Positions 1 to 47,277 of a stretch of 47,277 nt of DNA are shown here, piece by piece. The notes beneath the pieces were generated by a model, which searched no databases, was not told where the DNA came from, and was given only the letters and a program-made list of their open reading frames with translations. This DNA is from Bacteroidaceae bacterium (GTDB taxonomy: Bacteria > Bacteroidota > Bacteroidia > Bacteroidales > Bacteroidaceae), in contig JAGAYF010000065.1 of the NCBI GenBank assembly GCA_017940605.1, forward strand, positions 1 to 47,277, written 5' to 3'. The stretch's first letter is position 1, and every line of letters starts with the position of its first letter. A program made the position numbers and the translations under genes.

Positions 1-11
1 CATCTTTGCCG

Positions 12-19
12 TAACTTTG
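12..19 (+). promoter_or_regulatory. Bacteroidetes -7 box (TAACTTTG) of the first gene
   Basis: The sequence TAACTTTG matches the Bacteroidetes primary sigma -7 consensus TAnnTTTG exactly. It ends only four bases before the ATG at 24, so the message would have almost no leader. The -33 region lies outside the window. Confidence 0.65.
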
Positions 20-23
20 CAGC

Positions 24-575
24 ATGGTTTTCCGTCCCATCGACCTTTCCTTTTCCGTCAGTACCGACCTGCTGCACCTTGACGTGCAGGAGGCCGAGGG
101 GCAGCACTTCTTCTGCAAGGGCGACGTGGGGCGCATCACCATCTTCTGCCCGCGGGGGACGAACTTTCAGGCGGGCGAGTTCCAGCTGTGGTTTCGCAAG
201 GTGGTGCGCGAGGCGCTGCGGCGCGAGGCCAAGCTCATCCTGCCCGGCCGGCTGGAGGAGTGGTCGGCGCGCACGGGGCTGCGCTACGGGCGGCTGACCA
301 TCAAGAGCACGTCGTCGAAGTGGGGCAGCTACTCATCCAAGGGCAACCTGAACCTGTCGCTGTACCTCATGCTGCTGCCCTCGACGATGGTGGACTACAC
401 GCTGTGCCACGAGCTGTGCCACAGCGTGCACATGAACCACGGGCCGCAGTTCTGGGCGCTCCTGCGCGAGAAGCTGGGCCGTGACCCAAGGCCCGTCAAG
501 TCGGCCATGAACGCCAAGGTGAAGGAGTGGTATGAAAGCGGCGACCCGCGCTACCTGCTCATCACCAATGCCTGA
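24..575 (+). CDS. YgjP-like (DUF45/WLM-type) zinc metallopeptidase
   Basis: Predicted cytoplasmic zinc metallopeptidase of the YgjP/DUF45 family, 183 residues, close to the usual size. The zinc site is visible as HELCH (H129, E130, H133) with a third ligand H139 in MNHGPQFW, the family arrangement. The segment KSTSSKWGSYSSKGNLNLS around residues 94-112 is the typical conserved stretch before the zinc site. No signal peptide is seen. The physiological substrate of this family is not established. It is followed after 24 bp by an M16 peptidase, so the two may be co-expressed. The ATG at 24 is the only sensible start, although the -7 box is very close to it. Confidence 0.88.
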   Translation: MVFRPIDLSFSVSTDLLHLDVQEAEGQHFFCKGDVGRITIFCPRGTNFQAGEFQLWFRKVVREALRREAKLILPGRLEEWSARTGLRYGRLTIKSTSSKWGSYSSKGNLNLSLYLMLLPSTMVDYTLCHELCHSVHMNHGPQFWALLREKLGRDPRPVKSAMNAKVKEWYESGDPRYLLITNA

Positions 576-599
576 ACCTTATTTAAATATGTATATGAG

Positions 600-1823
600 A
601 TGACGACCTACAACGAACATATCCTGCCCAACGGGCTGCGCATCATACACGAGGCCTCGCCCACCGACACGGTGTACTGCGGCCTGTTTGTCAACGCCGG
701 CACGCGCGACGAGGAGGCGGCCGACCTGGGGCTGGCCCATTTCTGTGAGCACACTTCGTTCAAGGGGACGGAGCGGCGGCGCGTGTGGCACATTCGCAAC
801 GGCCTGGAACTGGTGGGGGGCGACCTGAACGCCTACACGAACAAGGAGGCCACGGTGTTCTATGCCAGCGTGGGGCGCGCCGACTGGGTGCGCGCGGCCG
901 ACCTGCTGTTTGACATCGTGTTTCACAGCACCTACCCCCAGGCCGAGCTGGAAAAGGAGACGGAGGTCATCATTGACGAGATAGACAGCTACAACGACTC
1001 GCCGGCCGAACTGATATTCGACGAGTTTGAGGAGATGGTGTTCCGCGGCCACGAGCTGGGACGCAGCATCCTGGGACGGGCTGAGCGCCTGCGCACCTAC
1101 CGCACGGAGGATGCCCTGCGGTTTACGGGGCGGTACTACTGTGCGAGCAACGTTACGTTCTTTGTGTACGGCCGCGTGGACTTCCGCCAGGTGGTGCGGC
1201 TGGCCCGGAAATACGGCGGCGCGCTGCCCGCGGGCGCACCGCGCAAGCAGCGCACCCCGCTGCCTGACTACCGGCCCGAGCGCCGCGAGGCAATGCACGG
1301 AACGCACCAGGCGCATGTCATGATGGGCAACCGCGGATACAGCAGCGACGACCCCAGGCGCACGGCCCTCTTCCTGCTGAACAACATCCTGGGCGGGCCG
1401 GGCATGAACTCGCTGCTCAACGTGCAGCTGCGCGAGAAGAACGGACTGGTGTACACGGCCGAGAGCACGGCCTTCAGCTATACCGACACGGGAGTGTGGT
1501 CGGTGTACTATGGGTGTGACGAGGCCGACGTGAACCGCTGCCGCGACCTGGTGCTGCGGCAGCTGCGCCGGTTGCGCGAGCACCCGCTGAGCGCGGCCCA
1601 GGTGAGGCGCGCGCAGAAGCAGCTGACGGGCCAGATTCGCATTGCGAGCGATAGCTTTGAGAGCTACGCGCTGGCCATGGCCAAGACCTATGCGCAGACG
1701 GGCAGGCACAGGGACGTGGATGCCATCTGCCGCAACCTGATGGCACTGACGCCCGACGACCTGCAGGCCGTGGCGCAGGACGTATTTGCCGAGGACAAGC
1801 TGACCATGCTGGTGTACCGATGA
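600..1823 (+). CDS. M16 family (pitrilysin/PqqL-like) zinc peptidase
   Basis: Single-unit M16 metallopeptidase of 407 residues. The inverted zinc motif HxxEH is seen as H47-F-C-E50-H51, and the third ligand E127 lies 76 residues on, in EVIIDEIDSY, exactly the spacing known for the family. The C-terminal M16 domain follows (about 160-340), including a GGPGMNSLLNVQLREKNGLVY stretch typical of the half that closes the chamber. There is no signal peptide, so it is probably a cytoplasmic processing or peptide-degrading protease like the mpp-type proteins of other Bacteroidales. It sits between the DUF45 peptidase and the MATE exporter, 9 bp from the latter, in an apparent operon. The bases before the ATG form an AT-rich leader shared with the gene at 18024. 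Confidence 0.93.
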   Translation: MTTYNEHILPNGLRIIHEASPTDTVYCGLFVNAGTRDEEAADLGLAHFCEHTSFKGTERRRVWHIRNGLELVGGDLNAYTNKEATVFYASVGRADWVRAADLLFDIVFHSTYPQAELEKETEVIIDEIDSYNDSPAELIFDEFEEMVFRGHELGRSILGRAERLRTYRTEDALRFTGRYYCASNVTFFVYGRVDFRQVVRLARKYGGALPAGAPRKQRTPLPDYRPERREAMHGTHQAHVMMGNRGYSSDDPRRTALFLLNNILGGPGMNSLLNVQLREKNGLVYTAESTAFSYTDTGVWSVYYGCDEADVNRCRDLVLRQLRRLREHPLSAAQVRRAQKQLTGQIRIASDSFESYALAMAKTYAQTGRHRDVDAICRNLMALTPDDLQAVAQDVFAEDKLTMLVYR

Positions 1824-1832
1824 CATGAACCC

Positions 1833-3209
1833 ATGACCGAACTGGAGGAACAGAGACAGAAATACCTGCACATGACCACCAGCCCCGTGAGGCCGCTGGT
1901 GCGGCGGCTGTTCGTGCCTACGGTCATCACGATGCTGATTACGTCGGTCTACAACCTGGTGGACACGTTCTTTGTGGGGCGGCTGGGGTCGAGTGCCACG
2001 GGCGCGGTGGGGGCTATCTTCAGCGTGATGGCCGTCATACAGGCCATGGGGTTCGGATTCGGGCACGGGGCGGGCAACTACGTGAGCCGCAAGCTGGGCG
2101 AGCAGGACGTGGAGGAGGCGCAGCGCATGGCCACGGTGGGCATGGGGTCGTCGTTCCTGACGGGCCTGCTGGTCATGGTGCTGGGGCTGGCGTTGCTGTC
2201 GCCGCTGGTGAGCCTGCTGGGCGTTACGCCGACGATACGCCCCTATGCCGAGGAGTACCTGCGCTTCATCCTGCTGGGCGCGCCCTTCTTTGGGGCTTCG
2301 CTCACGATGAACAACCTGCTGCGGCTGCAGGGCAACGCCCAGTTTGCCATGGTGGGCATTACGCTGGGGGCGGTGCTGAATGCGTGTCTCGATCCGCTGT
2401 TGATATTCGGGTTGGACATGGGCATCAGGGGCGCGGGACTGTCTACGCTGGTCAGCCAGGTGGTGAGTTTCGCCGTCCTGCTGGCGGGCAACGAACGGAG
2501 CGATGCCGTGAAGCTGCGGCCGGCGGCCTTCCGGCCCTCAAGGCGGCGATACCTGGCCATTGTGCAGGGGGGCATGCCCTCGGTGGGGCGGCAGGGCACG
2601 CGCTGCCTGGGCATCGTGGTGCTGAACCACGCGATGAAGATTTTTGGCGACGAGGTCTATGCCGCGCTCACGATTGTGATACGGTTGGCCAACCTGCTGT
2701 TTGCCGTTGCCATCGGTATCGGGCAGGGTTTCCAGCCGGTGTGCGGATTTAACTTTGGTGCACGGCTGCATGGGCGCGTGTTGCAGGCCTATCACTATAC
2801 GCAGCGGCTGGCGGTGGCCCTGATGGTGGTCCTGTGTGCGGTGCTGTTCGGCTTTGCACCGCAGGTGGTGTCGTGGTTTACCGAGGACGGGTACGTTGTT
2901 GAGGTGGCCACGGTGGCCCTGCGCTGGCAGTGTGTGGCCATCCCCTTTATGAGCTACGCAAACATTGTGAGCATGTTTTTTCAGAACATCAACCATTTCC
3001 GGAAGGCGTTCCTCATTGCCATTGGGCGCGACGGGCTGTTCTTCCTGCCCGCTGTCGTGCTGCTGCCGCGCGTGGCGGGGCTGGCGGGATTGGTGCTGGC
3101 GCAGCCGGTGGCCGACGGTCTCACTTTCCTGACGGCCCTGGCACTGGTGATTCCCACCCTGCGGCATTTGCAGCGCGGCGCCAACGAGGCTGGCCGGGAG
3201 CGGCGGTGA
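1833..3209 (+). CDS. MATE family efflux transporter
   Basis: Inner-membrane multidrug and toxin extrusion transporter, 458 residues, about 12 hydrophobic segments. The N-terminus (SPVRPLVRRLFVPTVITML and then YNLVDTFFVGRLG) is characteristic of MATE proteins, and the second half repeats the fold. These transporters exchange cationic or amphipathic compounds for H+ or Na+; the substrate cannot be told from sequence. It begins 9 bp after the M16 stop, probably as the third gene of an operon. The C-terminus ends in a short charged tail and nothing appears truncated. Confidence 0.93.
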   Translation: MTELEEQRQKYLHMTTSPVRPLVRRLFVPTVITMLITSVYNLVDTFFVGRLGSSATGAVGAIFSVMAVIQAMGFGFGHGAGNYVSRKLGEQDVEEAQRMATVGMGSSFLTGLLVMVLGLALLSPLVSLLGVTPTIRPYAEEYLRFILLGAPFFGASLTMNNLLRLQGNAQFAMVGITLGAVLNACLDPLLIFGLDMGIRGAGLSTLVSQVVSFAVLLAGNERSDAVKLRPAAFRPSRRRYLAIVQGGMPSVGRQGTRCLGIVVLNHAMKIFGDEVYAALTIVIRLANLLFAVAIGIGQGFQPVCGFNFGARLHGRVLQAYHYTQRLAVALMVVLCAVLFGFAPQVVSWFTEDGYVVEVATVALRWQCVAIPFMSYANIVSMFFQNINHFRKAFLIAIGRDGLFFLPAVVLLPRVAGLAGLVLAQPVADGLTFLTALALVIPTLRHLQRGANEAGRERR

Positions 3210-3296
3210 CGAAGGGGCGTGGCGGGCGCGGATGAGCCTGAGCAGATTTTTGTGAACATAGGGGAGAAAAAATGGTATGGGCTGACGATTTTTTCG

Positions 3297-3304
3297 TACC
3301 TTTG
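3297..3304 (+). promoter_or_regulatory. -7 box TACCTTTG
   Basis: Exact match to TAnnTTTG, 27 bp before the ATG at 3332 and in the 122-bp gap after the MATE gene. It indicates a separate transcript for the nucleoside-recognition gene and the flippase behind it. No clear -33 TTTG at the preferred distance. Confidence 0.7.
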
Positions 3305-3331
3305 TGGGAAATTTCCGGAACTGAGTAAGAT

Positions 3332-4564
3332 ATGGCATTGAACTACATTTGGATTGCCTTCTTCCTGATTGCATTCCTGATAGGCATCGTCAAGATGGTC
3401 TTCCTGGGCGACGTGAATGTCTTTCCCGACATGATGAACAGCACGTTCAGCAGCGCGAAGACGGCATTTGAGATATCCATCGGCCTGACAGGCGTGCTGG
3501 CCTTTTGGCTGGGCATCATGAAAATAGGGGAGCGCGGCGGGCTGATTAACACGTTCTCGCGCTGGCTGAGTCCTTTCTTCAGCAAGCTCTTTCCCGACAT
3601 TCCCAAGAACCATCCCGTGTACGGCAACCTCTTCATGAACATGGCGGCCAACATGCTGGGCCTGGACAACGCGGCAACGCCCCTGGGGCTGAAGGCGATG
3701 CAGGGATTGCAGGAATTGAACCCCCAAAAGGATACGGCAAGCAACCCCATGATTATGTTTCTTGTGCTCAACACGTCGGGACTCATGCTCATTCCCGTCA
3801 GCGTCATGGTATACCGGGCGCAGTTGGGGGCGGCACAGCCCACGGACGTGTTCATACCGATATTGCTGGCGACCTGTTTTGCCACACTGGTGGGAATTGT
3901 GGTCACGGCCTTGGTGCAGAAAATCAACCTGCTGAACAGGACGCTGCTGCTCGGCCTGGGCGGCATCGTGGCCTTTGTGGGGCTGGTCGTATGGGGCTTC
4001 AGCCAAATGGACCGCGAGACTATGGGCGTGGTGGCCACGACAAGCGCCAACGTTCTGCTGTTTACCATCATCGTGGGCTTCCTACTGTCGGGTATACGCA
4101 AGCGAATCAATGTCTATGATGCTTTTGTGGAAGGCGCAAAGGAGGGCTTTCAGACGGCGGTCCGCATCATTCCCTACTTGGTGGCCATTCTTGTCAGCAT
4201 AGGCGTCTTCCGCGCGTCGGGAGCTATGGACTGGCTGGTCGAAGGTGTCCGCGCGGCGGTCGCCATGGTCGGAATGCCCACCGATTGGGTGGATTCGCTG
4301 CCCACGGCCCTTATGAAACCGCTGAGCGGCAGTGGAAGCCGCGGAATGATGATAGACGCAATGACGACACACGGCGCAGATTCCTTTGTGGGCCACTTGG
4401 TTTGCCTCTTGCAAGGGAGCACGGACACCACATTCTATATTTTGGCAGTTTACTTCGGCAGCGTAAACATCAGCAAGACGCGCCACGCCGTGCCCTGCGG
4501 CCTCATTGCCGACGTGAGCGGCTCAATTGCCGCCATCCTGCTGTGCTACATGTTTTTCGGCTAA
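3332..4564 (+). CDS. Nucleoside-recognition (SpmA-SpmB-like) membrane protein
   Basis: Polytopic inner-membrane protein of 410 residues made of two Gate/nucleoside-recognition domains. The first half (about 1-200) resembles spore maturation protein A, with NMAANMLGLDNAATPLGLKAM conserved. The second half (about 230-410) resembles SpmB, with LMKPLSGSGSRGMMIDAM and HLVCLLQGSTDTTFYILAVYFG. In Bacillus SpmA and SpmB are separate; in Bacteroidetes a single fused protein is usual. The organism is not a spore former, so the name is historical; the transported or recognised ligand is unknown. It has its own -7 box, and the flippase gene follows 12 bp after the stop. Confidence 0.88.
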   Translation: MALNYIWIAFFLIAFLIGIVKMVFLGDVNVFPDMMNSTFSSAKTAFEISIGLTGVLAFWLGIMKIGERGGLINTFSRWLSPFFSKLFPDIPKNHPVYGNLFMNMAANMLGLDNAATPLGLKAMQGLQELNPQKDTASNPMIMFLVLNTSGLMLIPVSVMVYRAQLGAAQPTDVFIPILLATCFATLVGIVVTALVQKINLLNRTLLLGLGGIVAFVGLVVWGFSQMDRETMGVVATTSANVLLFTIIVGFLLSGIRKRINVYDAFVEGAKEGFQTAVRIIPYLVAILVSIGVFRASGAMDWLVEGVRAAVAMVGMPTDWVDSLPTALMKPLSGSGSRGMMIDAMTTHGADSFVGHLVCLLQGSTDTTFYILAVYFGSVNISKTRHAVPCGLIADVSGSIAAILLCYMFFG

Positions 4565-4576
4565 TTTATTTTTTCT

Positions 4577-6046
4577 ATGGCCCAACTAAAATCCCTGGCG
4601 AAGGACACTGCCATCTACGGATTGAGCAGCATTGTCGGCCGTTTCCTCAATTGGTTGCTCGTACCCTTATACACAGCCCGGCTGGCTGCGGCTTCGGGCG
4701 GCTATGGTGTCATCACAAATTTGTATGCCTATACTGCGTTGCTGCTGGTGCTGCTGACGTTTGGCATGGAAACGACTTTTTTCCGTTTTGCCAATAAGAA
4801 TCAGGAACGCTCCCAAATCATCTACTCCACTGCCCTGATGATGGTGGGCGGCGTGGGCCTCATCTACCTGTTGCTGCTGCTGTCGTTTCATCAGCCCCTG
4901 GCCCATGCGCTCGGATATGCCGAACATCCCGAATACATGCTCATGCTGTTTGTCTGCGTGGCGTTTGACGCATTCCAATGCATCGTCTTTGCCTATCTGC
5001 GCTTCCAAAGGCGGCCCGTCAAGTTCGCCGCGCTGAAATTGCTGAACATCCTGGTGAACATCGTCCTGAACATTCTTTTTTTCATCGTCCTTCCCGACAT
5101 GGGAGTCCTCCGGATAGACGTGGGCTACGCCTTTGCCATCAATCTGTTCACGTCGGTCATGCTCACTTTCTTCCTGTATAAGGAACTGACGGGCTTTCCT
5201 TACGTCTTTGACCGCCAGGCTGCGCGCCAGATGTGGCAATATGCCTGGCCCATCCTCATCCTGGGAGTCGCCGGCATACTGAACCAGACGGCGGACAAGA
5301 TCTTGTATCCACTCATCAGGCCCACGCAGGAAGGCAGGATGGAACTGGGCATCTACGGGGCTTGTGTGAAAATTGCCATGATAATGGCCATGATTACCCA
5401 GGCCTTTCGTTATGCCTATGAGCCGTTTGTCTTTGGTCAGGCGCGCGACAAGGACAGCCGCGAGACGTATGGGAAGGCCATGAAATACTTCCTGATTTTT
5501 ACCCTGCTGGCCTTTATCATCGTCTGTGCCTACATGGACATCCTCAAGTACATCATCGGGAGCGATTACTGGGAGGGCCTGCGCGTCGTGCCCATTGTTA
5601 TGGCGGCCGAAATCATGATGGGCATCTATTTCAACCTGTCATTCTGGTACAAGCTCATTGACCGCACCATCTGGGGGGCGTGGTTCTCGGGCGCAGGCTG
5701 CCTGGTGCTGGTGGCGGTCAACCTGTTGTTCATTCCCCGCTACGGATACATGGCCTGTGCCTGGGCCGGCGTGGCAGGCTACGGAACGGCCATGCTCCTG
5801 TCCTACTTCGTGGGCCAGCGCAAGTACCCCATTGACTATCCGCTCAGGAGCATGGCGGCCTATGTGGCCATTGCGGCCTTGTTTACGGCCATTATCTACG
5901 TTGTGCCGCGGCAATGGCCCGTGTGGATGCGCCTCGGCATCAACACGTTGCTGGTATTGCTGTTCTGCGGCCACATTGTCAGCCACGACCTCCCCTTGCA
6001 CTCGCTGCCGGTCGTGGGAAAATATTTTGGTAAAAAGACAAGCTAG
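4577..6046 (+). CDS. Oligosaccharide flippase (Wzx/MOP superfamily)
   Basis: Inner-membrane lipid-linked oligosaccharide or polysaccharide exporter, 489 residues with about 14 hydrophobic helices. The opening LKSLAKDTAIYGLSSIVGRF followed by NWLLVPLYTARL is the standard start of Bacteroidetes Wzx-type proteins, and the C-terminal third corresponds to the polysaccharide biosynthesis C-terminal domain. No glycosyltransferases lie nearby, so this is probably a housekeeping glycan flippase rather than part of a capsule locus. It is 12 bp downstream of the nucleoside-recognition gene and ends a plus-strand run that converges on the ApbE-like gene. Confidence 0.9.
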   Translation: MAQLKSLAKDTAIYGLSSIVGRFLNWLLVPLYTARLAAASGGYGVITNLYAYTALLLVLLTFGMETTFFRFANKNQERSQIIYSTALMMVGGVGLIYLLLLLSFHQPLAHALGYAEHPEYMLMLFVCVAFDAFQCIVFAYLRFQRRPVKFAALKLLNILVNIVLNILFFIVLPDMGVLRIDVGYAFAINLFTSVMLTFFLYKELTGFPYVFDRQAARQMWQYAWPILILGVAGILNQTADKILYPLIRPTQEGRMELGIYGACVKIAMIMAMITQAFRYAYEPFVFGQARDKDSRETYGKAMKYFLIFTLLAFIIVCAYMDILKYIIGSDYWEGLRVVPIVMAAEIMMGIYFNLSFWYKLIDRTIWGAWFSGAGCLVLVAVNLLFIPRYGYMACAWAGVAGYGTAMLLSYFVGQRKYPIDYPLRSMAAYVAIAALFTAIIYVVPRQWPVWMRLGINTLLVLLFCGHIVSHDLPLHSLPVVGKYFGKKTS

Positions 6047-6103
6047 GATTTTGTAAGGAATAACAGGTTGAAAATCTGTTGAATGTATATCCCTGTGCGC
6101 TTG

Positions 6104-6127
6104 TTCGCCTCTGCATTGAGAGGCGAA
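6104..6127 (+). terminator. Possible terminator hairpin after the flippase gene
   Basis: TTCGCCTC pairs with GAGGCGAA across an 8-base loop, followed by AGATTTATT. The stem is perfect but the T-tract is poor. It lies 57 bp after the flippase stop and directly before repeat copy A. Confidence 0.45.
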
Positions 6128-6136
6128 AGATTTATT

Positions 6137-6209
6137 GCGCCTTGTCAGTGGTATTTTTGCGCCTTGCCCAATTTTTCTTGGGCCGCATTTGCGCAGTGCT
6201 TGCGCCTTG
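6137..6209 (+). repeat. 73-bp four-block intergenic repeat, copy A
   Basis: Blocks: GCGCCTTG at 6137, GCGCCTTG at 6159, GGGCCGCATT at 6180 and GCGCCTTG at 6202, giving offsets 0, 22, 43 and 65. A T-rich stretch precedes the third block, and here GCCCAA/TTGGGC could pair around it. The copy lies in the 278-bp gap between the convergent flippase and ApbE-like genes, in which I see no other gene. Confidence 0.85.
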
Positions 6210-6324
6210 TTCTTCTTGTTTTGTCGCGGAATCGTTTTGTGCGTCTGCCCTGAAGGGGATATGCGCGGTGGTGGAGGATACAGGATGGACCGTCTTGCTG
6301 TGCCGTGCGGCCGCCGGCGGTGCG

Positions 6325-7161
6325 TCAGTGCAGCGCAACGATGCGCCGCGGCTGATATTCACGGCGCAGTGCGGCCTGCTGTTCCTCGTTGGCCAGAAAC
6401 AGGCTGGTTGACAGCACTTCGCCCTCGGCGGCATCGGTGGTGATGACGGCCACGCCCCGATGGCCTTTGACGTAGTGGCCGTCGTGGGGGTGCAGGATGT
6501 GGCGGCGGTGGGGTGAGTCATTGCCCGAGGTGGTTAGGCACTCATTTTTCAGCACGATGCGTTCGGTCCGTGCGGCCGTGGGCCATGCCGTGGGGTCGAA
6601 GGTCACTTCCCATCCCTCCTTGCCTGGGGGGATGCCCGTGGCCAGTATGGAACTGTTGCCCATGTTGATGAGGGCGCAGCCTATGTCCTCGGCCGTGAGC
6701 AGTCGGCGCGTTTCCTCGAGCGCGTGGCCCTTGAGCATGCCCGACAGGTTGAGCCTGATGCCTTCCTGCAGGAAGTGTACCTGGTGATTGTCCAGGCTGA
6801 CCTGGCCGAGGGTGCGGGACGTGTGGGGCGTGGAGGCGAAGCTGATGTCGAAGAGCCCCTGCGTGCGCTGGTGTTCCTGCTGGCAGTAGCGCAGCAAACG
6901 GCACAGCCGCTCGCTGACCTCTGTGGGGCAGCGGGCGGCTGTTTGGTTCAGCTGGGAGAGTTCACTCTTGGGGTCAAAGCAGTTGGCCGTGGAGCAAATG
7001 TCCTGCAGGAGTTGCGCTATGCGCGCGGCCAACCGGGTGTTTTCTTCCTCCGTGCGGCGGCTCACCCAGAAAAGGTCCACTCGGGTGTGCATGGCGGGAA
7101 ACCAGGTATAGAACAGCGCGTCTCCCGATGCAAGGGGCCGGTGGATGTGGGGGTGTGTCAA
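6325..7161 (-). CDS. ApbE-like FAD:protein FMN transferase
   Basis: Member of the ApbE family, which moves FMN from FAD onto Thr/Ser of flavoproteins such as RnfG/NqrC, normally outside the cytoplasm. Family signatures are visible: NLSGMLKGHALE (usual form DLGGIAKGYAVD), CALINMGNSSILATG, SGNDSPHRRHILHPHDG and the C-terminal EVLSTSLFLA block, where the usual metal-binding Asp is replaced by Glu. No signal peptide is evident, which is unusual. The start is uncertain: I chose the TTG at 7161, six bases after the DUF1080 stop, because LFYTWFPAMHTRVDLFW looks like family sequence. The ATG at 7092 is the alternative. It is the last gene of the oxidoreductase/DUF1080 operon. Confidence 0.75.
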   Translation of the reverse strand: MTHPHIHRPLASGDALFYTWFPAMHTRVDLFWVSRRTEEENTRLAARIAQLLQDICSTANCFDPKSELSQLNQTAARCPTEVSERLCRLLRYCQQEHQRTQGLFDISFASTPHTSRTLGQVSLDNHQVHFLQEGIRLNLSGMLKGHALEETRRLLTAEDIGCALINMGNSSILATGIPPGKEGWEVTFDPTAWPTAARTERIVLKNECLTTSGNDSPHRRHILHPHDGHYVKGHRGVAVITTDAAEGEVLSTSLFLANEEQQAALRREYQPRRIVALH

Positions 7162-7166
7162 GCGGA

Positions 7167-8510
7167 TTAGAGTTCCTTGATTTTGATATTCTTGAACGAC
7201 ACCTCGTCGCCGTGGTCCTGCAGCAGGATGTTGCCCTCGGCGCGGTTGCCAAAGTCGGGCCAGTTGCGGTACTTGCTGTAGGCCACGAGGGCATTCCATT
7301 CCTGGTTGTTGCGTTCATACTCCAGGAGCTTCTCTCCGTTGAGCCAGTGCTCCACATGGTTGTCCTTGACAATGATGACGGCCGTATTGAAGGCGTTGAA
7401 GATGAATGGTTTGTCGTCCGACACGGGTATGAGGTCGTAGAGCGCGCCCAGCTTGCGGTTACCCTTTACGCCGAGCTTGGCATCGGGGTGGCGCTGGTCG
7501 TCGAGTATCTGGAATTCGCAGCCGATGGCCGAGCCCTCGCCCTTGTTCATGTCGGGGTCTACGAAGTACTTGATGCCGCTGTTTGCACCCTTGGTGATCA
7601 TGAAGTCCACGCTAAGGATAAAGTTTCTGTAGGTGCGCGTAGTGACAATGTCACCCCCGTTGGCCGATTCCTTGCCGCCGCTCTTCTGCACTTTCAGCAC
7701 GCCGTTGTCTATCTTCCAGCCTTTCTCGGGGAATGTGGCCAGCCTGGCACCGCGCCATCCATTGGTGGTCTTGCCGTCCCACAGGAGCTTCCATCCGTCT
7801 TTCACTTCGTCGGGCGAAAGGGTGTTGGCAATGCAGTTGGCTTGCGGCGTATGGTCCTTGGGAGTGAGGTATTTCTCCACGTCCTTGGTGCAGATGCGCA
7901 GGTCGCGCCAGGCAATGGTCTTGCCTTCGTTGGCAGCGTCGTAGATCTGATGCACTTGCAGGGCAATGAAGCCCTCGGGTGTCATGTCATCCCAGATGTT
8001 GGCACACGGAATGCCGTTTACCCACGTGCGCACGCTCTTGCCGTAGGCCTCGATGCGGGCTTTGTTCCATTCGTTGTTCTTGTAGGCCGTCTTGGCTGCG
8101 GGATTCTTGATGAGCGGATAGAGCCAGCCGCGGCGGGCCTCGTCGTAAATGCCGCCACTCCAGGCACGCGGGGAGGGATCTATCTCAAACTGGTAGCCGT
8201 GCACGCGGCCGTCCTTGAATTCCTTGAGGCTTTGGCTGCGGAACTGCACGCCCGAGTTGAGAGCGTCGTCTACGCGGAACTCAAACTCCAGGATGAAGTC
8301 GCCGTAGTTCTTCTTGGTGGCCAAGAAGGAGTTGGGCGTGTTCATCTTGCTGTAGCCCACGATGGCATCGTTCTCAATCTTGTACACAGCCTTGCCGTTG
8401 AGCTGCTGCCAGCCCTTGAGGTTCTTCCCATTGAAGAGTTTTTCCCATTGCTGAGCACCGGCGGGCAGGGCGAACAGTGCTCCGAGGAATAGAATGCCTA
8501 TTTTTTTCAT
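7167..8510 (-). CDS. Secreted protein with two DUF1080 (3-keto-disaccharide hydrolase) domains
   Basis: 447-residue exported protein with a Sec signal peptide ([20 protein letters not shown]). It holds two copies of the DUF1080/PF06439 concanavalin-like fold. The first runs from about 22 ([12 protein letters not shown]) to 205, the second from about 237 ([15 protein letters not shown]) to the end. DUF1080 proteins have been linked to cleavage of 3-keto-glycosides made by Gfo/Idh/MocA oxidoreductases, and here two such oxidoreductases are encoded just upstream. The start is the ATG at 8510 because it begins the signal peptide; upstream in-frame codons overlap the preceding gene. Most family members have one domain, so the doubled form may bring two active sites or one binding and one catalytic site. 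Confidence 0.88.
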
Positions 8511-8529
8511 GATTGTCCTTGTTGAGGGT

Positions 8530-9960
8530 TTATTTGAGTTTGTAATAGTCTTCCCAACCCTTGCGCGGGGGCAGCCCAACGAGGAGCGCGTTGGCAAAAT
8601 CGTTGTTGGTAAAGCGCTTAGTCTTGGGATCGAAAAGCAATTGCGTGTTCAAGCGCTGCGCAATGACGCCCAGGCAGAACACTTGGCTCAGTACGCCGTT
8701 CACTTCAAAGGGTGAGCGCGTCTTTTCCTTGCCCTGGCAGGCCAGAAGGAAGTTCTTGAAGTGGTTGGACGGCGACTTGGGAACTTCGGGCAGCTTGTTC
8801 TTCATCTCCTCGGCCTTTTCGTCGGGAATGATGCGGAGCGTGCTGGAGTGACTGCCGCCTTTGAAGGTGAGATTCTTGGAATAAATAATCTTTCCTGGGT
8901 GCAAGGTGTTGTTGGCCGTGTTTCCCTGGTTGGTCTTGGGGATATCCGACGTACCGATGGACTGTCCGTAGCCCTTGGGCAGGGGCGGCAGGTTGTCAAT
9001 GCCGTCATACCACGTGATGTCGCAGGGCGGCATGCCCTTGCGGGCGGCAAAGCGGAACAGAATGGTGGATGAGTAGGGATAGAAGAAGTCATTGTGCCCG
9101 TTGGCGTACTTCATCGTGACTTCATAAGGCAGTCCCAGATCCAGGAACTCGTGAATCGTGTCCAGAATGTGGGCTCCCCAGTCGCCGAGCGCACCCATTC
9201 CGAAATCGTACCAGCATCGCCAGTTGCCTTGGTGGAATTTCTCGGAATAGTCGTGCCATTGGCAAGCACCGAGCCAAGTATTCCAGTCCATATCCTTGGG
9301 CAGCGGGTCGGCATCGGGGAACTTGTGGATGTCGGCACTGAAGTTGTGCCAGCGCCGCGCGTCGTTCATGTGCGCGGTCACGGCTGTTACGTCCTTGATG
9401 ATGCCAGCTTCTTTCCAGGCCTTGAACTGGAAGTAATTGGCCTCGGAGTGGCCCTGGTTTCCCACCTGTGTGGCCAGCTTGGGATGCCTGCGTGCCATGT
9501 CCATGAGAATTTCCGCTTCCTGAAAGGTGCGTACCATGGGTTTTTCCAGGTATACGTGTTTCCCGTGGGCCAGTGCCGCCATGGCAATGGGGAAGTGTAT
9601 GTGGTCGGGTACGGCTGCGATGACGGCATCGAACTTGTCGGCGCTCTTTTCCAGCATGTCGCGGAAATCGCGGAAGCGCAATGCGTTGGGATACATGGAC
9701 AATGCTTTCTGGCACTGCTGTCCGTCCAAGTCTACGTCGCACAAGGCGACCACGTCCACCATGCCTGTTTTCTCAAATGCCTGTATGTCCTGCAGGCCGC
9801 GGTTGCCTATGCCTATGTAGGCCACCTTTACCTTGTCGCTCTTGGCACTTTGCCATTCCTTGGCCGTCATGGGGTGCGCAAAGGCGTTGGAGACGTTGCT
9901 GACGGCCAGTCCTGCCGTCGCTGCTCCCACTTGTTTCAAAAATTGCCTTCTTGTTGTCAT
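8530..9960 (-). CDS. Tat-signal Gfo/Idh/MocA family oxidoreductase (second)
   Basis: 476-residue NAD(P)-dependent sugar oxidoreductase. The N-terminus [19 protein letters not shown] is a twin-arginine signal, so the folded, cofactor-loaded protein is expected in the periplasm. The Rossmann motif is G50-I-G52-N-R-G55, and the family EKP motif is E139-K140-P141 (HVYLEKP). The C-terminal domain contains long aromatic-rich segments ([20 protein letters not shown]) typical of GH109-like and BT2158-like secreted members. The likely role is oxidation or reduction at C3 of a sugar, coupled with the DUF1080 protein 19 bp downstream. The ATG at 9960 is chosen because it starts the Tat signal. Confidence 0.9.
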
Positions 9961-9971
9961 GAGGATATCTG

Positions 9972-10217
9972 TTATTTTGTTTTCTTTCTTGTGATAAGCC
10001 ACCTCGGTCCTAAAACAATCAGTCTGAGGCCTGTCCAAAGGGCGTACAGCACGGCTGCAAACACCACGACATAGCCCAGTGACGTAATGATTTCCCAAGC
10101 AGGGGATTCGTAGGCCACGACGGCGTAGATGTTCAGGCAGAAAGCAATGGCCAGGCAGACCAGCAGGGTCAGCAGCTCACGTTTCTGCCGTTTCGGGGTT
10201 AGGATGATTTCTTTCAT
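9972..10217 (-). CDS. Small two-helix membrane protein of the oxidoreductase operon
   Basis: 81-residue protein with two predicted transmembrane helices (about 17-36 and 43-66), a basic N-terminus (MKEIILTPKRQKR) and a basic C-terminus (ITRKKTK), so both ends are probably cytoplasmic. It overlaps the stop of the upstream oxidoreductase by ATGA and ends 11 bp before the next one, so it is translationally embedded in the operon. I do not recognise the family. No Cys-rich or heme motif is seen. Its position between two exported oxidoreductases suggests a membrane anchor or assembly partner, but that is inference. Confidence 0.75.
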   Translation of the reverse strand: MKEIILTPKRQKRELLTLLVCLAIAFCLNIYAVVAYESPAWEIITSLGYVVVFAAVLYALWTGLRLIVLGPRWLITRKKTK

Positions 10218-11506
10218 TGTTGCGTTTGCATATTTGTGTTATAGGCTGGATAGTCTATCATGTATTCCTTGGGAAATTCCAGCATCGTTCCCTGTTCTAT
10301 GGCCTCGTGGCCCAACAGGCACAGCAGGCTGGCATAGTATCCCTCCTCGGCTATGCGCTCGGGCTGCCGGCCCGTGATGCTTGCCTCTACAAAGGCTGCC
10401 AGGTTGAGCGACGTTCCGTCCTCCTTGGGCCGCTTGCCCAGGAGGTACTCGCCCGTGTTCTTCCTGGCCGTCTCGGGGGCCCAGCTCGTGCCAGCAAAGG
10501 GCATGGACTCAAACACGCTGTTCTCCCACTTGTTCAGCAGTTGCAGGAATGCGGGCGCGGGGTCTATCGTCTCGAAATAGTACTTGCCTTTCTCGGGCTC
10601 AATGGTTCCCAGGTTGCCCATGATTTGTTCCTCCAGTCCGTAGAATTTATTGGAGATGTCTGAGCCCCACGTCATCATCTCGCCGTCGTCAAAGGTGTAG
10701 ATGCAGTTGATGTTGTCGTAGACCTCGCGGCCGTCGCGCCAGTAGCTGATGCTTCCGTGCCCCATGACCTTTTGCGGCAGCTTGCCCAGCGCCCATGTGC
10801 CCACCTGCAGCTGGTGGCAGGCCAGCTCGGTCATCAATCCCTTGGACGACTCCTTGTACAGACGCCAGTTGATGAACTTCTCCAGCCCGGGCTCGGGCAC
10901 TTCGCGCCGCCAGTCGGCATTCCTGTTCCAGAAGGCGTGTATGCAGCTCACCTTGCCGAACATGCCCTGATGCACCATATCCATAGCCTTGATGTAGCGC
11001 GGGTCAAAGAGGCGCTGCTGCCCCGTGAAGAAGATGCGCCCCGTGTCCAGGTGCTTGGCGTACATGCTGAAGCACTCGTCCATGGTGTATCCGATGGTCT
11101 TTTCGCAGTACACGTCCTTGCCGGCCTCCATGGCGTCCAGCGCTATCTGGCAATGCGTGTTCAGCGGCGTGGCTATGACCACGGCATCCACGCCCTTATC
11201 CTCCAGCAGCAGGCGATAGTCCTTGTACACCTTGGCCCGGGGCACGAGCTCCAGGGCCTTGTCTATGGAGGGCTGGTATATGTCGGCCAGGGCCACGATG
11301 TCCACTTTGGGGTTCTGGGTCAGGAAGCCCATCAGCAACCGTCCGCGTGAGCCAGGCCCTATGATGCCCAGCCGGCAGCGTTCGCGGTTGGTGTGCTGCA
11401 CGTCGGCAAAGGCTTTCAGCCACGGGCTGGTCACCGCCAGCACGCCTGCACCGGCCAGGCCCAGCTCCCTGAGAAATTCCCGCCGGTCAATGGATGTATC
11501 TGTCAT
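10214..11506 (-). CDS. Tat-signal Gfo/Idh/MocA family oxidoreductase (first)
   Basis: 430-residue oxidoreductase and first gene of the operon. It has a twin-arginine signal (DRREFLRELGLAGAGVLAV), a Rossmann loop GIIGPGSRG (G50, G52, G55) and the family EKP region as E135-K136-T137, where Thr replaces the usual Pro. Other typical segments are FTGQQRLFDPRY and ACHQLQVGTWAL; the latter includes the His of the substrate pocket in this family. It is expected in the periplasm with a tightly held NAD(P). Paired with the second oxidoreductase and DUF1080 it fits a 3-keto-glycoside pathway, in which one enzyme oxidises the glycoside and another reduces the released 3-keto sugar. Confidence 0.88.
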   Translation of the reverse strand: MTDTSIDRREFLRELGLAGAGVLAVTSPWLKAFADVQHTNRERCRLGIIGPGSRGRLLMGFLTQNPKVDIVALADIYQPSIDKALELVPRAKVYKDYRLLLEDKGVDAVVIATPLNTHCQIALDAMEAGKDVYCEKTIGYTMDECFSMYAKHLDTGRIFFTGQQRLFDPRYIKAMDMVHQGMFGKVSCIHAFWNRNADWRREVPEPGLEKFINWRLYKESSKGLMTELACHQLQVGTWALGKLPQKVMGHGSISYWRDGREVYDNINCIYTFDDGEMMTWGSDISNKFYGLEEQIMGNLGTIEPEKGKYYFETIDPAPAFLQLLNKWENSVFESMPFAGTSWAPETARKNTGEYLLGKRPKEDGTSLNLAAFVEASITGRQPERIAEEGYYASLLCLLGHEAIEQGTMLEFPKEYMIDYPAYNTNMQTQQ

Positions 11507-11540
11507 GCTATCTAATTATCATTAAGTTTATAAGGCTATG

Positions 11541-11548
11541 CAAATTTA
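11541..11548 (-). promoter_or_regulatory. -7 box TAAATTTG of the oxidoreductase operon
   Basis: On the minus strand TAAATTTG matches TAnnTTTG, 34 bases before the ATG at 11506, in a local AT-rich stretch. No TTTG at the canonical -33 spacing. Confidence 0.6.
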
Positions 11549-11710
11549 ATTTTAATTTTTGAGAAAATTAATAAAACAAATGGAAAAAATGCCGCATTTC
11601 CGTGCGACCAGCTCCAGGGGGGTGTCTCGCGCCGGAAGCGCGGCCCTGTTGCGGTGCGGGAAGAAGCGCGAGGGGGTGGGGCAGAACCCCCAGGGGCAAT
11701 CGTGGAGCGG

Positions 11711-11783
11711 CAAGGCGCAAAAGTAGTGAGAATGCGGCCTGAAAAATCACGGGCAAGGCGTGAAAACCCGGCCGACGGGGCGT
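11711..11783 (-). repeat. 73-bp four-block intergenic repeat, copy C
   Basis: Read on the minus strand from 11783: ACGCCCCG (degenerate first block), ACGCCTTG starting at 11761, AGGCCGCATT at 11740 and GCGCCTTG at 11718, again with offsets 0, 22, 43 and 65. ATTTTTC precedes the third block. Both flanking genes are also on the minus strand. Confidence 0.82.
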
Positions 11784-11914
11784 AAAAAACGGCCCGTGTC
11801 GGGGAAACAGCAGAAGAGCGGCCCGAAAGTGCGGTGCTTTCCTCCTGCGGCGAATCCTCGGGCGTGTAGGCGGGACTTGTGTCATGGAGCGGCCCGGGCA
11901 TGCCGCGTTGTGGC

Positions 11915-11953
11915 AAAGAAATATCCCCAAAGTGCCTGTGGCTCTTTGGGGAT
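11915..11953 (-). terminator. Strong hairpin terminator of the SPFH/NfeD operon
   Basis: On the minus strand ATCCCCAAAG pairs perfectly with CTTTGGGGAT. Inside it, GCC/GGC pairs again around a 3-base loop, and ATTTCTTT follows the stem. It lies about 100 bp after the SPFH stop at 12052. Confidence 0.75.
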
Positions 11954-12051
11954 GGATGGTTGCCGTGCCCGTGTGTGGGTGCTTTGCGGCCGGCCGGCGG
12001 CTGGCATGCGGGGCTTGCACCGACGGCCGTCGGGCAGGCTGAGGGGCTGAA

Positions 12052-13035
12052 TCAGTTGCCCTTGAACATGTCCTTGATGCTGCCTATGCTGCCCAGCAGG
12101 TTGCTGGCTTCGTAGGGGATGTACACGGTTTTGCCGTCCTTGCCGCTGACCATCTCCTTGAGGGTGTTGATGTATTTGGTGGCGAGCAGGTAGGTGGCTG
12201 GGTCGGTCTTGGATTGCGCCACGGCCTCGGCCACTCTCTGGATGGCCTGTGCTTCGGCGTTGGCTTGCAGGATTTTTGCCTGGGCCTCGCCTTCGGCTTT
12301 CAGTATCTGCGTCTGCTTTGCGGCTTCGGCCTTGTTGATGAGCGAGGTCTTCTCACCCTCGCTCTGCAGGATGGCACTTTGCTTCTCGCCTTCGGCCAGC
12401 AGGATTTGGGCGCGGCGCTTGCGCTCGGCCTGCATCTGCTGTTCCATGGCATCGCGCACCGAGTCGGGAGGCGTGATGTCCTGCAGCTCTACGCGGGTCA
12501 CCTTGACTCCCCACTTATTGGTGGCTTCGTCCAGCACGGCGCGCAGCTTGCTGTTGATGATGTCGCGCGATGTGAGCGACTGGTCCAGTTCCATACCGCC
12601 CACCACGTTGCGCAGGGTGGTCTGGGTCAGCTTTTCAATGGCGTTGGGCAGGTTTTCTATCTCATACACGGCCTTCATGGGGTCCATGATTTGGAAGTAG
12701 AGCAGGGCGTTGATCTGTGTCACCACGTTGTCCTTGGTGATGACGCTCTGCTTGGGGAAGTCATAGACTTGTTCGCGCAGGTCTATCATGCGCGTGGTCT
12801 TTACCACGGCATAGTTGCGGCCGCCCGGGCCGGAGTAGGTGAACCGGGTGAAGATTTCGCGCGGCCTTTCTATGAAGGGAATGATAATGTTGAGGCCCGA
12901 CGACAGTGTGCGGTCGTAGCGTCCCAGCCTTTCAATGACAGCCGTCTGCGACTGGGGAATGATCTTGATGCCGTTGGCGATGAAAATGATAACCACCACG
13001 GCTACGCAAATGAGAATGAAGATGGGTGTTTCCAT
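12052..13035 (-). CDS. SPFH/Band 7 (stomatin-like, QmcA-type) membrane protein
   Basis: 327 residues: one N-terminal transmembrane helix (about 4-22), an SPFH/Band 7 domain (about 25-190, with IPQSQTAVIERLGRYDRTLSSGLN and DVITPPDSVRDAMEQQM-like family sequence), then an Ala/Glu/Gln-rich coiled coil (about 195-270, repeats of AEGE and AEA). It ends in a conserved C-terminal segment. Such proteins form large ring-shaped membrane scaffolds and are almost always paired with NfeD, which is encoded 26 bp upstream here. The role is membrane microdomain organisation or quality control; no enzymatic function is implied. Confidence 0.92.
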   Translation of the reverse strand: METPIFILICVAVVVIIFIANGIKIIPQSQTAVIERLGRYDRTLSSGLNIIIPFIERPREIFTRFTYSGPGGRNYAVVKTTRMIDLREQVYDFPKQSVITKDNVVTQINALLYFQIMDPMKAVYEIENLPNAIEKLTQTTLRNVVGGMELDQSLTSRDIINSKLRAVLDEATNKWGVKVTRVELQDITPPDSVRDAMEQQMQAERKRRAQILLAEGEKQSAILQSEGEKTSLINKAEAAKQTQILKAEGEAQAKILQANAEAQAIQRVAEAVAQSKTDPATYLLATKYINTLKEMVSGKDGKTVYIPYEASNLLGSIGSIKDMFKGN

Positions 13036-13061
13036 AAATGTTTATTGAAAAATGAATTGGG

Positions 13062-13502
13062 TTATTCAGCCAGTTTTGTAATGAGGATGGTGCTGTCAAG
13101 GGCCACCACGGTGACGTGCTGGCCGGCCTCGATGCGGCTTCCGTCGACGGTGATGGCGCGGAAGTTGTCACCGTCAATCTGCACGCGGCCGGTCTTTTCG
13201 TCCATGTTGATGTCCTCCACCACCTTGCCCGTGCGGCCTATGAGGGCTTCGGCATTGGTCTTCGGAAGCCGTGACTCGCGTTCCTTCCACCAGCGCACCA
13301 GGGCCGGACGGATGCCGAAGAAAAAAGCCAGGGAACAGGCGATGAACAAAATAATCTGCCATTCCGTGCCGAGGCCCATCCAGGCGCCCACTGCACTGAC
13401 GGCGGCCCCCAGGGCAAAGCCGAGCAGGGCAAAACCGAGGGTCATAATTTCTGCGGCAAACAGCACGCAGGCAATCGTAATCCAAATATAGACAGTTGTC
13501 AT
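13062..13502 (-). CDS. NfeD family membrane protein
   Basis: 146 residues. Three hydrophobic segments (about 5-25, 28-42, 48-66) are followed by a soluble C-terminal OB-fold domain (about 85-146) with GRTGKVVEDINMDEKTGRVQ and GDNFRAITVDG, the NfeD signature. There is no N-terminal ClpP-like protease domain, so this is the short form. It is cotranscribed with the SPFH gene and probably works as its partner in membrane organisation. A TAACTTTG box lies 39 bp upstream. Confidence 0.92.
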   Translation of the reverse strand: MTTVYIWITIACVLFAAEIMTLGFALLGFALGAAVSAVGAWMGLGTEWQIILFIACSLAFFFGIRPALVRWWKERESRLPKTNAEALIGRTGKVVEDINMDEKTGRVQIDGDNFRAITVDGSRIEAGQHVTVVALDSTILITKLAE

Positions 13503-13540
13503 TGCTTAAGATATTTTGTATGTTGCAGTTTGATTGCTGA

Positions 13541-13548
13541 CAAAGTTA
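13541..13548 (-). promoter_or_regulatory. -7 box TAACTTTG of the NfeD-SPFH operon
   Basis: Exact consensus on the minus strand, 38 bases before the NfeD ATG at 13502. No clear -33 TTTG. Confidence 0.7.
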
Positions 13549-13642
13549 CGAAATACTTTTAATAATGGTGTCCATTTGCGATTTTTTTGCGGGAAATCCG
13601 CTCTCTTTTGGCATTTTCCGTTGTTGTTCCGGCAGAAAAGAC

Positions 13643-13650
13643 TAATTTTG
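13643..13650 (+). promoter_or_regulatory. -7 box TAATTTTG of the DJ-1/PfpI gene
   Basis: Exact TAnnTTTG match 38 bases before the ATG at 13689. It supports that start over the upstream in-frame ATG at 13587, which lies before the promoter. Confidence 0.7.
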
Positions 13651-13688
13651 AGACCGAAATAGTGCGTAAGTTCAAATTAGTGGAAGAT

Positions 13689-14234
13689 ATGAAAGTATAT
13701 GTTTTGTTGGCCGATGGCTTTGAACTGATTGAAGCCATGGCCCCTGTCGATGTGTTCCGCCGTGCCGGCGTTGAGGTGGTGACCCTCTCAATAGGCGCGG
13801 ATAGGAATGTGTGCAGTTCCAACGGTGTGAACGTGCAGGCTGATTCCCTCATGTCGGGTACGGACCTGTCGGACGGTGATGCGCTTGTGCTGCCCGGAGG
13901 ATACCCGGGGTATGAGCATCTCAGGACCAGCAGGGCCGTTGGCGAGACGGCCCGCTGCTATCTGGCCGAGGGAAAACAGCTGGGGGCTATCTGTGCCGCG
14001 CCCATTGTGTTGCAGGAATACGGCATTGGGGTGGGGCGGCGCGTGACGAGCCATACCTGTGTGCGTGAGCAGATGACGGATTTCGTGCATACGGGCCGAC
14101 CCGTCGAACGCGACGGAAACCTGGTGACTGCCATCGGGGCGGGCTATGCGCTGGCCTTTGCCTTTGCCTTGCTGGAGGCGCTGTGTGGTGCTGAGGCCGT
14201 GGGCAAGGTGAAACCAGGCATGGAATTGCGGTAG
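13689..14234 (+). CDS. DJ-1/PfpI family protein (YajL/ThiJ-like)
   Basis: 181-residue cytoplasmic protein of the DJ-1 superfamily. The nucleophile elbow is GAICAAP with C102, and the supporting glutamate is E15 in FELIEA. LVLPGGYPG (67-74) and the DxLV-type ends are conserved. The family is linked to glyoxalase/deglycase-type activity and oxidative stress protection; the exact substrate is debated. The start at 13689 follows a -7 box; an upstream ATG at 13587 would precede the promoter and adds no conserved sequence. It converges with the sirtuin gene, only 2 bp between the stops. Confidence 0.92.
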   Translation: MKVYVLLADGFELIEAMAPVDVFRRAGVEVVTLSIGADRNVCSSNGVNVQADSLMSGTDLSDGDALVLPGGYPGYEHLRTSRAVGETARCYLAEGKQLGAICAAPIVLQEYGIGVGRRVTSHTCVREQMTDFVHTGRPVERDGNLVTAIGAGYALAFAFALLEALCGAEAVGKVKPGMELR

Positions 14235-14236
14235 GG

Positions 14237-14941
14237 TCAGCCTTTCAGCAATTCTATCAGTCGGGCCACGCCCTCTGAAGCTCCAGACTGGATGAAAGTA
14301 ACGTTCAGGTCGGGCGGAGTAGCGACTTCTTTGGGATCTATTAAGTAGATGGGGATTCCGTGTGGGGCGTAGTGGATGAGCCCTGCGGCGGGATAGACGT
14401 TGAGCGACGTGCCGATGATGACAAACACGTCGGCCGTGCTGGTTGTCTGGGCCGCCTCGGAGATTTTGGGGACGGCTTCCTCGAAGAATACGATGTAGGG
14501 ACGCAGCAACGAGCCGTCCTTGGCCCGTTCGTGCGGTTGCACTTCCCAACGGGCTTCGTCCATGGTCTCAATCAGTTGGGGGTCGTCGGGGTGCAGGCTT
14601 GACGTGACCTTCATCAGTTCGCCGTGCAGATGGATGACGTGTGTAGAGCCTGCTTTCTCGTGCAGGTCATCCACATTCTGCGTGATGATGCTCACATCCC
14701 AGTCCTGCTCCATCTGAGCCAGCAGCAGGTGGCCCTTGTTGGGGGCGCAGGTGAGCAATTGCTTCCTTCGCTCGTTGTAGAAGCGGTTGACCAACTCCGG
14801 ATCGCGCTCCCAGCCCGTGTGGCTGGCTACCTGCATGACGGGATATTGCTCCCACAGGCCGCCGCTGTCGCGGAACGTGCTGATTCCGCTTTCGGCGCTC
14901 ATGCCTGCTCCCGTGAGTACAACCAGTTTCCTCTTTACCAT
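14237..14941 (-). CDS. NAD-dependent protein deacylase, sirtuin (CobB-like) lacking the zinc cysteines
   Basis: 234-residue sirtuin that removes acyl groups from lysine with NAD+. Motifs: GAGMSAESGISTFRD (11-25), TQNVDDLHEKAG (87-98) and catalytic H106 in HLHGE. Y55 and R58 in FYNERRK match the Tyr-x-x-Arg pair that recognises succinyl and malonyl groups in CobB/SIRT5-type enzymes. The small domain between HGE and RPYIVFFEEAVP contains no cysteine, so the usual Cys4 zinc site is absent. It follows NadB after 30 bp, linking an NAD-consuming enzyme with NAD synthesis in one operon. Confidence 0.92.
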   Translation of the reverse strand: MVKRKLVVLTGAGMSAESGISTFRDSGGLWEQYPVMQVASHTGWERDPELVNRFYNERRKQLLTCAPNKGHLLLAQMEQDWDVSIITQNVDDLHEKAGSTHVIHLHGELMKVTSSLHPDDPQLIETMDEARWEVQPHERAKDGSLLRPYIVFFEEAVPKISEAAQTTSTADVFVIIGTSLNVYPAAGLIHYAPHGIPIYLIDPKEVATPPDLNVTFIQSGASEGVARLIELLKG

Positions 14942-14971
14942 ATTATATATGTAGGGTGATTTCCCGTTGAA

Positions 14972-16558
14972 TCATTGGAAGTCGTAGGCGTGCTTGGGAT
15001 AGTCGGTCGTGTAGTGGAGGCCGCGGCTCTCCTTGCGCTCAATGGCTTGGCGAGTCACAAGGTAGCCCACGTTGATGGCGTTGCGCAACTCACATATGTC
15101 GCGCGTGGCCTTGACGCGCTTGAACAGCTCTTCCGTTTCTTCGTACAGCAGGTCCAATCGCTGCCAGGCGCGGTGCAGGCGCAGGTCGCTGCGTACAATA
15201 CCTACATAGTTGCTCATGGTTTGCCCAACTTCGCGCATGTCTTGCGCAATGAGGACCTTCTCTTCGTTGGTCATTGTCCCCTCGTCGTTCCACGCCGGAA
15301 TGTCTGTCTTGTAGTCGTAGCCGTCTACGCATTCCTTGCAGTGCCGGGCGGCGGCATCGGCATAGACGACGGCCTCGATGAGCGAGTTGCTGGCCAGTCG
15401 GTTGCCGCCGTGAAGCCCAGTGCAGGAGCATTCCCCCACGGCGTACAGCCGGTGGATGCTGCTCTCGCCGTTTAGGTCCACCTTGATTCCGCCGCACAGG
15501 TAGTGTGCACAGGGACATACGGGGATGTATTCGCGAGTGATGTCAATACCGATGCTTAAGCATTTCTCGTAGATGTTTGGGAAGTGGCGGCGCGTCTCAT
15601 CGGCGTTCTTGTGCGTTACGTCCAGGCACACGTGGTCGATTCCGTGTATCTTCATTTCCTTGTCTATGGCGCGGGCCACAATATCGCGCGGCGCCAGGCT
15701 CAGTCGCTTGTCGTATTTCTGCATAAACTCCTCGCCGTTGGGCAATCGCAGGATGCCGCCGTAGCCGCGCATGGCTTCCGTGATGAGGTAGGCCGGATGG
15801 GTCTCACCATGATGGTAGAGAGCCGTGGGATGGAACTGCACAAACTCCATTCCGCTGACGGTAGCCTTGGCGCGATAGGCCATGGCGATGCCATCGCCCG
15901 TGGCAATGTCGGGATTGGTGGTGCTGCTATAGATAGCCCCTATGCCTCCCGTGGCAAGCAGCGTGACGCGCGACAAGAAAGTTCCCACTTTACCAGTATC
16001 GGGGTCCAGAATGTACGCGCCGTAGCATTCTATGTCGGGAGTGTGGCGCGTAACCTCGATTCCCAGGTGGTGCTGGGTGATAATCTCCACGGCAAAGTGG
16101 TTTTCAAAAACCCTGATGTATGGATTCCGCCTGACGGCTTCGATCAGTCCGCGCTGAATCTCGTATCCTGAGTCGTCGGCATGGTGAAGGATGCGGAACT
16201 CGGAGTGGCCGCCCTCGCGGTGCAGGTCAAACTCGCCGTCCTCCCTCCTGTCGAAGTTCACTCCCCACTGAACGAGCCGCTTGATGCCTTCCGGGGCTTG
16301 GGTGACGACCTGTCGGACGGCAGCCGGGTCGCTTATGTAGTCGCCGGCTACCATGGTATCCTCAATGTGCTTCTCAAAATTGTCTTTCTCCAGGTTGGTT
16401 ACTGCGGCTACGCCGCCTTGGGCCTTGGCCGTGTTGGCTTCGTCGATGGTGGTCTTGCATACGAGGGCCACCCTGTGCTTCGCATCGGCCACCTGCAGGG
16501 CAAAGGACATGCCTGCAACACCGGAACCGATGACCAGATAATCAAATTTCCTAACCAT
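14972..16558 (-). CDS. nadB: L-aspartate oxidase
   Basis: 528-residue FAD enzyme that oxidises L-aspartate to iminoaspartate, the first step of de novo NAD synthesis. It shows the FAD-binding GSGVAGM (11-17), the conserved TAKAQGGVAAV, and HREGGHSEFRILHHADDSG, where the REGGHS block separates NadB from succinate dehydrogenase. A C-terminal helical domain follows. The start at 16558 is chosen because a -7 box lies just upstream and the protein begins with the dinucleotide-binding strand; longer frames run through the promoter. NadA and NadC are not in this window. It is followed by the sirtuin gene. Confidence 0.95.
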   Translation of the reverse strand: MVRKFDYLVIGSGVAGMSFALQVADAKHRVALVCKTTIDEANTAKAQGGVAAVTNLEKDNFEKHIEDTMVAGDYISDPAAVRQVVTQAPEGIKRLVQWGVNFDRREDGEFDLHREGGHSEFRILHHADDSGYEIQRGLIEAVRRNPYIRVFENHFAVEIITQHHLGIEVTRHTPDIECYGAYILDPDTGKVGTFLSRVTLLATGGIGAIYSSTTNPDIATGDGIAMAYRAKATVSGMEFVQFHPTALYHHGETHPAYLITEAMRGYGGILRLPNGEEFMQKYDKRLSLAPRDIVARAIDKEMKIHGIDHVCLDVTHKNADETRRHFPNIYEKCLSIGIDITREYIPVCPCAHYLCGGIKVDLNGESSIHRLYAVGECSCTGLHGGNRLASNSLIEAVVYADAAARHCKECVDGYDYKTDIPAWNDEGTMTNEEKVLIAQDMREVGQTMSNYVGIVRSDLRLHRAWQRLDLLYEETEELFKRVKATRDICELRNAINVGYLVTRQAIERKESRGLHYTTDYPKHAYDFQ

Positions 16559-16577
16559 GTATGTGATGATTTTGCCG

Positions 16578-16585
16578 CAAAAGTA
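16578..16585 (-). promoter_or_regulatory. -7 box TACTTTTG of nadB
   Basis: Consensus on the minus strand, 19 bases before the ATG at 16558. A TTTG 23 bp further upstream (16609-16612) is a possible -33 element, slightly too far. Confidence 0.65.
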
Positions 16586-16707
16586 AGAAAAAACCTGCAA
16601 TGGGCATTCAAATTCTGCAAATAACTGTCTGATTTGTTTCAGTGCGCTTTGTTCCGCCCAATTGAAAAAAGAAAGCCCTCTTTTCCGCTCTGCCATTGTT
16701 TTTTCAG

Positions 16708-16715
16708 TAACTTTG
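16708..16715 (+). promoter_or_regulatory. -7 box TAACTTTG of the PBP4-type gene
   Basis: Exact consensus 21 bases before the ATG at 16737. It rules out the upstream in-frame ATG at 16662. Confidence 0.72.
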
Positions 16716-16736
16716 CACCACATAAATCCTTTTCCT

Positions 16737-17972
16737 ATGTATTCCCAACCTTTGAAAAAGTTTGTTTTCATGTTCCTGCTGGCCGCGTTGTGCCTGCAGG
16801 GAAGTGCCCTACGCCCCGAAGATTTCACGGCCGATACTTTGCAGCAGCGGCCGTGGTCGGAACGGTTTCGGCAGGGGCTTGATTCCATGATTCAGTTTGA
16901 AGATTTGTGCCAATGCTCGGCTGCCGGCATCTATTTCTACGACCTTACGGCCGACACCGTCATGTATGATTTCGGCAGCCGCCAGATGTTGCGCCCCGCC
17001 TCGGTCATGAAGACGCTCACGGCCGCCACTGCCCTGACGCAGCTGGGCTGCCAGTACCAGTATGAGACCCATCTGTGCATGTCGGGCGCGATAGAGGATT
17101 CCGTCCTGCGCGGCAATCTGTACGTCAAGGCCGGATTCGACCCCTGCTTCGATGCAGACGATATGCGGGGCTTTGTAGCGGCCTTGCGGCAGGCAGGAAT
17201 CAGCGCCATTGAGGGAGACATCGTGGCCGACCTGTCGTTTAAGGACACCATCACGGTGGGCGAGGGCTGGATATGGCACTGGCGTGCCGACGAGCACCCG
17301 CTGACTCCGTTGCTGTTCAATTCGCGCGACTGCTTCATGGCGCGTTTCTTCCAGGCGTTGGACGAAAACAACATCAGGAGGCCCGGTGGCTACTCCCTGG
17401 GCCTGATGCCCAAGGACGGAACGGCCCTCCTGGCCACGTGCAGCCGCAACATTGACCAGGTGCTGGTGCGCATGCTCAAGGAAAGCGACAACCTGTATGC
17501 CGAGTCCATGTTCTACCAGCTCGGGGCACAGGAAGGCGTCCCCTTTGCCGACTACAGGCGTTCGCGCAAGTACGTCGAGAAATTCATACGCAACTGCCTG
17601 GATGAAGATCCCGACCTGTACACCATTGCCGACGGGTGCGGCTTGTCGGTCTACGACTGCCTGTCGCCGCGGCTCATTGTCAAGATGCTGCGCTACATCT
17701 ATCACAACGAATCGCTCTTTGCCCATTTCTACCCGGCCCTGCCTGTGGCCGGCGAAGACGGGACGCTGGCCGGCCGCATGAAGAACACGACGGCCCAGGG
17801 CAACGTGCACGCCAAGACAGGCACGGTGGCGCGCGTCATCACGCTGGCAGGCTATGCCCGCACGGCCCAGGGACACGACGTGGCCTTTGCCCTGATGCAC
17901 AACGGCATCCATTCCAGCCGCGAAGCGCGTGCGTGGGACGACCGCGTGCTGCAATTGCTCACCATGCCCTGA
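16737..17972 (+). CDS. D-alanyl-D-alanine carboxypeptidase/endopeptidase (PBP4 type, S13)
   Basis: 411-residue periplasmic penicillin-binding protein that trims or cleaves peptidoglycan cross-links. The three serine-enzyme motifs are in order: S89-V-M-K92, S250-D-N252 and K360-T-G362. An N-terminal hydrophobic segment (about 7-24) acts as signal sequence. It is shorter than the roughly 470-residue Proteobacterial DacB but retains the inserted region between the first two motifs. The start is set by the -7 box at 16708. It is divergent from nadB, and the PAP2 phosphatase gene follows 51 bp later, so both genes of this pair act in the envelope. Confidence 0.92.
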   Translation: MYSQPLKKFVFMFLLAALCLQGSALRPEDFTADTLQQRPWSERFRQGLDSMIQFEDLCQCSAAGIYFYDLTADTVMYDFGSRQMLRPASVMKTLTAATALTQLGCQYQYETHLCMSGAIEDSVLRGNLYVKAGFDPCFDADDMRGFVAALRQAGISAIEGDIVADLSFKDTITVGEGWIWHWRADEHPLTPLLFNSRDCFMARFFQALDENNIRRPGGYSLGLMPKDGTALLATCSRNIDQVLVRMLKESDNLYAESMFYQLGAQEGVPFADYRRSRKYVEKFIRNCLDEDPDLYTIADGCGLSVYDCLSPRLIVKMLRYIYHNESLFAHFYPALPVAGEDGTLAGRMKNTTAQGNVHAKTGTVARVITLAGYARTAQGHDVAFALMHNGIHSSREARAWDDRVLQLLTMP

Positions 17973-18023
17973 CGGAACAGGATGCACACCCAATGAAATC
18001 CTACCTATTTAAATATGTATAAG

Positions 18024-18785
18024 ATGAAGAAATGTTTTCTGTGGACGCTGGCTGCCCTGCTGGCCTGCGGCCCGGTGTACATGCAGGCCCGCAACAAGAA
18101 CGTGAATGCCTATTTCCACGAAGTGGAGATGCCCGACCTGCTCAAGTGGATGCCTGCGCCCCCCGACACGACGGGTTCGCTGTATGTCAATGACATCATG
18201 CAGTACATGTGGGGCAAGGCCCAGCGGCAGGACTCGGTGAGGAGGGAGATTGCCCGCCGCGATGCCGTATATGGCATCAAGACGGTGGCTCGCGAGTTCT
18301 CGCCCTTGTTGGGAGTGCCCATATCCAAGGAGGAAACACCCGAGATATACAAGGTTTTGGAAGAATCGCTGGCCACGTGCGACAGCATATGCACCCGCCC
18401 CAAGGCGCACTACATGCGCCGCCGTCCCTTCGTCCGGTTCGGCGAGCACACCATTACGCCCAAGGACGAACGCTACCTGCGCGGCAACGGGTCGTACCCC
18501 TCGGGCCATGCCATCCTGGGTTGGGCGGCCGCCCTGCTGCTCACGGAGATCAACCCCGAGGCGCAGGACACGCTGCTGGCACGCGGGCTGATGTACGGCG
18601 AGAGCAGAGTCATTGTGGGCGCGCACTGGCAGAGCGATGTCGACATGGGATTCCTGGCCGCCAGCGCGGCCTATGCGCGGCTGCACACCAGCGAGCGCTT
18701 TCTGGAGCAGATGAGGCGTGCCCGTGCCGAGTTTGCTGAAAAGAGGCAGGCCTTGGCCCAGGCGGCCAAGGGCAAGGAAAAATAG
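18024..18785 (+). CDS. PAP2 family acid phosphatase, secreted
   Basis: 253-residue exported phosphatase of the class A acid phosphatase/PAP2 superfamily. The signal peptide is MKKCFLWTLAALLACGPVYMQA. The three-part phosphatase signature is present: KAHYMRRRP, then GSYPSGHA, then SRVIVGAHWQSDVDMG, containing the nucleophilic and acid-base histidines. Natural substrates may be phosphomonoesters or lipid-linked phosphates. An in-frame ATG at 18015 would add three residues; 18024 gives a cleaner signal peptide. Directly upstream is an AT-rich leader almost identical to that before the M16 gene. It ends a plus-strand pair and converges on the gene at 19039. Confidence 0.92.
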   Translation: MKKCFLWTLAALLACGPVYMQARNKNVNAYFHEVEMPDLLKWMPAPPDTTGSLYVNDIMQYMWGKAQRQDSVRREIARRDAVYGIKTVAREFSPLLGVPISKEETPEIYKVLEESLATCDSICTRPKAHYMRRRPFVRFGEHTITPKDERYLRGNGSYPSGHAILGWAAALLLTEINPEAQDTLLARGLMYGESRVIVGAHWQSDVDMGFLAASAAYARLHTSERFLEQMRRARAEFAEKRQALAQAAKGKEK

Positions 18786-18870
18786 ACGGCACGGACAGTC
18801 ATCGTATGGCCTGTTGGAAATGAGTGCTGCGCGTCCTGTGCTGTGCCATGGGGCGCAAGCGCGGATGCTT

Positions 18871-18943
18871 ACGCCTTGTTGGCGGTGCTTTTGCGCCTTG
18901 CGCAAAATATTTCGGGCCGCATTTGTCCACCTCTGATGCCTTG
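18871..18943 (+). repeat. 73-bp four-block intergenic repeat, copy B
   Basis: ACGCCTTG at 18871, GCGCCTTG at 18893, GGGCCGCATT at 18914 and ATGCCTTG at 18936, with offsets 0, 22, 43 and 65. The last block carries the same AT variant as copy D. It lies in the 253-bp gap between two convergent genes; I see no other feature there. Confidence 0.85.
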
Positions 18944-19038
18944 CAGTTTTGCCTGCATCATGAATGGCAGCAGAAAAGCACCGCATCCCCACCCGCGTGG
19001 CGGCAGGAATGCGGTGCTGTGCGTAGGCGGTTGTGCGG

Positions 19039-19941
19039 CTACGGCGTAGTCAGTTCATACATGTTGTTGCGGTAGGTCAGGAGCATGTGCCAGCCCTTGT
19101 GGCGGTTGCCCGGGATAGGGCCGCGCACGAAGTCGATGCCCTCGGGCTCGTCGTTGTGGTGGGACAGGTTGATGAACTTCTCCGGCTGGAACGTCTTCAG
19201 GTCGAATACCATGATTTGCCGCGACTTGTCCCAGTTGCGCTTGGCGCTGGTGCGCAGTCCGGCGGTGATGTACAGCTTGCCCCGGTGCACTTCCTTGTCC
19301 TGCGTCACGGCCATGTAGGGCAGCTTGACGCGCCGCAGGATGTCCTGCTGTGTGAAGGTCCTGTCGCCGTCGGTGGGTCGCGGCAGCTTCATCTCCATCA
19401 GGATGACACCCGTGCCTTTCCGGTCGTTGTCGGGTGTGGGGTCGCAGTAGGTGAACAGGTAGAGGCGCTGCTTCCGTGCATCCACCACCCAGTCGCAGAA
19501 TCCCGCCCCCATGATGCTGTCGGGTATCTGCAGGGTGAACGTCTGCACCAGCCGCGTGCTCCATTGGCGCGCCTGGGGGGAAAATGCTATCTGTTCGACG
19601 AAGAGTCGCCGCTGCTGATTCCACTCAGTGACGTAGAGGTAGTTGCGGCCTCCTTTCCTGACGAGGTTGGCCACGTTGCAATGGGGCTTCATCGTGACGG
19701 AGGCCAGGTCGAACTCGATGCTGTCGGCCGTGGAGTAGAGGGGGTAGGATTTTGCATGGCCGTCGTTGCTGAGGCATACCAGCTGGCCGTCGCAAATGAA
19801 GGATGCCTGTTTGCACACGGGGGCAAAGATGTAACGCAAATGCCCCTTGACGGTGGGAATGTCCTGTGCCAGGGCGCAGGAGGCACTTCCGGCCAGCAGA
19901 AGCAGGGACAGAAGTGGCGAAATCAAGGTGTTTTTCATCAT
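19039..19941 (-). CDS. Secreted protein of unknown function (propeller-like repeats)
   Basis: 300 residues with a Sec signal peptide (MMKNTLISPLLSLLLLAGSASCALA, possible cleavage at ALA-QD). I do not recognise the family. The sequence has recurrent short beta-strand segments (FICDGQLVCLSNDG, GRNYLYVTEWNQQ, KQRLYLFTYCDPT, RGKLYITAGLRT) spaced about 40-60 residues apart, as in beta-propellers. GIDFVRGPIPGNRHKGWHMLLTY near the end is notable. It is divergent from another exported repeat-containing protein at 20085, and the two may act together. A clear -7 box precedes it. Confidence 0.75.
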   Translation of the reverse strand: MMKNTLISPLLSLLLLAGSASCALAQDIPTVKGHLRYIFAPVCKQASFICDGQLVCLSNDGHAKSYPLYSTADSIEFDLASVTMKPHCNVANLVRKGGRNYLYVTEWNQQRRLFVEQIAFSPQARQWSTRLVQTFTLQIPDSIMGAGFCDWVVDARKQRLYLFTYCDPTPDNDRKGTGVILMEMKLPRPTDGDRTFTQQDILRRVKLPYMAVTQDKEVHRGKLYITAGLRTSAKRNWDKSRQIMVFDLKTFQPEKFINLSHHNDEPEGIDFVRGPIPGNRHKGWHMLLTYRNNMYELTTP

Positions 19942-19962
19942 TCAAGAAGTTTTTTGGTTGTG

Positions 19963-19970
19963 CAAATATA
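19963..19970 (-). promoter_or_regulatory. -7 box TATATTTG of the gene ending at 19039
   Basis: Consensus on the minus strand, 21 bases before the ATG at 19941. Confidence 0.65.
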
Positions 19971-20044
19971 GGAAAAAATGGTGGCAGTTCCTGTGGGTTA
20001 ACGCTTTTTTACGATAAAAAGGGCTTGGTTTGGCAAAAAGTGGT

Positions 20045-20052
20045 TACCTTTA
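20045..20052 (+). promoter_or_regulatory. Near-consensus -7 box TACCTTTA
   Basis: One mismatch (final A for G) to TAnnTTTG, 32 bases before the ATG at 20085, facing away from the divergent -7 box at 19963. Confidence 0.5.
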
Positions 20053-20084
20053 CCGCCCAATATTCATTTAATCAGAAAGGAACG

Positions 20085-21071
20085 ATGAAGAATCGATGGT
20101 TTACCGTCTGCCTCCTCACCCTGATGACGGTGGGGGCGGCAGCGCAGCATTTGGGCACGGAGTATAGGTTGAAGAAAGTGGTGAGGGTGCCCGGCCGCCA
20201 GGGAATCGCTGCCGATTCCAGCTATTACTATGTGTCCGACACGCGCGGGCTCTACAAATTTGACAAGCAGTGGAACTTGGTGAAGAGCCGCGTGCAGACG
20301 GCCGCCGACGGCTTGTTCCCCCATCCCGACAAGGCCAACCATTTCGGCGACATTGACGTGTTTGAGGGCCGCATCTACGCCGGCAACGAGCGGTTTGAGT
20401 TCGGCAGGGGCTACAATATTGCCGTTTCTGTCTACGACACCCAGACTTTGGAGTGGATCGAGGACATTCCATGGCAGGCGGCGTCCGGCCAGGTCGAGGT
20501 CAGCGGTATAGCCATTGACAGGGAGAAGCGTTTGGTGTGGATGTCTGACTGGGTGGACAGCCGGTATGTGTATTGCTACAGCCTGGACACGAAGCAATAC
20601 TACACCAAGATGCAATGCCGCCCGACACCCTATTGGTGTCAGGGCATCTATGTGGCCGACGGGCAGATGCTGTTCAGCGCAGACGACGGCGAGGCCAACT
20701 ACCACATTGCCGATTGCATTTACAAGGCCGATGTGTCGGAAGTACCCTATACGGGATTGACGGAAGGCGTGGAGGTGGTGAAGGAAAGCCCCTTCAGCGT
20801 GAAATTGGACAAGAAAGGGCAGTGCGTGACGCGCAAAGGCCCTGTGGCGGCAGGCGCAATGGCCCGTCCGCTTGTGCTGTTCCGCGAAATGGCCGATTTC
20901 AGGCGCGCCGGAGAGATAGAGGGGCTGACGGTCGACCCCGTGACGGACGAACTGCTGGTCCTGAACAACCGCGGAACGCAGATTGTGCTCGGCATGAGCC
21001 AAGGACCGTTCACGCAGGAGGGCTACACCGAGGAAATCCACGAAGTGTACGTGTACGAAAAGGTCAGGTGA
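20085..21071 (+). CDS. Secreted protein of unknown function (propeller-like)
   Basis: 328 residues with a signal peptide (MKNRWFTVCLLTLMTVGAAAQ). I do not recognise a named family. Repeats of strand-like blocks containing short DxxxxLVW or YVSDTRGLYKFD elements (QGIAADSSYYYVSDTRGLYK, GIAIDREKRLVWMSDW, GLTVDPVTDELLVLNNRG) suggest a five- or six-bladed beta-propeller of the NHL/SMP-30-like kind. It was started at 20085 rather than upstream because the promoter-like box lies at 20045 and the signal peptide begins there. It is divergent from 19039, which has a comparable architecture but no obvious sequence identity. Confidence 0.78.
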   Translation: MKNRWFTVCLLTLMTVGAAAQHLGTEYRLKKVVRVPGRQGIAADSSYYYVSDTRGLYKFDKQWNLVKSRVQTAADGLFPHPDKANHFGDIDVFEGRIYAGNERFEFGRGYNIAVSVYDTQTLEWIEDIPWQAASGQVEVSGIAIDREKRLVWMSDWVDSRYVYCYSLDTKQYYTKMQCRPTPYWCQGIYVADGQMLFSADDGEANYHIADCIYKADVSEVPYTGLTEGVEVVKESPFSVKLDKKGQCVTRKGPVAAGAMARPLVLFREMADFRRAGEIEGLTVDPVTDELLVLNNRGTQIVLGMSQGPFTQEGYTEEIHEVYVYEKVR

Positions 21072-21147
21072 TGGGGCAGACGGGGACGAAACGAGGAAAT
21101 TCTTGTTAAAAAATCCGAGTTGGGCCTTGTCTTTCTGAAAAAAGCAT

Positions 21148-21155
21148 TACCTTTG
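21148..21155 (+). promoter_or_regulatory. -7 box TACCTTTG of the FKBP cluster
   Basis: Exact consensus 22 bases before the ATG at 21178. A CTTG at 21126-21129, 18 bp upstream, may serve as a weak -33 element. Confidence 0.7.
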
Positions 21156-21177
21156 CATGTTTTATAGAAAATAGAAG

Positions 21178-21783
21178 ATGGATAAACTCAGTTATTCTTT
21201 TGGTTTGGCTATCGGCTCGCAGTTGGTCGACTTGGGAGCGGAAACCATCCAAGTGGACGATTTCGCGCAGGCTTTGAAAGATGTCTTTGAAGGCAGGCAA
21301 TTGGCCGTTGACCCAGGCGAAGCACAGCATTTGGTGAACGAATTCATACAAAAGCAGCAGGATGCCAAGCGGGCCGAGGCAGAAAGCAAGGGCCAGCAGG
21401 CCAAGGCGGAGGGAGAAGCCTTTCTGAAGAAAAATGCGGGGCTTGAAAACGTCGTTGTCCTGCCCAGCGGTTTGCAATACGAGGTGTTGCAGGAGGGAAA
21501 TGGGCGTTCGCCCAAGGCGACCGACCAGGTAAAGTGCCATTATGAGGGCCGTCTGATCGATGGCACGGTGTTTGACAGCAGTATCAGGCGCGGGCAGCCC
21601 GCAGTGTTCCCGTTGAACGGCGTTATCAGCGGCTGGACGGAAGGTTTGCAGCTGATGAAGGAGGGTGCTAAGTACCGATTCTATATACCCTACCAGTTAG
21701 CGTATGGCGCAAACGGGGCAGGCGGCAGCATTCCCCCCTATGCGGCACTCATCTTTGACGTAGAACTGCTGGAAGTCCTTTGA
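21178..21783 (+). CDS. FKBP-type peptidyl-prolyl isomerase, FklB/Mip-like, cytoplasmic
   Basis: 201 residues. An N-terminal helical dimerisation domain (about 1-90, ending in a charged helix rich in A, E, K and Q) is followed by an FKBP domain (about 95-201). Pocket residues of active FKBPs are kept: Y in CHYEG, FDSS, VISGW, LAYG and a final F. There is no signal peptide, so it is predicted to act in the cytoplasm, in contrast to its two neighbours. It is the first of three tandem FKBP genes and carries the cluster's promoter. Confidence 0.92.
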   Translation: MDKLSYSFGLAIGSQLVDLGAETIQVDDFAQALKDVFEGRQLAVDPGEAQHLVNEFIQKQQDAKRAEAESKGQQAKAEGEAFLKKNAGLENVVVLPSGLQYEVLQEGNGRSPKATDQVKCHYEGRLIDGTVFDSSIRRGQPAVFPLNGVISGWTEGLQLMKEGAKYRFYIPYQLAYGANGAGGSIPPYAALIFDVELLEVL

Positions 21784-21828
21784 AAAACAGATTAAAACAA
21801 CAATAACAATAATTAAACACAGAAAACA

Positions 21829-22695
21829 ATGAAGAAATTGGTTTTAGTAGCCGTAGCTGCCGTAGTAGTTTTCGGCTCATGCAAGAAATCCGGTCCCTCA
21901 GCTTCCTTAAAATCGGAGGTAGACACCATTAGTTACGAATTAGGTATGTTGAATTCCAACGGCCTGAAGCAATATCTGGCCGACCGCGTTGGAATTGACA
22001 CGACAAGCCTTGATGATTTTTACAAAGGCTTGATGGAGGCTGCCAATGCAGGCGACAACAAAAAGAAAGCCGCTTATTTCGCCGGCATTCAGATAGGTCA
22101 GCAGATTGCAACCCAGATGTACGCCGGCATCAACCACCAACTTTTCGGCGAAGACAGCGTACACACCATCAGTATGCGCAATTTCCTGAGCGGATTCATA
22201 GCAGCCAGCAACGGAAAGGCCGTATTCAACATGGATTCCGTGCAAAAGGAGATCCAAGGCCACATGGAGAGATTCCGCGCCGCCAATTTGGCTAACACTT
22301 ATGCTGAAAACAAGGCCGCATGCGAGAAATACATTGCCGACAAGGAGGCATTGGCAGATGTAAAGAAGTTGCCCAACGGCACGCTCTACCGCGTCATCAA
22401 GGAAGGCAAGGGCAAGATTCCCGCTGACAGTTCTGTCGTTGAGGTGAACTATGTAGGCAAGACCATTGACGGAAAAGAATTTGACAGCTCGGTCAAGAAC
22501 AATGACGGCAAGCCCATTGAAATACACGTCAACGGTATGATTCCCGGCTGGATTGATGCATTGACCCACATGCCCGAGGGTTCGAAATGGGAACTGTACA
22601 TTCCGCAGGACCAAGCCTATGGCGATCGCGAGGCTGGCGAGATCAAGCCTTTTTCTGCCTTGGTGTTCGAACTGGAACTGGTGAAGGTCAAGTAA
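21829..22695 (+). CDS. FKBP-type peptidyl-prolyl isomerase, lipoprotein
   Basis: 288 residues. Lipoprotein signal MKKLVLVAVAAVVVFGSC with lipidated C18 followed by KKSG, without the acidic tag used for surface export, so probably facing the periplasm. A helical N-terminal Mip-like domain (about 30-175) leads to a C-terminal FKBP domain (about 180-288) with FDSSV, MIPGW and QAYGDREAGEIKPFSALVF. The pocket is somewhat altered (I in place of the usual F after the DSS loop). It is the middle gene of three FKBPs, 45 bp after the first. Confidence 0.92.
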   Translation: MKKLVLVAVAAVVVFGSCKKSGPSASLKSEVDTISYELGMLNSNGLKQYLADRVGIDTTSLDDFYKGLMEAANAGDNKKKAAYFAGIQIGQQIATQMYAGINHQLFGEDSVHTISMRNFLSGFIAASNGKAVFNMDSVQKEIQGHMERFRAANLANTYAENKAACEKYIADKEALADVKKLPNGTLYRVIKEGKGKIPADSSVVEVNYVGKTIDGKEFDSSVKNNDGKPIEIHVNGMIPGWIDALTHMPEGSKWELYIPQDQAYGDREAGEIKPFSALVFELELVKVK

Positions 22696-22725
22696 TATTC
22701 CCTTTTAAACGATTTTTTTCGCAAG

Positions 22726-23649
22726 ATGAAGACACGTATAACCTTGGTATTGGCGTTGCTGCTGTCCTTAAATGTCATGGCTGCGCCTACCAAGAAAGTC
22801 AAGAAGACGAAGAAGGCCGACGCTGCGGCTGCAGTGACAGAGCCCAAGGCTGACACCCTTACCTTGAAGGACTTCAGCTACGCCATAGGCGTTGCTAACA
22901 CGCAGGGCATCAAGGCTCACTTGGCCAATAACCTGGGAATGGACACTGTTAAGCACATGGCTGACTTCAGCCGTGCGCTGAAGGAAGTCATAGCCAAGCA
23001 AGACGACCCGGCCTTCAGGGCATACGCCATCGGCTTGCAGATTGGCATTGGCGCGCTGGTGGAATTTCCCAAGACCATCGACAAGCAGATAACGGGCAAG
23101 GACACGACGTTCATCGATATAGACTCCTACCGCCGGGGCTTCCTTGATGCGGTGGGCGGCGACAAGTTGCCCTATTCCGTTGACTCGGCTGCTCGCGCTG
23201 CCACCAAGCAGATGCAGTATTACGCCAACCAGAAGACACAGAGAGAGTATGGGCAGAACAAGAAGGACGGCGAGGATTTCCTGGCCCAGAACGGAAAACT
23301 TGCCGATGTGAAGACGACACCCAGCGGATTGCAGTATAAAATCATCAAGGAGGGCAACGGACCGAAGCCCAAGGCCGACCAGACCGTCAAAGTGAACTAT
23401 TCCGGTCGCTTGATTGATGGAACGGTGTTCGACAGCAACACGGGCAAAGACCCCTTCCAGGTTCAGTGCAACCATGTCATAGCCGGTTGGACCGAGGCCC
23501 TGACCATGATGCCCGTAGGCTCAAAATGGGAAATCTATATCCCGCAGCAGCTTGCCTACGGCGAGCGCGAGGCAGGGAAGATCAAGCCTTTCTCGGCACT
23601 CATCTTTGAAGTGGAGCTGCTGGAGATAGTAGGCGCTGCCAATCCCTGA
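22726..23649 (+). CDS. FKBP-type peptidyl-prolyl isomerase, secreted
   Basis: 307 residues with a Sec signal (MKTRITLVLALLLSLNVMAAP) and no lipobox, then a Lys/Ala-rich linker (about 22-42). A Mip-like helical domain follows (about 45-195), then a C-terminal FKBP domain with FDSNT, VIAGW and LAYGEREAGKIKPFSALIF. The REAGxIKPFSAL block is shared with the lipoprotein paralogue and differs from the cytoplasmic one, so these two are the closer pair. A strong terminator follows 45 bp after the stop. Confidence 0.92.
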   Translation: MKTRITLVLALLLSLNVMAAPTKKVKKTKKADAAAAVTEPKADTLTLKDFSYAIGVANTQGIKAHLANNLGMDTVKHMADFSRALKEVIAKQDDPAFRAYAIGLQIGIGALVEFPKTIDKQITGKDTTFIDIDSYRRGFLDAVGGDKLPYSVDSAARAATKQMQYYANQKTQREYGQNKKDGEDFLAQNGKLADVKTTPSGLQYKIIKEGNGPKPKADQTVKVNYSGRLIDGTVFDSNTGKDPFQVQCNHVIAGWTEALTMMPVGSKWEIYIPQQLAYGEREAGKIKPFSALIFEVELLEIVGAANP

Positions 23650-23694
23650 TCCCATCGGTTCTTAGACTATTCATTTTCTTATTACATTTGATAG

Positions 23695-23722
23695 CCCCGC
23701 TGCTTTGGCAGCGGGGTTTTTT
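23695..23722 (+). terminator. Rho-independent terminator of the FKBP cluster
   Basis: CCCCGCTGC pairs perfectly with GCAGCGGGG around a TTTG loop and is followed directly by six T residues. This is the clearest terminator in the window. Confidence 0.92.
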
Positions 23723-23768
23723 GTTGCTTCGCAGTTTGGCGGGTGCCGACGGCTTGGCAGCGACGGCG

Positions 23769-23841
23769 CAAGGCATCAGGGAGCGGCGAATGCGGCTTGA
23801 AAAAATGCATACAAGGCGCATGAGTTTCATGTTCAAGGCGT
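23769..23841 (-). repeat. 73-bp four-block intergenic repeat, copy D
   Basis: On the minus strand from 23841: ACGCCTTG, GCGCCTTG starting at 23819, AAGCCGCATT at 23798 and ATGCCTTG at 23776, with offsets 0, 22, 43 and 65. ATTTTTTC precedes the third block. It lies antisense to both flanking genes and 47 bp after the FKBP terminator. Confidence 0.85.
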
Positions 23842-24068
23842 AAAAACGGGAAACAACGGGCTGGGGAGCATGGCGGTCACCCTCCTGCCGGTTGGCTTTT
23901 GGGGATGGGCTGTCGGGGGGCATGATGGATGCGTCCGGCATGTCCTTTCCGGTTGCCGCCGATGGGTGGAGGTTCGTGGGTTGGTGTACCCCGACTTGCA
24001 ATTTGTAGTCCCAAACTTGCCCAAAAAGAACAAAATGCATGATTTTTGTGAATATTTTTGCCAAAAAT

Positions 24069-24099
24069 TTTGCAAATGGAAAATAAAGATGTAATTTTG
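24069..24099 (+). promoter_or_regulatory. Full Bacteroidetes promoter of the Lrp/AsnC gene
   Basis: -33 element TTTG (24069-24072), 19-bp spacer and -7 box TAATTTTG (24092-24099), the textbook arrangement, 23 bases before the ATG at 24123. Confidence 0.8.
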
Positions 24100-24122
24100 T
24101 AACAATTCAAAAGATAAACCAG

Positions 24123-24596
24123 ATGTTCGGAAAAATTGACAAATTGGATTTGATGATATTAGATATCATTTCCAAGGACGCTCGCATCCCTCTGTCCGAG
24201 GTGGCCGAGCGTTGTGGCGTGTCGCGTGCTGTGGTTCACCAGCGAGTGGGAAAACTGACGGAGAAGAAAGCCATCATGGGCTCCGGCTATCATGTGAATC
24301 CCCAGATGATAGGCTATTCCACTTGCACCTATGTGGGAATTAACCTGGAAAAAGGCTCCATGTACAATGACGTGGTGGAGTGCCTGCGGGAGATTCCCGA
24401 AGTAGTGGAGTGCCACTTCACGACGGGCAACTACACCATGCTGATCAAGCTCTATGCCTATGACAATGCCCATCTGATGGACTTGCTGAACAACAAGATT
24501 CAGCAGATACATGGCGTAACTTCCACCGAGACTCTCATTTCGCTGAACCAGAGTATTATGCGGCAACTTCCCATCATTTTCCCCAAGGAAGAATAA
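24123..24596 (+). CDS. Lrp/AsnC family transcriptional regulator
   Basis: 157 residues: N-terminal winged helix-turn-helix (about 5-55, LDLMILDIISKDARIPLSEV then AERCGVSRAVVHQRVGKL) and a C-terminal RAM/AsnC ligand-binding domain (about 65-150). In that domain VVECHFTTGNYTMLIKLYA is the typical core strand. Such octameric or dimeric regulators respond to amino acids and usually control amino acid or peptide metabolism, often including their own gene. The downstream genes encode peptide-cleaving enzymes, which fits, but direct control is inference. Confidence 0.93.
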   Translation: MFGKIDKLDLMILDIISKDARIPLSEVAERCGVSRAVVHQRVGKLTEKKAIMGSGYHVNPQMIGYSTCTYVGINLEKGSMYNDVVECLREIPEVVECHFTTGNYTMLIKLYAYDNAHLMDLLNNKIQQIHGVTSTETLISLNQSIMRQLPIIFPKEE

Positions 24597-24609
24597 CGCC
24601 TGCCGCGAG

Positions 24610-24903
24610 ATGACTCTTCATTTTGACGGCCTCATAGTCGGCGTTTCGGCTTTCTTGATCATCGGCCTCTTCCACCCTGTCGTCATCAAGGCCGAGTACT
24701 ACTTTGGCACTCGGCTTTGGTGGGTGTTCCTTTTGCTGGGATGCGTGTGCGCGGTTGTTTCACTAATGATTGCCAACACCATCCTAAGTGTCATCGTGGG
24801 TGTGCTGGCTTTCTGCCTGTTCTGGTCCATTCCTGAGTTGTTCCAGCAGGAAAAGCGCGTGCAGAAGGGGTGGTTTCCGCGCAATCCCAAGCGTAAGTAT
24901 TAA
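24610..24903 (+). CDS. DUF4491 family small membrane protein
   Basis: 97 residues with three predicted transmembrane helices (about 7-24, 38-53, 56-75) and a basic C-terminus (RNPKRKY). The sequence GVSAFLIIGLFHPVVIKAEYYFG and the final PELFQQEKRVxKGWFPRNPxRKY are typical of DUF4491 in Bacteroidetes and Firmicutes. The function is unknown. It lies 13 bp after the Lrp gene, and its stop shares one base with the next start (TAATG), implying coupled translation. Confidence 0.85.
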   Translation: MTLHFDGLIVGVSAFLIIGLFHPVVIKAEYYFGTRLWWVFLLLGCVCAVVSLMIANTILSVIVGVLAFCLFWSIPELFQQEKRVQKGWFPRNPKRKY

Positions 24904-26708
24904 TGATTTCCGTATCCATGAAGGCAGAAAGTTGGCAGGAGGCCTATGAAACACTGAACCGGCGACCGCTTGGGCGGCCGCATGTGCCCGTTATTGGCAT
25001 TACGGGCAACCTGGGCGAGTATGGATGCCAGTTGGCCGAAGGCTATTACGAAAGTGTGCGCCGGGCCGGCGGAGAGCCCCTGGTCATCCCCCCGGGGCTT
25101 CATGAGGCGGGCCTGCTGACGCTCCTGGACCGTGTGGACGGCCTGATATTCTCGGGTGGCGGCGACATTAACCCCTTGTTGTTGGCCGAAGAACCTCATC
25201 CTGCGCTGCATGGTGTCTGTCCGCAGCGCGACATGCAGGAATTGCTGCTGATGCGGCTGGCCCTGGACTGGCAGATTCCCGTATTGGGCATTTGTCGGGG
25301 CATTCAGGTCATGGCGGCCGCAGCCCGTGGCACGCTGGTGCAGGACATTGCCTCGAGCGGATGCTTTGCACAGGGAGCGGTGAAGCACAGCCAGGAGATG
25401 GACCGCTGCTTTCCCTCACATCATGTGACGCTGCAGGCTGACACCTTGCTGCAATCCCTCTATGGCGGTGCTTCACGGCTGGCCGTCAACTCCCTGCACC
25501 ATCAGGCGGTGGCCAGTGCAGGGCCAGACTTCCGTGTGAGTGCCGTAGCTCCCGACGGGGTCATTGAGGCCATTGAAAGTGCCTGTTGCAAACCGGCCGT
25601 AGGTGTGCAGTGGCATCCCGAGACCTTTGTCCTGCGCGGCGATGAGAGCCACTTGCCGCTGTTCCGCTGGTTGGTGGGCGAAGCGGCCGTGTACCGGCGT
25701 GCCTGCCGTGTGCACGATGAGGTGCTGTCGCTGGACACCCATTGCGACACCCCCTTGTTTTTCCGTCAGAATATCAATTTCGCTGCGCGCGACCCGCGCG
25801 TGTTGGTCGATTCCCATAAAATGCGCGAGGGCAGGCTGGATGCCTGCATCATGGCCGCCTATCTGGCTCAGGGTGAGCGCACGCCCCAGGCGTTACAGGC
25901 GGCAACGGCCGCTTGCAACGCGCTGCTCGACGGCATTGAGCGTTGCGTGGGCACTTGCGATGGGGTGGGCCTGGCTGCTACGCCCCAGGACCTGTATCGG
26001 TTGAAGTCGGCGGGTTCGCTGGCCGTGATGAAAGGCATTGAAAACGGCTATGCCGTGGGGTTGGACTTGGCCAACGTGGAACGTTTTGCCCGCCGGGGAG
26101 TGGTCTACATGACCCTCTGTCATAATGGCGACAATGACTTGTGCGACAGTGCGATGCAGTCCAACCGTGAGCATCGCGGTCTGAGTGCCTTCGGCCGTCA
26201 GGTCGTGGCTGAACTGAACAGGACGGGCATAATGGTCGACCTGAGCCATGCTTCGGAGGATACGTTCTATGATGCGCTGGAGGCCAGTGCGCTTCCCGTG
26301 GTTTGCTCGCACTCCAGTGCGCGGGCACTGTGCGACCATCCGCGCAACTTGACTGATGACCAGCTGCGTGCCCTGGCCCAGGTGGGCGGCGTGGCGCAGA
26401 TAACGGCCTACCCTGGTTTCCTGCGGCTGGACGGCAAGGCTTGTGTGGAAGATGTGGTCCGCCATTTGGAACACGCCATAGAAGTGGCAGGCATTGACAG
26501 TGTGGGCATCGGTACGGATTTTGACGGCGACGGCGGCGTGCCTGGCTTAGCCGATGCGTCCGACATATTGAACCTGACACAGCATCTTCTGCGCCGAGGA
26601 TTTGGCGAGGAAGACCTGAAAAAAATATGGGGAGGCAATTTCCTGCGCGTCATGCAGCAGGTTCAGGATGCTTCTCTGCTGAAGGATGAAACGATAACGC
26701 AAAACTGA
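24903..26708 (+). CDS. Fused gamma-glutamyl hydrolase (PuuD-like) and M19 membrane-type dipeptidase
   Basis: 601 residues in two enzymes. Residues about 28-260 form a class I glutamine amidotransferase-like peptidase C26 domain: nucleophile in LGICRGIQ and His/Glu in VGVQWHPETF, as in gamma-glutamyl-GABA hydrolase. Residues about 270-590 form an M19 renal-dipeptidase domain: zinc ligands in SLDTHCDTPLF, KGIENGYAVG, VDLSHAS and VCSHSSA, plus GTDFDGDGG. No signal peptide is seen, so it should be cytoplasmic. Together the domains could open gamma-glutamyl bonds and then split the dipeptide. An internal ATG at 24918 is an alternative start. It is downstream of an Lrp regulator. Confidence 0.92.
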   Translation: MISVSMKAESWQEAYETLNRRPLGRPHVPVIGITGNLGEYGCQLAEGYYESVRRAGGEPLVIPPGLHEAGLLTLLDRVDGLIFSGGGDINPLLLAEEPHPALHGVCPQRDMQELLLMRLALDWQIPVLGICRGIQVMAAAARGTLVQDIASSGCFAQGAVKHSQEMDRCFPSHHVTLQADTLLQSLYGGASRLAVNSLHHQAVASAGPDFRVSAVAPDGVIEAIESACCKPAVGVQWHPETFVLRGDESHLPLFRWLVGEAAVYRRACRVHDEVLSLDTHCDTPLFFRQNINFAARDPRVLVDSHKMREGRLDACIMAAYLAQGERTPQALQAATAACNALLDGIERCVGTCDGVGLAATPQDLYRLKSAGSLAVMKGIENGYAVGLDLANVERFARRGVVYMTLCHNGDNDLCDSAMQSNREHRGLSAFGRQVVAELNRTGIMVDLSHASEDTFYDALEASALPVVCSHSSARALCDHPRNLTDDQLRALAQVGGVAQITAYPGFLRLDGKACVEDVVRHLEHAIEVAGIDSVGIGTDFDGDGGVPGLADASDILNLTQHLLRRGFGEEDLKKIWGGNFLRVMQQVQDASLLKDETITQN

Positions 26709-26712
26709 ACCC

Positions 26713-27708
26713 ATGAAGTGTCTGTACAGTAAACATATAGCCTTTTTCTTGTTGTTTGCCTTGCTTGTCGGTTGCGGAAATACTGCGAAGCAAAAACAGC
26801 AGGCAGCGGAGGAGACCGATCAGCCTGCATTCCCCGAATTTGATGCCGACAGTGCATTCCAGTATATCGTGGCGCAATGCGCTTTCGGTCCTCGTGTCCT
26901 GGAAAGTGAGGCTCATGAGCGTTGCGGACAGTATATCGCATCGCGGTTTGCGCAGTTTGGCTGCCAAGTGAGCCTGCAGCGTGCGGAATTTACGCGCTAT
27001 GACGGTTTGCACCAGTCGGGGTACAACATCATCGCGTCAACGGGTGGAAATCATGCCCGTCGCATCTTGATATGCGCCCATTGGGACAGCAGGCCCTGGG
27101 CGGACCAGGATGCCGACCCTGCTCAGTGGTACACGCCCATAGACGCGGCCAACGACGGTGCGAGCGGCGTGGCCGTCATGTTGGAGCTGGCGCGGCTCAT
27201 CCAGCACGACTCGTTGGCAGTAGGGGTGGATTTTGTCTGTTTCGATGCAGAGGACATGGGAGCACCGGCCTGGGAGGCCCATGCACCGAAAGGCGAGGAC
27301 GACTGGTGCCTGGGGGCGCAGTATTGGGCGCGGCGTCCCCATCGCAAGGACTTTGCGTTTGGCATCCTGCTGGACATGGTGGCCGGTGAGGGTGCTCGCT
27401 TCTATCAGGAGGGCTTCTCGAAATACTATGCGCCCGGTGTGGTGGAACAAGTATGGCAGGCTGCCCTCCATGCCGGCTTTGGTGATTTTTTTCCTGCCCA
27501 GGCCGGCGGTACGATTACCGACGACCATGTGCCTGTCAACCGTGTGGCCGGCATACCTACGATAGATATTATCGCTTACTATCCTGCCGCACCCAATTCC
27601 TTTGGTACGACCTGGCATACACGGCAGGACAATGTGGAACACATATCCCTGTATCCCCTGAAGGCCGTGGGGCAGACGCTTGTTCAACTTCTTTATACAC
27701 AGAAATAA
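26713..27708 (+). CDS. M28 family lipoprotein, glutaminyl-peptide cyclotransferase-like
   Basis: 331 residues. Lipoprotein signal ending LLVGC at about residue 17, followed by GNTAKQ. The M28 zinc fold resembles bacterial type II glutaminyl cyclases such as that of Porphyromonas gingivalis: AHWDSRPWADQD, AANDGASGVAVMLELA, FDAEDMG (catalytic/metal acids) and DDHVPVNRVAGIPTIDII (metal His). These enzymes convert N-terminal Gln to pyroglutamate, protecting exported proteins whose signal peptidase cleavage leaves Gln at the N-terminus. An aminopeptidase role cannot be excluded. It begins 4 bp after the dipeptidase fusion. Confidence 0.88.
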   Translation: MKCLYSKHIAFFLLFALLVGCGNTAKQKQQAAEETDQPAFPEFDADSAFQYIVAQCAFGPRVLESEAHERCGQYIASRFAQFGCQVSLQRAEFTRYDGLHQSGYNIIASTGGNHARRILICAHWDSRPWADQDADPAQWYTPIDAANDGASGVAVMLELARLIQHDSLAVGVDFVCFDAEDMGAPAWEAHAPKGEDDWCLGAQYWARRPHRKDFAFGILLDMVAGEGARFYQEGFSKYYAPGVVEQVWQAALHAGFGDFFPAQAGGTITDDHVPVNRVAGIPTIDIIAYYPAAPNSFGTTWHTRQDNVEHISLYPLKAVGQTLVQLLYTQK

Positions 27709-27709
27709 G

Positions 27710-28138
27710 ATGAAGACAATTAATGAGATACAAGACGAAATCATAGAGGAATTCAGCGAAGTGGATGACTGGATGGACCGTTACCAGATGTTGATAGACT
27801 TGGGAAACGAGCAGCCGCCGTTGCCGCAACAGGAGAAAGTGGAGAGCAATCTCATTGAAGGCTGTCAGAGCAGGTTGTGGTTGGTGTGCGAACAGGACGC
27901 AGAAAACAGGTTGACCTTTCGTGCTGAAAGCGATGCCTTGATAGTCAAGGGTATTGTCATGCTGCTGATACGCGTTTTGAACGGTCATACCCCCGATGAG
28001 ATTCTTCAGGCTGATTTGTATTTCATTGACCGCATTGGCCTGCGCGAGCATTTGTCGCCTACCCGCAGCAATGGCCTGTTGTCCATGCTTAGGCAAATGC
28101 GCATGTATGCAATGGCTTTCCAAGCCAAGGGGGCATGA
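27710..28138 (+). CDS. SufE family sulfur acceptor protein
   Basis: 142 residues, normal SufE size. The active cysteine is C52 in IEGCQSRLWLV, which accepts persulfide sulfur from the SufS desulfurase for Fe-S cluster building. The N-terminus (INEIQDEIIEEFSEVDDWMDRYQMLIDLG) is characteristic. It starts 1 bp after the M28 stop, so it is the last gene of the Lrp-DUF4491-peptidase run. SufS and the SufBCD genes are not in the window. An upstream ATG at 27680 would extend into the previous gene and adds nothing conserved. Confidence 0.93.
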   Translation: MKTINEIQDEIIEEFSEVDDWMDRYQMLIDLGNEQPPLPQQEKVESNLIEGCQSRLWLVCEQDAENRLTFRAESDALIVKGIVMLLIRVLNGHTPDEILQADLYFIDRIGLREHLSPTRSNGLLSMLRQMRMYAMAFQAKGA

Positions 28139-28156
28139 GATGATGAATAAATGGGT

Positions 28157-28175
28157 GATTCCCGTGGTTGGAATC
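28157..28175. terminator. Weak bidirectional hairpin between convergent sufE-like and ccsBA-like genes
   Basis: GATTCC pairs with GGAATC across a 7-base loop, followed by GTGATTTCTTG. It is short and the T-tract is broken. The same bases carry a 15-codon open frame described in the findings. Confidence 0.3.
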
Positions 28176-28216
28176 GTGATTTCTTGAAGGGTCGGGTGTT
28201 TTTCCTTAAGTTTGCG

Positions 28217-30247
28217 CTATGCATAGGAATGCATGCCGCCGAGGAAGTAGTTGACACCGAAATATGTCATGAGTACTGCAAGGAAAGACAGCACAAGGTA
28301 AATGTGAAACCATAGGGGGCGAGTCATCTGTGGCAGACTCTTGCGATGAAGCGGAACGCTGTATATCATGAGTGTGATGAGTGCCCAGACTTCTTTTGGG
28401 TCCCAACTCCAATAAGTACCCCAGGAGATGTTGGCCCACACGGCACCGAGAAAAATTCCAATGGCGAGCAATGCAACTGCGGGGTACAACAGAAGGTGGC
28501 TCAACAGAGTAAGTTGATCCATGTGCTGGCTGTAAGATTCCTTGCGGCGAAGAATGAGGGCCAGTATGCCGTTGAACATCAAGATGGCCAGTAGTGCGTA
28601 GGAAATCATGATGATGGATACATGGGCACTCAACAAGGGGGAGTTGAGGACGGGCATGAGGGGTGTAATCTGCGGGTTCATCTGTCCTAAATGGGCCACC
28701 AACAGGGTAAAACCTGAGAGAAGGAATCCGAATGGGAGTATGAATCGGAACTTTCTTTGCAGAATTGCTGTGAAGATGAGCAAGGCCAGTGACATGAACA
28801 GCATGGTCTCGTATCCGTTGCCCAGGGGGATGCGTCCGCTGATGTACCAGCGAAGTGAGTAGTGGAAGGCCAATGCTAAAAGTGAGCAGAAAAGCAAGAT
28901 GTTCAATGTCGGCTGAATCCATCTGCGCCGACGAATAAATCCGCCAATTAATAAGAAAAAGGAGAGGAAACCCAATGTCAGGTTGAGCATAAATAGTATT
29001 TTTACAATGGGCAGTTGGTTGTACAAAAGTTCGGCCTTTACCCGCTGCGGGCTGAGCGGTGTCGTGCCCTGTGGAACGGGTTGTATGAGTTTGCCCTCTG
29101 TGGCCATGAGGATGAGGCCCATTTTTTCATCCAGTTCACGGATGGATTTGGATAATGGTCCATCCAGCCCTTGTTCCCCTGACAGTTTGTTTACTTTGTA
29201 TTGCTGGTTTGGTCCGAAGAGTTGGGCAGTGGTGGCGTATGGGCTGTTGATACCTAACCTGTGGCGTAGTTTCTCGTTCTTGATTTTCAGCATGGGTTGG
29301 TCTTTCCATACATCGGGGCGCAGCGACCATCCAATGAGTACTTGTTCGGCCGAGAGACTTTTATAGGATGGGCGACCGTAGATTTTTTGCAGGAAATCCC
29401 TTGCCACGGTATTGAGTGGTACAATTCTGTCATTGTAGATGACCTGCATGCTTGCCATGCTGTCGGCCTTGGCGCGATTGATGGTGGGAATGGCTTGGCG
29501 ACTCCACATGGGTAAGGAGGCGAATGACAGAAACAAGAATAAACTGCCGCGTTTCAGGAGTGGATGCCGCAACAATTGCCTAAAATGCCCACCTGGGGAG
29601 AATAGTTGCCATAGCAAAGAGATGGCAAGGAGAATATAGCCTGCATAGGTGATGGCAATGCCCCATGGATCATGCTTGACGGTCAGGATAGTGCCTCTTC
29701 CGTCTGAATCGTATGAACTTTGGTAGAAACGATATCCTTTTGCCTTGAGGATGTGGTTCATTGAGATAGCCCCTTGTGTTGTCTGGCCGTTGATTTTATC
29801 ATGGTATTGAACGTAGCTGATAAAGTCGGCTGGCATCGTTGCTCCTGCGTAGTATCTTATGCGGAAACTGTCTAAACGAAGGGTGATGGGCAGTGATGAG
29901 GGTTCGGAGTTGTCTTCTAAATAGAAATAGTCGGCCTGCGCTCCTTCCCTTAGGTGAAGCGTGCCGTCTTTTCCTGTTAAGAAAGAAATAAATGCGCCCA
30001 TGAGAATCACAACAAATGAAATGTGCAGTGCCAAGATATTGGGCCTATGCCACAACTGTACACGCAGGAATTGCCATAGGCCCAAAAGAGCAAAAACGAT
30101 CCATAAAGAGATGAACCACCATGAATGGTAAACACGATCCAACGCAATGCCATGCTCTGTTGTCTTTTCTATAAATGTTCCGAATGCCATTGCAATCAGG
30201 AGCAATGAGAAGACAACGAGTATGATTCTCTTGAAGATTGTGACCAT
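28217..30247 (-). CDS. Cytochrome c biogenesis protein CcsBA (ResB-CcsA fusion)
   Basis: 676-residue polytopic membrane protein that carries heme across the membrane and attaches it to CXXCH motifs (system II). The ResB/CcsB-like part is about 1-260 plus a periplasmic segment. The CcsA-like part is about 400-676 and has the heme-handling WGTYWSWDPKEVW motif, followed by conserved histidines (PLHRKSL, WFHIYL). It is the last gene of a seven-gene minus-strand operon encoding two heme-c proteins, which are its likely clients. The low GC content relative to the flanks suggests it travels with that operon. Confidence 0.9.
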   Translation of the reverse strand: MVTIFKRIILVVFSLLLIAMAFGTFIEKTTEHGIALDRVYHSWWFISLWIVFALLGLWQFLRVQLWHRPNILALHISFVVILMGAFISFLTGKDGTLHLREGAQADYFYLEDNSEPSSLPITLRLDSFRIRYYAGATMPADFISYVQYHDKINGQTTQGAISMNHILKAKGYRFYQSSYDSDGRGTILTVKHDPWGIAITYAGYILLAISLLWQLFSPGGHFRQLLRHPLLKRGSLFLFLSFASLPMWSRQAIPTINRAKADSMASMQVIYNDRIVPLNTVARDFLQKIYGRPSYKSLSAEQVLIGWSLRPDVWKDQPMLKIKNEKLRHRLGINSPYATTAQLFGPNQQYKVNKLSGEQGLDGPLSKSIRELDEKMGLILMATEGKLIQPVPQGTTPLSPQRVKAELLYNQLPIVKILFMLNLTLGFLSFFLLIGGFIRRRRWIQPTLNILLFCSLLALAFHYSLRWYISGRIPLGNGYETMLFMSLALLIFTAILQRKFRFILPFGFLLSGFTLLVAHLGQMNPQITPLMPVLNSPLLSAHVSIIMISYALLAILMFNGILALILRRKESYSQHMDQLTLLSHLLLYPAVALLAIGIFLGAVWANISWGTYWSWDPKEVWALITLMIYSVPLHRKSLPQMTRPLWFHIYLVLSFLAVLMTYFGVNYFLGGMHSYA

Positions 30248-30275
30248 GCCGATGGTGTCGGGTGTCAGTGTGGTG

Positions 30276-31403
30276 TTAAAGTTCCTTTAGGGCGATGCAT
30301 TCCATCTCGATAAGCCAACCGGGTCGGCAAACGGGAGCGAGAACGATGACTTTAGGCTTGTGGGGAAAACGTTCTTGAAACATGTGACTGACAATGGGGT
30401 AGTCTCCGATATCTCGCAAGTATATAGCCATTTGGGCAACGTTTTCCCATTGTGCTTGGCCTTCCAGAAGAAGAGCTTCGACATTTTCCCACATTCTCAG
30501 TACCTGTTTCCGGATATTTCCTTGATGGACGATTTCTCCCTTGTTGTTAATGCTGGCTGTTCCTGATATAAATAATTCTCGATGGTCGGAATAGTCAACA
30601 TATGTGCCGCGCTCAAAACTTACGCCGTATTCACTGGTGCGATTCAAGTGGTCGGCTGCGTAAAGATAATGTATTTGTTCTGGCTGGATGCCGTGAATGG
30701 CGTATGCATCCATTTGTGTCCAAACAGTGGAGTCTTTCTGTCTGCCTCCAATGCCTGTGCTAGCGATAAAATGTGTCTGTTCAGTCAGATTTTCCGTGGC
30801 AAAAACGTGGTTGCGTGCCTTTACCATACCTGCATATTGATTGTCAACATCATTTACATAGAACCATGTACGGATACAATTGTCCTTGAGGGAACATCCT
30901 TCTTCTTGCAAAAGATGGGTGTACTCATCAAAAATTCGGAGGGTTTGTTGCTCACTGTCTTGCCCCTTGGCCGTTTTTTGAGCCAGCCATAAGTGGCGCA
31001 ATCCGTTTTGTTGAACCTCACAAAGGCCATTGTCCAACTTTTTAATTTTGGTATCAGTCGTCGCGTAGACCCACAATGCAATTTTTGTATTGTCGAGCGG
31101 CGGTTGCTGGATGATGGACACCGCATAAGATGAAGGACGCTCGTATTCTTCAATGGCAGCCTCTTGGTTGCTCGCGTCGCTAATAAAATAGCGTTTAATG
31201 ACAATCTGTATTTTTTCAGGGCAAGTGGATATGATATCCTCACAACTTCTGTTGAGACTCTGCAATTGTTCATCAAAAGGCAGCGTGGAATTGTCTATGT
31301 GCAGCATGATGTGCCATTTGGATGTGTCCGTTGCCTTGAATTGATGAATTTCGGCACGAACATTGGGCAGTTGTACAGTATGTTGTGTGAAATCTGTATT
31401 CAT
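30276..31403 (-). CDS. RidA-fold chorismatase-like (FkbO/Hyg5/XanB2-type) protein
   Basis: 375 residues. The C-terminal half is a YjgF/RidA fold (ELFISGTASINNKGEIVHQGN and then KVIVLAPVCRPGWLIEMECIAL), and the N-terminal half is a divergent second RidA-like fold. This two-part layout, with SEYGVSFERG and an acidic residue in the WLIEME end, resembles chorismatases, which hydrolyse chorismate to dihydroxycyclohexadienoate or hydroxybenzoates. A simple imine deaminase is the alternative. No signal peptide, so cytoplasmic. Its place between a cytochrome and CcsBA is unusual; a product used as iron ligand or redox mediator is conceivable but unproven. Confidence 0.68.
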   Translation of the reverse strand: MNTDFTQHTVQLPNVRAEIHQFKATDTSKWHIMLHIDNSTLPFDEQLQSLNRSCEDIISTCPEKIQIVIKRYFISDASNQEAAIEEYERPSSYAVSIIQQPPLDNTKIALWVYATTDTKIKKLDNGLCEVQQNGLRHLWLAQKTAKGQDSEQQTLRIFDEYTHLLQEEGCSLKDNCIRTWFYVNDVDNQYAGMVKARNHVFATENLTEQTHFIASTGIGGRQKDSTVWTQMDAYAIHGIQPEQIHYLYAADHLNRTSEYGVSFERGTYVDYSDHRELFISGTASINNKGEIVHQGNIRKQVLRMWENVEALLLEGQAQWENVAQMAIYLRDIGDYPIVSHMFQERFPHKPKVIVLAPVCRPGWLIEMECIALKEL

Positions 31404-31416
31404 TGTTTAATTGTGA

Positions 31417-32151
31417 TTATTTTTTAGCTCCTGCGTTGATCCAATCTTCAAAGAGTTTTTGCATGCGCTCGCGTACGACTTCCTGAGTATGGTCATAAAG
31501 CCAATGGTCATCTTTACTTAAGGATGTTGTAAGGGCTAGAAAGAGGACACTGTTCGTAGCATCCCCAGCTTCTACAATATTCATTCCGCTGACTTTTGTG
31601 GAGGGGTGGTTTACAATGCCATCGTAGCTTTTCCCCTCTGTCAGATTCAGGTTTGCAGCTACAAAGTTACTGCCTCCGTGGCAATTGACGCATGTGGTAT
31701 TGAAAACTTTTTGCTGTATGGCTTCAAACATTCCTAAATTTATGTTGTCAGCTTCAATGCGGATAGTGTCATTTTTGCCTGCGGCGGTGACATCTTCACC
31801 TTCTACCTTGAGAAATGTGACAACACGTTGTCGTAGACGATTGACCATGCATAATTCGACGGAGGAAGTGCTGTCGGGTATGTTTGACAATGTCATATTT
31901 AATTTTCCATTGTCAAAATCTCGAATGTATTTCAGAAGAATTGCATAATCACTGGTTTCGCTGAAAGCCGCAAAGGCAAGAGTGTAGCCATTGGCCCATG
32001 TCTTGGCGTCTGTTGCTAAGCCAACATTCAGTTTGGCGACCTTTCCTTCCTTTGTTGTATTGTATGTTTCTGTCAGGTTGCCATCATCGCACGAAGACAA
32101 TCCGCAAGCAAGAATGCATACCAACAATATAATACTTAAAAGATGCTTCAT
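31417..32151 (-). CDS. c-type cytochrome lipoprotein, single heme
   Basis: 244 residues. Lipoprotein signal ending GLSSC with lipidated C21 followed directly by DDGN, an acidic tag like the Bacteroidetes surface-export signal. One heme-c site, C154-V-N-C157-H158, sits in a cytochrome-like C-terminal domain (about 140-244, with LNLTEGKSYDGIVN and a later Met as possible sixth ligand). The N-terminal 130 residues are unlike known cytochromes. It starts 17 bp before the porin end and is clearly part of the operon. Probably surface-exposed electron carrier, inferred from the tag. Confidence 0.85.
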   Translation of the reverse strand: MKHLLSIILLVCILACGLSSCDDGNLTETYNTTKEGKVAKLNVGLATDAKTWANGYTLAFAAFSETSDYAILLKYIRDFDNGKLNMTLSNIPDSTSSVELCMVNRLRQRVVTFLKVEGEDVTAAGKNDTIRIEADNINLGMFEAIQQKVFNTTCVNCHGGSNFVAANLNLTEGKSYDGIVNHPSTKVSGMNIVEAGDATNSVLFLALTTSLSKDDHWLYDHTQEVVRERMQKLFEDWINAGAKK

Positions 32152-32168
32152 CTTTTTGCGGAGATTAT

Positions 32169-33383
32169 TTAAAATGTGTATTGCAGTAGAACTTTCACTG
32201 TGTGCATGGGCTGGCCTAGATCGTCATTGTCTCTGTCAAGTTGGGTGGTATGGCCTGTTCTTCCAATATACTGGTACATCCCTTGCAACTTGAGATTGCA
32301 ATTCGGGAAGAAGTAGTTAAGTCCTATGGCTGGCATGTTTAACAATCCCTTTTTGTCTGTACCGTTTCTGTCCATGAAGTCATAACGGGCGGCAACTTGT
32401 AACTGGTTCGTTGCAAAGTATCCTGCTTGGGCGTAAGCTCCCCAGTAATTATAACTTTCCTTGATTTTCTGGCGTTTTGTGAAATCTACGTTCATATAGT
32501 ATCCTTCAGCACCAAAATACCACCGATTTTTTAACCATGCAAATTCAATTCCAGCACGAAAGTCATTTGTACTTTCACTTTCACTTTCGACATTTTCTGA
32601 AAGGGAAAGACCGATTAACATTTTGTCCTCATGCAGGCGGTTGGGATCGCCTTGTGTGGAAGGCATAACACCCTTAGGCATCCATGTGAACCGTCCGGCG
32701 TAAAGTAGAGATGGAATGTGCCAGTCATCGCTGAATGTTTTTGTGGCGGCATTTGTGCCAGAGCCCGTTCCATTGAATAAGCCTATTTCATATCCAAATT
32801 GTTTTGCAAGCAATCCATGTAGTTCTACACCTAAGTCAAATCCAGTACCAATATTAGGTGTTACGGCATTGAGAGAATAGGGCATGATGGTGGTTGCTGT
32901 CAAAGAAGTTGGAATTTGAGGAAGTAATGTAGACCCCAGAGTGGTCAAATACGCATGTGTGAATGGTGTTTTGAACTTACCAACCTTGAGGGCTAATTGT
33001 TCTTTCATCTTTACATCAAACCATGCTTGCTGTAGAATGTTTGCTCCGCTTGCGGCAGCATTGATAGTTAGATTGTATCCCACTTTGCCAAATGCCTTTC
33101 CTGTAAAACCCAGTACGGCATATGGGATGGCAAAGCCAGAATTGGCAACATTATCCTGATTATAGGCTTTGTCCAGCCCTTCATCATCATAATAGTTGAA
33201 GTTCCCTGTTGTTTGAACCAGTAGGTAGGGTTTGAAGACGAAGTCTCCTTTTTTTGTTTCAATAGTAAATCCGTTTTTGCCTGCAACTGAAACGACACCG
33301 TTCTCAGTGGCCTCTTCTTCTTGTTGTGCAAAAGTTATAAGTGGCAGAATAGCCATGCTTGCTAAGAGCAAAATCTTTTTCAT
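32169..33383 (-). CDS. Outer-membrane porin (OprO/P-like), second of the operon
   Basis: 404 residues with a signal peptide (MKKILLLASMAILPLITFAQ) and a C-terminal aromatic residue (LLQYTF), as needed for beta-barrel assembly. Alternating strand pattern (YLLVQTTGNFNYYDDEGLDK, NRWYFGAEGYYMNVDF, LQVAARYDFMDRNG) fits a phosphate-selective-porin-like 16-strand barrel. The substrate is not evident. It lies between the di-heme oxidoreductase and cytochrome genes, so it may supply the channel through which the surface cytochromes meet periplasmic partners, or pass iron or small acids. Confidence 0.82.
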   Translation of the reverse strand: MKKILLLASMAILPLITFAQQEEEATENGVVSVAGKNGFTIETKKGDFVFKPYLLVQTTGNFNYYDDEGLDKAYNQDNVANSGFAIPYAVLGFTGKAFGKVGYNLTINAAASGANILQQAWFDVKMKEQLALKVGKFKTPFTHAYLTTLGSTLLPQIPTSLTATTIMPYSLNAVTPNIGTGFDLGVELHGLLAKQFGYEIGLFNGTGSGTNAATKTFSDDWHIPSLLYAGRFTWMPKGVMPSTQGDPNRLHEDKMLIGLSLSENVESESESTNDFRAGIEFAWLKNRWYFGAEGYYMNVDFTKRQKIKESYNYWGAYAQAGYFATNQLQVAARYDFMDRNGTDKKGLLNMPAIGLNYFFPNCNLKLQGMYQYIGRTGHTTQLDRDNDDLGQPMHTVKVLLQYTF

Positions 33384-33423
33384 GTGAGTATTAATTCTGT
33401 TATTATTTTATTTCTGTAATGAT

Positions 33424-34857
33424 TTATAATGACCATAGAAAAGCAACCAATGCATTACGTTGCTCTTTCGTCATATTTTTGAAAATATTTTTAGAGGCTT
33501 CTCCTTCGCCTCCATGCCACATGATGGCTTCTACAAAATTACGGGCGCGGCCGTCATGCAAGAAATAAGTATGACCATTTACAATTTGTTGTAATCCAAT
33601 TCCCCAAAGAGGGGTAGTGCGCCATTCATTTCCACGTGCCAGTCCGCTGACGTAGTTATCATTCAATCCAACGCCCATGATTTCTGAACCCATGTCGTGC
33701 AGTAAATAGTCACTATATGGATGAATGGTTTGATTTCCTAACCATGGAAGTTCCGTGCCGTTGAGGAGGACGGCTCCGCGCGGTTGTGTGTGTAGCGTGG
33801 TTACATGACACAGATGGCATCCTGCTTTGTAGAACATCTGCTCTCCGAGTTTTACTTGAGGATCGTTGATGTTACGGCGTGCGGGAACACTGATGGCGTG
33901 CATGTATAAATCAACATTTTCCATTTCCTCTGTGGTTACATCTAATTGGTCGTAGCTCAATCCCATCATGCTTCCCTCTTCCATTTGTGCCTGGCCCTCA
34001 CATATTTCTTCAGGGTAGCGGCTGTTAGTCGCTCCCAAGTCACTGGAGAAACCCAATTCTACAGTTAAGTCGGCATGTTGTGCCTTGTTGCCCGATAAGC
34101 CTAATTGCAGTTTTCCGCGTTCATTGATATAGTTGCATCGGCCGCTGATACCCCATTCAGGGTAGTTGCTTTTTTGTGCCAATTTTTCTATTTCATTTCG
34201 GTCAATGGCCATCATCTGCCCCATGCCTACGTGGCGTAATGGGATGCGGACAGTGCAAAATAAGTCTTCAGGTCTAATGCTGTCGGCGTACCAATCAGTA
34301 ATGGTATATACGGGATAGCAGAGTTCGTAATTCTCTCCATCTGGAAAAGAAAAGGTTTGGTAGATTTTGTCAATCTTGACTTTCCCTTCGGGTCTGACTC
34401 CTAATATGGCCTGGTCGTGAAGAACACGGCCATATTTTTGGAAAAATGCTCCATTCTTGCGTGTAATGTAAATCAGCATGGAGGAAAAACCATAATTGCC
34501 TGAGCCTTCGCTGCTCCACAAGGCTGGTTGTGTCCTTCCTGCGTTTCGATGACAGCTTCCGCAGGAGTAGCCTGCATAGACTGGCCCTAATCCGCCATTT
34601 CTTCCATTGTTACTTGTCCTTACATCATCATACAGGGCATCTCCTCTGTTAAATCGTGTCTTCATTGTGCCGCTTACCCAACTGGCATCCTTGTCATAGG
34701 CCAAAGATGATGTCATGAAATTTGTGGATGTGCCTGCAGACAAAGCAAACCCCGATGGAATTTCGATGTCAAGAACGTCCAGACCATCTTCGTCATTGCA
34801 TGAAATCAGTAGCGCCGCAAGTAGAATACATGTAATATATTTAGTCCAACTGTTCAT
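33424..34857 (-). CDS. Di-heme oxidoreductase (DHOR/DUF1111) lipoprotein
   Basis: 477 residues. Lipoprotein signal ending LLISC with C20 followed by NDEDG, an acidic surface-export-like tag. Two heme-c motifs: C99-G-S-C102-H103 and C347-H-L-C350-H351, the spacing of the DHOR/MauG-related family often found next to imelysins in Gram-negative bacteria. Conserved LPWLGNQTIHPYSDYLLHDMG and TPPLWGIG-like blocks are present. The start is the ATG at 34857, beginning the lipoprotein signal; the upstream frame from 34896 adds a charged, non-conserved extension. Proposed role: redox chemistry on metal or peptide at the cell surface. Confidence 0.88.
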   Translation of the reverse strand: MNSWTKYITCILLAALLISCNDEDGLDVLDIEIPSGFALSAGTSTNFMTSSLAYDKDASWVSGTMKTRFNRGDALYDDVRTSNNGRNGGLGPVYAGYSCGSCHRNAGRTQPALWSSEGSGNYGFSSMLIYITRKNGAFFQKYGRVLHDQAILGVRPEGKVKIDKIYQTFSFPDGENYELCYPVYTITDWYADSIRPEDLFCTVRIPLRHVGMGQMMAIDRNEIEKLAQKSNYPEWGISGRCNYINERGKLQLGLSGNKAQHADLTVELGFSSDLGATNSRYPEEICEGQAQMEEGSMMGLSYDQLDVTTEEMENVDLYMHAISVPARRNINDPQVKLGEQMFYKAGCHLCHVTTLHTQPRGAVLLNGTELPWLGNQTIHPYSDYLLHDMGSEIMGVGLNDNYVSGLARGNEWRTTPLWGIGLQQIVNGHTYFLHDGRARNFVEAIMWHGGEGEASKNIFKNMTKEQRNALVAFLWSL

Positions 34858-34896
34858 AATGAAGCAGTATTTTTGATGATTCTTAATTTTACCCAC

Positions 34897-34932
34897 AAAG
34901 GCGGAGACGCTCCAAACAGCGTCTCCACCTTT
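34897..34932. terminator. Strong intercistronic hairpin between imelysin and di-heme genes
   Basis: AAAGG, one mismatch, then GGAGACGCT pairs with AGCGTCTCC, one mismatch, then CCTTT, around a 6-base loop. In the direction of the operon (minus) no long U-run follows, so it may act as an attenuator or mRNA-stability element rather than a full stop. Confidence 0.6.
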
Positions 34933-34953
34933 CTATATGAGTTGGTTTTATTG

Positions 34954-36120
34954 TTAGTTATTTACTTTGCGTGCTTTTCCGTCTTTGAAGATTAAGTATT
35001 CCAATGTATGGAATCCACGAAGTGCCTGTACTTGTTCAATAGTTTCGCTTTCTTCATCGTACTCGCCTGTCCAAACCAGGGCTGCCCAGTCTTTGCTCTT
35101 CATGATCTGAACTATACCTGCTTGATCCAATGGCCATGAATCCATGTTGGGGTCTAAGCCTTTGTCAGCAACAGGACCAAAGAGGAAGGCTTCGCTGCTT
35201 TCCCAAGGCGTACGTGCAGTGAACCAAGCATCAGCACATCTTTGGAATGCTGCATCGCTGGGATTTGTCTGGAAGGCAATAACGGCATTGTTCAACTGGG
35301 TGTTTGCTTCCTGCAGTTCTTTATATGTTGGCAGTACGACAACGTCGACATAATTTTTCACAACAGGATCTAAAACCTCGTCAGTATTAATCTCACTATT
35401 TTCATGGATGAAAGGCTTCAAGGTGTTGTCCAAGAAATCTTCCAGGTCAGCACAGGCATCCATAGCTGCTGCAACTTCATCGGCATCAATGTTGTTGCGG
35501 AAAGGAGCGGGAATGTTTTCAATGGCATCGATAGCACCTTGAATCAGTTCCTTTGCCTGGTTGTCCAGTTCCTCGTTGACCGATGCAACAACGGCAGAAA
35601 TGGATGCTTCTGCTACGCGACCATCGCGGCTGCCAAAGTATGCGTTGCGAATGGAGCGGATGTTATTGGAGTAGTCCTCAATGGAGTGCCAGCTGTACCA
35701 AGATTCCACCATGAAAAGAGCATCTTCTTTGTTGCCCTTAAGATATTCATGGTAGGGATCGCCAATTTTTGCAGATCCAACTTCGCCGGCGATGTCCGTG
35801 CAGCCATCAATGATTTGTTCCACGCAATTTAGGGCACTGTTAAAGCCGGCAGTTCCGTTATGCTCCTTGAAAACATCGGCATAGCCTTTGCCTGATTCGT
35901 TGTAGGAAGTGTTCCACTCGTTGTAAAGTGTTGTTGCGTCTTCCTTCAGCAGGTTTGCCACGACGCGCATGTAGTTGCCCCATGCTTGTGCGTTGCTGGA
36001 GTTGTAATCCAAGGTCTTGGCGTCTCCGTCAAAGCCGCCATTCTTGTTGTCGTCACCGCAAGCGGTGAATACGGTGAGTCCTGCAAAGAGGACTGCAATC
36101 ATCAAAAATAATTTTTTCAT
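34954..36120 (-). CDS. Imelysin family (M75-like) lipoprotein, putative iron-binding
   Basis: 388 residues. Lipoprotein signal ending VFTAC with C21 followed by GDDNKN, again an acidic tag suggesting surface exposure. The imelysin GxHxxE motif is G369-F-H371-T-L-E374, and the conserved WESSEAFLFGPVADKGLDPNMDSWP block is present. Imelysins were named as insulin-cleaving proteases but many bind iron and act in ferrous-iron uptake (EfeO/IrpA-like); protease activity is uncertain for this branch. It is the second gene of the operon, 35 bp after the first porin. Confidence 0.9.
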   Translation of the reverse strand: MKKLFLMIAVLFAGLTVFTACGDDNKNGGFDGDAKTLDYNSSNAQAWGNYMRVVANLLKEDATTLYNEWNTSYNESGKGYADVFKEHNGTAGFNSALNCVEQIIDGCTDIAGEVGSAKIGDPYHEYLKGNKEDALFMVESWYSWHSIEDYSNNIRSIRNAYFGSRDGRVAEASISAVVASVNEELDNQAKELIQGAIDAIENIPAPFRNNIDADEVAAAMDACADLEDFLDNTLKPFIHENSEINTDEVLDPVVKNYVDVVVLPTYKELQEANTQLNNAVIAFQTNPSDAAFQRCADAWFTARTPWESSEAFLFGPVADKGLDPNMDSWPLDQAGIVQIMKSKDWAALVWTGEYDEESETIEQVQALRGFHTLEYLIFKDGKARKVNN

Positions 36121-36155
36121 CGTTACAAAATTTATTGTTTAGATAAGTGTAAATA

Positions 36156-37541
36156 TTATTTCTTAAAGAACCAGCCGATATAGGCCAACCCGACGGCCCA
36201 TTCGTTTTCGCTGTTGTAGCTGCCTTTTCCAAAAACCTTCCGTGTCCCTATCTGGCGCGTGTTATAGTCAGCCTTTACGACCAGATTGGGTAGCGGTTTC
36301 CAGTTCATGCCCACGGTCCATTTGCTCACTTGGCAACGGTCGTCCATCGCTGAAAGCGAAGATTCTCCTTCCTCCTGTGTATTATAATATGTATAGTGGG
36401 CAAAAGGATAGATGGCAGGGAAATTTTCTACGTTGGGAAAGAAACTTTTCACATTGAGTCCCACTTCTGCGCTATAGGTCAGTGCACGCTTGGCCACCGC
36501 TGGCGTGCGGTTGTATGGGGATTTGTTCGAATAAGTGCGGTTGATGGAACTGATTCCATTGGCTTTGGCCACGTTTCCTGTGATGATATTGGCACGTGCG
36601 GTGACATATCGGCCGACGTATTGTCCGTCAAACGACCATATTCTAACAGGGATTTTCCCGACAGAACCATAGGTGATGAGTTTGTCGGCATTCTTTCCCG
36701 CGTTGTCGCAATAGTAGAAAGCTCCTCCCAGACGCAGGCCCGGAACACCGGTCCAATTCAGGCGCAATACGTATGCCGGCGAAGTAAAGTTGTCTGTTTC
36801 AAAATAATTCTGCTTTCCTTTCTGAATCCAGTTGTATTTATCAAAACCGTTGGGGTTCGGTCCGGCTATAATCATAGCTTCATAATCAAATTTGGCCAGT
36901 CTGCTGCCAAAGTTGCCAAAGAATTCCAGACCTGTTTCGTGCCATGTTGACGGTAAAAGCGTCGTTTCACCCTCGGGCCGACTTGTCCCGAAGAAATTAA
37001 TCGGTTCATGGTGCGTGTTGGTCAGGCCAACGGGGACGATCATATGGCCGGCACGCACATTAAACTGAGGTATAATCAAGCGAGTAATGTGAAACTGTTC
37101 CAATGCCACTTCTCCGCCCGTTTCCGTCTCGGTTTCGTATTCTCCGTTCTCGCTTCCTGAACCCTTCTCTATCTCATATTCCGTGCCAGTGCCGCCTCCT
37201 TCAAATTCGATTTCACTGCTCAAGATCCATTTGGAAGAGAACTTGTAGTCCATGGCGATAATAAAACGCGGAATCGAGATTTCGGCATGATGGCGCTTAG
37301 TGTTTCCTGACAAAGAGCCATTCCATCTGTTTAAACCATAGTCTTTCCAGTTGGCCAGCATTTCACCGTATCCTCCAATGCGGAATTTGTATCCACCTTG
37401 GTTGTCTCCTTCCTGCCCAGGCTGAAGGACGGCCTTTGTGTTCTCGTCCTCGGCTTCCTGTGCGCCAACCACCGCAGGCATGGCCATGACAGCCATGATA
37501 GCCATGATGCATGCGGCTATTTTTACAATGTACTTCTTCAT
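36156..37541 (-). CDS. Outer-membrane porin (OprO/P-like), first of the operon
   Basis: 461 residues with a signal peptide (MKKYIVKIAACIMAIMAVMA and cleavage near VVGAQ). Long alternating amphipathic strands and a terminal aromatic stretch (GLAYIGWFFKK) mark it as a beta-barrel. It contains an acidic loop (ETETETGGEVA, about 134-144). GYGEMLANWKDYGLNRWNG and HITRLIIPQFNVRAGHMIVPVG match OprO/P-type porins of Bacteroidetes. The start is the ATG at 37541, shortly downstream of a -7 box. It opens the low-GC seven-gene operon. Confidence 0.85.
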   Translation of the reverse strand: MKKYIVKIAACIMAIMAVMAMPAVVGAQEAEDENTKAVLQPGQEGDNQGGYKFRIGGYGEMLANWKDYGLNRWNGSLSGNTKRHHAEISIPRFIIAMDYKFSSKWILSSEIEFEGGGTGTEYEIEKGSGSENGEYETETETGGEVALEQFHITRLIIPQFNVRAGHMIVPVGLTNTHHEPINFFGTSRPEGETTLLPSTWHETGLEFFGNFGSRLAKFDYEAMIIAGPNPNGFDKYNWIQKGKQNYFETDNFTSPAYVLRLNWTGVPGLRLGGAFYYCDNAGKNADKLITYGSVGKIPVRIWSFDGQYVGRYVTARANIITGNVAKANGISSINRTYSNKSPYNRTPAVAKRALTYSAEVGLNVKSFFPNVENFPAIYPFAHYTYYNTQEEGESSLSAMDDRCQVSKWTVGMNWKPLPNLVVKADYNTRQIGTRKVFGKGSYNSENEWAVGLAYIGWFFKK

Positions 37542-37576
37542 ATTGTCATTTTTTATGGGGTAAATCTTTTCGAGTG

Positions 37577-37584
37577 CAAAATTA
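37577..37584 (-). promoter_or_regulatory. -7 box TAATTTTG of the surface-cytochrome operon
   Basis: Exact consensus on the minus strand, 35 bases before the ATG at 37541. An ATTG 20 bp upstream (37605-37608) may be a one-mismatch -33 element. No second consensus box is seen within the operon, consistent with one main transcript. Confidence 0.72.
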
Positions 37585-37717
37585 GAACGATAATTTAGAT
37601 GCCACAATACCCAAATTTTAGGAAATCATGTTATCGAGGATACCCAAAAATGAGTACTTCCTGCCCGAAAAAGCAAATATGGAGGGTGGGGAACGGCCTT
37701 GTCTAAAGATAAAATCG

Positions 37718-37725
37718 TAATTTTG
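37718..37725 (+). promoter_or_regulatory. -7 box TAATTTTG of the acyltransferase gene
   Basis: Exact consensus 21 bases before the ATG at 37747, divergent from the operon promoter at 37577. Confidence 0.72.
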
Positions 37726-37746
37726 TGCCAATAAATAGGTATTGAT

Positions 37747-38856
37747 ATGCAAAATCAACGTATAGTATTCTTGGATTATGTCCGCGTGTTTGCTTGTTTT
37801 TTGGTCATCTTGGTACACGCGTCCGAAAACTTCTATGCCTCCGATGCCTCGGGCTTGGGAGGCCCTGTCTCCCTGTTGCTCAATGAGCAAAACAGGTTGT
37901 GGGTGTCGGTCTATGATGGATTTTCCCGCATGTCCGTTCCATTGTTCATGATCATCTCGGCCTATCTGCTCGCTCCCATGCCTGAGGGACAGTCCATGCT
38001 CTCATTCTACAAGCGGCGTGCCTTGCGCATACTGCCGCCGGTCATATTCTTCATGTTGCTCTATACATTCCTGCCCCTTCTTTGGAATGGCATGTCGTGG
38101 GAACAGTCATGGACGGATCTCAGGAATCTTCCGCTGAATTTTCCCTCCATGGCGGGCCACTTGTGGTTTATATATCCGCTCATAAGCCTGTATCTGATCA
38201 TCCCCGTCATATCTCCCTGGCTTGAAAAGGCATCGGCCAAGGAGGAGCTTGTCTTTGTGGGGCTGTTTGTCCTGTCCACTTTCATGCCATACATGCACCG
38301 TTGGCTGTGGCCCGAGTTGTGGGGTGAATGCTTCTGGAATGAATTTCACATGCTCTGGTATTGCTCTGGTTTCCTGGGCTACCTGGTGCTTGCCCACTAC
38401 ATCAGGAAGCATCTTCGCTGGAACATTCGCAAGCGGGTGTGGGTGGGCGTCGTCAGCGTCTTGGTGGGTGCATTCTTTACCATGTTCCCGTTCTATTACC
38501 AAGGCGTTCCCGGTCGTGTCATCGCCACTCCGGTGCTGGAAGTTGCGTGGGCATTCTGTACCCCCAATGTCGTATTGCTCACCTTCGGGGCTTTCATTCT
38601 CTTTTCGTGCATACGCACCCTTCGTGCCCCTGCATGGCTGACGGCTGTCAGCCGCTTGTCGTTTGGTATCTACCTGATGCACCTGTTCTTCCTCAACATG
38701 TGGGCACAATGGCTTGTCAACGGAAATCCTGCTGAACCGTTGCTGCCCGTGGCCGTCACCATTCCGCTCATGGCAGTGCTGACGTTTGTCACCTGCGTGG
38801 TTGTAGCCAGGCTGGTCTCGTTCCTGCCTGGCAGCAAATGGGTGATAGGAGCCTGA
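37747..38856 (+). CDS. Acyltransferase family 3 membrane protein (WecH/OafA-like)
   Basis: 369 residues, about ten transmembrane helices. The N-terminal IVFLDYVRVFACFLVILVHAS carries the family Arg and catalytic His (H24). SVPLFMIISAYLL, FYKRRALRILPP and GHLWFIYPLISLYLIIPVI are the standard blocks of acyltransferase 3. These enzymes use cytoplasmic acyl-CoA to acylate sugars of lipopolysaccharide or other surface glycans, or succinylate membrane glycans. No SGNH domain is attached and no glycan genes are close by, so the acceptor is unknown. It is high-GC again, marking the right border of the AT-rich operon, and converges on the barrel gene at 38867. Confidence 0.93.
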   Translation: MQNQRIVFLDYVRVFACFLVILVHASENFYASDASGLGGPVSLLLNEQNRLWVSVYDGFSRMSVPLFMIISAYLLAPMPEGQSMLSFYKRRALRILPPVIFFMLLYTFLPLLWNGMSWEQSWTDLRNLPLNFPSMAGHLWFIYPLISLYLIIPVISPWLEKASAKEELVFVGLFVLSTFMPYMHRWLWPELWGECFWNEFHMLWYCSGFLGYLVLAHYIRKHLRWNIRKRVWVGVVSVLVGAFFTMFPFYYQGVPGRVIATPVLEVAWAFCTPNVVLLTFGAFILFSCIRTLRAPAWLTAVSRLSFGIYLMHLFFLNMWAQWLVNGNPAEPLLPVAVTIPLMAVLTFVTCVVVARLVSFLPGSKWVIGA

Positions 38857-38866
38857 TCCCTATTAT

Positions 38867-39538
38867 TTAAAATGGTATGCGGTATCCAAGCGTGAACAGC
38901 ATGGATACATTCTTGGCGTGGTGGCCCTTGCTGACGTTGAGCAAGCCCCAGTCGACCTCTATTCCTGCGTTGATCATCCGGCTGAATTCGTATCCGGCCC
39001 CCAGGGTCAGGCCTGCGTCTATGCGGTGCATGTCTTCCTGGCTGAATGTGTTCTGCGAGTAGAAGAAACGCGCAGAACCCTGCAGGCTGGTGTCGCCTCG
39101 GGTCTTGCGCTTGCCACCGATGCCGTAGGCCAGGTACGGACCGGCGGTGAACATGATGTAATGGGGCGTTTGCAACGGTATATAGTAGTTGAGCAGCAGC
39201 GGTAGGACCAAGTAGTTGGCATTGGTCGTCACGTTCATCACGCCCGTGCGCTCATTTCCTGCATCGTCAAGGACGATGTTGCCCTGGTCGTCGTAGATAT
39301 AGACGGTTTTATCCTTGTCCTTCCAACCTTTGGCAAAGTACAGCAAGCCTGGCTCAAACGTAAGGGTCTGACTGAACTCGAGCTCCAGGCTGAGGCCTGC
39401 CTTGAACGTGCCGATCATGCGGTCCGATGCGCCATGCCGTGTGGCCAGGCCGCCGCCGGTGTGGAACACCAAATGCTGGGCTGCCAACGGGGCGGCAATG
39501 CACACCGACATGAGGCAGGCCAGGAACAGGCGTCTCAT
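38867..39538 (-). CDS. Small outer-membrane beta-barrel protein (PorT/OmpA-barrel-like)
   Basis: 223 residues. Signal peptide MRRLFLACLMSVCIAAPLAAQ and an eight-strand barrel-like pattern: FKAGLSLELEFSQTLTFEPGLLYF, YLVLPLLLNYYIPLQTPHYIMFTAGPYLAYGIGG, GLTLGAGYEFSRMINAGIEVDWGL and a terminal LFTLGYRIPF. This is the outer membrane beta-barrel family very common in Bacteroidetes; its role is unknown. It overlaps the stop of the helicase gene by ATGA, so the two are translationally coupled. The start 39538 is chosen at the signal peptide; an upstream in-frame ATG lies inside the helicase. Confidence 0.85.
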   Translation of the reverse strand: MRRLFLACLMSVCIAAPLAAQHLVFHTGGGLATRHGASDRMIGTFKAGLSLELEFSQTLTFEPGLLYFAKGWKDKDKTVYIYDDQGNIVLDDAGNERTGVMNVTTNANYLVLPLLLNYYIPLQTPHYIMFTAGPYLAYGIGGKRKTRGDTSLQGSARFFYSQNTFSQEDMHRIDAGLTLGAGYEFSRMINAGIEVDWGLLNVSKGHHAKNVSMLFTLGYRIPF

Positions 39539-41298
39539 GATTTCTTGTTTTTGTGGTAGGGGCGGTGTCTCCTGTTTTCCCAAAAGGGTACTTGAGCGGC
39601 CCGGGACTCGCGGTCGCGGTCTCTCTGCTTTTTCTTGCGGGGCTTGCCTGCGTGTTCGTTCTGCTCGGCACGTTCCAGGTTGACGGGCCGGCCGTTGATG
39701 ACGATGTTGCGCATGGCATTCTCAAGCATGGCGGCTTGATGCTCGGGTACTTCAAAGAATGAAAAGTTGTTCATCAGGTCAATGCGGCCCACCTGGATGG
39801 TCTTGCGTGAGCATCGGTTCAGTAGGCCCAGCAGCTCGCGTGGGTACAGGCCGTCGCGCTTGCCCAGGGCCAGGAAGAAGCGTACATATCCCTCCTCGGC
39901 TTCGCCCCTGGGGCGGTTGGAACGTTCGCCGCGCCTTGTCTTTTCGTGTTTCTCCTTTTTCTCACGCCCGGGTTGCGGTTCTTCTATTTCGGGTGCGTTG
40001 GCATAGTACTCCAGGAAGCGTCCGAACTCAATGGTGACAAACCGCTTGATGATTTCTTCCTTGTCCAGCCAGTCCAGCTTGTGGAACACCTCGGGCATGA
40101 ACGGCTCAATGGCTGCTTCGTCCACGTCGGTGCGCTCCAGGTGGTCAATGGCGTTGAAGAGCTGCTTTGCGCAGATGTCGTGTGGGTTGGGAAGGCTCAT
40201 GTGCACAAATTTCTTGCCGATGGTCTTCTCTATGGAGCGAATCTTGCCTTGTTCGCGCATGTGGACGATGCAGATGCTCGTCCCCTTCTTGCCTGCGCGG
40301 CCCGTGCGGCCGCTTCGGTGGGTGTACTGCTCAATGTCGTCGGGCAGGCCGTAGTTGATGACGTGCGTCAGGTCGTCCACGTCCAGGCCGCGGGCGGCCA
40401 CGTCGGTGGCCACCAGCAGTTGCGTGTTGTGGTGGCGGAATTTGTTCATCGTGATGTCGCGCTGTGCCTGGCTCAGGTCGCCGTGCAGGGGTTCGGCGTC
40501 GTATCCGTCGGCTATGAGGTTGTCGGCAACTTCCTGCGTCTCCACCTTGGTGCGGCAGAAGATGATGGCAAAAATCTTGGGATAGTAGTCGACGACGCGC
40601 TTGAGGGCTGCATATTTGTCGTTGGCGCGCACCATGTAGTATTCGTGGTTCACCAGCTCGGCCCCCTCGTTGCGTGAACCGATGACGACCTCTTCGGCAT
40701 TGTGCAGGTACTTGCGCGCAATGCGCTCTATCTCTTTGCTCATCGTAGCGGAGAAGAGCAGCGTGGTGTGTTCCTCGGGCAGGGCTTCGAAGATGCGGCT
40801 GATATCCTCGGAGAAGCCCATGTTCAGCATTTCGTCGGCCTCGTCCAGCACGATGCGCGTCACTTGCTCCAGGCGTGCGGCCTTCCGCTCGTACAGGTCG
40901 ATGAGGCGGCCCGGGGTGGCAATGATGATGTGCACGCCGCGCTTCAGGGCACGTATTTGGCGTTCTATGCTCGTACCGCCGTAGACGGGCAGGACGTGCA
41001 GGTTGGGTATATACTTGGAAAAGTCGGTCAGGTCGCCGGCTATCTGCAGGCACAGCTCGCGCGTGGGGCACACCACGAGCGCCTGGGTGGCGTTGACGCT
41101 GGTGTCAATGTGCTGCACCAGGGGAATGCCGTAAGCGGCCGTCTTGCCCGTGCCGGTCTGGGCCAGGCCCACAAGGTCGCCCGTGCTGTTCAGCAGGCGC
41201 GGAATGACTGCCTCTTGTATGGGCATGGGCGAGGCAAAGCCCAGTTCTTCAATGGCCTGAAGTACAGGCTCAGTAAGGCCAAGTTCTTGAAATGTCAT
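39535..41298 (-). CDS. DEAD-box RNA helicase with DbpA-type RNA-binding domain (CsdA/DeaD-like)
   Basis: 587 residues. All helicase motifs are present in order: Q motif (PMPIQ, 24-28), AQTGTGKT (46-53), PTRELCLQ, GG, TPGR, DEAD (152-155), SAT, DVAARGLD and HRSGRTGRAG. After the helicase core comes a charged linker and a DbpA-like RNA-recognition domain (about 470-545, VRFFLALGKRDGLYPRELLGLLNRC), then a basic tail (KPRKKKQRDRDRES). It unwinds RNA, likely in ribosome assembly or cold adaptation. The start is the ATG at 41298; the ATG at 41313 is almost at the expected transcription start given the -7 box at 41324. Confidence 0.95.
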   Translation of the reverse strand: MTFQELGLTEPVLQAIEELGFASPMPIQEAVIPRLLNSTGDLVGLAQTGTGKTAAYGIPLVQHIDTSVNATQALVVCPTRELCLQIAGDLTDFSKYIPNLHVLPVYGGTSIERQIRALKRGVHIIIATPGRLIDLYERKAARLEQVTRIVLDEADEMLNMGFSEDISRIFEALPEEHTTLLFSATMSKEIERIARKYLHNAEEVVIGSRNEGAELVNHEYYMVRANDKYAALKRVVDYYPKIFAIIFCRTKVETQEVADNLIADGYDAEPLHGDLSQAQRDITMNKFRHHNTQLLVATDVAARGLDVDDLTHVINYGLPDDIEQYTHRSGRTGRAGKKGTSICIVHMREQGKIRSIEKTIGKKFVHMSLPNPHDICAKQLFNAIDHLERTDVDEAAIEPFMPEVFHKLDWLDKEEIIKRFVTIEFGRFLEYYANAPEIEEPQPGREKKEKHEKTRRGERSNRPRGEAEEGYVRFFLALGKRDGLYPRELLGLLNRCSRKTIQVGRIDLMNNFSFFEVPEHQAAMLENAMRNIVINGRPVNLERAEQNEHAGKPRKKKQRDRDRESRAAQVPFWENRRHRPYHKNKKS

Positions 41299-41323
41299 GG
41301 GTAAAAAATGCAAAAATCGGGTG

Positions 41324-41331
41324 CAAAGTTA
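41324..41331 (-). promoter_or_regulatory. -7 box TAACTTTG of the helicase gene
   Basis: Exact consensus on the minus strand, 25 bases before the chosen ATG at 41298 and only 10 before the ATG at 41313. Confidence 0.72.
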
Positions 41332-41526
41332 CGAATAAAATCCGTATCTTCTTGTATTTGAACGATAAGTTTTTGCATTTCAGGCCCGATGCCCCAAAAA
41401 GGACGGTCCGGCCGTGCCGCTGATGGCGCGGGGGAGGGGCGAGACGCAGGGAGGGTGTCTTGTGGCGTGCGGATGGCTCGGCCCTCGCGGACAATGGGTG
41501 CATATTGGGCGAGTAAGGCGTTTCTT

Positions 41527-41599
41527 GCGCCTTGTTCGTGCCAGTTTTACGCCTTGCGGCCATTTTTTCAGGCCGCATTCATGGGCATTTTGCGCCTTG
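41527..41599 (+). repeat. 73-bp four-block intergenic repeat, copy E
   Basis: GCGCCTTG at 41527, ACGCCTTG at 41549, AGGCCGCATT at 41570 and GCGCCTTG at 41592, with offsets 0, 22, 43 and 65. GCGGCC and GGCCGC flank the T-tract and could pair in this copy. TTCTTCT follows the last block, as in copy A. Both neighbouring genes are on the other strand. Confidence 0.86.
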
Positions 41600-41712
41600 T
41601 TCTTCTGCGTTTGATGGGAATAATGCTTTCAGCCCCTTTCCCGTCGGGGGAATGGGGTCGGTCAAGGCCTCCATGAACGGGGATGGGGGCGCGGAAAGGG
41701 GAAGGGGAAAAA

Positions 41713-42651
41713 TTATTGGAACACCCGCACCTTGTATACCTTCTGGTCGGGGACGGGGAAGCTCCATTCGGGGTTGATGGACTTGACGTGGAAGGTCCAC
41801 CAGCTTTCCTCCGGCTCGGTATAGATGATCTGGCCCGTCAGCGGATTGAGGTTGATGGACTTGATGCTGGTGTGGCCCATCATGGACGGGTATACGTTGG
41901 CACTTCCCTTGCTGGTGTCAAACAGGTATACGTTCTGGGCGGCGGTAATCAGGTAGTAGCGGTCGCTGATGCGGCTCAGGTCGTGGCATCCCGAGACGGG
42001 CAGGTTGTATATCCTGTCCAGCGTGAGCGAGGGCTTGTCGGTGTCCCAGTTGGTCAGCTTGTATGCACGTAGTTCATTGCTCCCCAGTGCGTACAGGCGC
42101 TCCGTGGTGGCGTTCCAGACGACGCCGTGGCCGAAGTAGAGGGTGTCGCGGTAGAGGATGCTGTTGTTCTGGCCCAGTTGGTAGATGCAGACAGAGTTGG
42201 CCATGGTGTTGGACGAGGTGGACATGGCCACGGCAATGCGGTTGTTGGGAAGCTGTTCGATGGAGTGCGCATTGGGCGTGCGGGCATAGAACAGGCATTT
42301 CTTAGTGGCTATCTCGATGACGGCTGCACCGCCCGACGAACTGGTTACCAGCAGCTGTGTGTTGTTGGCCACGGGCTTGCATTCGTCCATCGTCTGGAAG
42401 CACGAGTAGAAACTGGAGGGGATGCCGCTGGGCAGGATGTTGCCCGCCGTCCACTCCCACTGGATGCTGGTGTGCGAGGAATCGGATTTCTCAGGGTCGA
42501 TGATGCGTATCTTGTCGTCGCCGCAGATGACGATGGGCCGTTGCTGCTGGTGCAATGTAGAGAGGGAGAGCACCGTTTCCCTGTTGCCTTGGGCCGCAAG
42601 GCCTTGTGTCAGCAGGGTAATCAGGGTGAGCAGGATGTATGTCCGTTTCAT
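41713..42651 (-). CDS. Secreted beta-propeller-like protein, probably DUF6528
   Basis: 312 residues with a signal peptide (MKRTYILLTLITLLTQGLAAQ). The early block VICGDDKIRIIDPEKSD and IQWEWTAGN, and repeating elements such as LLVTSSSGGAAVIEI, RIAVAMSTSSNT, ERLYALGSNELRAYKL and RYYLITAAQNVYLFDTS, look like a six-bladed propeller. They remind me of the DUF6528 family of gut Bacteroidales, a tentative assignment. No catalytic motif is apparent. It begins 16 bp after the end of miaB and may be cotranscribed with it. Confidence 0.72.
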   Translation of the reverse strand: MKRTYILLTLITLLTQGLAAQGNRETVLSLSTLHQQQRPIVICGDDKIRIIDPEKSDSSHTSIQWEWTAGNILPSGIPSSFYSCFQTMDECKPVANNTQLLVTSSSGGAAVIEIATKKCLFYARTPNAHSIEQLPNNRIAVAMSTSSNTMANSVCIYQLGQNNSILYRDTLYFGHGVVWNATTERLYALGSNELRAYKLTNWDTDKPSLTLDRIYNLPVSGCHDLSRISDRYYLITAAQNVYLFDTSKGSANVYPSMMGHTSIKSINLNPLTGQIIYTEPEESWWTFHVKSINPEWSFPVPDQKVYKVRVFQ

Positions 42652-42667
42652 GGTGTAATGAGATGGG

Positions 42668-44011
42668 TTATGCTTGATCGGGATGGTGCAGGGGCGCGGT
42701 TTCCGCGCCTTTCAGCGTGGCCGACGACGCTTCCGTGATTTCCAAGGTGACGAATTCGCCGGCGTGGTGGCCGTTGCGGTCAAATACCACCATCTTGTTC
42801 TGTTCCGTGCGGCCGCACAACTGTTGCGAGGACCGCTTGCTTGCGCCTTCCACCAGCACCTGGCGTGTTTTTCCCACTTCCAGGAGGTTGCGCTCCAGGC
42901 TCAGTTTGTTTTGCAGCTCAATCAGTTCGTTCAGTCGGCGTATCTTGGTGTCTTCCGGCACGTCATCGGCAAAGTGGCGGGCGGCAAAAGTGCCTGGGCG
43001 CTCGCTGTAGCGGAACAGGAAGGCGGAATCGTATTGGCACAGGCGCATCAAGTCGAGCGTTTGCCGGTGATCGTCCTCCGTCTCGCCGCAATAGCCGCAG
43101 AAAATGTCGGTGCTCAGGCCGCAGTCGGGCAGGATGTCGCGTATGGCCGCGACCCGTCCCAAATACCACTCGCGCGTATATTTCCTGTTCATTTTTTCCA
43201 GGACGGCGTTGCTGCCGCTCTGGACGGGAAGGTGGATGTGGCGGCACAGGTTGGGGTGCGCTGCGATGGCGCGCAGGGTATCGTCGCTCATGTCCTTGGG
43301 ATGGCTGGTCGTGAAGCGCACGCGCATGATGCCTGCCCTGTCGGCCACGCGCCGCAGCAGGTCGGGGAATCCCACGGTGCGCTTTCCGTCGTCCCAATGG
43401 TAGGAATTGACGTTCTGTCCCAGCAGCGTCACTTCCTTGTAGCCTTTCTGCCGCAGGTCGTCCACCTCATGCAGGATGCTTTCCAAGTCCCGGCTGCGCT
43501 CGCGCCCCCGAGTGTAGGGCACGATGCAGTAATGGCAGAAGTTGTTGCAGCCGCGCGTGATGGATACGAAGCCGCTGATGCGGTTGCCCATGATGCGACG
43601 GGGCATTACGTCCCTGTAGGTCTCGGTCAGCGAGAGTTCGACGCTCATGGCCTTTTGTCCGGCCTCGGCCTGCGCCACAAGGTCGGGCAGGTCCAGGTAA
43701 GCGTCGGGGCCGGCCACGATGTCCACGCCGTGTTCCTCCTGCAATTCCCCGCGCGTGCGTTCTGCCATGCAGCCCAGCACGCCAATGAGGAAGCGACGCC
43801 CCTTGCGGCGGCGCGCATTCAGGGTTTGCAGGCGGTGGTGTATTTTTTGTTCGGCGTTGTCGCGCACTGAGCAGGTGTTGAGGAAGACAGCGTCGGCCTC
43901 TGCCTCGTCCCGGCACACGTCGTAGCCTGCCATTTGCATGATGCTGGCCACAGTCTCGCTGTCGGCCACGTTCATCTGGCAGCCGTAGGTTTCAATGTAG
44001 AGTTTCTTCAT
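42668..44011 (-). CDS. miaB: tRNA-2-methylthio-N6-dimethylallyladenosine synthase
   Basis: 447-residue radical-SAM methylthiotransferase that adds a methylthio group to i6A37 of tRNAs. The N-terminal UPF0004 domain has the three cluster cysteines C11 (YGCQMN), C47 (NTCSVRD) and C81 (LGCMAER). The radical-SAM site is C155-NNF-C159-HY-C162, and a C-terminal TRAM domain (about 375-435) follows. RGREXSR and QSGSNAVLEKMNRKY are the usual MiaB blocks. The start at 44011 is fixed by a TAACTTTG box 15 bases upstream and the canonical KKLYIETYGCQMN beginning. Confidence 0.97.
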   Translation of the reverse strand: MKKLYIETYGCQMNVADSETVASIMQMAGYDVCRDEAEADAVFLNTCSVRDNAEQKIHHRLQTLNARRRKGRRFLIGVLGCMAERTRGELQEEHGVDIVAGPDAYLDLPDLVAQAEAGQKAMSVELSLTETYRDVMPRRIMGNRISGFVSITRGCNNFCHYCIVPYTRGRERSRDLESILHEVDDLRQKGYKEVTLLGQNVNSYHWDDGKRTVGFPDLLRRVADRAGIMRVRFTTSHPKDMSDDTLRAIAAHPNLCRHIHLPVQSGSNAVLEKMNRKYTREWYLGRVAAIRDILPDCGLSTDIFCGYCGETEDDHRQTLDLMRLCQYDSAFLFRYSERPGTFAARHFADDVPEDTKIRRLNELIELQNKLSLERNLLEVGKTRQVLVEGASKRSSQQLCGRTEQNKMVVFDRNGHHAGEFVTLEITEASSATLKGAETAPLHHPDQA

Positions 44012-44026
44012 GCACGAAGTTTGCTG

Positions 44027-44034
44027 CAAAGTTA
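44027..44034 (-). promoter_or_regulatory. -7 box TAACTTTG of miaB
   Basis: Exact consensus on the minus strand, 15 bases before the ATG at 44011, so the leader is very short. Confidence 0.72.
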
Positions 44035-44084
44035 GCAAAAATAGCAGGAATGCGTGCCAAATCTCAAAAAAAAACGCAAAAAGT

Positions 44085-44115
44085 TTTGCCCTTTTGGAAA
44101 AAGGCTGTAACTTCA
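44085..44115 (+). promoter_or_regulatory. Probable promoter of the HAD-hotdog gene
   Basis: -33 TTTG (44085-44088), 19-bp spacer, -7 TAACTTCA (44108-44115, two mismatches at its end), 40 bases before the ATG at 44156. Confidence 0.5.
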
Positions 44116-44155
44116 ACTCGTTTTTCCGTATTAAACCCTGTGAAACGACTGCGAT

Positions 44156-45388
44156 ATGAAAGAATACAAGTTACTGGTGCTGGACGTGGACGGCACATTG
44201 CTGAACAGTGCGCATGAAATCACGCCTCGCACGCGCGATACCTTAATAAAGATACAGCAGATGGGGGTGCGCATCGTCTTGGCCTCGGGACGCTCGCCCC
44301 ATGGCCTGAACGCGATTGTCAGGCAACTGGATATGCACCGCCACGGCGGCTATGTGATTGCCTTCAACGGTAGCCTGATCTATGACGCGCAGACTGAGGA
44401 GGTCCTCTTCGAGCGTTGCGTCAGCCCCGAACTGCTTCCGTTCCTGGAGCGCAAGGCGCACCAGTACGGATTCCCCATATTCACCTACAGCAACGAGGCC
44501 ATCATCACCGACACGCCCAACCAGCCGCGCATCATGGCCGAGGCGGAGCTGAACGGCCTGCCCGTGCGCCACGAGGAACTGTTCAGCATACAGGTGGACT
44601 TTGCTCCGTGGAAGCTGGTGCTTGTCAACGAGGACGAGGCCTCGATGGCGGAACTCTATGAGCGCTGGAAGCGCCGCCTGTCGGGCACGGCCGAGGTGCA
44701 CCGCTCGGAAAAGTTCTTCCTGGAAATCCTTCCGCCGGCCATCGACAAGTCCATGGCCTTGGGGGCTTTGTTGCAGAAGCTGGATGTCAAGGCTGAGGAC
44801 GTGGCCGCCATAGGCGACGGCGTGCGCGACATAGGATTGCTGCAGATGGCGGGCGTGGGCATTGCCATGGGCAATGCTGCGGAGTCGGTGCGCGCGTGCG
44901 CGGACTCCATTACCGACACCAACGACCGCGACGGCGTGGCCAAGGCGGTGGAGCAGGCCATCGACGCGTACCGCCAGCCCGAAAACCTGCCGCTGGAGGA
45001 GATAAACCGCATGATGGCCTCGTCCATGATTGGCCACCTGGGCATAACGTTCACCTATGCGGCCGAGGGGCGCGTGGAAGCTACGATGCCGGTGGACCTG
45101 CACACGCGCCAGCCGTTTGGCATCCTGCATGGCGGCGCGTCGCTGGCATTGGCCGAGACCGTGGCCGGCCTGGGGTCCATGCTGTGCATAGCTCCCGATG
45201 AGCATGCCGTGGGAATGCAAATCAGCGGCAACCATGTGTCGTCTGCCCATGAGGGCGACACCGTACGCGCGGTGGCAACGCTGGTCCACAAGGGGCGGCA
45301 CAGCCACCTGTGGTCGGTAGACATCTCCACATCGACGGGCAAGCTGGTCAGCACCGTGCGCGTGCTCAACAGCATCCTGCGAAAATAA
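44156..45388 (+). CDS. Fused Cof-type HAD phosphatase and hotdog (PaaI/MenI-like) thioesterase
   Basis: 410 residues in two enzymes. Residues about 1-270 are a HAD-IIB Cof-type phosphatase: nucleophile D10-V-D12-GT, ASGRS (motif II), a conserved Lys in IDKSMAL, and GDGVRD, where the usual GDxxND Asn is Arg. Residues about 278-410 are a hotdog-fold thioesterase with GILHGGASLALAETVAG, holding the family catalytic Glu. This branch includes 1,4-dihydroxy-2-naphthoyl-CoA thioesterase of menaquinone synthesis and phenylacetyl-CoA thioesterase; no menaquinone genes are nearby. Start codon supported by the promoter. Confidence 0.9.
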   Translation: MKEYKLLVLDVDGTLLNSAHEITPRTRDTLIKIQQMGVRIVLASGRSPHGLNAIVRQLDMHRHGGYVIAFNGSLIYDAQTEEVLFERCVSPELLPFLERKAHQYGFPIFTYSNEAIITDTPNQPRIMAEAELNGLPVRHEELFSIQVDFAPWKLVLVNEDEASMAELYERWKRRLSGTAEVHRSEKFFLEILPPAIDKSMALGALLQKLDVKAEDVAAIGDGVRDIGLLQMAGVGIAMGNAAESVRACADSITDTNDRDGVAKAVEQAIDAYRQPENLPLEEINRMMASSMIGHLGITFTYAAEGRVEATMPVDLHTRQPFGILHGGASLALAETVAGLGSMLCIAPDEHAVGMQISGNHVSSAHEGDTVRAVATLVHKGRHSHLWSVDISTSTGKLVSTVRVLNSILRK

Positions 45389-45435
45389 GTGCCATCCAGG
45401 TAAAAGTCTGTGCCATGCGGCAGGACATTCATCTC

Positions 45436-45462
45436 GGGGACAGCTCCGTCGGGGCTGCCCCC
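45436..45462 (+). terminator. Probable terminator after the HAD-hotdog gene
   Basis: GGGG, one mismatch, then CAGC pairs with GCTG, one mismatch, then CCCC around a 9-base loop. GTTCTTGTTG follows, an imperfect T-rich tail. Confidence 0.5.
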
Positions 45463-45563
45463 GTTCTTGTTGTGCCGCAATGTGCTTTTGGCGCGCCCTA
45501 AATGGTTTGAGACCAATTGTTTGCCGATACAGATAGTCAATGGGGCGTGCGCGCCTTTTTCTT

Positions 45564-45636
45564 ACGCCTTGTATGCTGTTTTTTTACGCTTTGCGTAGAT
45601 TTTTTCGGGCCGCATTGGGCCGTCTTTTGCGCCTTG
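45564..45636 (+). repeat. 73-bp four-block intergenic repeat, copy F
   Basis: ACGCCTTG at 45564, ACGCTTTG at 45586, GGGCCGCATT at 45607 and GCGCCTTG at 45629, with offsets 0, 22, 43 and 65. Strong T-tracts precede each block. GCGCTGCCA after the last block resembles the same place in copy D. Both flanking genes run in the same direction. Confidence 0.85.
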
Positions 45637-45723
45637 CGCTGCCAGGATTGTCCCAAGGGGGTGGGGTGAAAGTTTTTTCGGCGTTTTTTCGCCGGTCCAT
45701 CCATGCGTTTTCGCCAAAAAGCG

Positions 45724-45731
45724 TAATTTTG
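45724..45731 (+). promoter_or_regulatory. -7 box TAATTTTG of the CBM9-like gene
   Basis: Exact consensus 46 bases before the ATG at 45778. Confidence 0.65.
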
Positions 45732-45777
45732 TGACTGTCTACTGAATTTGTGAAACAGGAACTTAATAATCAATCGT

Positions 45778-46422
45778 ATGAATATCAAGCAAATCAAGAG
45801 CATCGTGCGCAGCGCGGCCGACGTGCCTGTGGTGCTGGACCGCGTGGAGATTCCCTTTGTCAAGATAGGGCAGGTGAATTGGCCCGACAGTTTTCCCTAC
45901 AAACCTGACGTTGAGTTTCGTATGGCCTATAACGACCTGTCTCTGCTGTTGCATTTCCGCGTGAGGGAGCTGATTGTCAGGGCGGTCTATGGCAAGGATA
46001 ACGGACAGGTGTGGACGGACAGCTGTGTGGAGTTCTTCTCCGTGCCGGCAGGTGACGGCATCTACTACAACCTGGAGTGCAACTGCATCGGCACGGTACT
46101 GCTGGCCGCCGGCCCGCACCGCGAGAACAGAGAACATGCCGGCCCTGACACGCTGGGCAGCATACAGCGCTGGGCATCGCTGGGCCGCGCCCCGTTTGAG
46201 GAAAAGGCCGCTCCCGTGTTGTGGGAGGTGGCCCTTATCGTGCCCTATACGGCGTTCTTCAAGCACCGCATACGCTCAGTAAGGGGGAAGACCATCAAGG
46301 CCAACTTCTACAAGTGCGGCGACGAGCTCAGGACGCCCCATTTCCTGTCATGGAATCCCATCCGGCTGGAGAAGCCCAACTTCCATTGTCCGGAGTTCTT
46401 TGGCGAACTCACGTTTGACTGA
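45778..46422 (+). CDS. CBM9-like (carbohydrate-binding family 9-type) protein
   Basis: 214 residues with no signal peptide. The fold pattern is that of CBM9-like domains found in Bacteroidetes: an opening IPFVKIGQVNWPDSFPYKPDV, the central VWTDSCVEFF block, YYNLECNCIGTVLLAAG, and a final HFLSWNPIRLEKPNFHCPEFFGELTF, in which W and FG are family features. The ligand and role are unknown; without a signal sequence it is expected in the cytoplasm. It converges on the SIMPL gene with 12 bp between the stops. Confidence 0.85.
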   Translation: MNIKQIKSIVRSAADVPVVLDRVEIPFVKIGQVNWPDSFPYKPDVEFRMAYNDLSLLLHFRVRELIVRAVYGKDNGQVWTDSCVEFFSVPAGDGIYYNLECNCIGTVLLAAGPHRENREHAGPDTLGSIQRWASLGRAPFEEKAAPVLWEVALIVPYTAFFKHRIRSVRGKTIKANFYKCGDELRTPHFLSWNPIRLEKPNFHCPEFFGELTFD

Positions 46423-46434
46423 CGCCGGCAGGTG

Positions 46435-47133
46435 TCAGTTGTCCAGGTAGTACTCTACGCTGGTCACCACGCGCACCTTTTTGATGTACGGCGTGTTGGT
46501 GTCGCGGTCCTCCACGGAGAAATACCCTTGTGTGGCGTGCTTGATTTTTCCTATCTTGCTGCCTGAGTCCTTGGCAAACTTCTCGGCGGCCTGGCGTGCG
46601 CTGTGCGTGGCTTCTGCCACCATCTGGGGCTTTATGCTGTCCAGCTGGGTGAACTCATAGCGGGTCTCGGCGCTGTAGTCGCTGGCCACGGGCACGCCCT
46701 CCCTCAGCAGGTCCTGCATGTGGCCCATGAGCCTGCGCGCCTCCTCGACGCGGTGGGTCGTTACGGTGGCCACCTGCAGCAAACGGTAGTGCTGAACTTG
46801 GCTCTTGTTGCTGTAGCCGCTGCTCCAGTTGTCTTCTATCTTTGGCGTCGATACGCTGATTTCGTTGGCCGCGATGCCGTTGCGTACCAAGTATTGCGTG
46901 ATGATTTCCATGGCGCGCGATGCGTTGTTGTAGAGGGCGTTCAGGTCGTTGCCGGCCTGTTGGTAGGGAATGGGCCATACCACCTTGTCGGCCGGCACGT
47001 TCTTTTCGCTGAATCCGCGCACCTGCACGGTGCGGTCGCGCTCCGAGAAAGTGCGGAAACCCTTGAAGACGAAGAATCCGGCGGCCAGCAGGCCGAAAGC
47101 GATGATGGCCGCCTCAATGCGTTGATTTTTCAT
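46435..47133 (-). CDS. SIMPL domain (DUF541) protein, membrane-anchored
   Basis: 232 residues. An N-terminal transmembrane helix (about 8-25) anchors a periplasmic SIMPL/DUF541 domain. The domain includes VQVRGFSEKNVPADKVVWPIP, a conserved SRAMEIITQYLVRNGI helix, STPKIEDNW and a C-terminal KKVRVVTSVEYYL strand. The domain occurs in outer-membrane or periplasmic proteins of unclear function, sometimes linked to stress. It is transcribed toward the CBM9-like gene and away from a second promoter near the right edge. Confidence 0.9.
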   Translation of the reverse strand: MKNQRIEAAIIAFGLLAAGFFVFKGFRTFSERDRTVQVRGFSEKNVPADKVVWPIPYQQAGNDLNALYNNASRAMEIITQYLVRNGIAANEISVSTPKIEDNWSSGYSNKSQVQHYRLLQVATVTTHRVEEARRLMGHMQDLLREGVPVASDYSAETRYEFTQLDSIKPQMVAEATHSARQAAEKFAKDSGSKIGKIKHATQGYFSVEDRDTNTPYIKKVRVVTSVEYYLDN

Positions 47134-47152
47134 GATTTTATCCTTAATTCCG

Positions 47153-47160
47153 CAACACTA
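47153..47160 (-). promoter_or_regulatory. Near-consensus -7 box TAGTGTTG of the SIMPL gene
   Basis: On the minus strand TAGTGTTG has one mismatch to TAnnTTTG and lies 19 bases before the ATG at 47133. The 10-mer TAGTGTTGCG recurs inverted at 47239-47248. Confidence 0.45.
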
Positions 47161-47183
47161 TAGTTTAACATTATTTATAAGTG

Positions 47184-47208
47184 CCTGAGCAACAAAAAGT
47201 TGCCCAGG
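47184..47208. repeat. Imperfect hairpin between two divergent promoters
   Basis: CCTGAGCAAC pairs with GTTGCCCAGG (one mismatch) around AAAAA. It lies between the SIMPL promoter and a rightward promoter and could be a shared operator, a terminator, or an internal hairpin near the end of an insertion sequence. Confidence 0.6.
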
Positions 47209-47238
47209 ATTTTGCCATGTCAGAATTTTCACTTACCT

Positions 47239-47246
47239 TAGTGTTG
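47239..47246 (+). promoter_or_regulatory. Rightward near-consensus -7 box at the window edge
   Basis: TAGTGTTG, one mismatch to TAnnTTTG, in front of a purine-rich leader (GCGAAAAGAAGACAAG). A candidate ATG lies at 47274, 27 bases later, and the window ends there, so a gene probably starts here. Confidence 0.45.
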
Positions 47247-47273
47247 CGAAAAGAAGACAAGCAAAACTCTAAT

Positions 47274-47277
47274 ATGA
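47274..47277 (+). CDS. Possible start of a gene cut by the window end
   Basis: An ATG at 47274 follows a -7-like box and an A-rich leader of the kind seen before Bacteroidetes genes. Only the start codon is inside the window, so the product cannot be judged. The leader and the hairpin before it would fit the left end of an insertion sequence, but this is a guess. Confidence 0.25.

Follow-up and report, generated by a model that had tools for sequence, protein, structure and literature searches.

The question raised by this locus is whether a 73-bp element that recurs between the genes of a Bacteroidaceae genome is the remnant of a transposon or an array of sites for a protein. In the stretch of DNA analysed here (47,277 nucleotides, referred to as the window), the six 73-bp copies claimed by the first-pass annotation were all recovered, with their coordinates, their strands and their block offsets of 0, 22, 43 and 65. 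Two further details had to be extended. The substituted blocks listed for the 11.7-kb copy (first block) and the 45.6-kb copy (second block) are present, but the third block of the 23.8-kb copy (AAGCCGCATT) also carries a substitution; the T-tract described in front of the third block exists, but is not confined to it, as most blocks have one on their 5' side. The cores of the blocks are GC-rich, and the blocks are of two kinds: unit A is a T-tract followed by RCGCCTTG, unit B a T-tract followed by RGGCCGCAT. The arrays and the surrounding gaps are:

6137..6209, plus strand: array 1, order AABA, cores at 6137, 6159, 6180 and 6202; gap between convergent genes
11711..11783, minus strand: array 2, order AABA, first A being ACGCCCCG; flanked by two minus-strand genes
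18871..18943, plus strand: array 3, order AABA; gap between convergent genes
23769..23841, minus strand: array 4, order AABA, B core being AAGCCGCAT; flanked by two plus-strand genes
41527..41599, plus strand: array 5, order AABA; upstream of a DEAD/DbpA helicase gene
45564..45636, plus strand: array 6, order AABA, second A being ACGCTTTG; flanked by two plus-strand genes
6047..6324: intergenic gap around array 1, which would contain its weakly phased arms
11507..12051: intergenic gap around array 2, which would contain its weakly phased arms
18786..19038: intergenic gap around array 3, which would contain its weakly phased arms
23650..24122: intergenic gap around array 4, which would contain its weakly phased arms
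41314..41712: intergenic gap around array 5, which would contain its weakly phased arms
45389..45777: intergenic gap around array 6, which would contain its weakly phased arms

The phasing of the arms emerges statistically from 92 copies taken together and is not established for any single copy.

The source genome (G000) is a draft of 2.01 Mb in 66 contigs, which is 73% complete. It contains about 156 arrays, distributed over 54 of the contigs. The four-block pattern as annotated matched exactly at 7 places in the genome; with up to three mismatches, 62 matches were obtained (29 on the plus and 33 on the minus strand), and none with the same pattern reversed. The three single-junction patterns gave 146, 77 and 111 matches, their reversed controls 1, 0 and 0. 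Neighbouring units are separated by 22 bp (A to A, 106 cases), 21 bp (A to B, 106 cases) or 22 bp (B to A, 104 cases), which accounts for 316 of 353 neighbour steps; the order AABA or ABAA was found in 78 of 118 arrays. When the spacing was allowed to vary by ±4 bp, the nominal value was chosen exactly by 97 of the 117 matches scoring above 30 bits. In each of the 20 off-spacing matches, one or more blocks score below 4 bits, and several are re-ordered arrays; a weak block also occurs in a few of the 97. Spacing, on which the first-pass annotation had staked its reading, is thus constrained far more tightly than by chance. A scan of 6-mer self-pairs in this genome peaked at 22, 43 and 65; a strict scan for 12-bp triple units returned 0 segments at period 22, because the steps alternate between 22, 21 and 22 bp.

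Between these fixed blocks the spacers are free, as had been claimed: across 95 copies they are near-random and behave approximately as independent draws (identity variance 0.0101, compared with 0.0093 ± 0.0005 in column shuffles). The best spacer identity of any pair was 0.80 versus 0.77 in the shuffles, and this comparison of 95 copies revealed no close pair; recent transposition is ruled out by this absence. Blocks and spacing have been kept while the spacers are saturated, which indicates that something still uses the blocks. Variation within the blocks exceeds that of the column shuffles (0.0041 versus 0.0028 ± 0.0003, n = 95); the copies therefore differ in quality or have some common ancestry. 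Among this genome's copies, no sequence conservation was detected beyond about -22..+95. A larger conserved element surrounding the array was considered for this genome and ruled out, the flanks being devoid of conserved sequence.

The intergenic location noted in the window holds for the whole genome, where 112 out of 113 arrays do not fall in a called gene. Both orientations relative to the adjoining genes occur, and 32 of 108 arrays are situated between two gene ends. Among gaps of at least 200 bp in 202 kb, an array was present in 27 of 38 gaps that were convergent or co-directional versus 1 of 10 divergent ones (P = 0.0007). Arrays in co-directional gaps point with the genes slightly more often than against them (39 versus 22, P = 0.04). 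There is no sign of replication polarity: the 102 neighbouring pairs here include 53 that are co-oriented, and the 66 pairs of the related genome G008 include 36. The smallest distance among the 102 neighbouring pairs listed is 3,919 bp. None of 98 listed pairs is closer than 3.9 kb, a threshold taken from the data themselves, as against 32.6 expected and a minimum of 21 in 2000 simulations; 0 of 16 pairs were that close in a comparison whose null model used only actual gaps between genes (P of 0.007 or lower). These values rest on the matches listed, i. e. 100 of 146 and 100 of 111 for two single-junction patterns, so that closer pairs may exist. Among the arrays listed, distances of 4–10 kb are common, and contig C22 has a stretch of 73 kb without any array.

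The GC content of the arrays oscillates with a period of 10.8 bp over positions -22..+96 (power 1.69 versus 0.01–0.04 (10.6 bp) in controls), a signal to which the 22-bp step contributes through its second harmonic. An exploratory finding concerns the flanks: despite their unconserved sequence, base composition is phased at about 21 bp over roughly 100–200 bp on each side. A scan in 0.5-bp increments gave 21.0 as the best step on both sides (z = 5.4 and 7.9 versus random-shift nulls); the opposite strand was likewise significant (z = 2.6 and 5.1), and Fourier periods ranged from 20.5 to 21.2. The phase was not significant at -150..-90 (P = 0.075) and -210..-150 (P = 0.90); it was still present at +220..+280, where genes begin.

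No convincing match to this array was detected in the other genomes searched, which included no second strain of this species. The three same-genus genomes examined blind all possess dispersed 21–22-bp arrays of their own with different cores, and the two of them checked for spacing are widely spaced too. The first-pass annotation had proposed a scan of related Bacteroidales for the pattern; in the relatives examined the build recurs, with different letters. In total, the build is known in four genomes of one genus and the spacing in three; one genome of another genus gave a weaker period-22 signal. In genome G004, the orthologue of the DEAD/DbpA helicase gene also has an array on its upstream side, of that genome's own type. 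Overall, array positions were not clearly common to orthologous sites of relatives (3 of 25 cases versus 2 of 92, P = 0.065). The relatives' elements are longer than the array of this genome. G008, whose assembly is better than this draft, has a parallel family with copies similar across about 220 bp; three weak or partial copies lie less than 5.6 kb from a full copy, one of them directly adjacent and two at distances of about 3.1 and 4.4 kb. The TTTAAAC element of G008, at first taken for a plain palindrome, was reinterpreted as a four-core element upon cross-genome comparison; both features are present. The element of G010 has near-perfect inverted ends.

The spacing, the covariation-free blocks, the phase of the flanks and the lack of close pairs support the earlier prediction of a helically phased protein-binding array as opposed to a decayed transposon copy. 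Judged from sequence, the best explanation is that the element acts as double-stranded DNA, and that it is neither an RNA nor recently moving. With regard to its role, we see a little less than an even chance that the arrays are DNA nucleation or wrapping sites of a putative chromosome-organising protein, spaced between transcription units. A single putative protein oligomer would recognise all four cores on one face of the helix, with A and B as two versions of one putative site. The DNA would then be wrapped or coated outward in both directions with a two-turn (21-bp) repeat, and the spaced nucleation sites, lying between transcription units, could serve to hold loops of the chromosome or supercoiled domains, or to insulate them. 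Among the species of the genus, binding specificity would turn over and the build would be retained.

In eukaryotes, the recognition letters of satellites and PRDM9-type sites turn over between species; barriers of chromosomal loops and supercoils in bacteria are usually considered scattered and sequence-poor. The arrays share helically phased direct repeats with plasmid iterons, which are confined to one origin, and many dispersed sites for one protein with matS and Noc sites, which are single short sites without a four-core grammar. A wider proposal, in which we place more doubt than confidence, is that phased multi-core arrays, placed quasi-regularly every ~5–20 kb on the chromosomes of an entire bacterial family, nucleate a DNA-wrapping organiser, the letters turning over and the build and spacing rule persisting. 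How bacteria choose the sites of their loops and supercoil domains would become directly testable with an intergenic code that is sequence-specific, subject to a minimum distance and re-lettered between species; of practical value are a defined protein bait sequence, about 150 predicted anchor positions and related species as natural replicates. Titles and abstract openings in the open-licence PMC literature yielded no description of 22-bp arrays with even spacing from this group, and the excerpt of PMC12306157 contains nothing on this order.

The arrays might instead stem from an old, small, non-autonomous mobile family whose transposase used 21–22-bp end sites and avoided the vicinity of existing copies as targets (target immunity), and which decayed except for these sites. 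We regard this as unlikely, though well worth weighing. Target immunity would leave a hard minimum distance, and the elements of relatives are more mobile-like, considering the long similarity in G008 and the inverted ends in G010. Mu and Tn7 transposase sites measure 22 bp and occur in small arrays; the 22/21/22 steps match the size of these sites only, a minimum distance of several kb being a further likeness, whereas no second end, cargo, close copies or transposase of that type was seen here. The 95 copies without a close pair argue against a mobile family, as do the lack of conserved ends in this genome's copies and the lack of both a Y1 transposase and a Mu/TnsB C-terminal domain in G000 (73% complete), G004 and G008. 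Y1 (RAYT) transposases gave 0 matches in G000 and one in 4 of 19 genus genomes, including G010. G003 was the one genome among the 19 of the genus with a match to the Mu/TnsB domain (PF09299); G000, G004, G008 and G010 had none, in a search that also had 0 matches in 14 control genomes, so that its reach is undemonstrated. The features of MITEs, namely inverted repeats at the ends and copies alike over their full length, were not seen in G000. REP/BIME elements, known from E. coli and others, exceed 100 intergenic copies, form modular mosaics and have species-specific letters, and the array resembles them in all three respects. REPs are palindromic and associated with Y1 transposases (RAYT); in contrast, the units of the array are direct and non-palindromic, G000 is without a Y1 match, and a chromosome spacing rule is present. 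According to excerpts of the respective papers, the cis-immunity of Mu is strongest at around 5 kb (PMC7350765), and BrickBuilt of Porphyromonas gingivalis is a dispersed intergenic element of 23-nt direct repeats, i. e. about two helix turns, as in the array, with 19 copies, variable repeat number and IS5-like inverted ends, IS5 being meant as a family (PMC4596501). Identity with BrickBuilt was ruled out, because the letters of its 23-nt consensus, as given in that excerpt, are by eye unrelated to the array (PMC4596501). The first-pass annotation would have yielded to a full-length alignment with a known IS or MITE end; with partial coverage, what emerged is that conservation ends at about -22..+95, that the BrickBuilt letters differ and that two transposase families were not found in this genome. 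If the arrays do go back to a mobile family with target immunity, they constitute an unusually clear genome-scale record of it, the sites having outlasted the rest.

Less probable still, and proposed by analogy, are strong sites of DNA gyrase (topoisomerase), at which phased GC/AT would wrap the DNA on the enzyme for spaced supercoil control between transcription units. In an excerpt of PMC6379681, the E. coli gyrase motif comprises 130 bp with a GC periodicity of 10.75 bp, and gyrase cleaves some intergenic BIME-2. The arrays have a similar periodicity (10.8 bp), which spans more than 70 bp, and lie between transcription units. However, gyrase reads DNA indirectly via a degenerate, symmetric motif, whereas the arrays have a grammar of sharp 7–8-bp cores that differ between species. 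The expected GC mirror symmetry is weak (best r = 0.50 at +35.5, sd over centres 0.29); palindrome identity at this centre is 0.34 versus a mean of 0.23.

It is quite improbable that the arrays are operators of a large regulon controlling the adjoining genes. Rigid spacing, sequence-specific cores and the orientation bias in co-directional gaps would fit such operators; the 32 arrays between two gene ends and the depletion of divergent promoter gaps do not. Moreover, the six array-neighbour proteins among ten window proteins scanned belong mostly to unrelated families, and a regulon leaves the minimum distance unexplained.

The idea that the gap is transcribed into a structured RNA, a terminator or a processing element has very little to recommend it. 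By eye, GAAATTTTTC between blocks 2 and 3 could fold into a small hairpin in some copies, and hairpins are slightly more frequent in the flanks than in shuffled sequences. Base-pair covariation is absent, the consensus fold amounts to -1.9 kcal/mol with any double change in 1 of 6 pairs, the window has 0 Rfam matches, and the arrays occur in both orientations relative to genes. RNA structure was rejected given the lack of covariation and the weak consensus fold; a palindromic hairpin unit as in REPs was not found either. A mild hairpin enrichment in flanks is expected near terminators.

Chance, contamination or an assembly artefact, which a draft that is 73% complete and the identity of two copies at contig ends (C6 and C27) could suggest, is already excluded by the controls (0–1 reversed matches versus 62, 146, 77 and 111), the arrays being spread over 54 of 66 contigs and paralleled by a family in the better assembly G008. 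The two identical copies at these contig ends probably represent one locus.

The six intergenic copies of 73 bp reported for the window in the first-pass annotation were all found as described. This contig (C38) belongs to a draft genome, G000, of 2,014,376 bases in 66 contigs, which is 73% complete. All ten proteins scanned in the window belong to ordinary families, no Rfam model matched the window at its gathering score, and ARAGORN found no tRNA genes there. Within the FKBP-type gene at 22726-23649, a 157-nt stretch with 72% and a 31-nt stretch with 90% identity to upstream neighbours constitute a local duplication (21743-23625). The genome scan proposed in the annotation, performed with the full literal pattern, gave seven exact matches in G000 and, with up to three mismatches, 62 matches versus none for the same motif string read backwards. 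A sequence-only profile built from these 62 matches (R1, alignment A1) had 121 matches in G000 at E ≤ 1, including weak partial ones; the best 111 were scored. The arrays consist of about four units of two kinds, A (a T-tract followed by RCGCCTTG) and B (a T-tract followed by RGGCCGCAT). Junction patterns matched G000 146 times (A-B; control 1), 77 times (B-A; control 0) and 111 times (A-A; control 0), and 100, 77 and 100 of these matches, respectively, were listed. Merging profile matches above 36 bits with the junction matches listed led to approximately 156 arrays on 54 contigs; among these, a few places with an A-B match only are perhaps due to chance, and the identical arrays near the ends of contigs C6 (27,510) and C27 (27,607) are probably one locus, or else a longer repeat at which the assembly was interrupted.

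Rigid spacing combined with free spacers, as claimed for the window, was upheld throughout the genome. With ±4 bp of freedom at each step, 97 of 117 matches above 30 bits showed steps of exactly 22, 21 and 22 bp; each of the remaining 20 has one or more blocks scoring below 4 bits, and several of them have their units in a different order. A unit-by-unit parse of 455,773 bases yielded 118 arrays with at least two units and 353 neighbour steps, among them AA at 22 bp (106), AB at 21 bp (106) and BA at 22 bp (104); a missing middle unit or misassignment of A and B explains most of the other 37. The prevalent types were AABA (60 arrays) and ABAA (18), which indicates a common core A-21-B-22-A with one further A on either side; AAABA and AABAA occurred three times each, and 34 arrays were of other or degenerate type. 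Information outside the blocks is near zero past about -22 and +95 (29 and 62 copies). Across 95 copies, the spacers resemble independent column draws (variance 0.0101 versus 0.0093 ± 0.0005); the variance of the blocks exceeds that of shuffles (0.0041 versus 0.0028 ± 0.0003), which suggests uneven preservation among copies. The covariation check put forward in the annotation revealed no compensatory change between distant array columns, the strongest couplings being those of neighbouring columns; the RNA consensus fold of the array has an energy of -1.9 kcal/mol.

The two-turn steps, rigid while the spacers are free, suggest that linked protein subunits would contact the array from a single face of the helix. 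Across the array, GC content follows a wave of 10.8 bp (power 1.69; 0.77 at 21.5 bp), whereas two controls gave 0.01 and 0.04 at 10.6 bp and carry a 7.0-bp component of 0.05-0.06. The gyrase motif (PMC6379681) has a 10.8-bp composition wave in common with the arrays but lacks their sharp, species-specific cores. The wave runs on into the flanks without sequence conservation, even when copies bearing further units are left out (69 of 92 kept). This flank phasing is a statistical result from exploration of one genome: P was below 0.0005 at -90..-30 and at +100..+160, 0.0035 at +160..+220 and 0.0045 at +220..+280, and upstream it was 0.075 at -150..-90 and 0.90 at -210..-150. Unexpectedly, a 7.0-bp component was present through most of the flanks; periods of 7.0 and 10.8 bp come near the third and the second harmonic of 21, respectively. 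Scores of the A-profile peak downstream at 86, 107, 128, 171 and 234, those of the inverted unit upstream at -15, -36, -57, -99, -141 and -202, each with a few others, and the Fourier periods of the flank scores are 20.5-21.2. In fixed-step folding, with steps tried every 0.5 bp, 21.0 was best on both sides (z = 7.9 and 5.4 versus random shifts; 72 of 92 copies); as the opposite strand was also significant (z = 5.1 and 2.6), the flank pattern may belong to either strand. Single flank sites score far below background; the phasing is a faint composition pattern and not a series of further binding sites. Such phased arms suggest that DNA beyond the array would be bent or wrapped in the array's register.

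With respect to genes, called in this analysis, 112 of 113 arrays lie free of overlap, confirming the intergenic bias noted for the window; the exception overlaps an ORF where the stretch analysed ends. Five arrays have a called gene as neighbour on one side only. The other 108 comprise 39 between genes co-directional in the array's sense, 22 between genes co-directional in the opposite sense, 32 convergent and 15 divergent cases; the median distance to a gene's 3' end was 129-149 bp and that to a gene start 202-260 bp. Gaps of at least 200 bp were examined in larger stretches totalling 202 kb, mostly chosen for holding arrays and therefore biased upward in occupancy. An array lies in 8 of the 11 convergent gaps, in 19 of the 27 co-directional ones and in 1 of the 10 divergent ones; arrays are rarer in divergent gaps than in the rest (P = 0.0007).

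Among the matches listed, G000 contains 102 neighbouring array pairs with a median distance of 7.65 kb, 75 of them below 10 kb, and the shortest distances are 3,919, 4,001, 4,042 and 4,144 bp; 57 further A-B or A-A places may include closer pairs. On contigs of known length, 0 of 98 pairs listed were closer than 3.9 kb, a cut-off read off the same data, versus 32.6 expected from random placement (minimum 21 in 2000 runs). Because arrays need gaps, a null restricted to gaps was drawn for twelve larger stretches with 16 pairs: for minimum gaps of 60, 100, 150 and 200 bp, 7.3, 6.1, 4.7 and 3.8 pairs below 3.9 kb were expected versus 0 observed (P = 0.0000, 0.0004, 0.0014 and 0.0070; 5000 draws). 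No second array above 36 bits was found within 0.9-2 kb on either side of most arrays whose surroundings were examined, and two weaker arrays (C15:18138, C6:21490) also respect the distance. Neighbour orientation is random (53 of 102 pairs alike). The longest interval found is 73 kb without an array among the matches listed (contig C22, 8,976-81,966; stretch L192 spans 60,000-79,999); in the window it is 17.7 kb (23842-41526), despite four gaps of at least 200 bp inside, according to our gene calls.

A chromosome-level role would agree better than control of individual genes with the position of the arrays between transcription units, with their depletion at divergent promoters and with their minimum distance. 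The main rival explanation attributes the minimum distance to target immunity of an old transposon, which leaves the preserved blocks unexplained; in G000 and two same-genus relatives (G004, G008) there was no match to Y1 transposase, nor to a Mu/TnsB-type C-terminal domain, for which control genomes were also without match. A recently self-copying family would leave close pairs, and under mere decay the blocks and steps would be lost as the spacers saturate. Judging from sequence variation, with blocks and steps kept, spacers saturated and no close pairs, we regard both blocks and steps as maintained by selection.

The letters of the array are absent elsewhere within the genome sets searched. 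Among 61 genomes, the full pattern with up to three mismatches occurred in G000 only, 18 same-genus genomes being negative; in 40 other genomes R1 found nothing better than E = 0.036, and at E ≤ 1 some match in 19, as noise would give. The A-B junction had seven single matches in unrelated phyla among 84,980 GTDB species genomes (about four expected), a set from which G000 may be absent, and none in IMG/VR. The closest relatives are distant, with helicase identities of 73-75% in the four best.

A blind search for 6-mer pairs at fixed distance in non-coding DNA covered three of the 18 same-genus relatives (G004, G008, G010). Its strongest signals included two 6-mers recurring at a distance of 22 bp, AGGCCT in G004 and TAGTAT in G010; in G008, the first version of the search gave a TTTAAAC repeat of 21 bp, and in the second a different 19-copy repeat was on top. 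With positions determined by eye, the G004 array has AGGCCTG cores at 0/22/44/66, the first often degenerate; that of G010 has CGGCCG, CCGCCCG, CCGCCCG and CGGCCG at 0/22/44/66; and that of G008 has CGCCTTC, CGGACCT, CCGACCTT and AAGGCG at about 0/22/43/64. As read from these sequences, each relative's array likewise comprises about four GC-rich cores at two-turn spacing, in other letters, and the letters may have co-evolved with a protein. These elements are longer than those of G000 and their copies more alike; that of G010 has near-perfect inverted ends. In the stretches examined, all 39 profile matches (9, 9 and 21) lie outside called genes. The 88 copies of G008 form 66 neighbouring pairs with a median distance of 17.9 kb, the shortest being 5,634 bp, and 0 of 47 pairs were closer than 5.6 kb versus 11.7 expected (minimum 2 in 5000); weaker or partial copies lie nearer, one adjoining a full copy (L140) and others separated from one by roughly 3.1 kb (L139) and 4.4 kb (L151). 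For G004, 13 pairs among 100 of 430 exact matches had a minimum of 5.3 kb.

Differently lettered arrays in G004 (L123:9648-9864) and G010 (L130:5485-5633) stand beside orthologues of two array neighbours of the window, the helicase and the gene at 24123. On G008 contig C17, 9 of 10 arrays listed share a strand across 290 kb, and several of the distances between them are about 18 kb, against random neighbour orientation overall; other contigs are mixed. G008 also shows a self-distance peak at 65/66 bp and a second dispersed repeat, GCGGTTTGATGTAGGAT, with about 19 copies in 374 kb (L133-L152). In G023, a genome of another genus of the family, 22 bp is the top non-coding self-repeat distance; it stems from a number of distinct low-copy arrays (6 of 154 segments). 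This genome further contains complex paired AGTGAGG/CCTCACT repeats with conserved flanks (L243:2152 and 4027, L247:12405 and 12918, L253:16969), which twice bracket a short stretch in opposite orientation and resemble a recombination or insertion site family.
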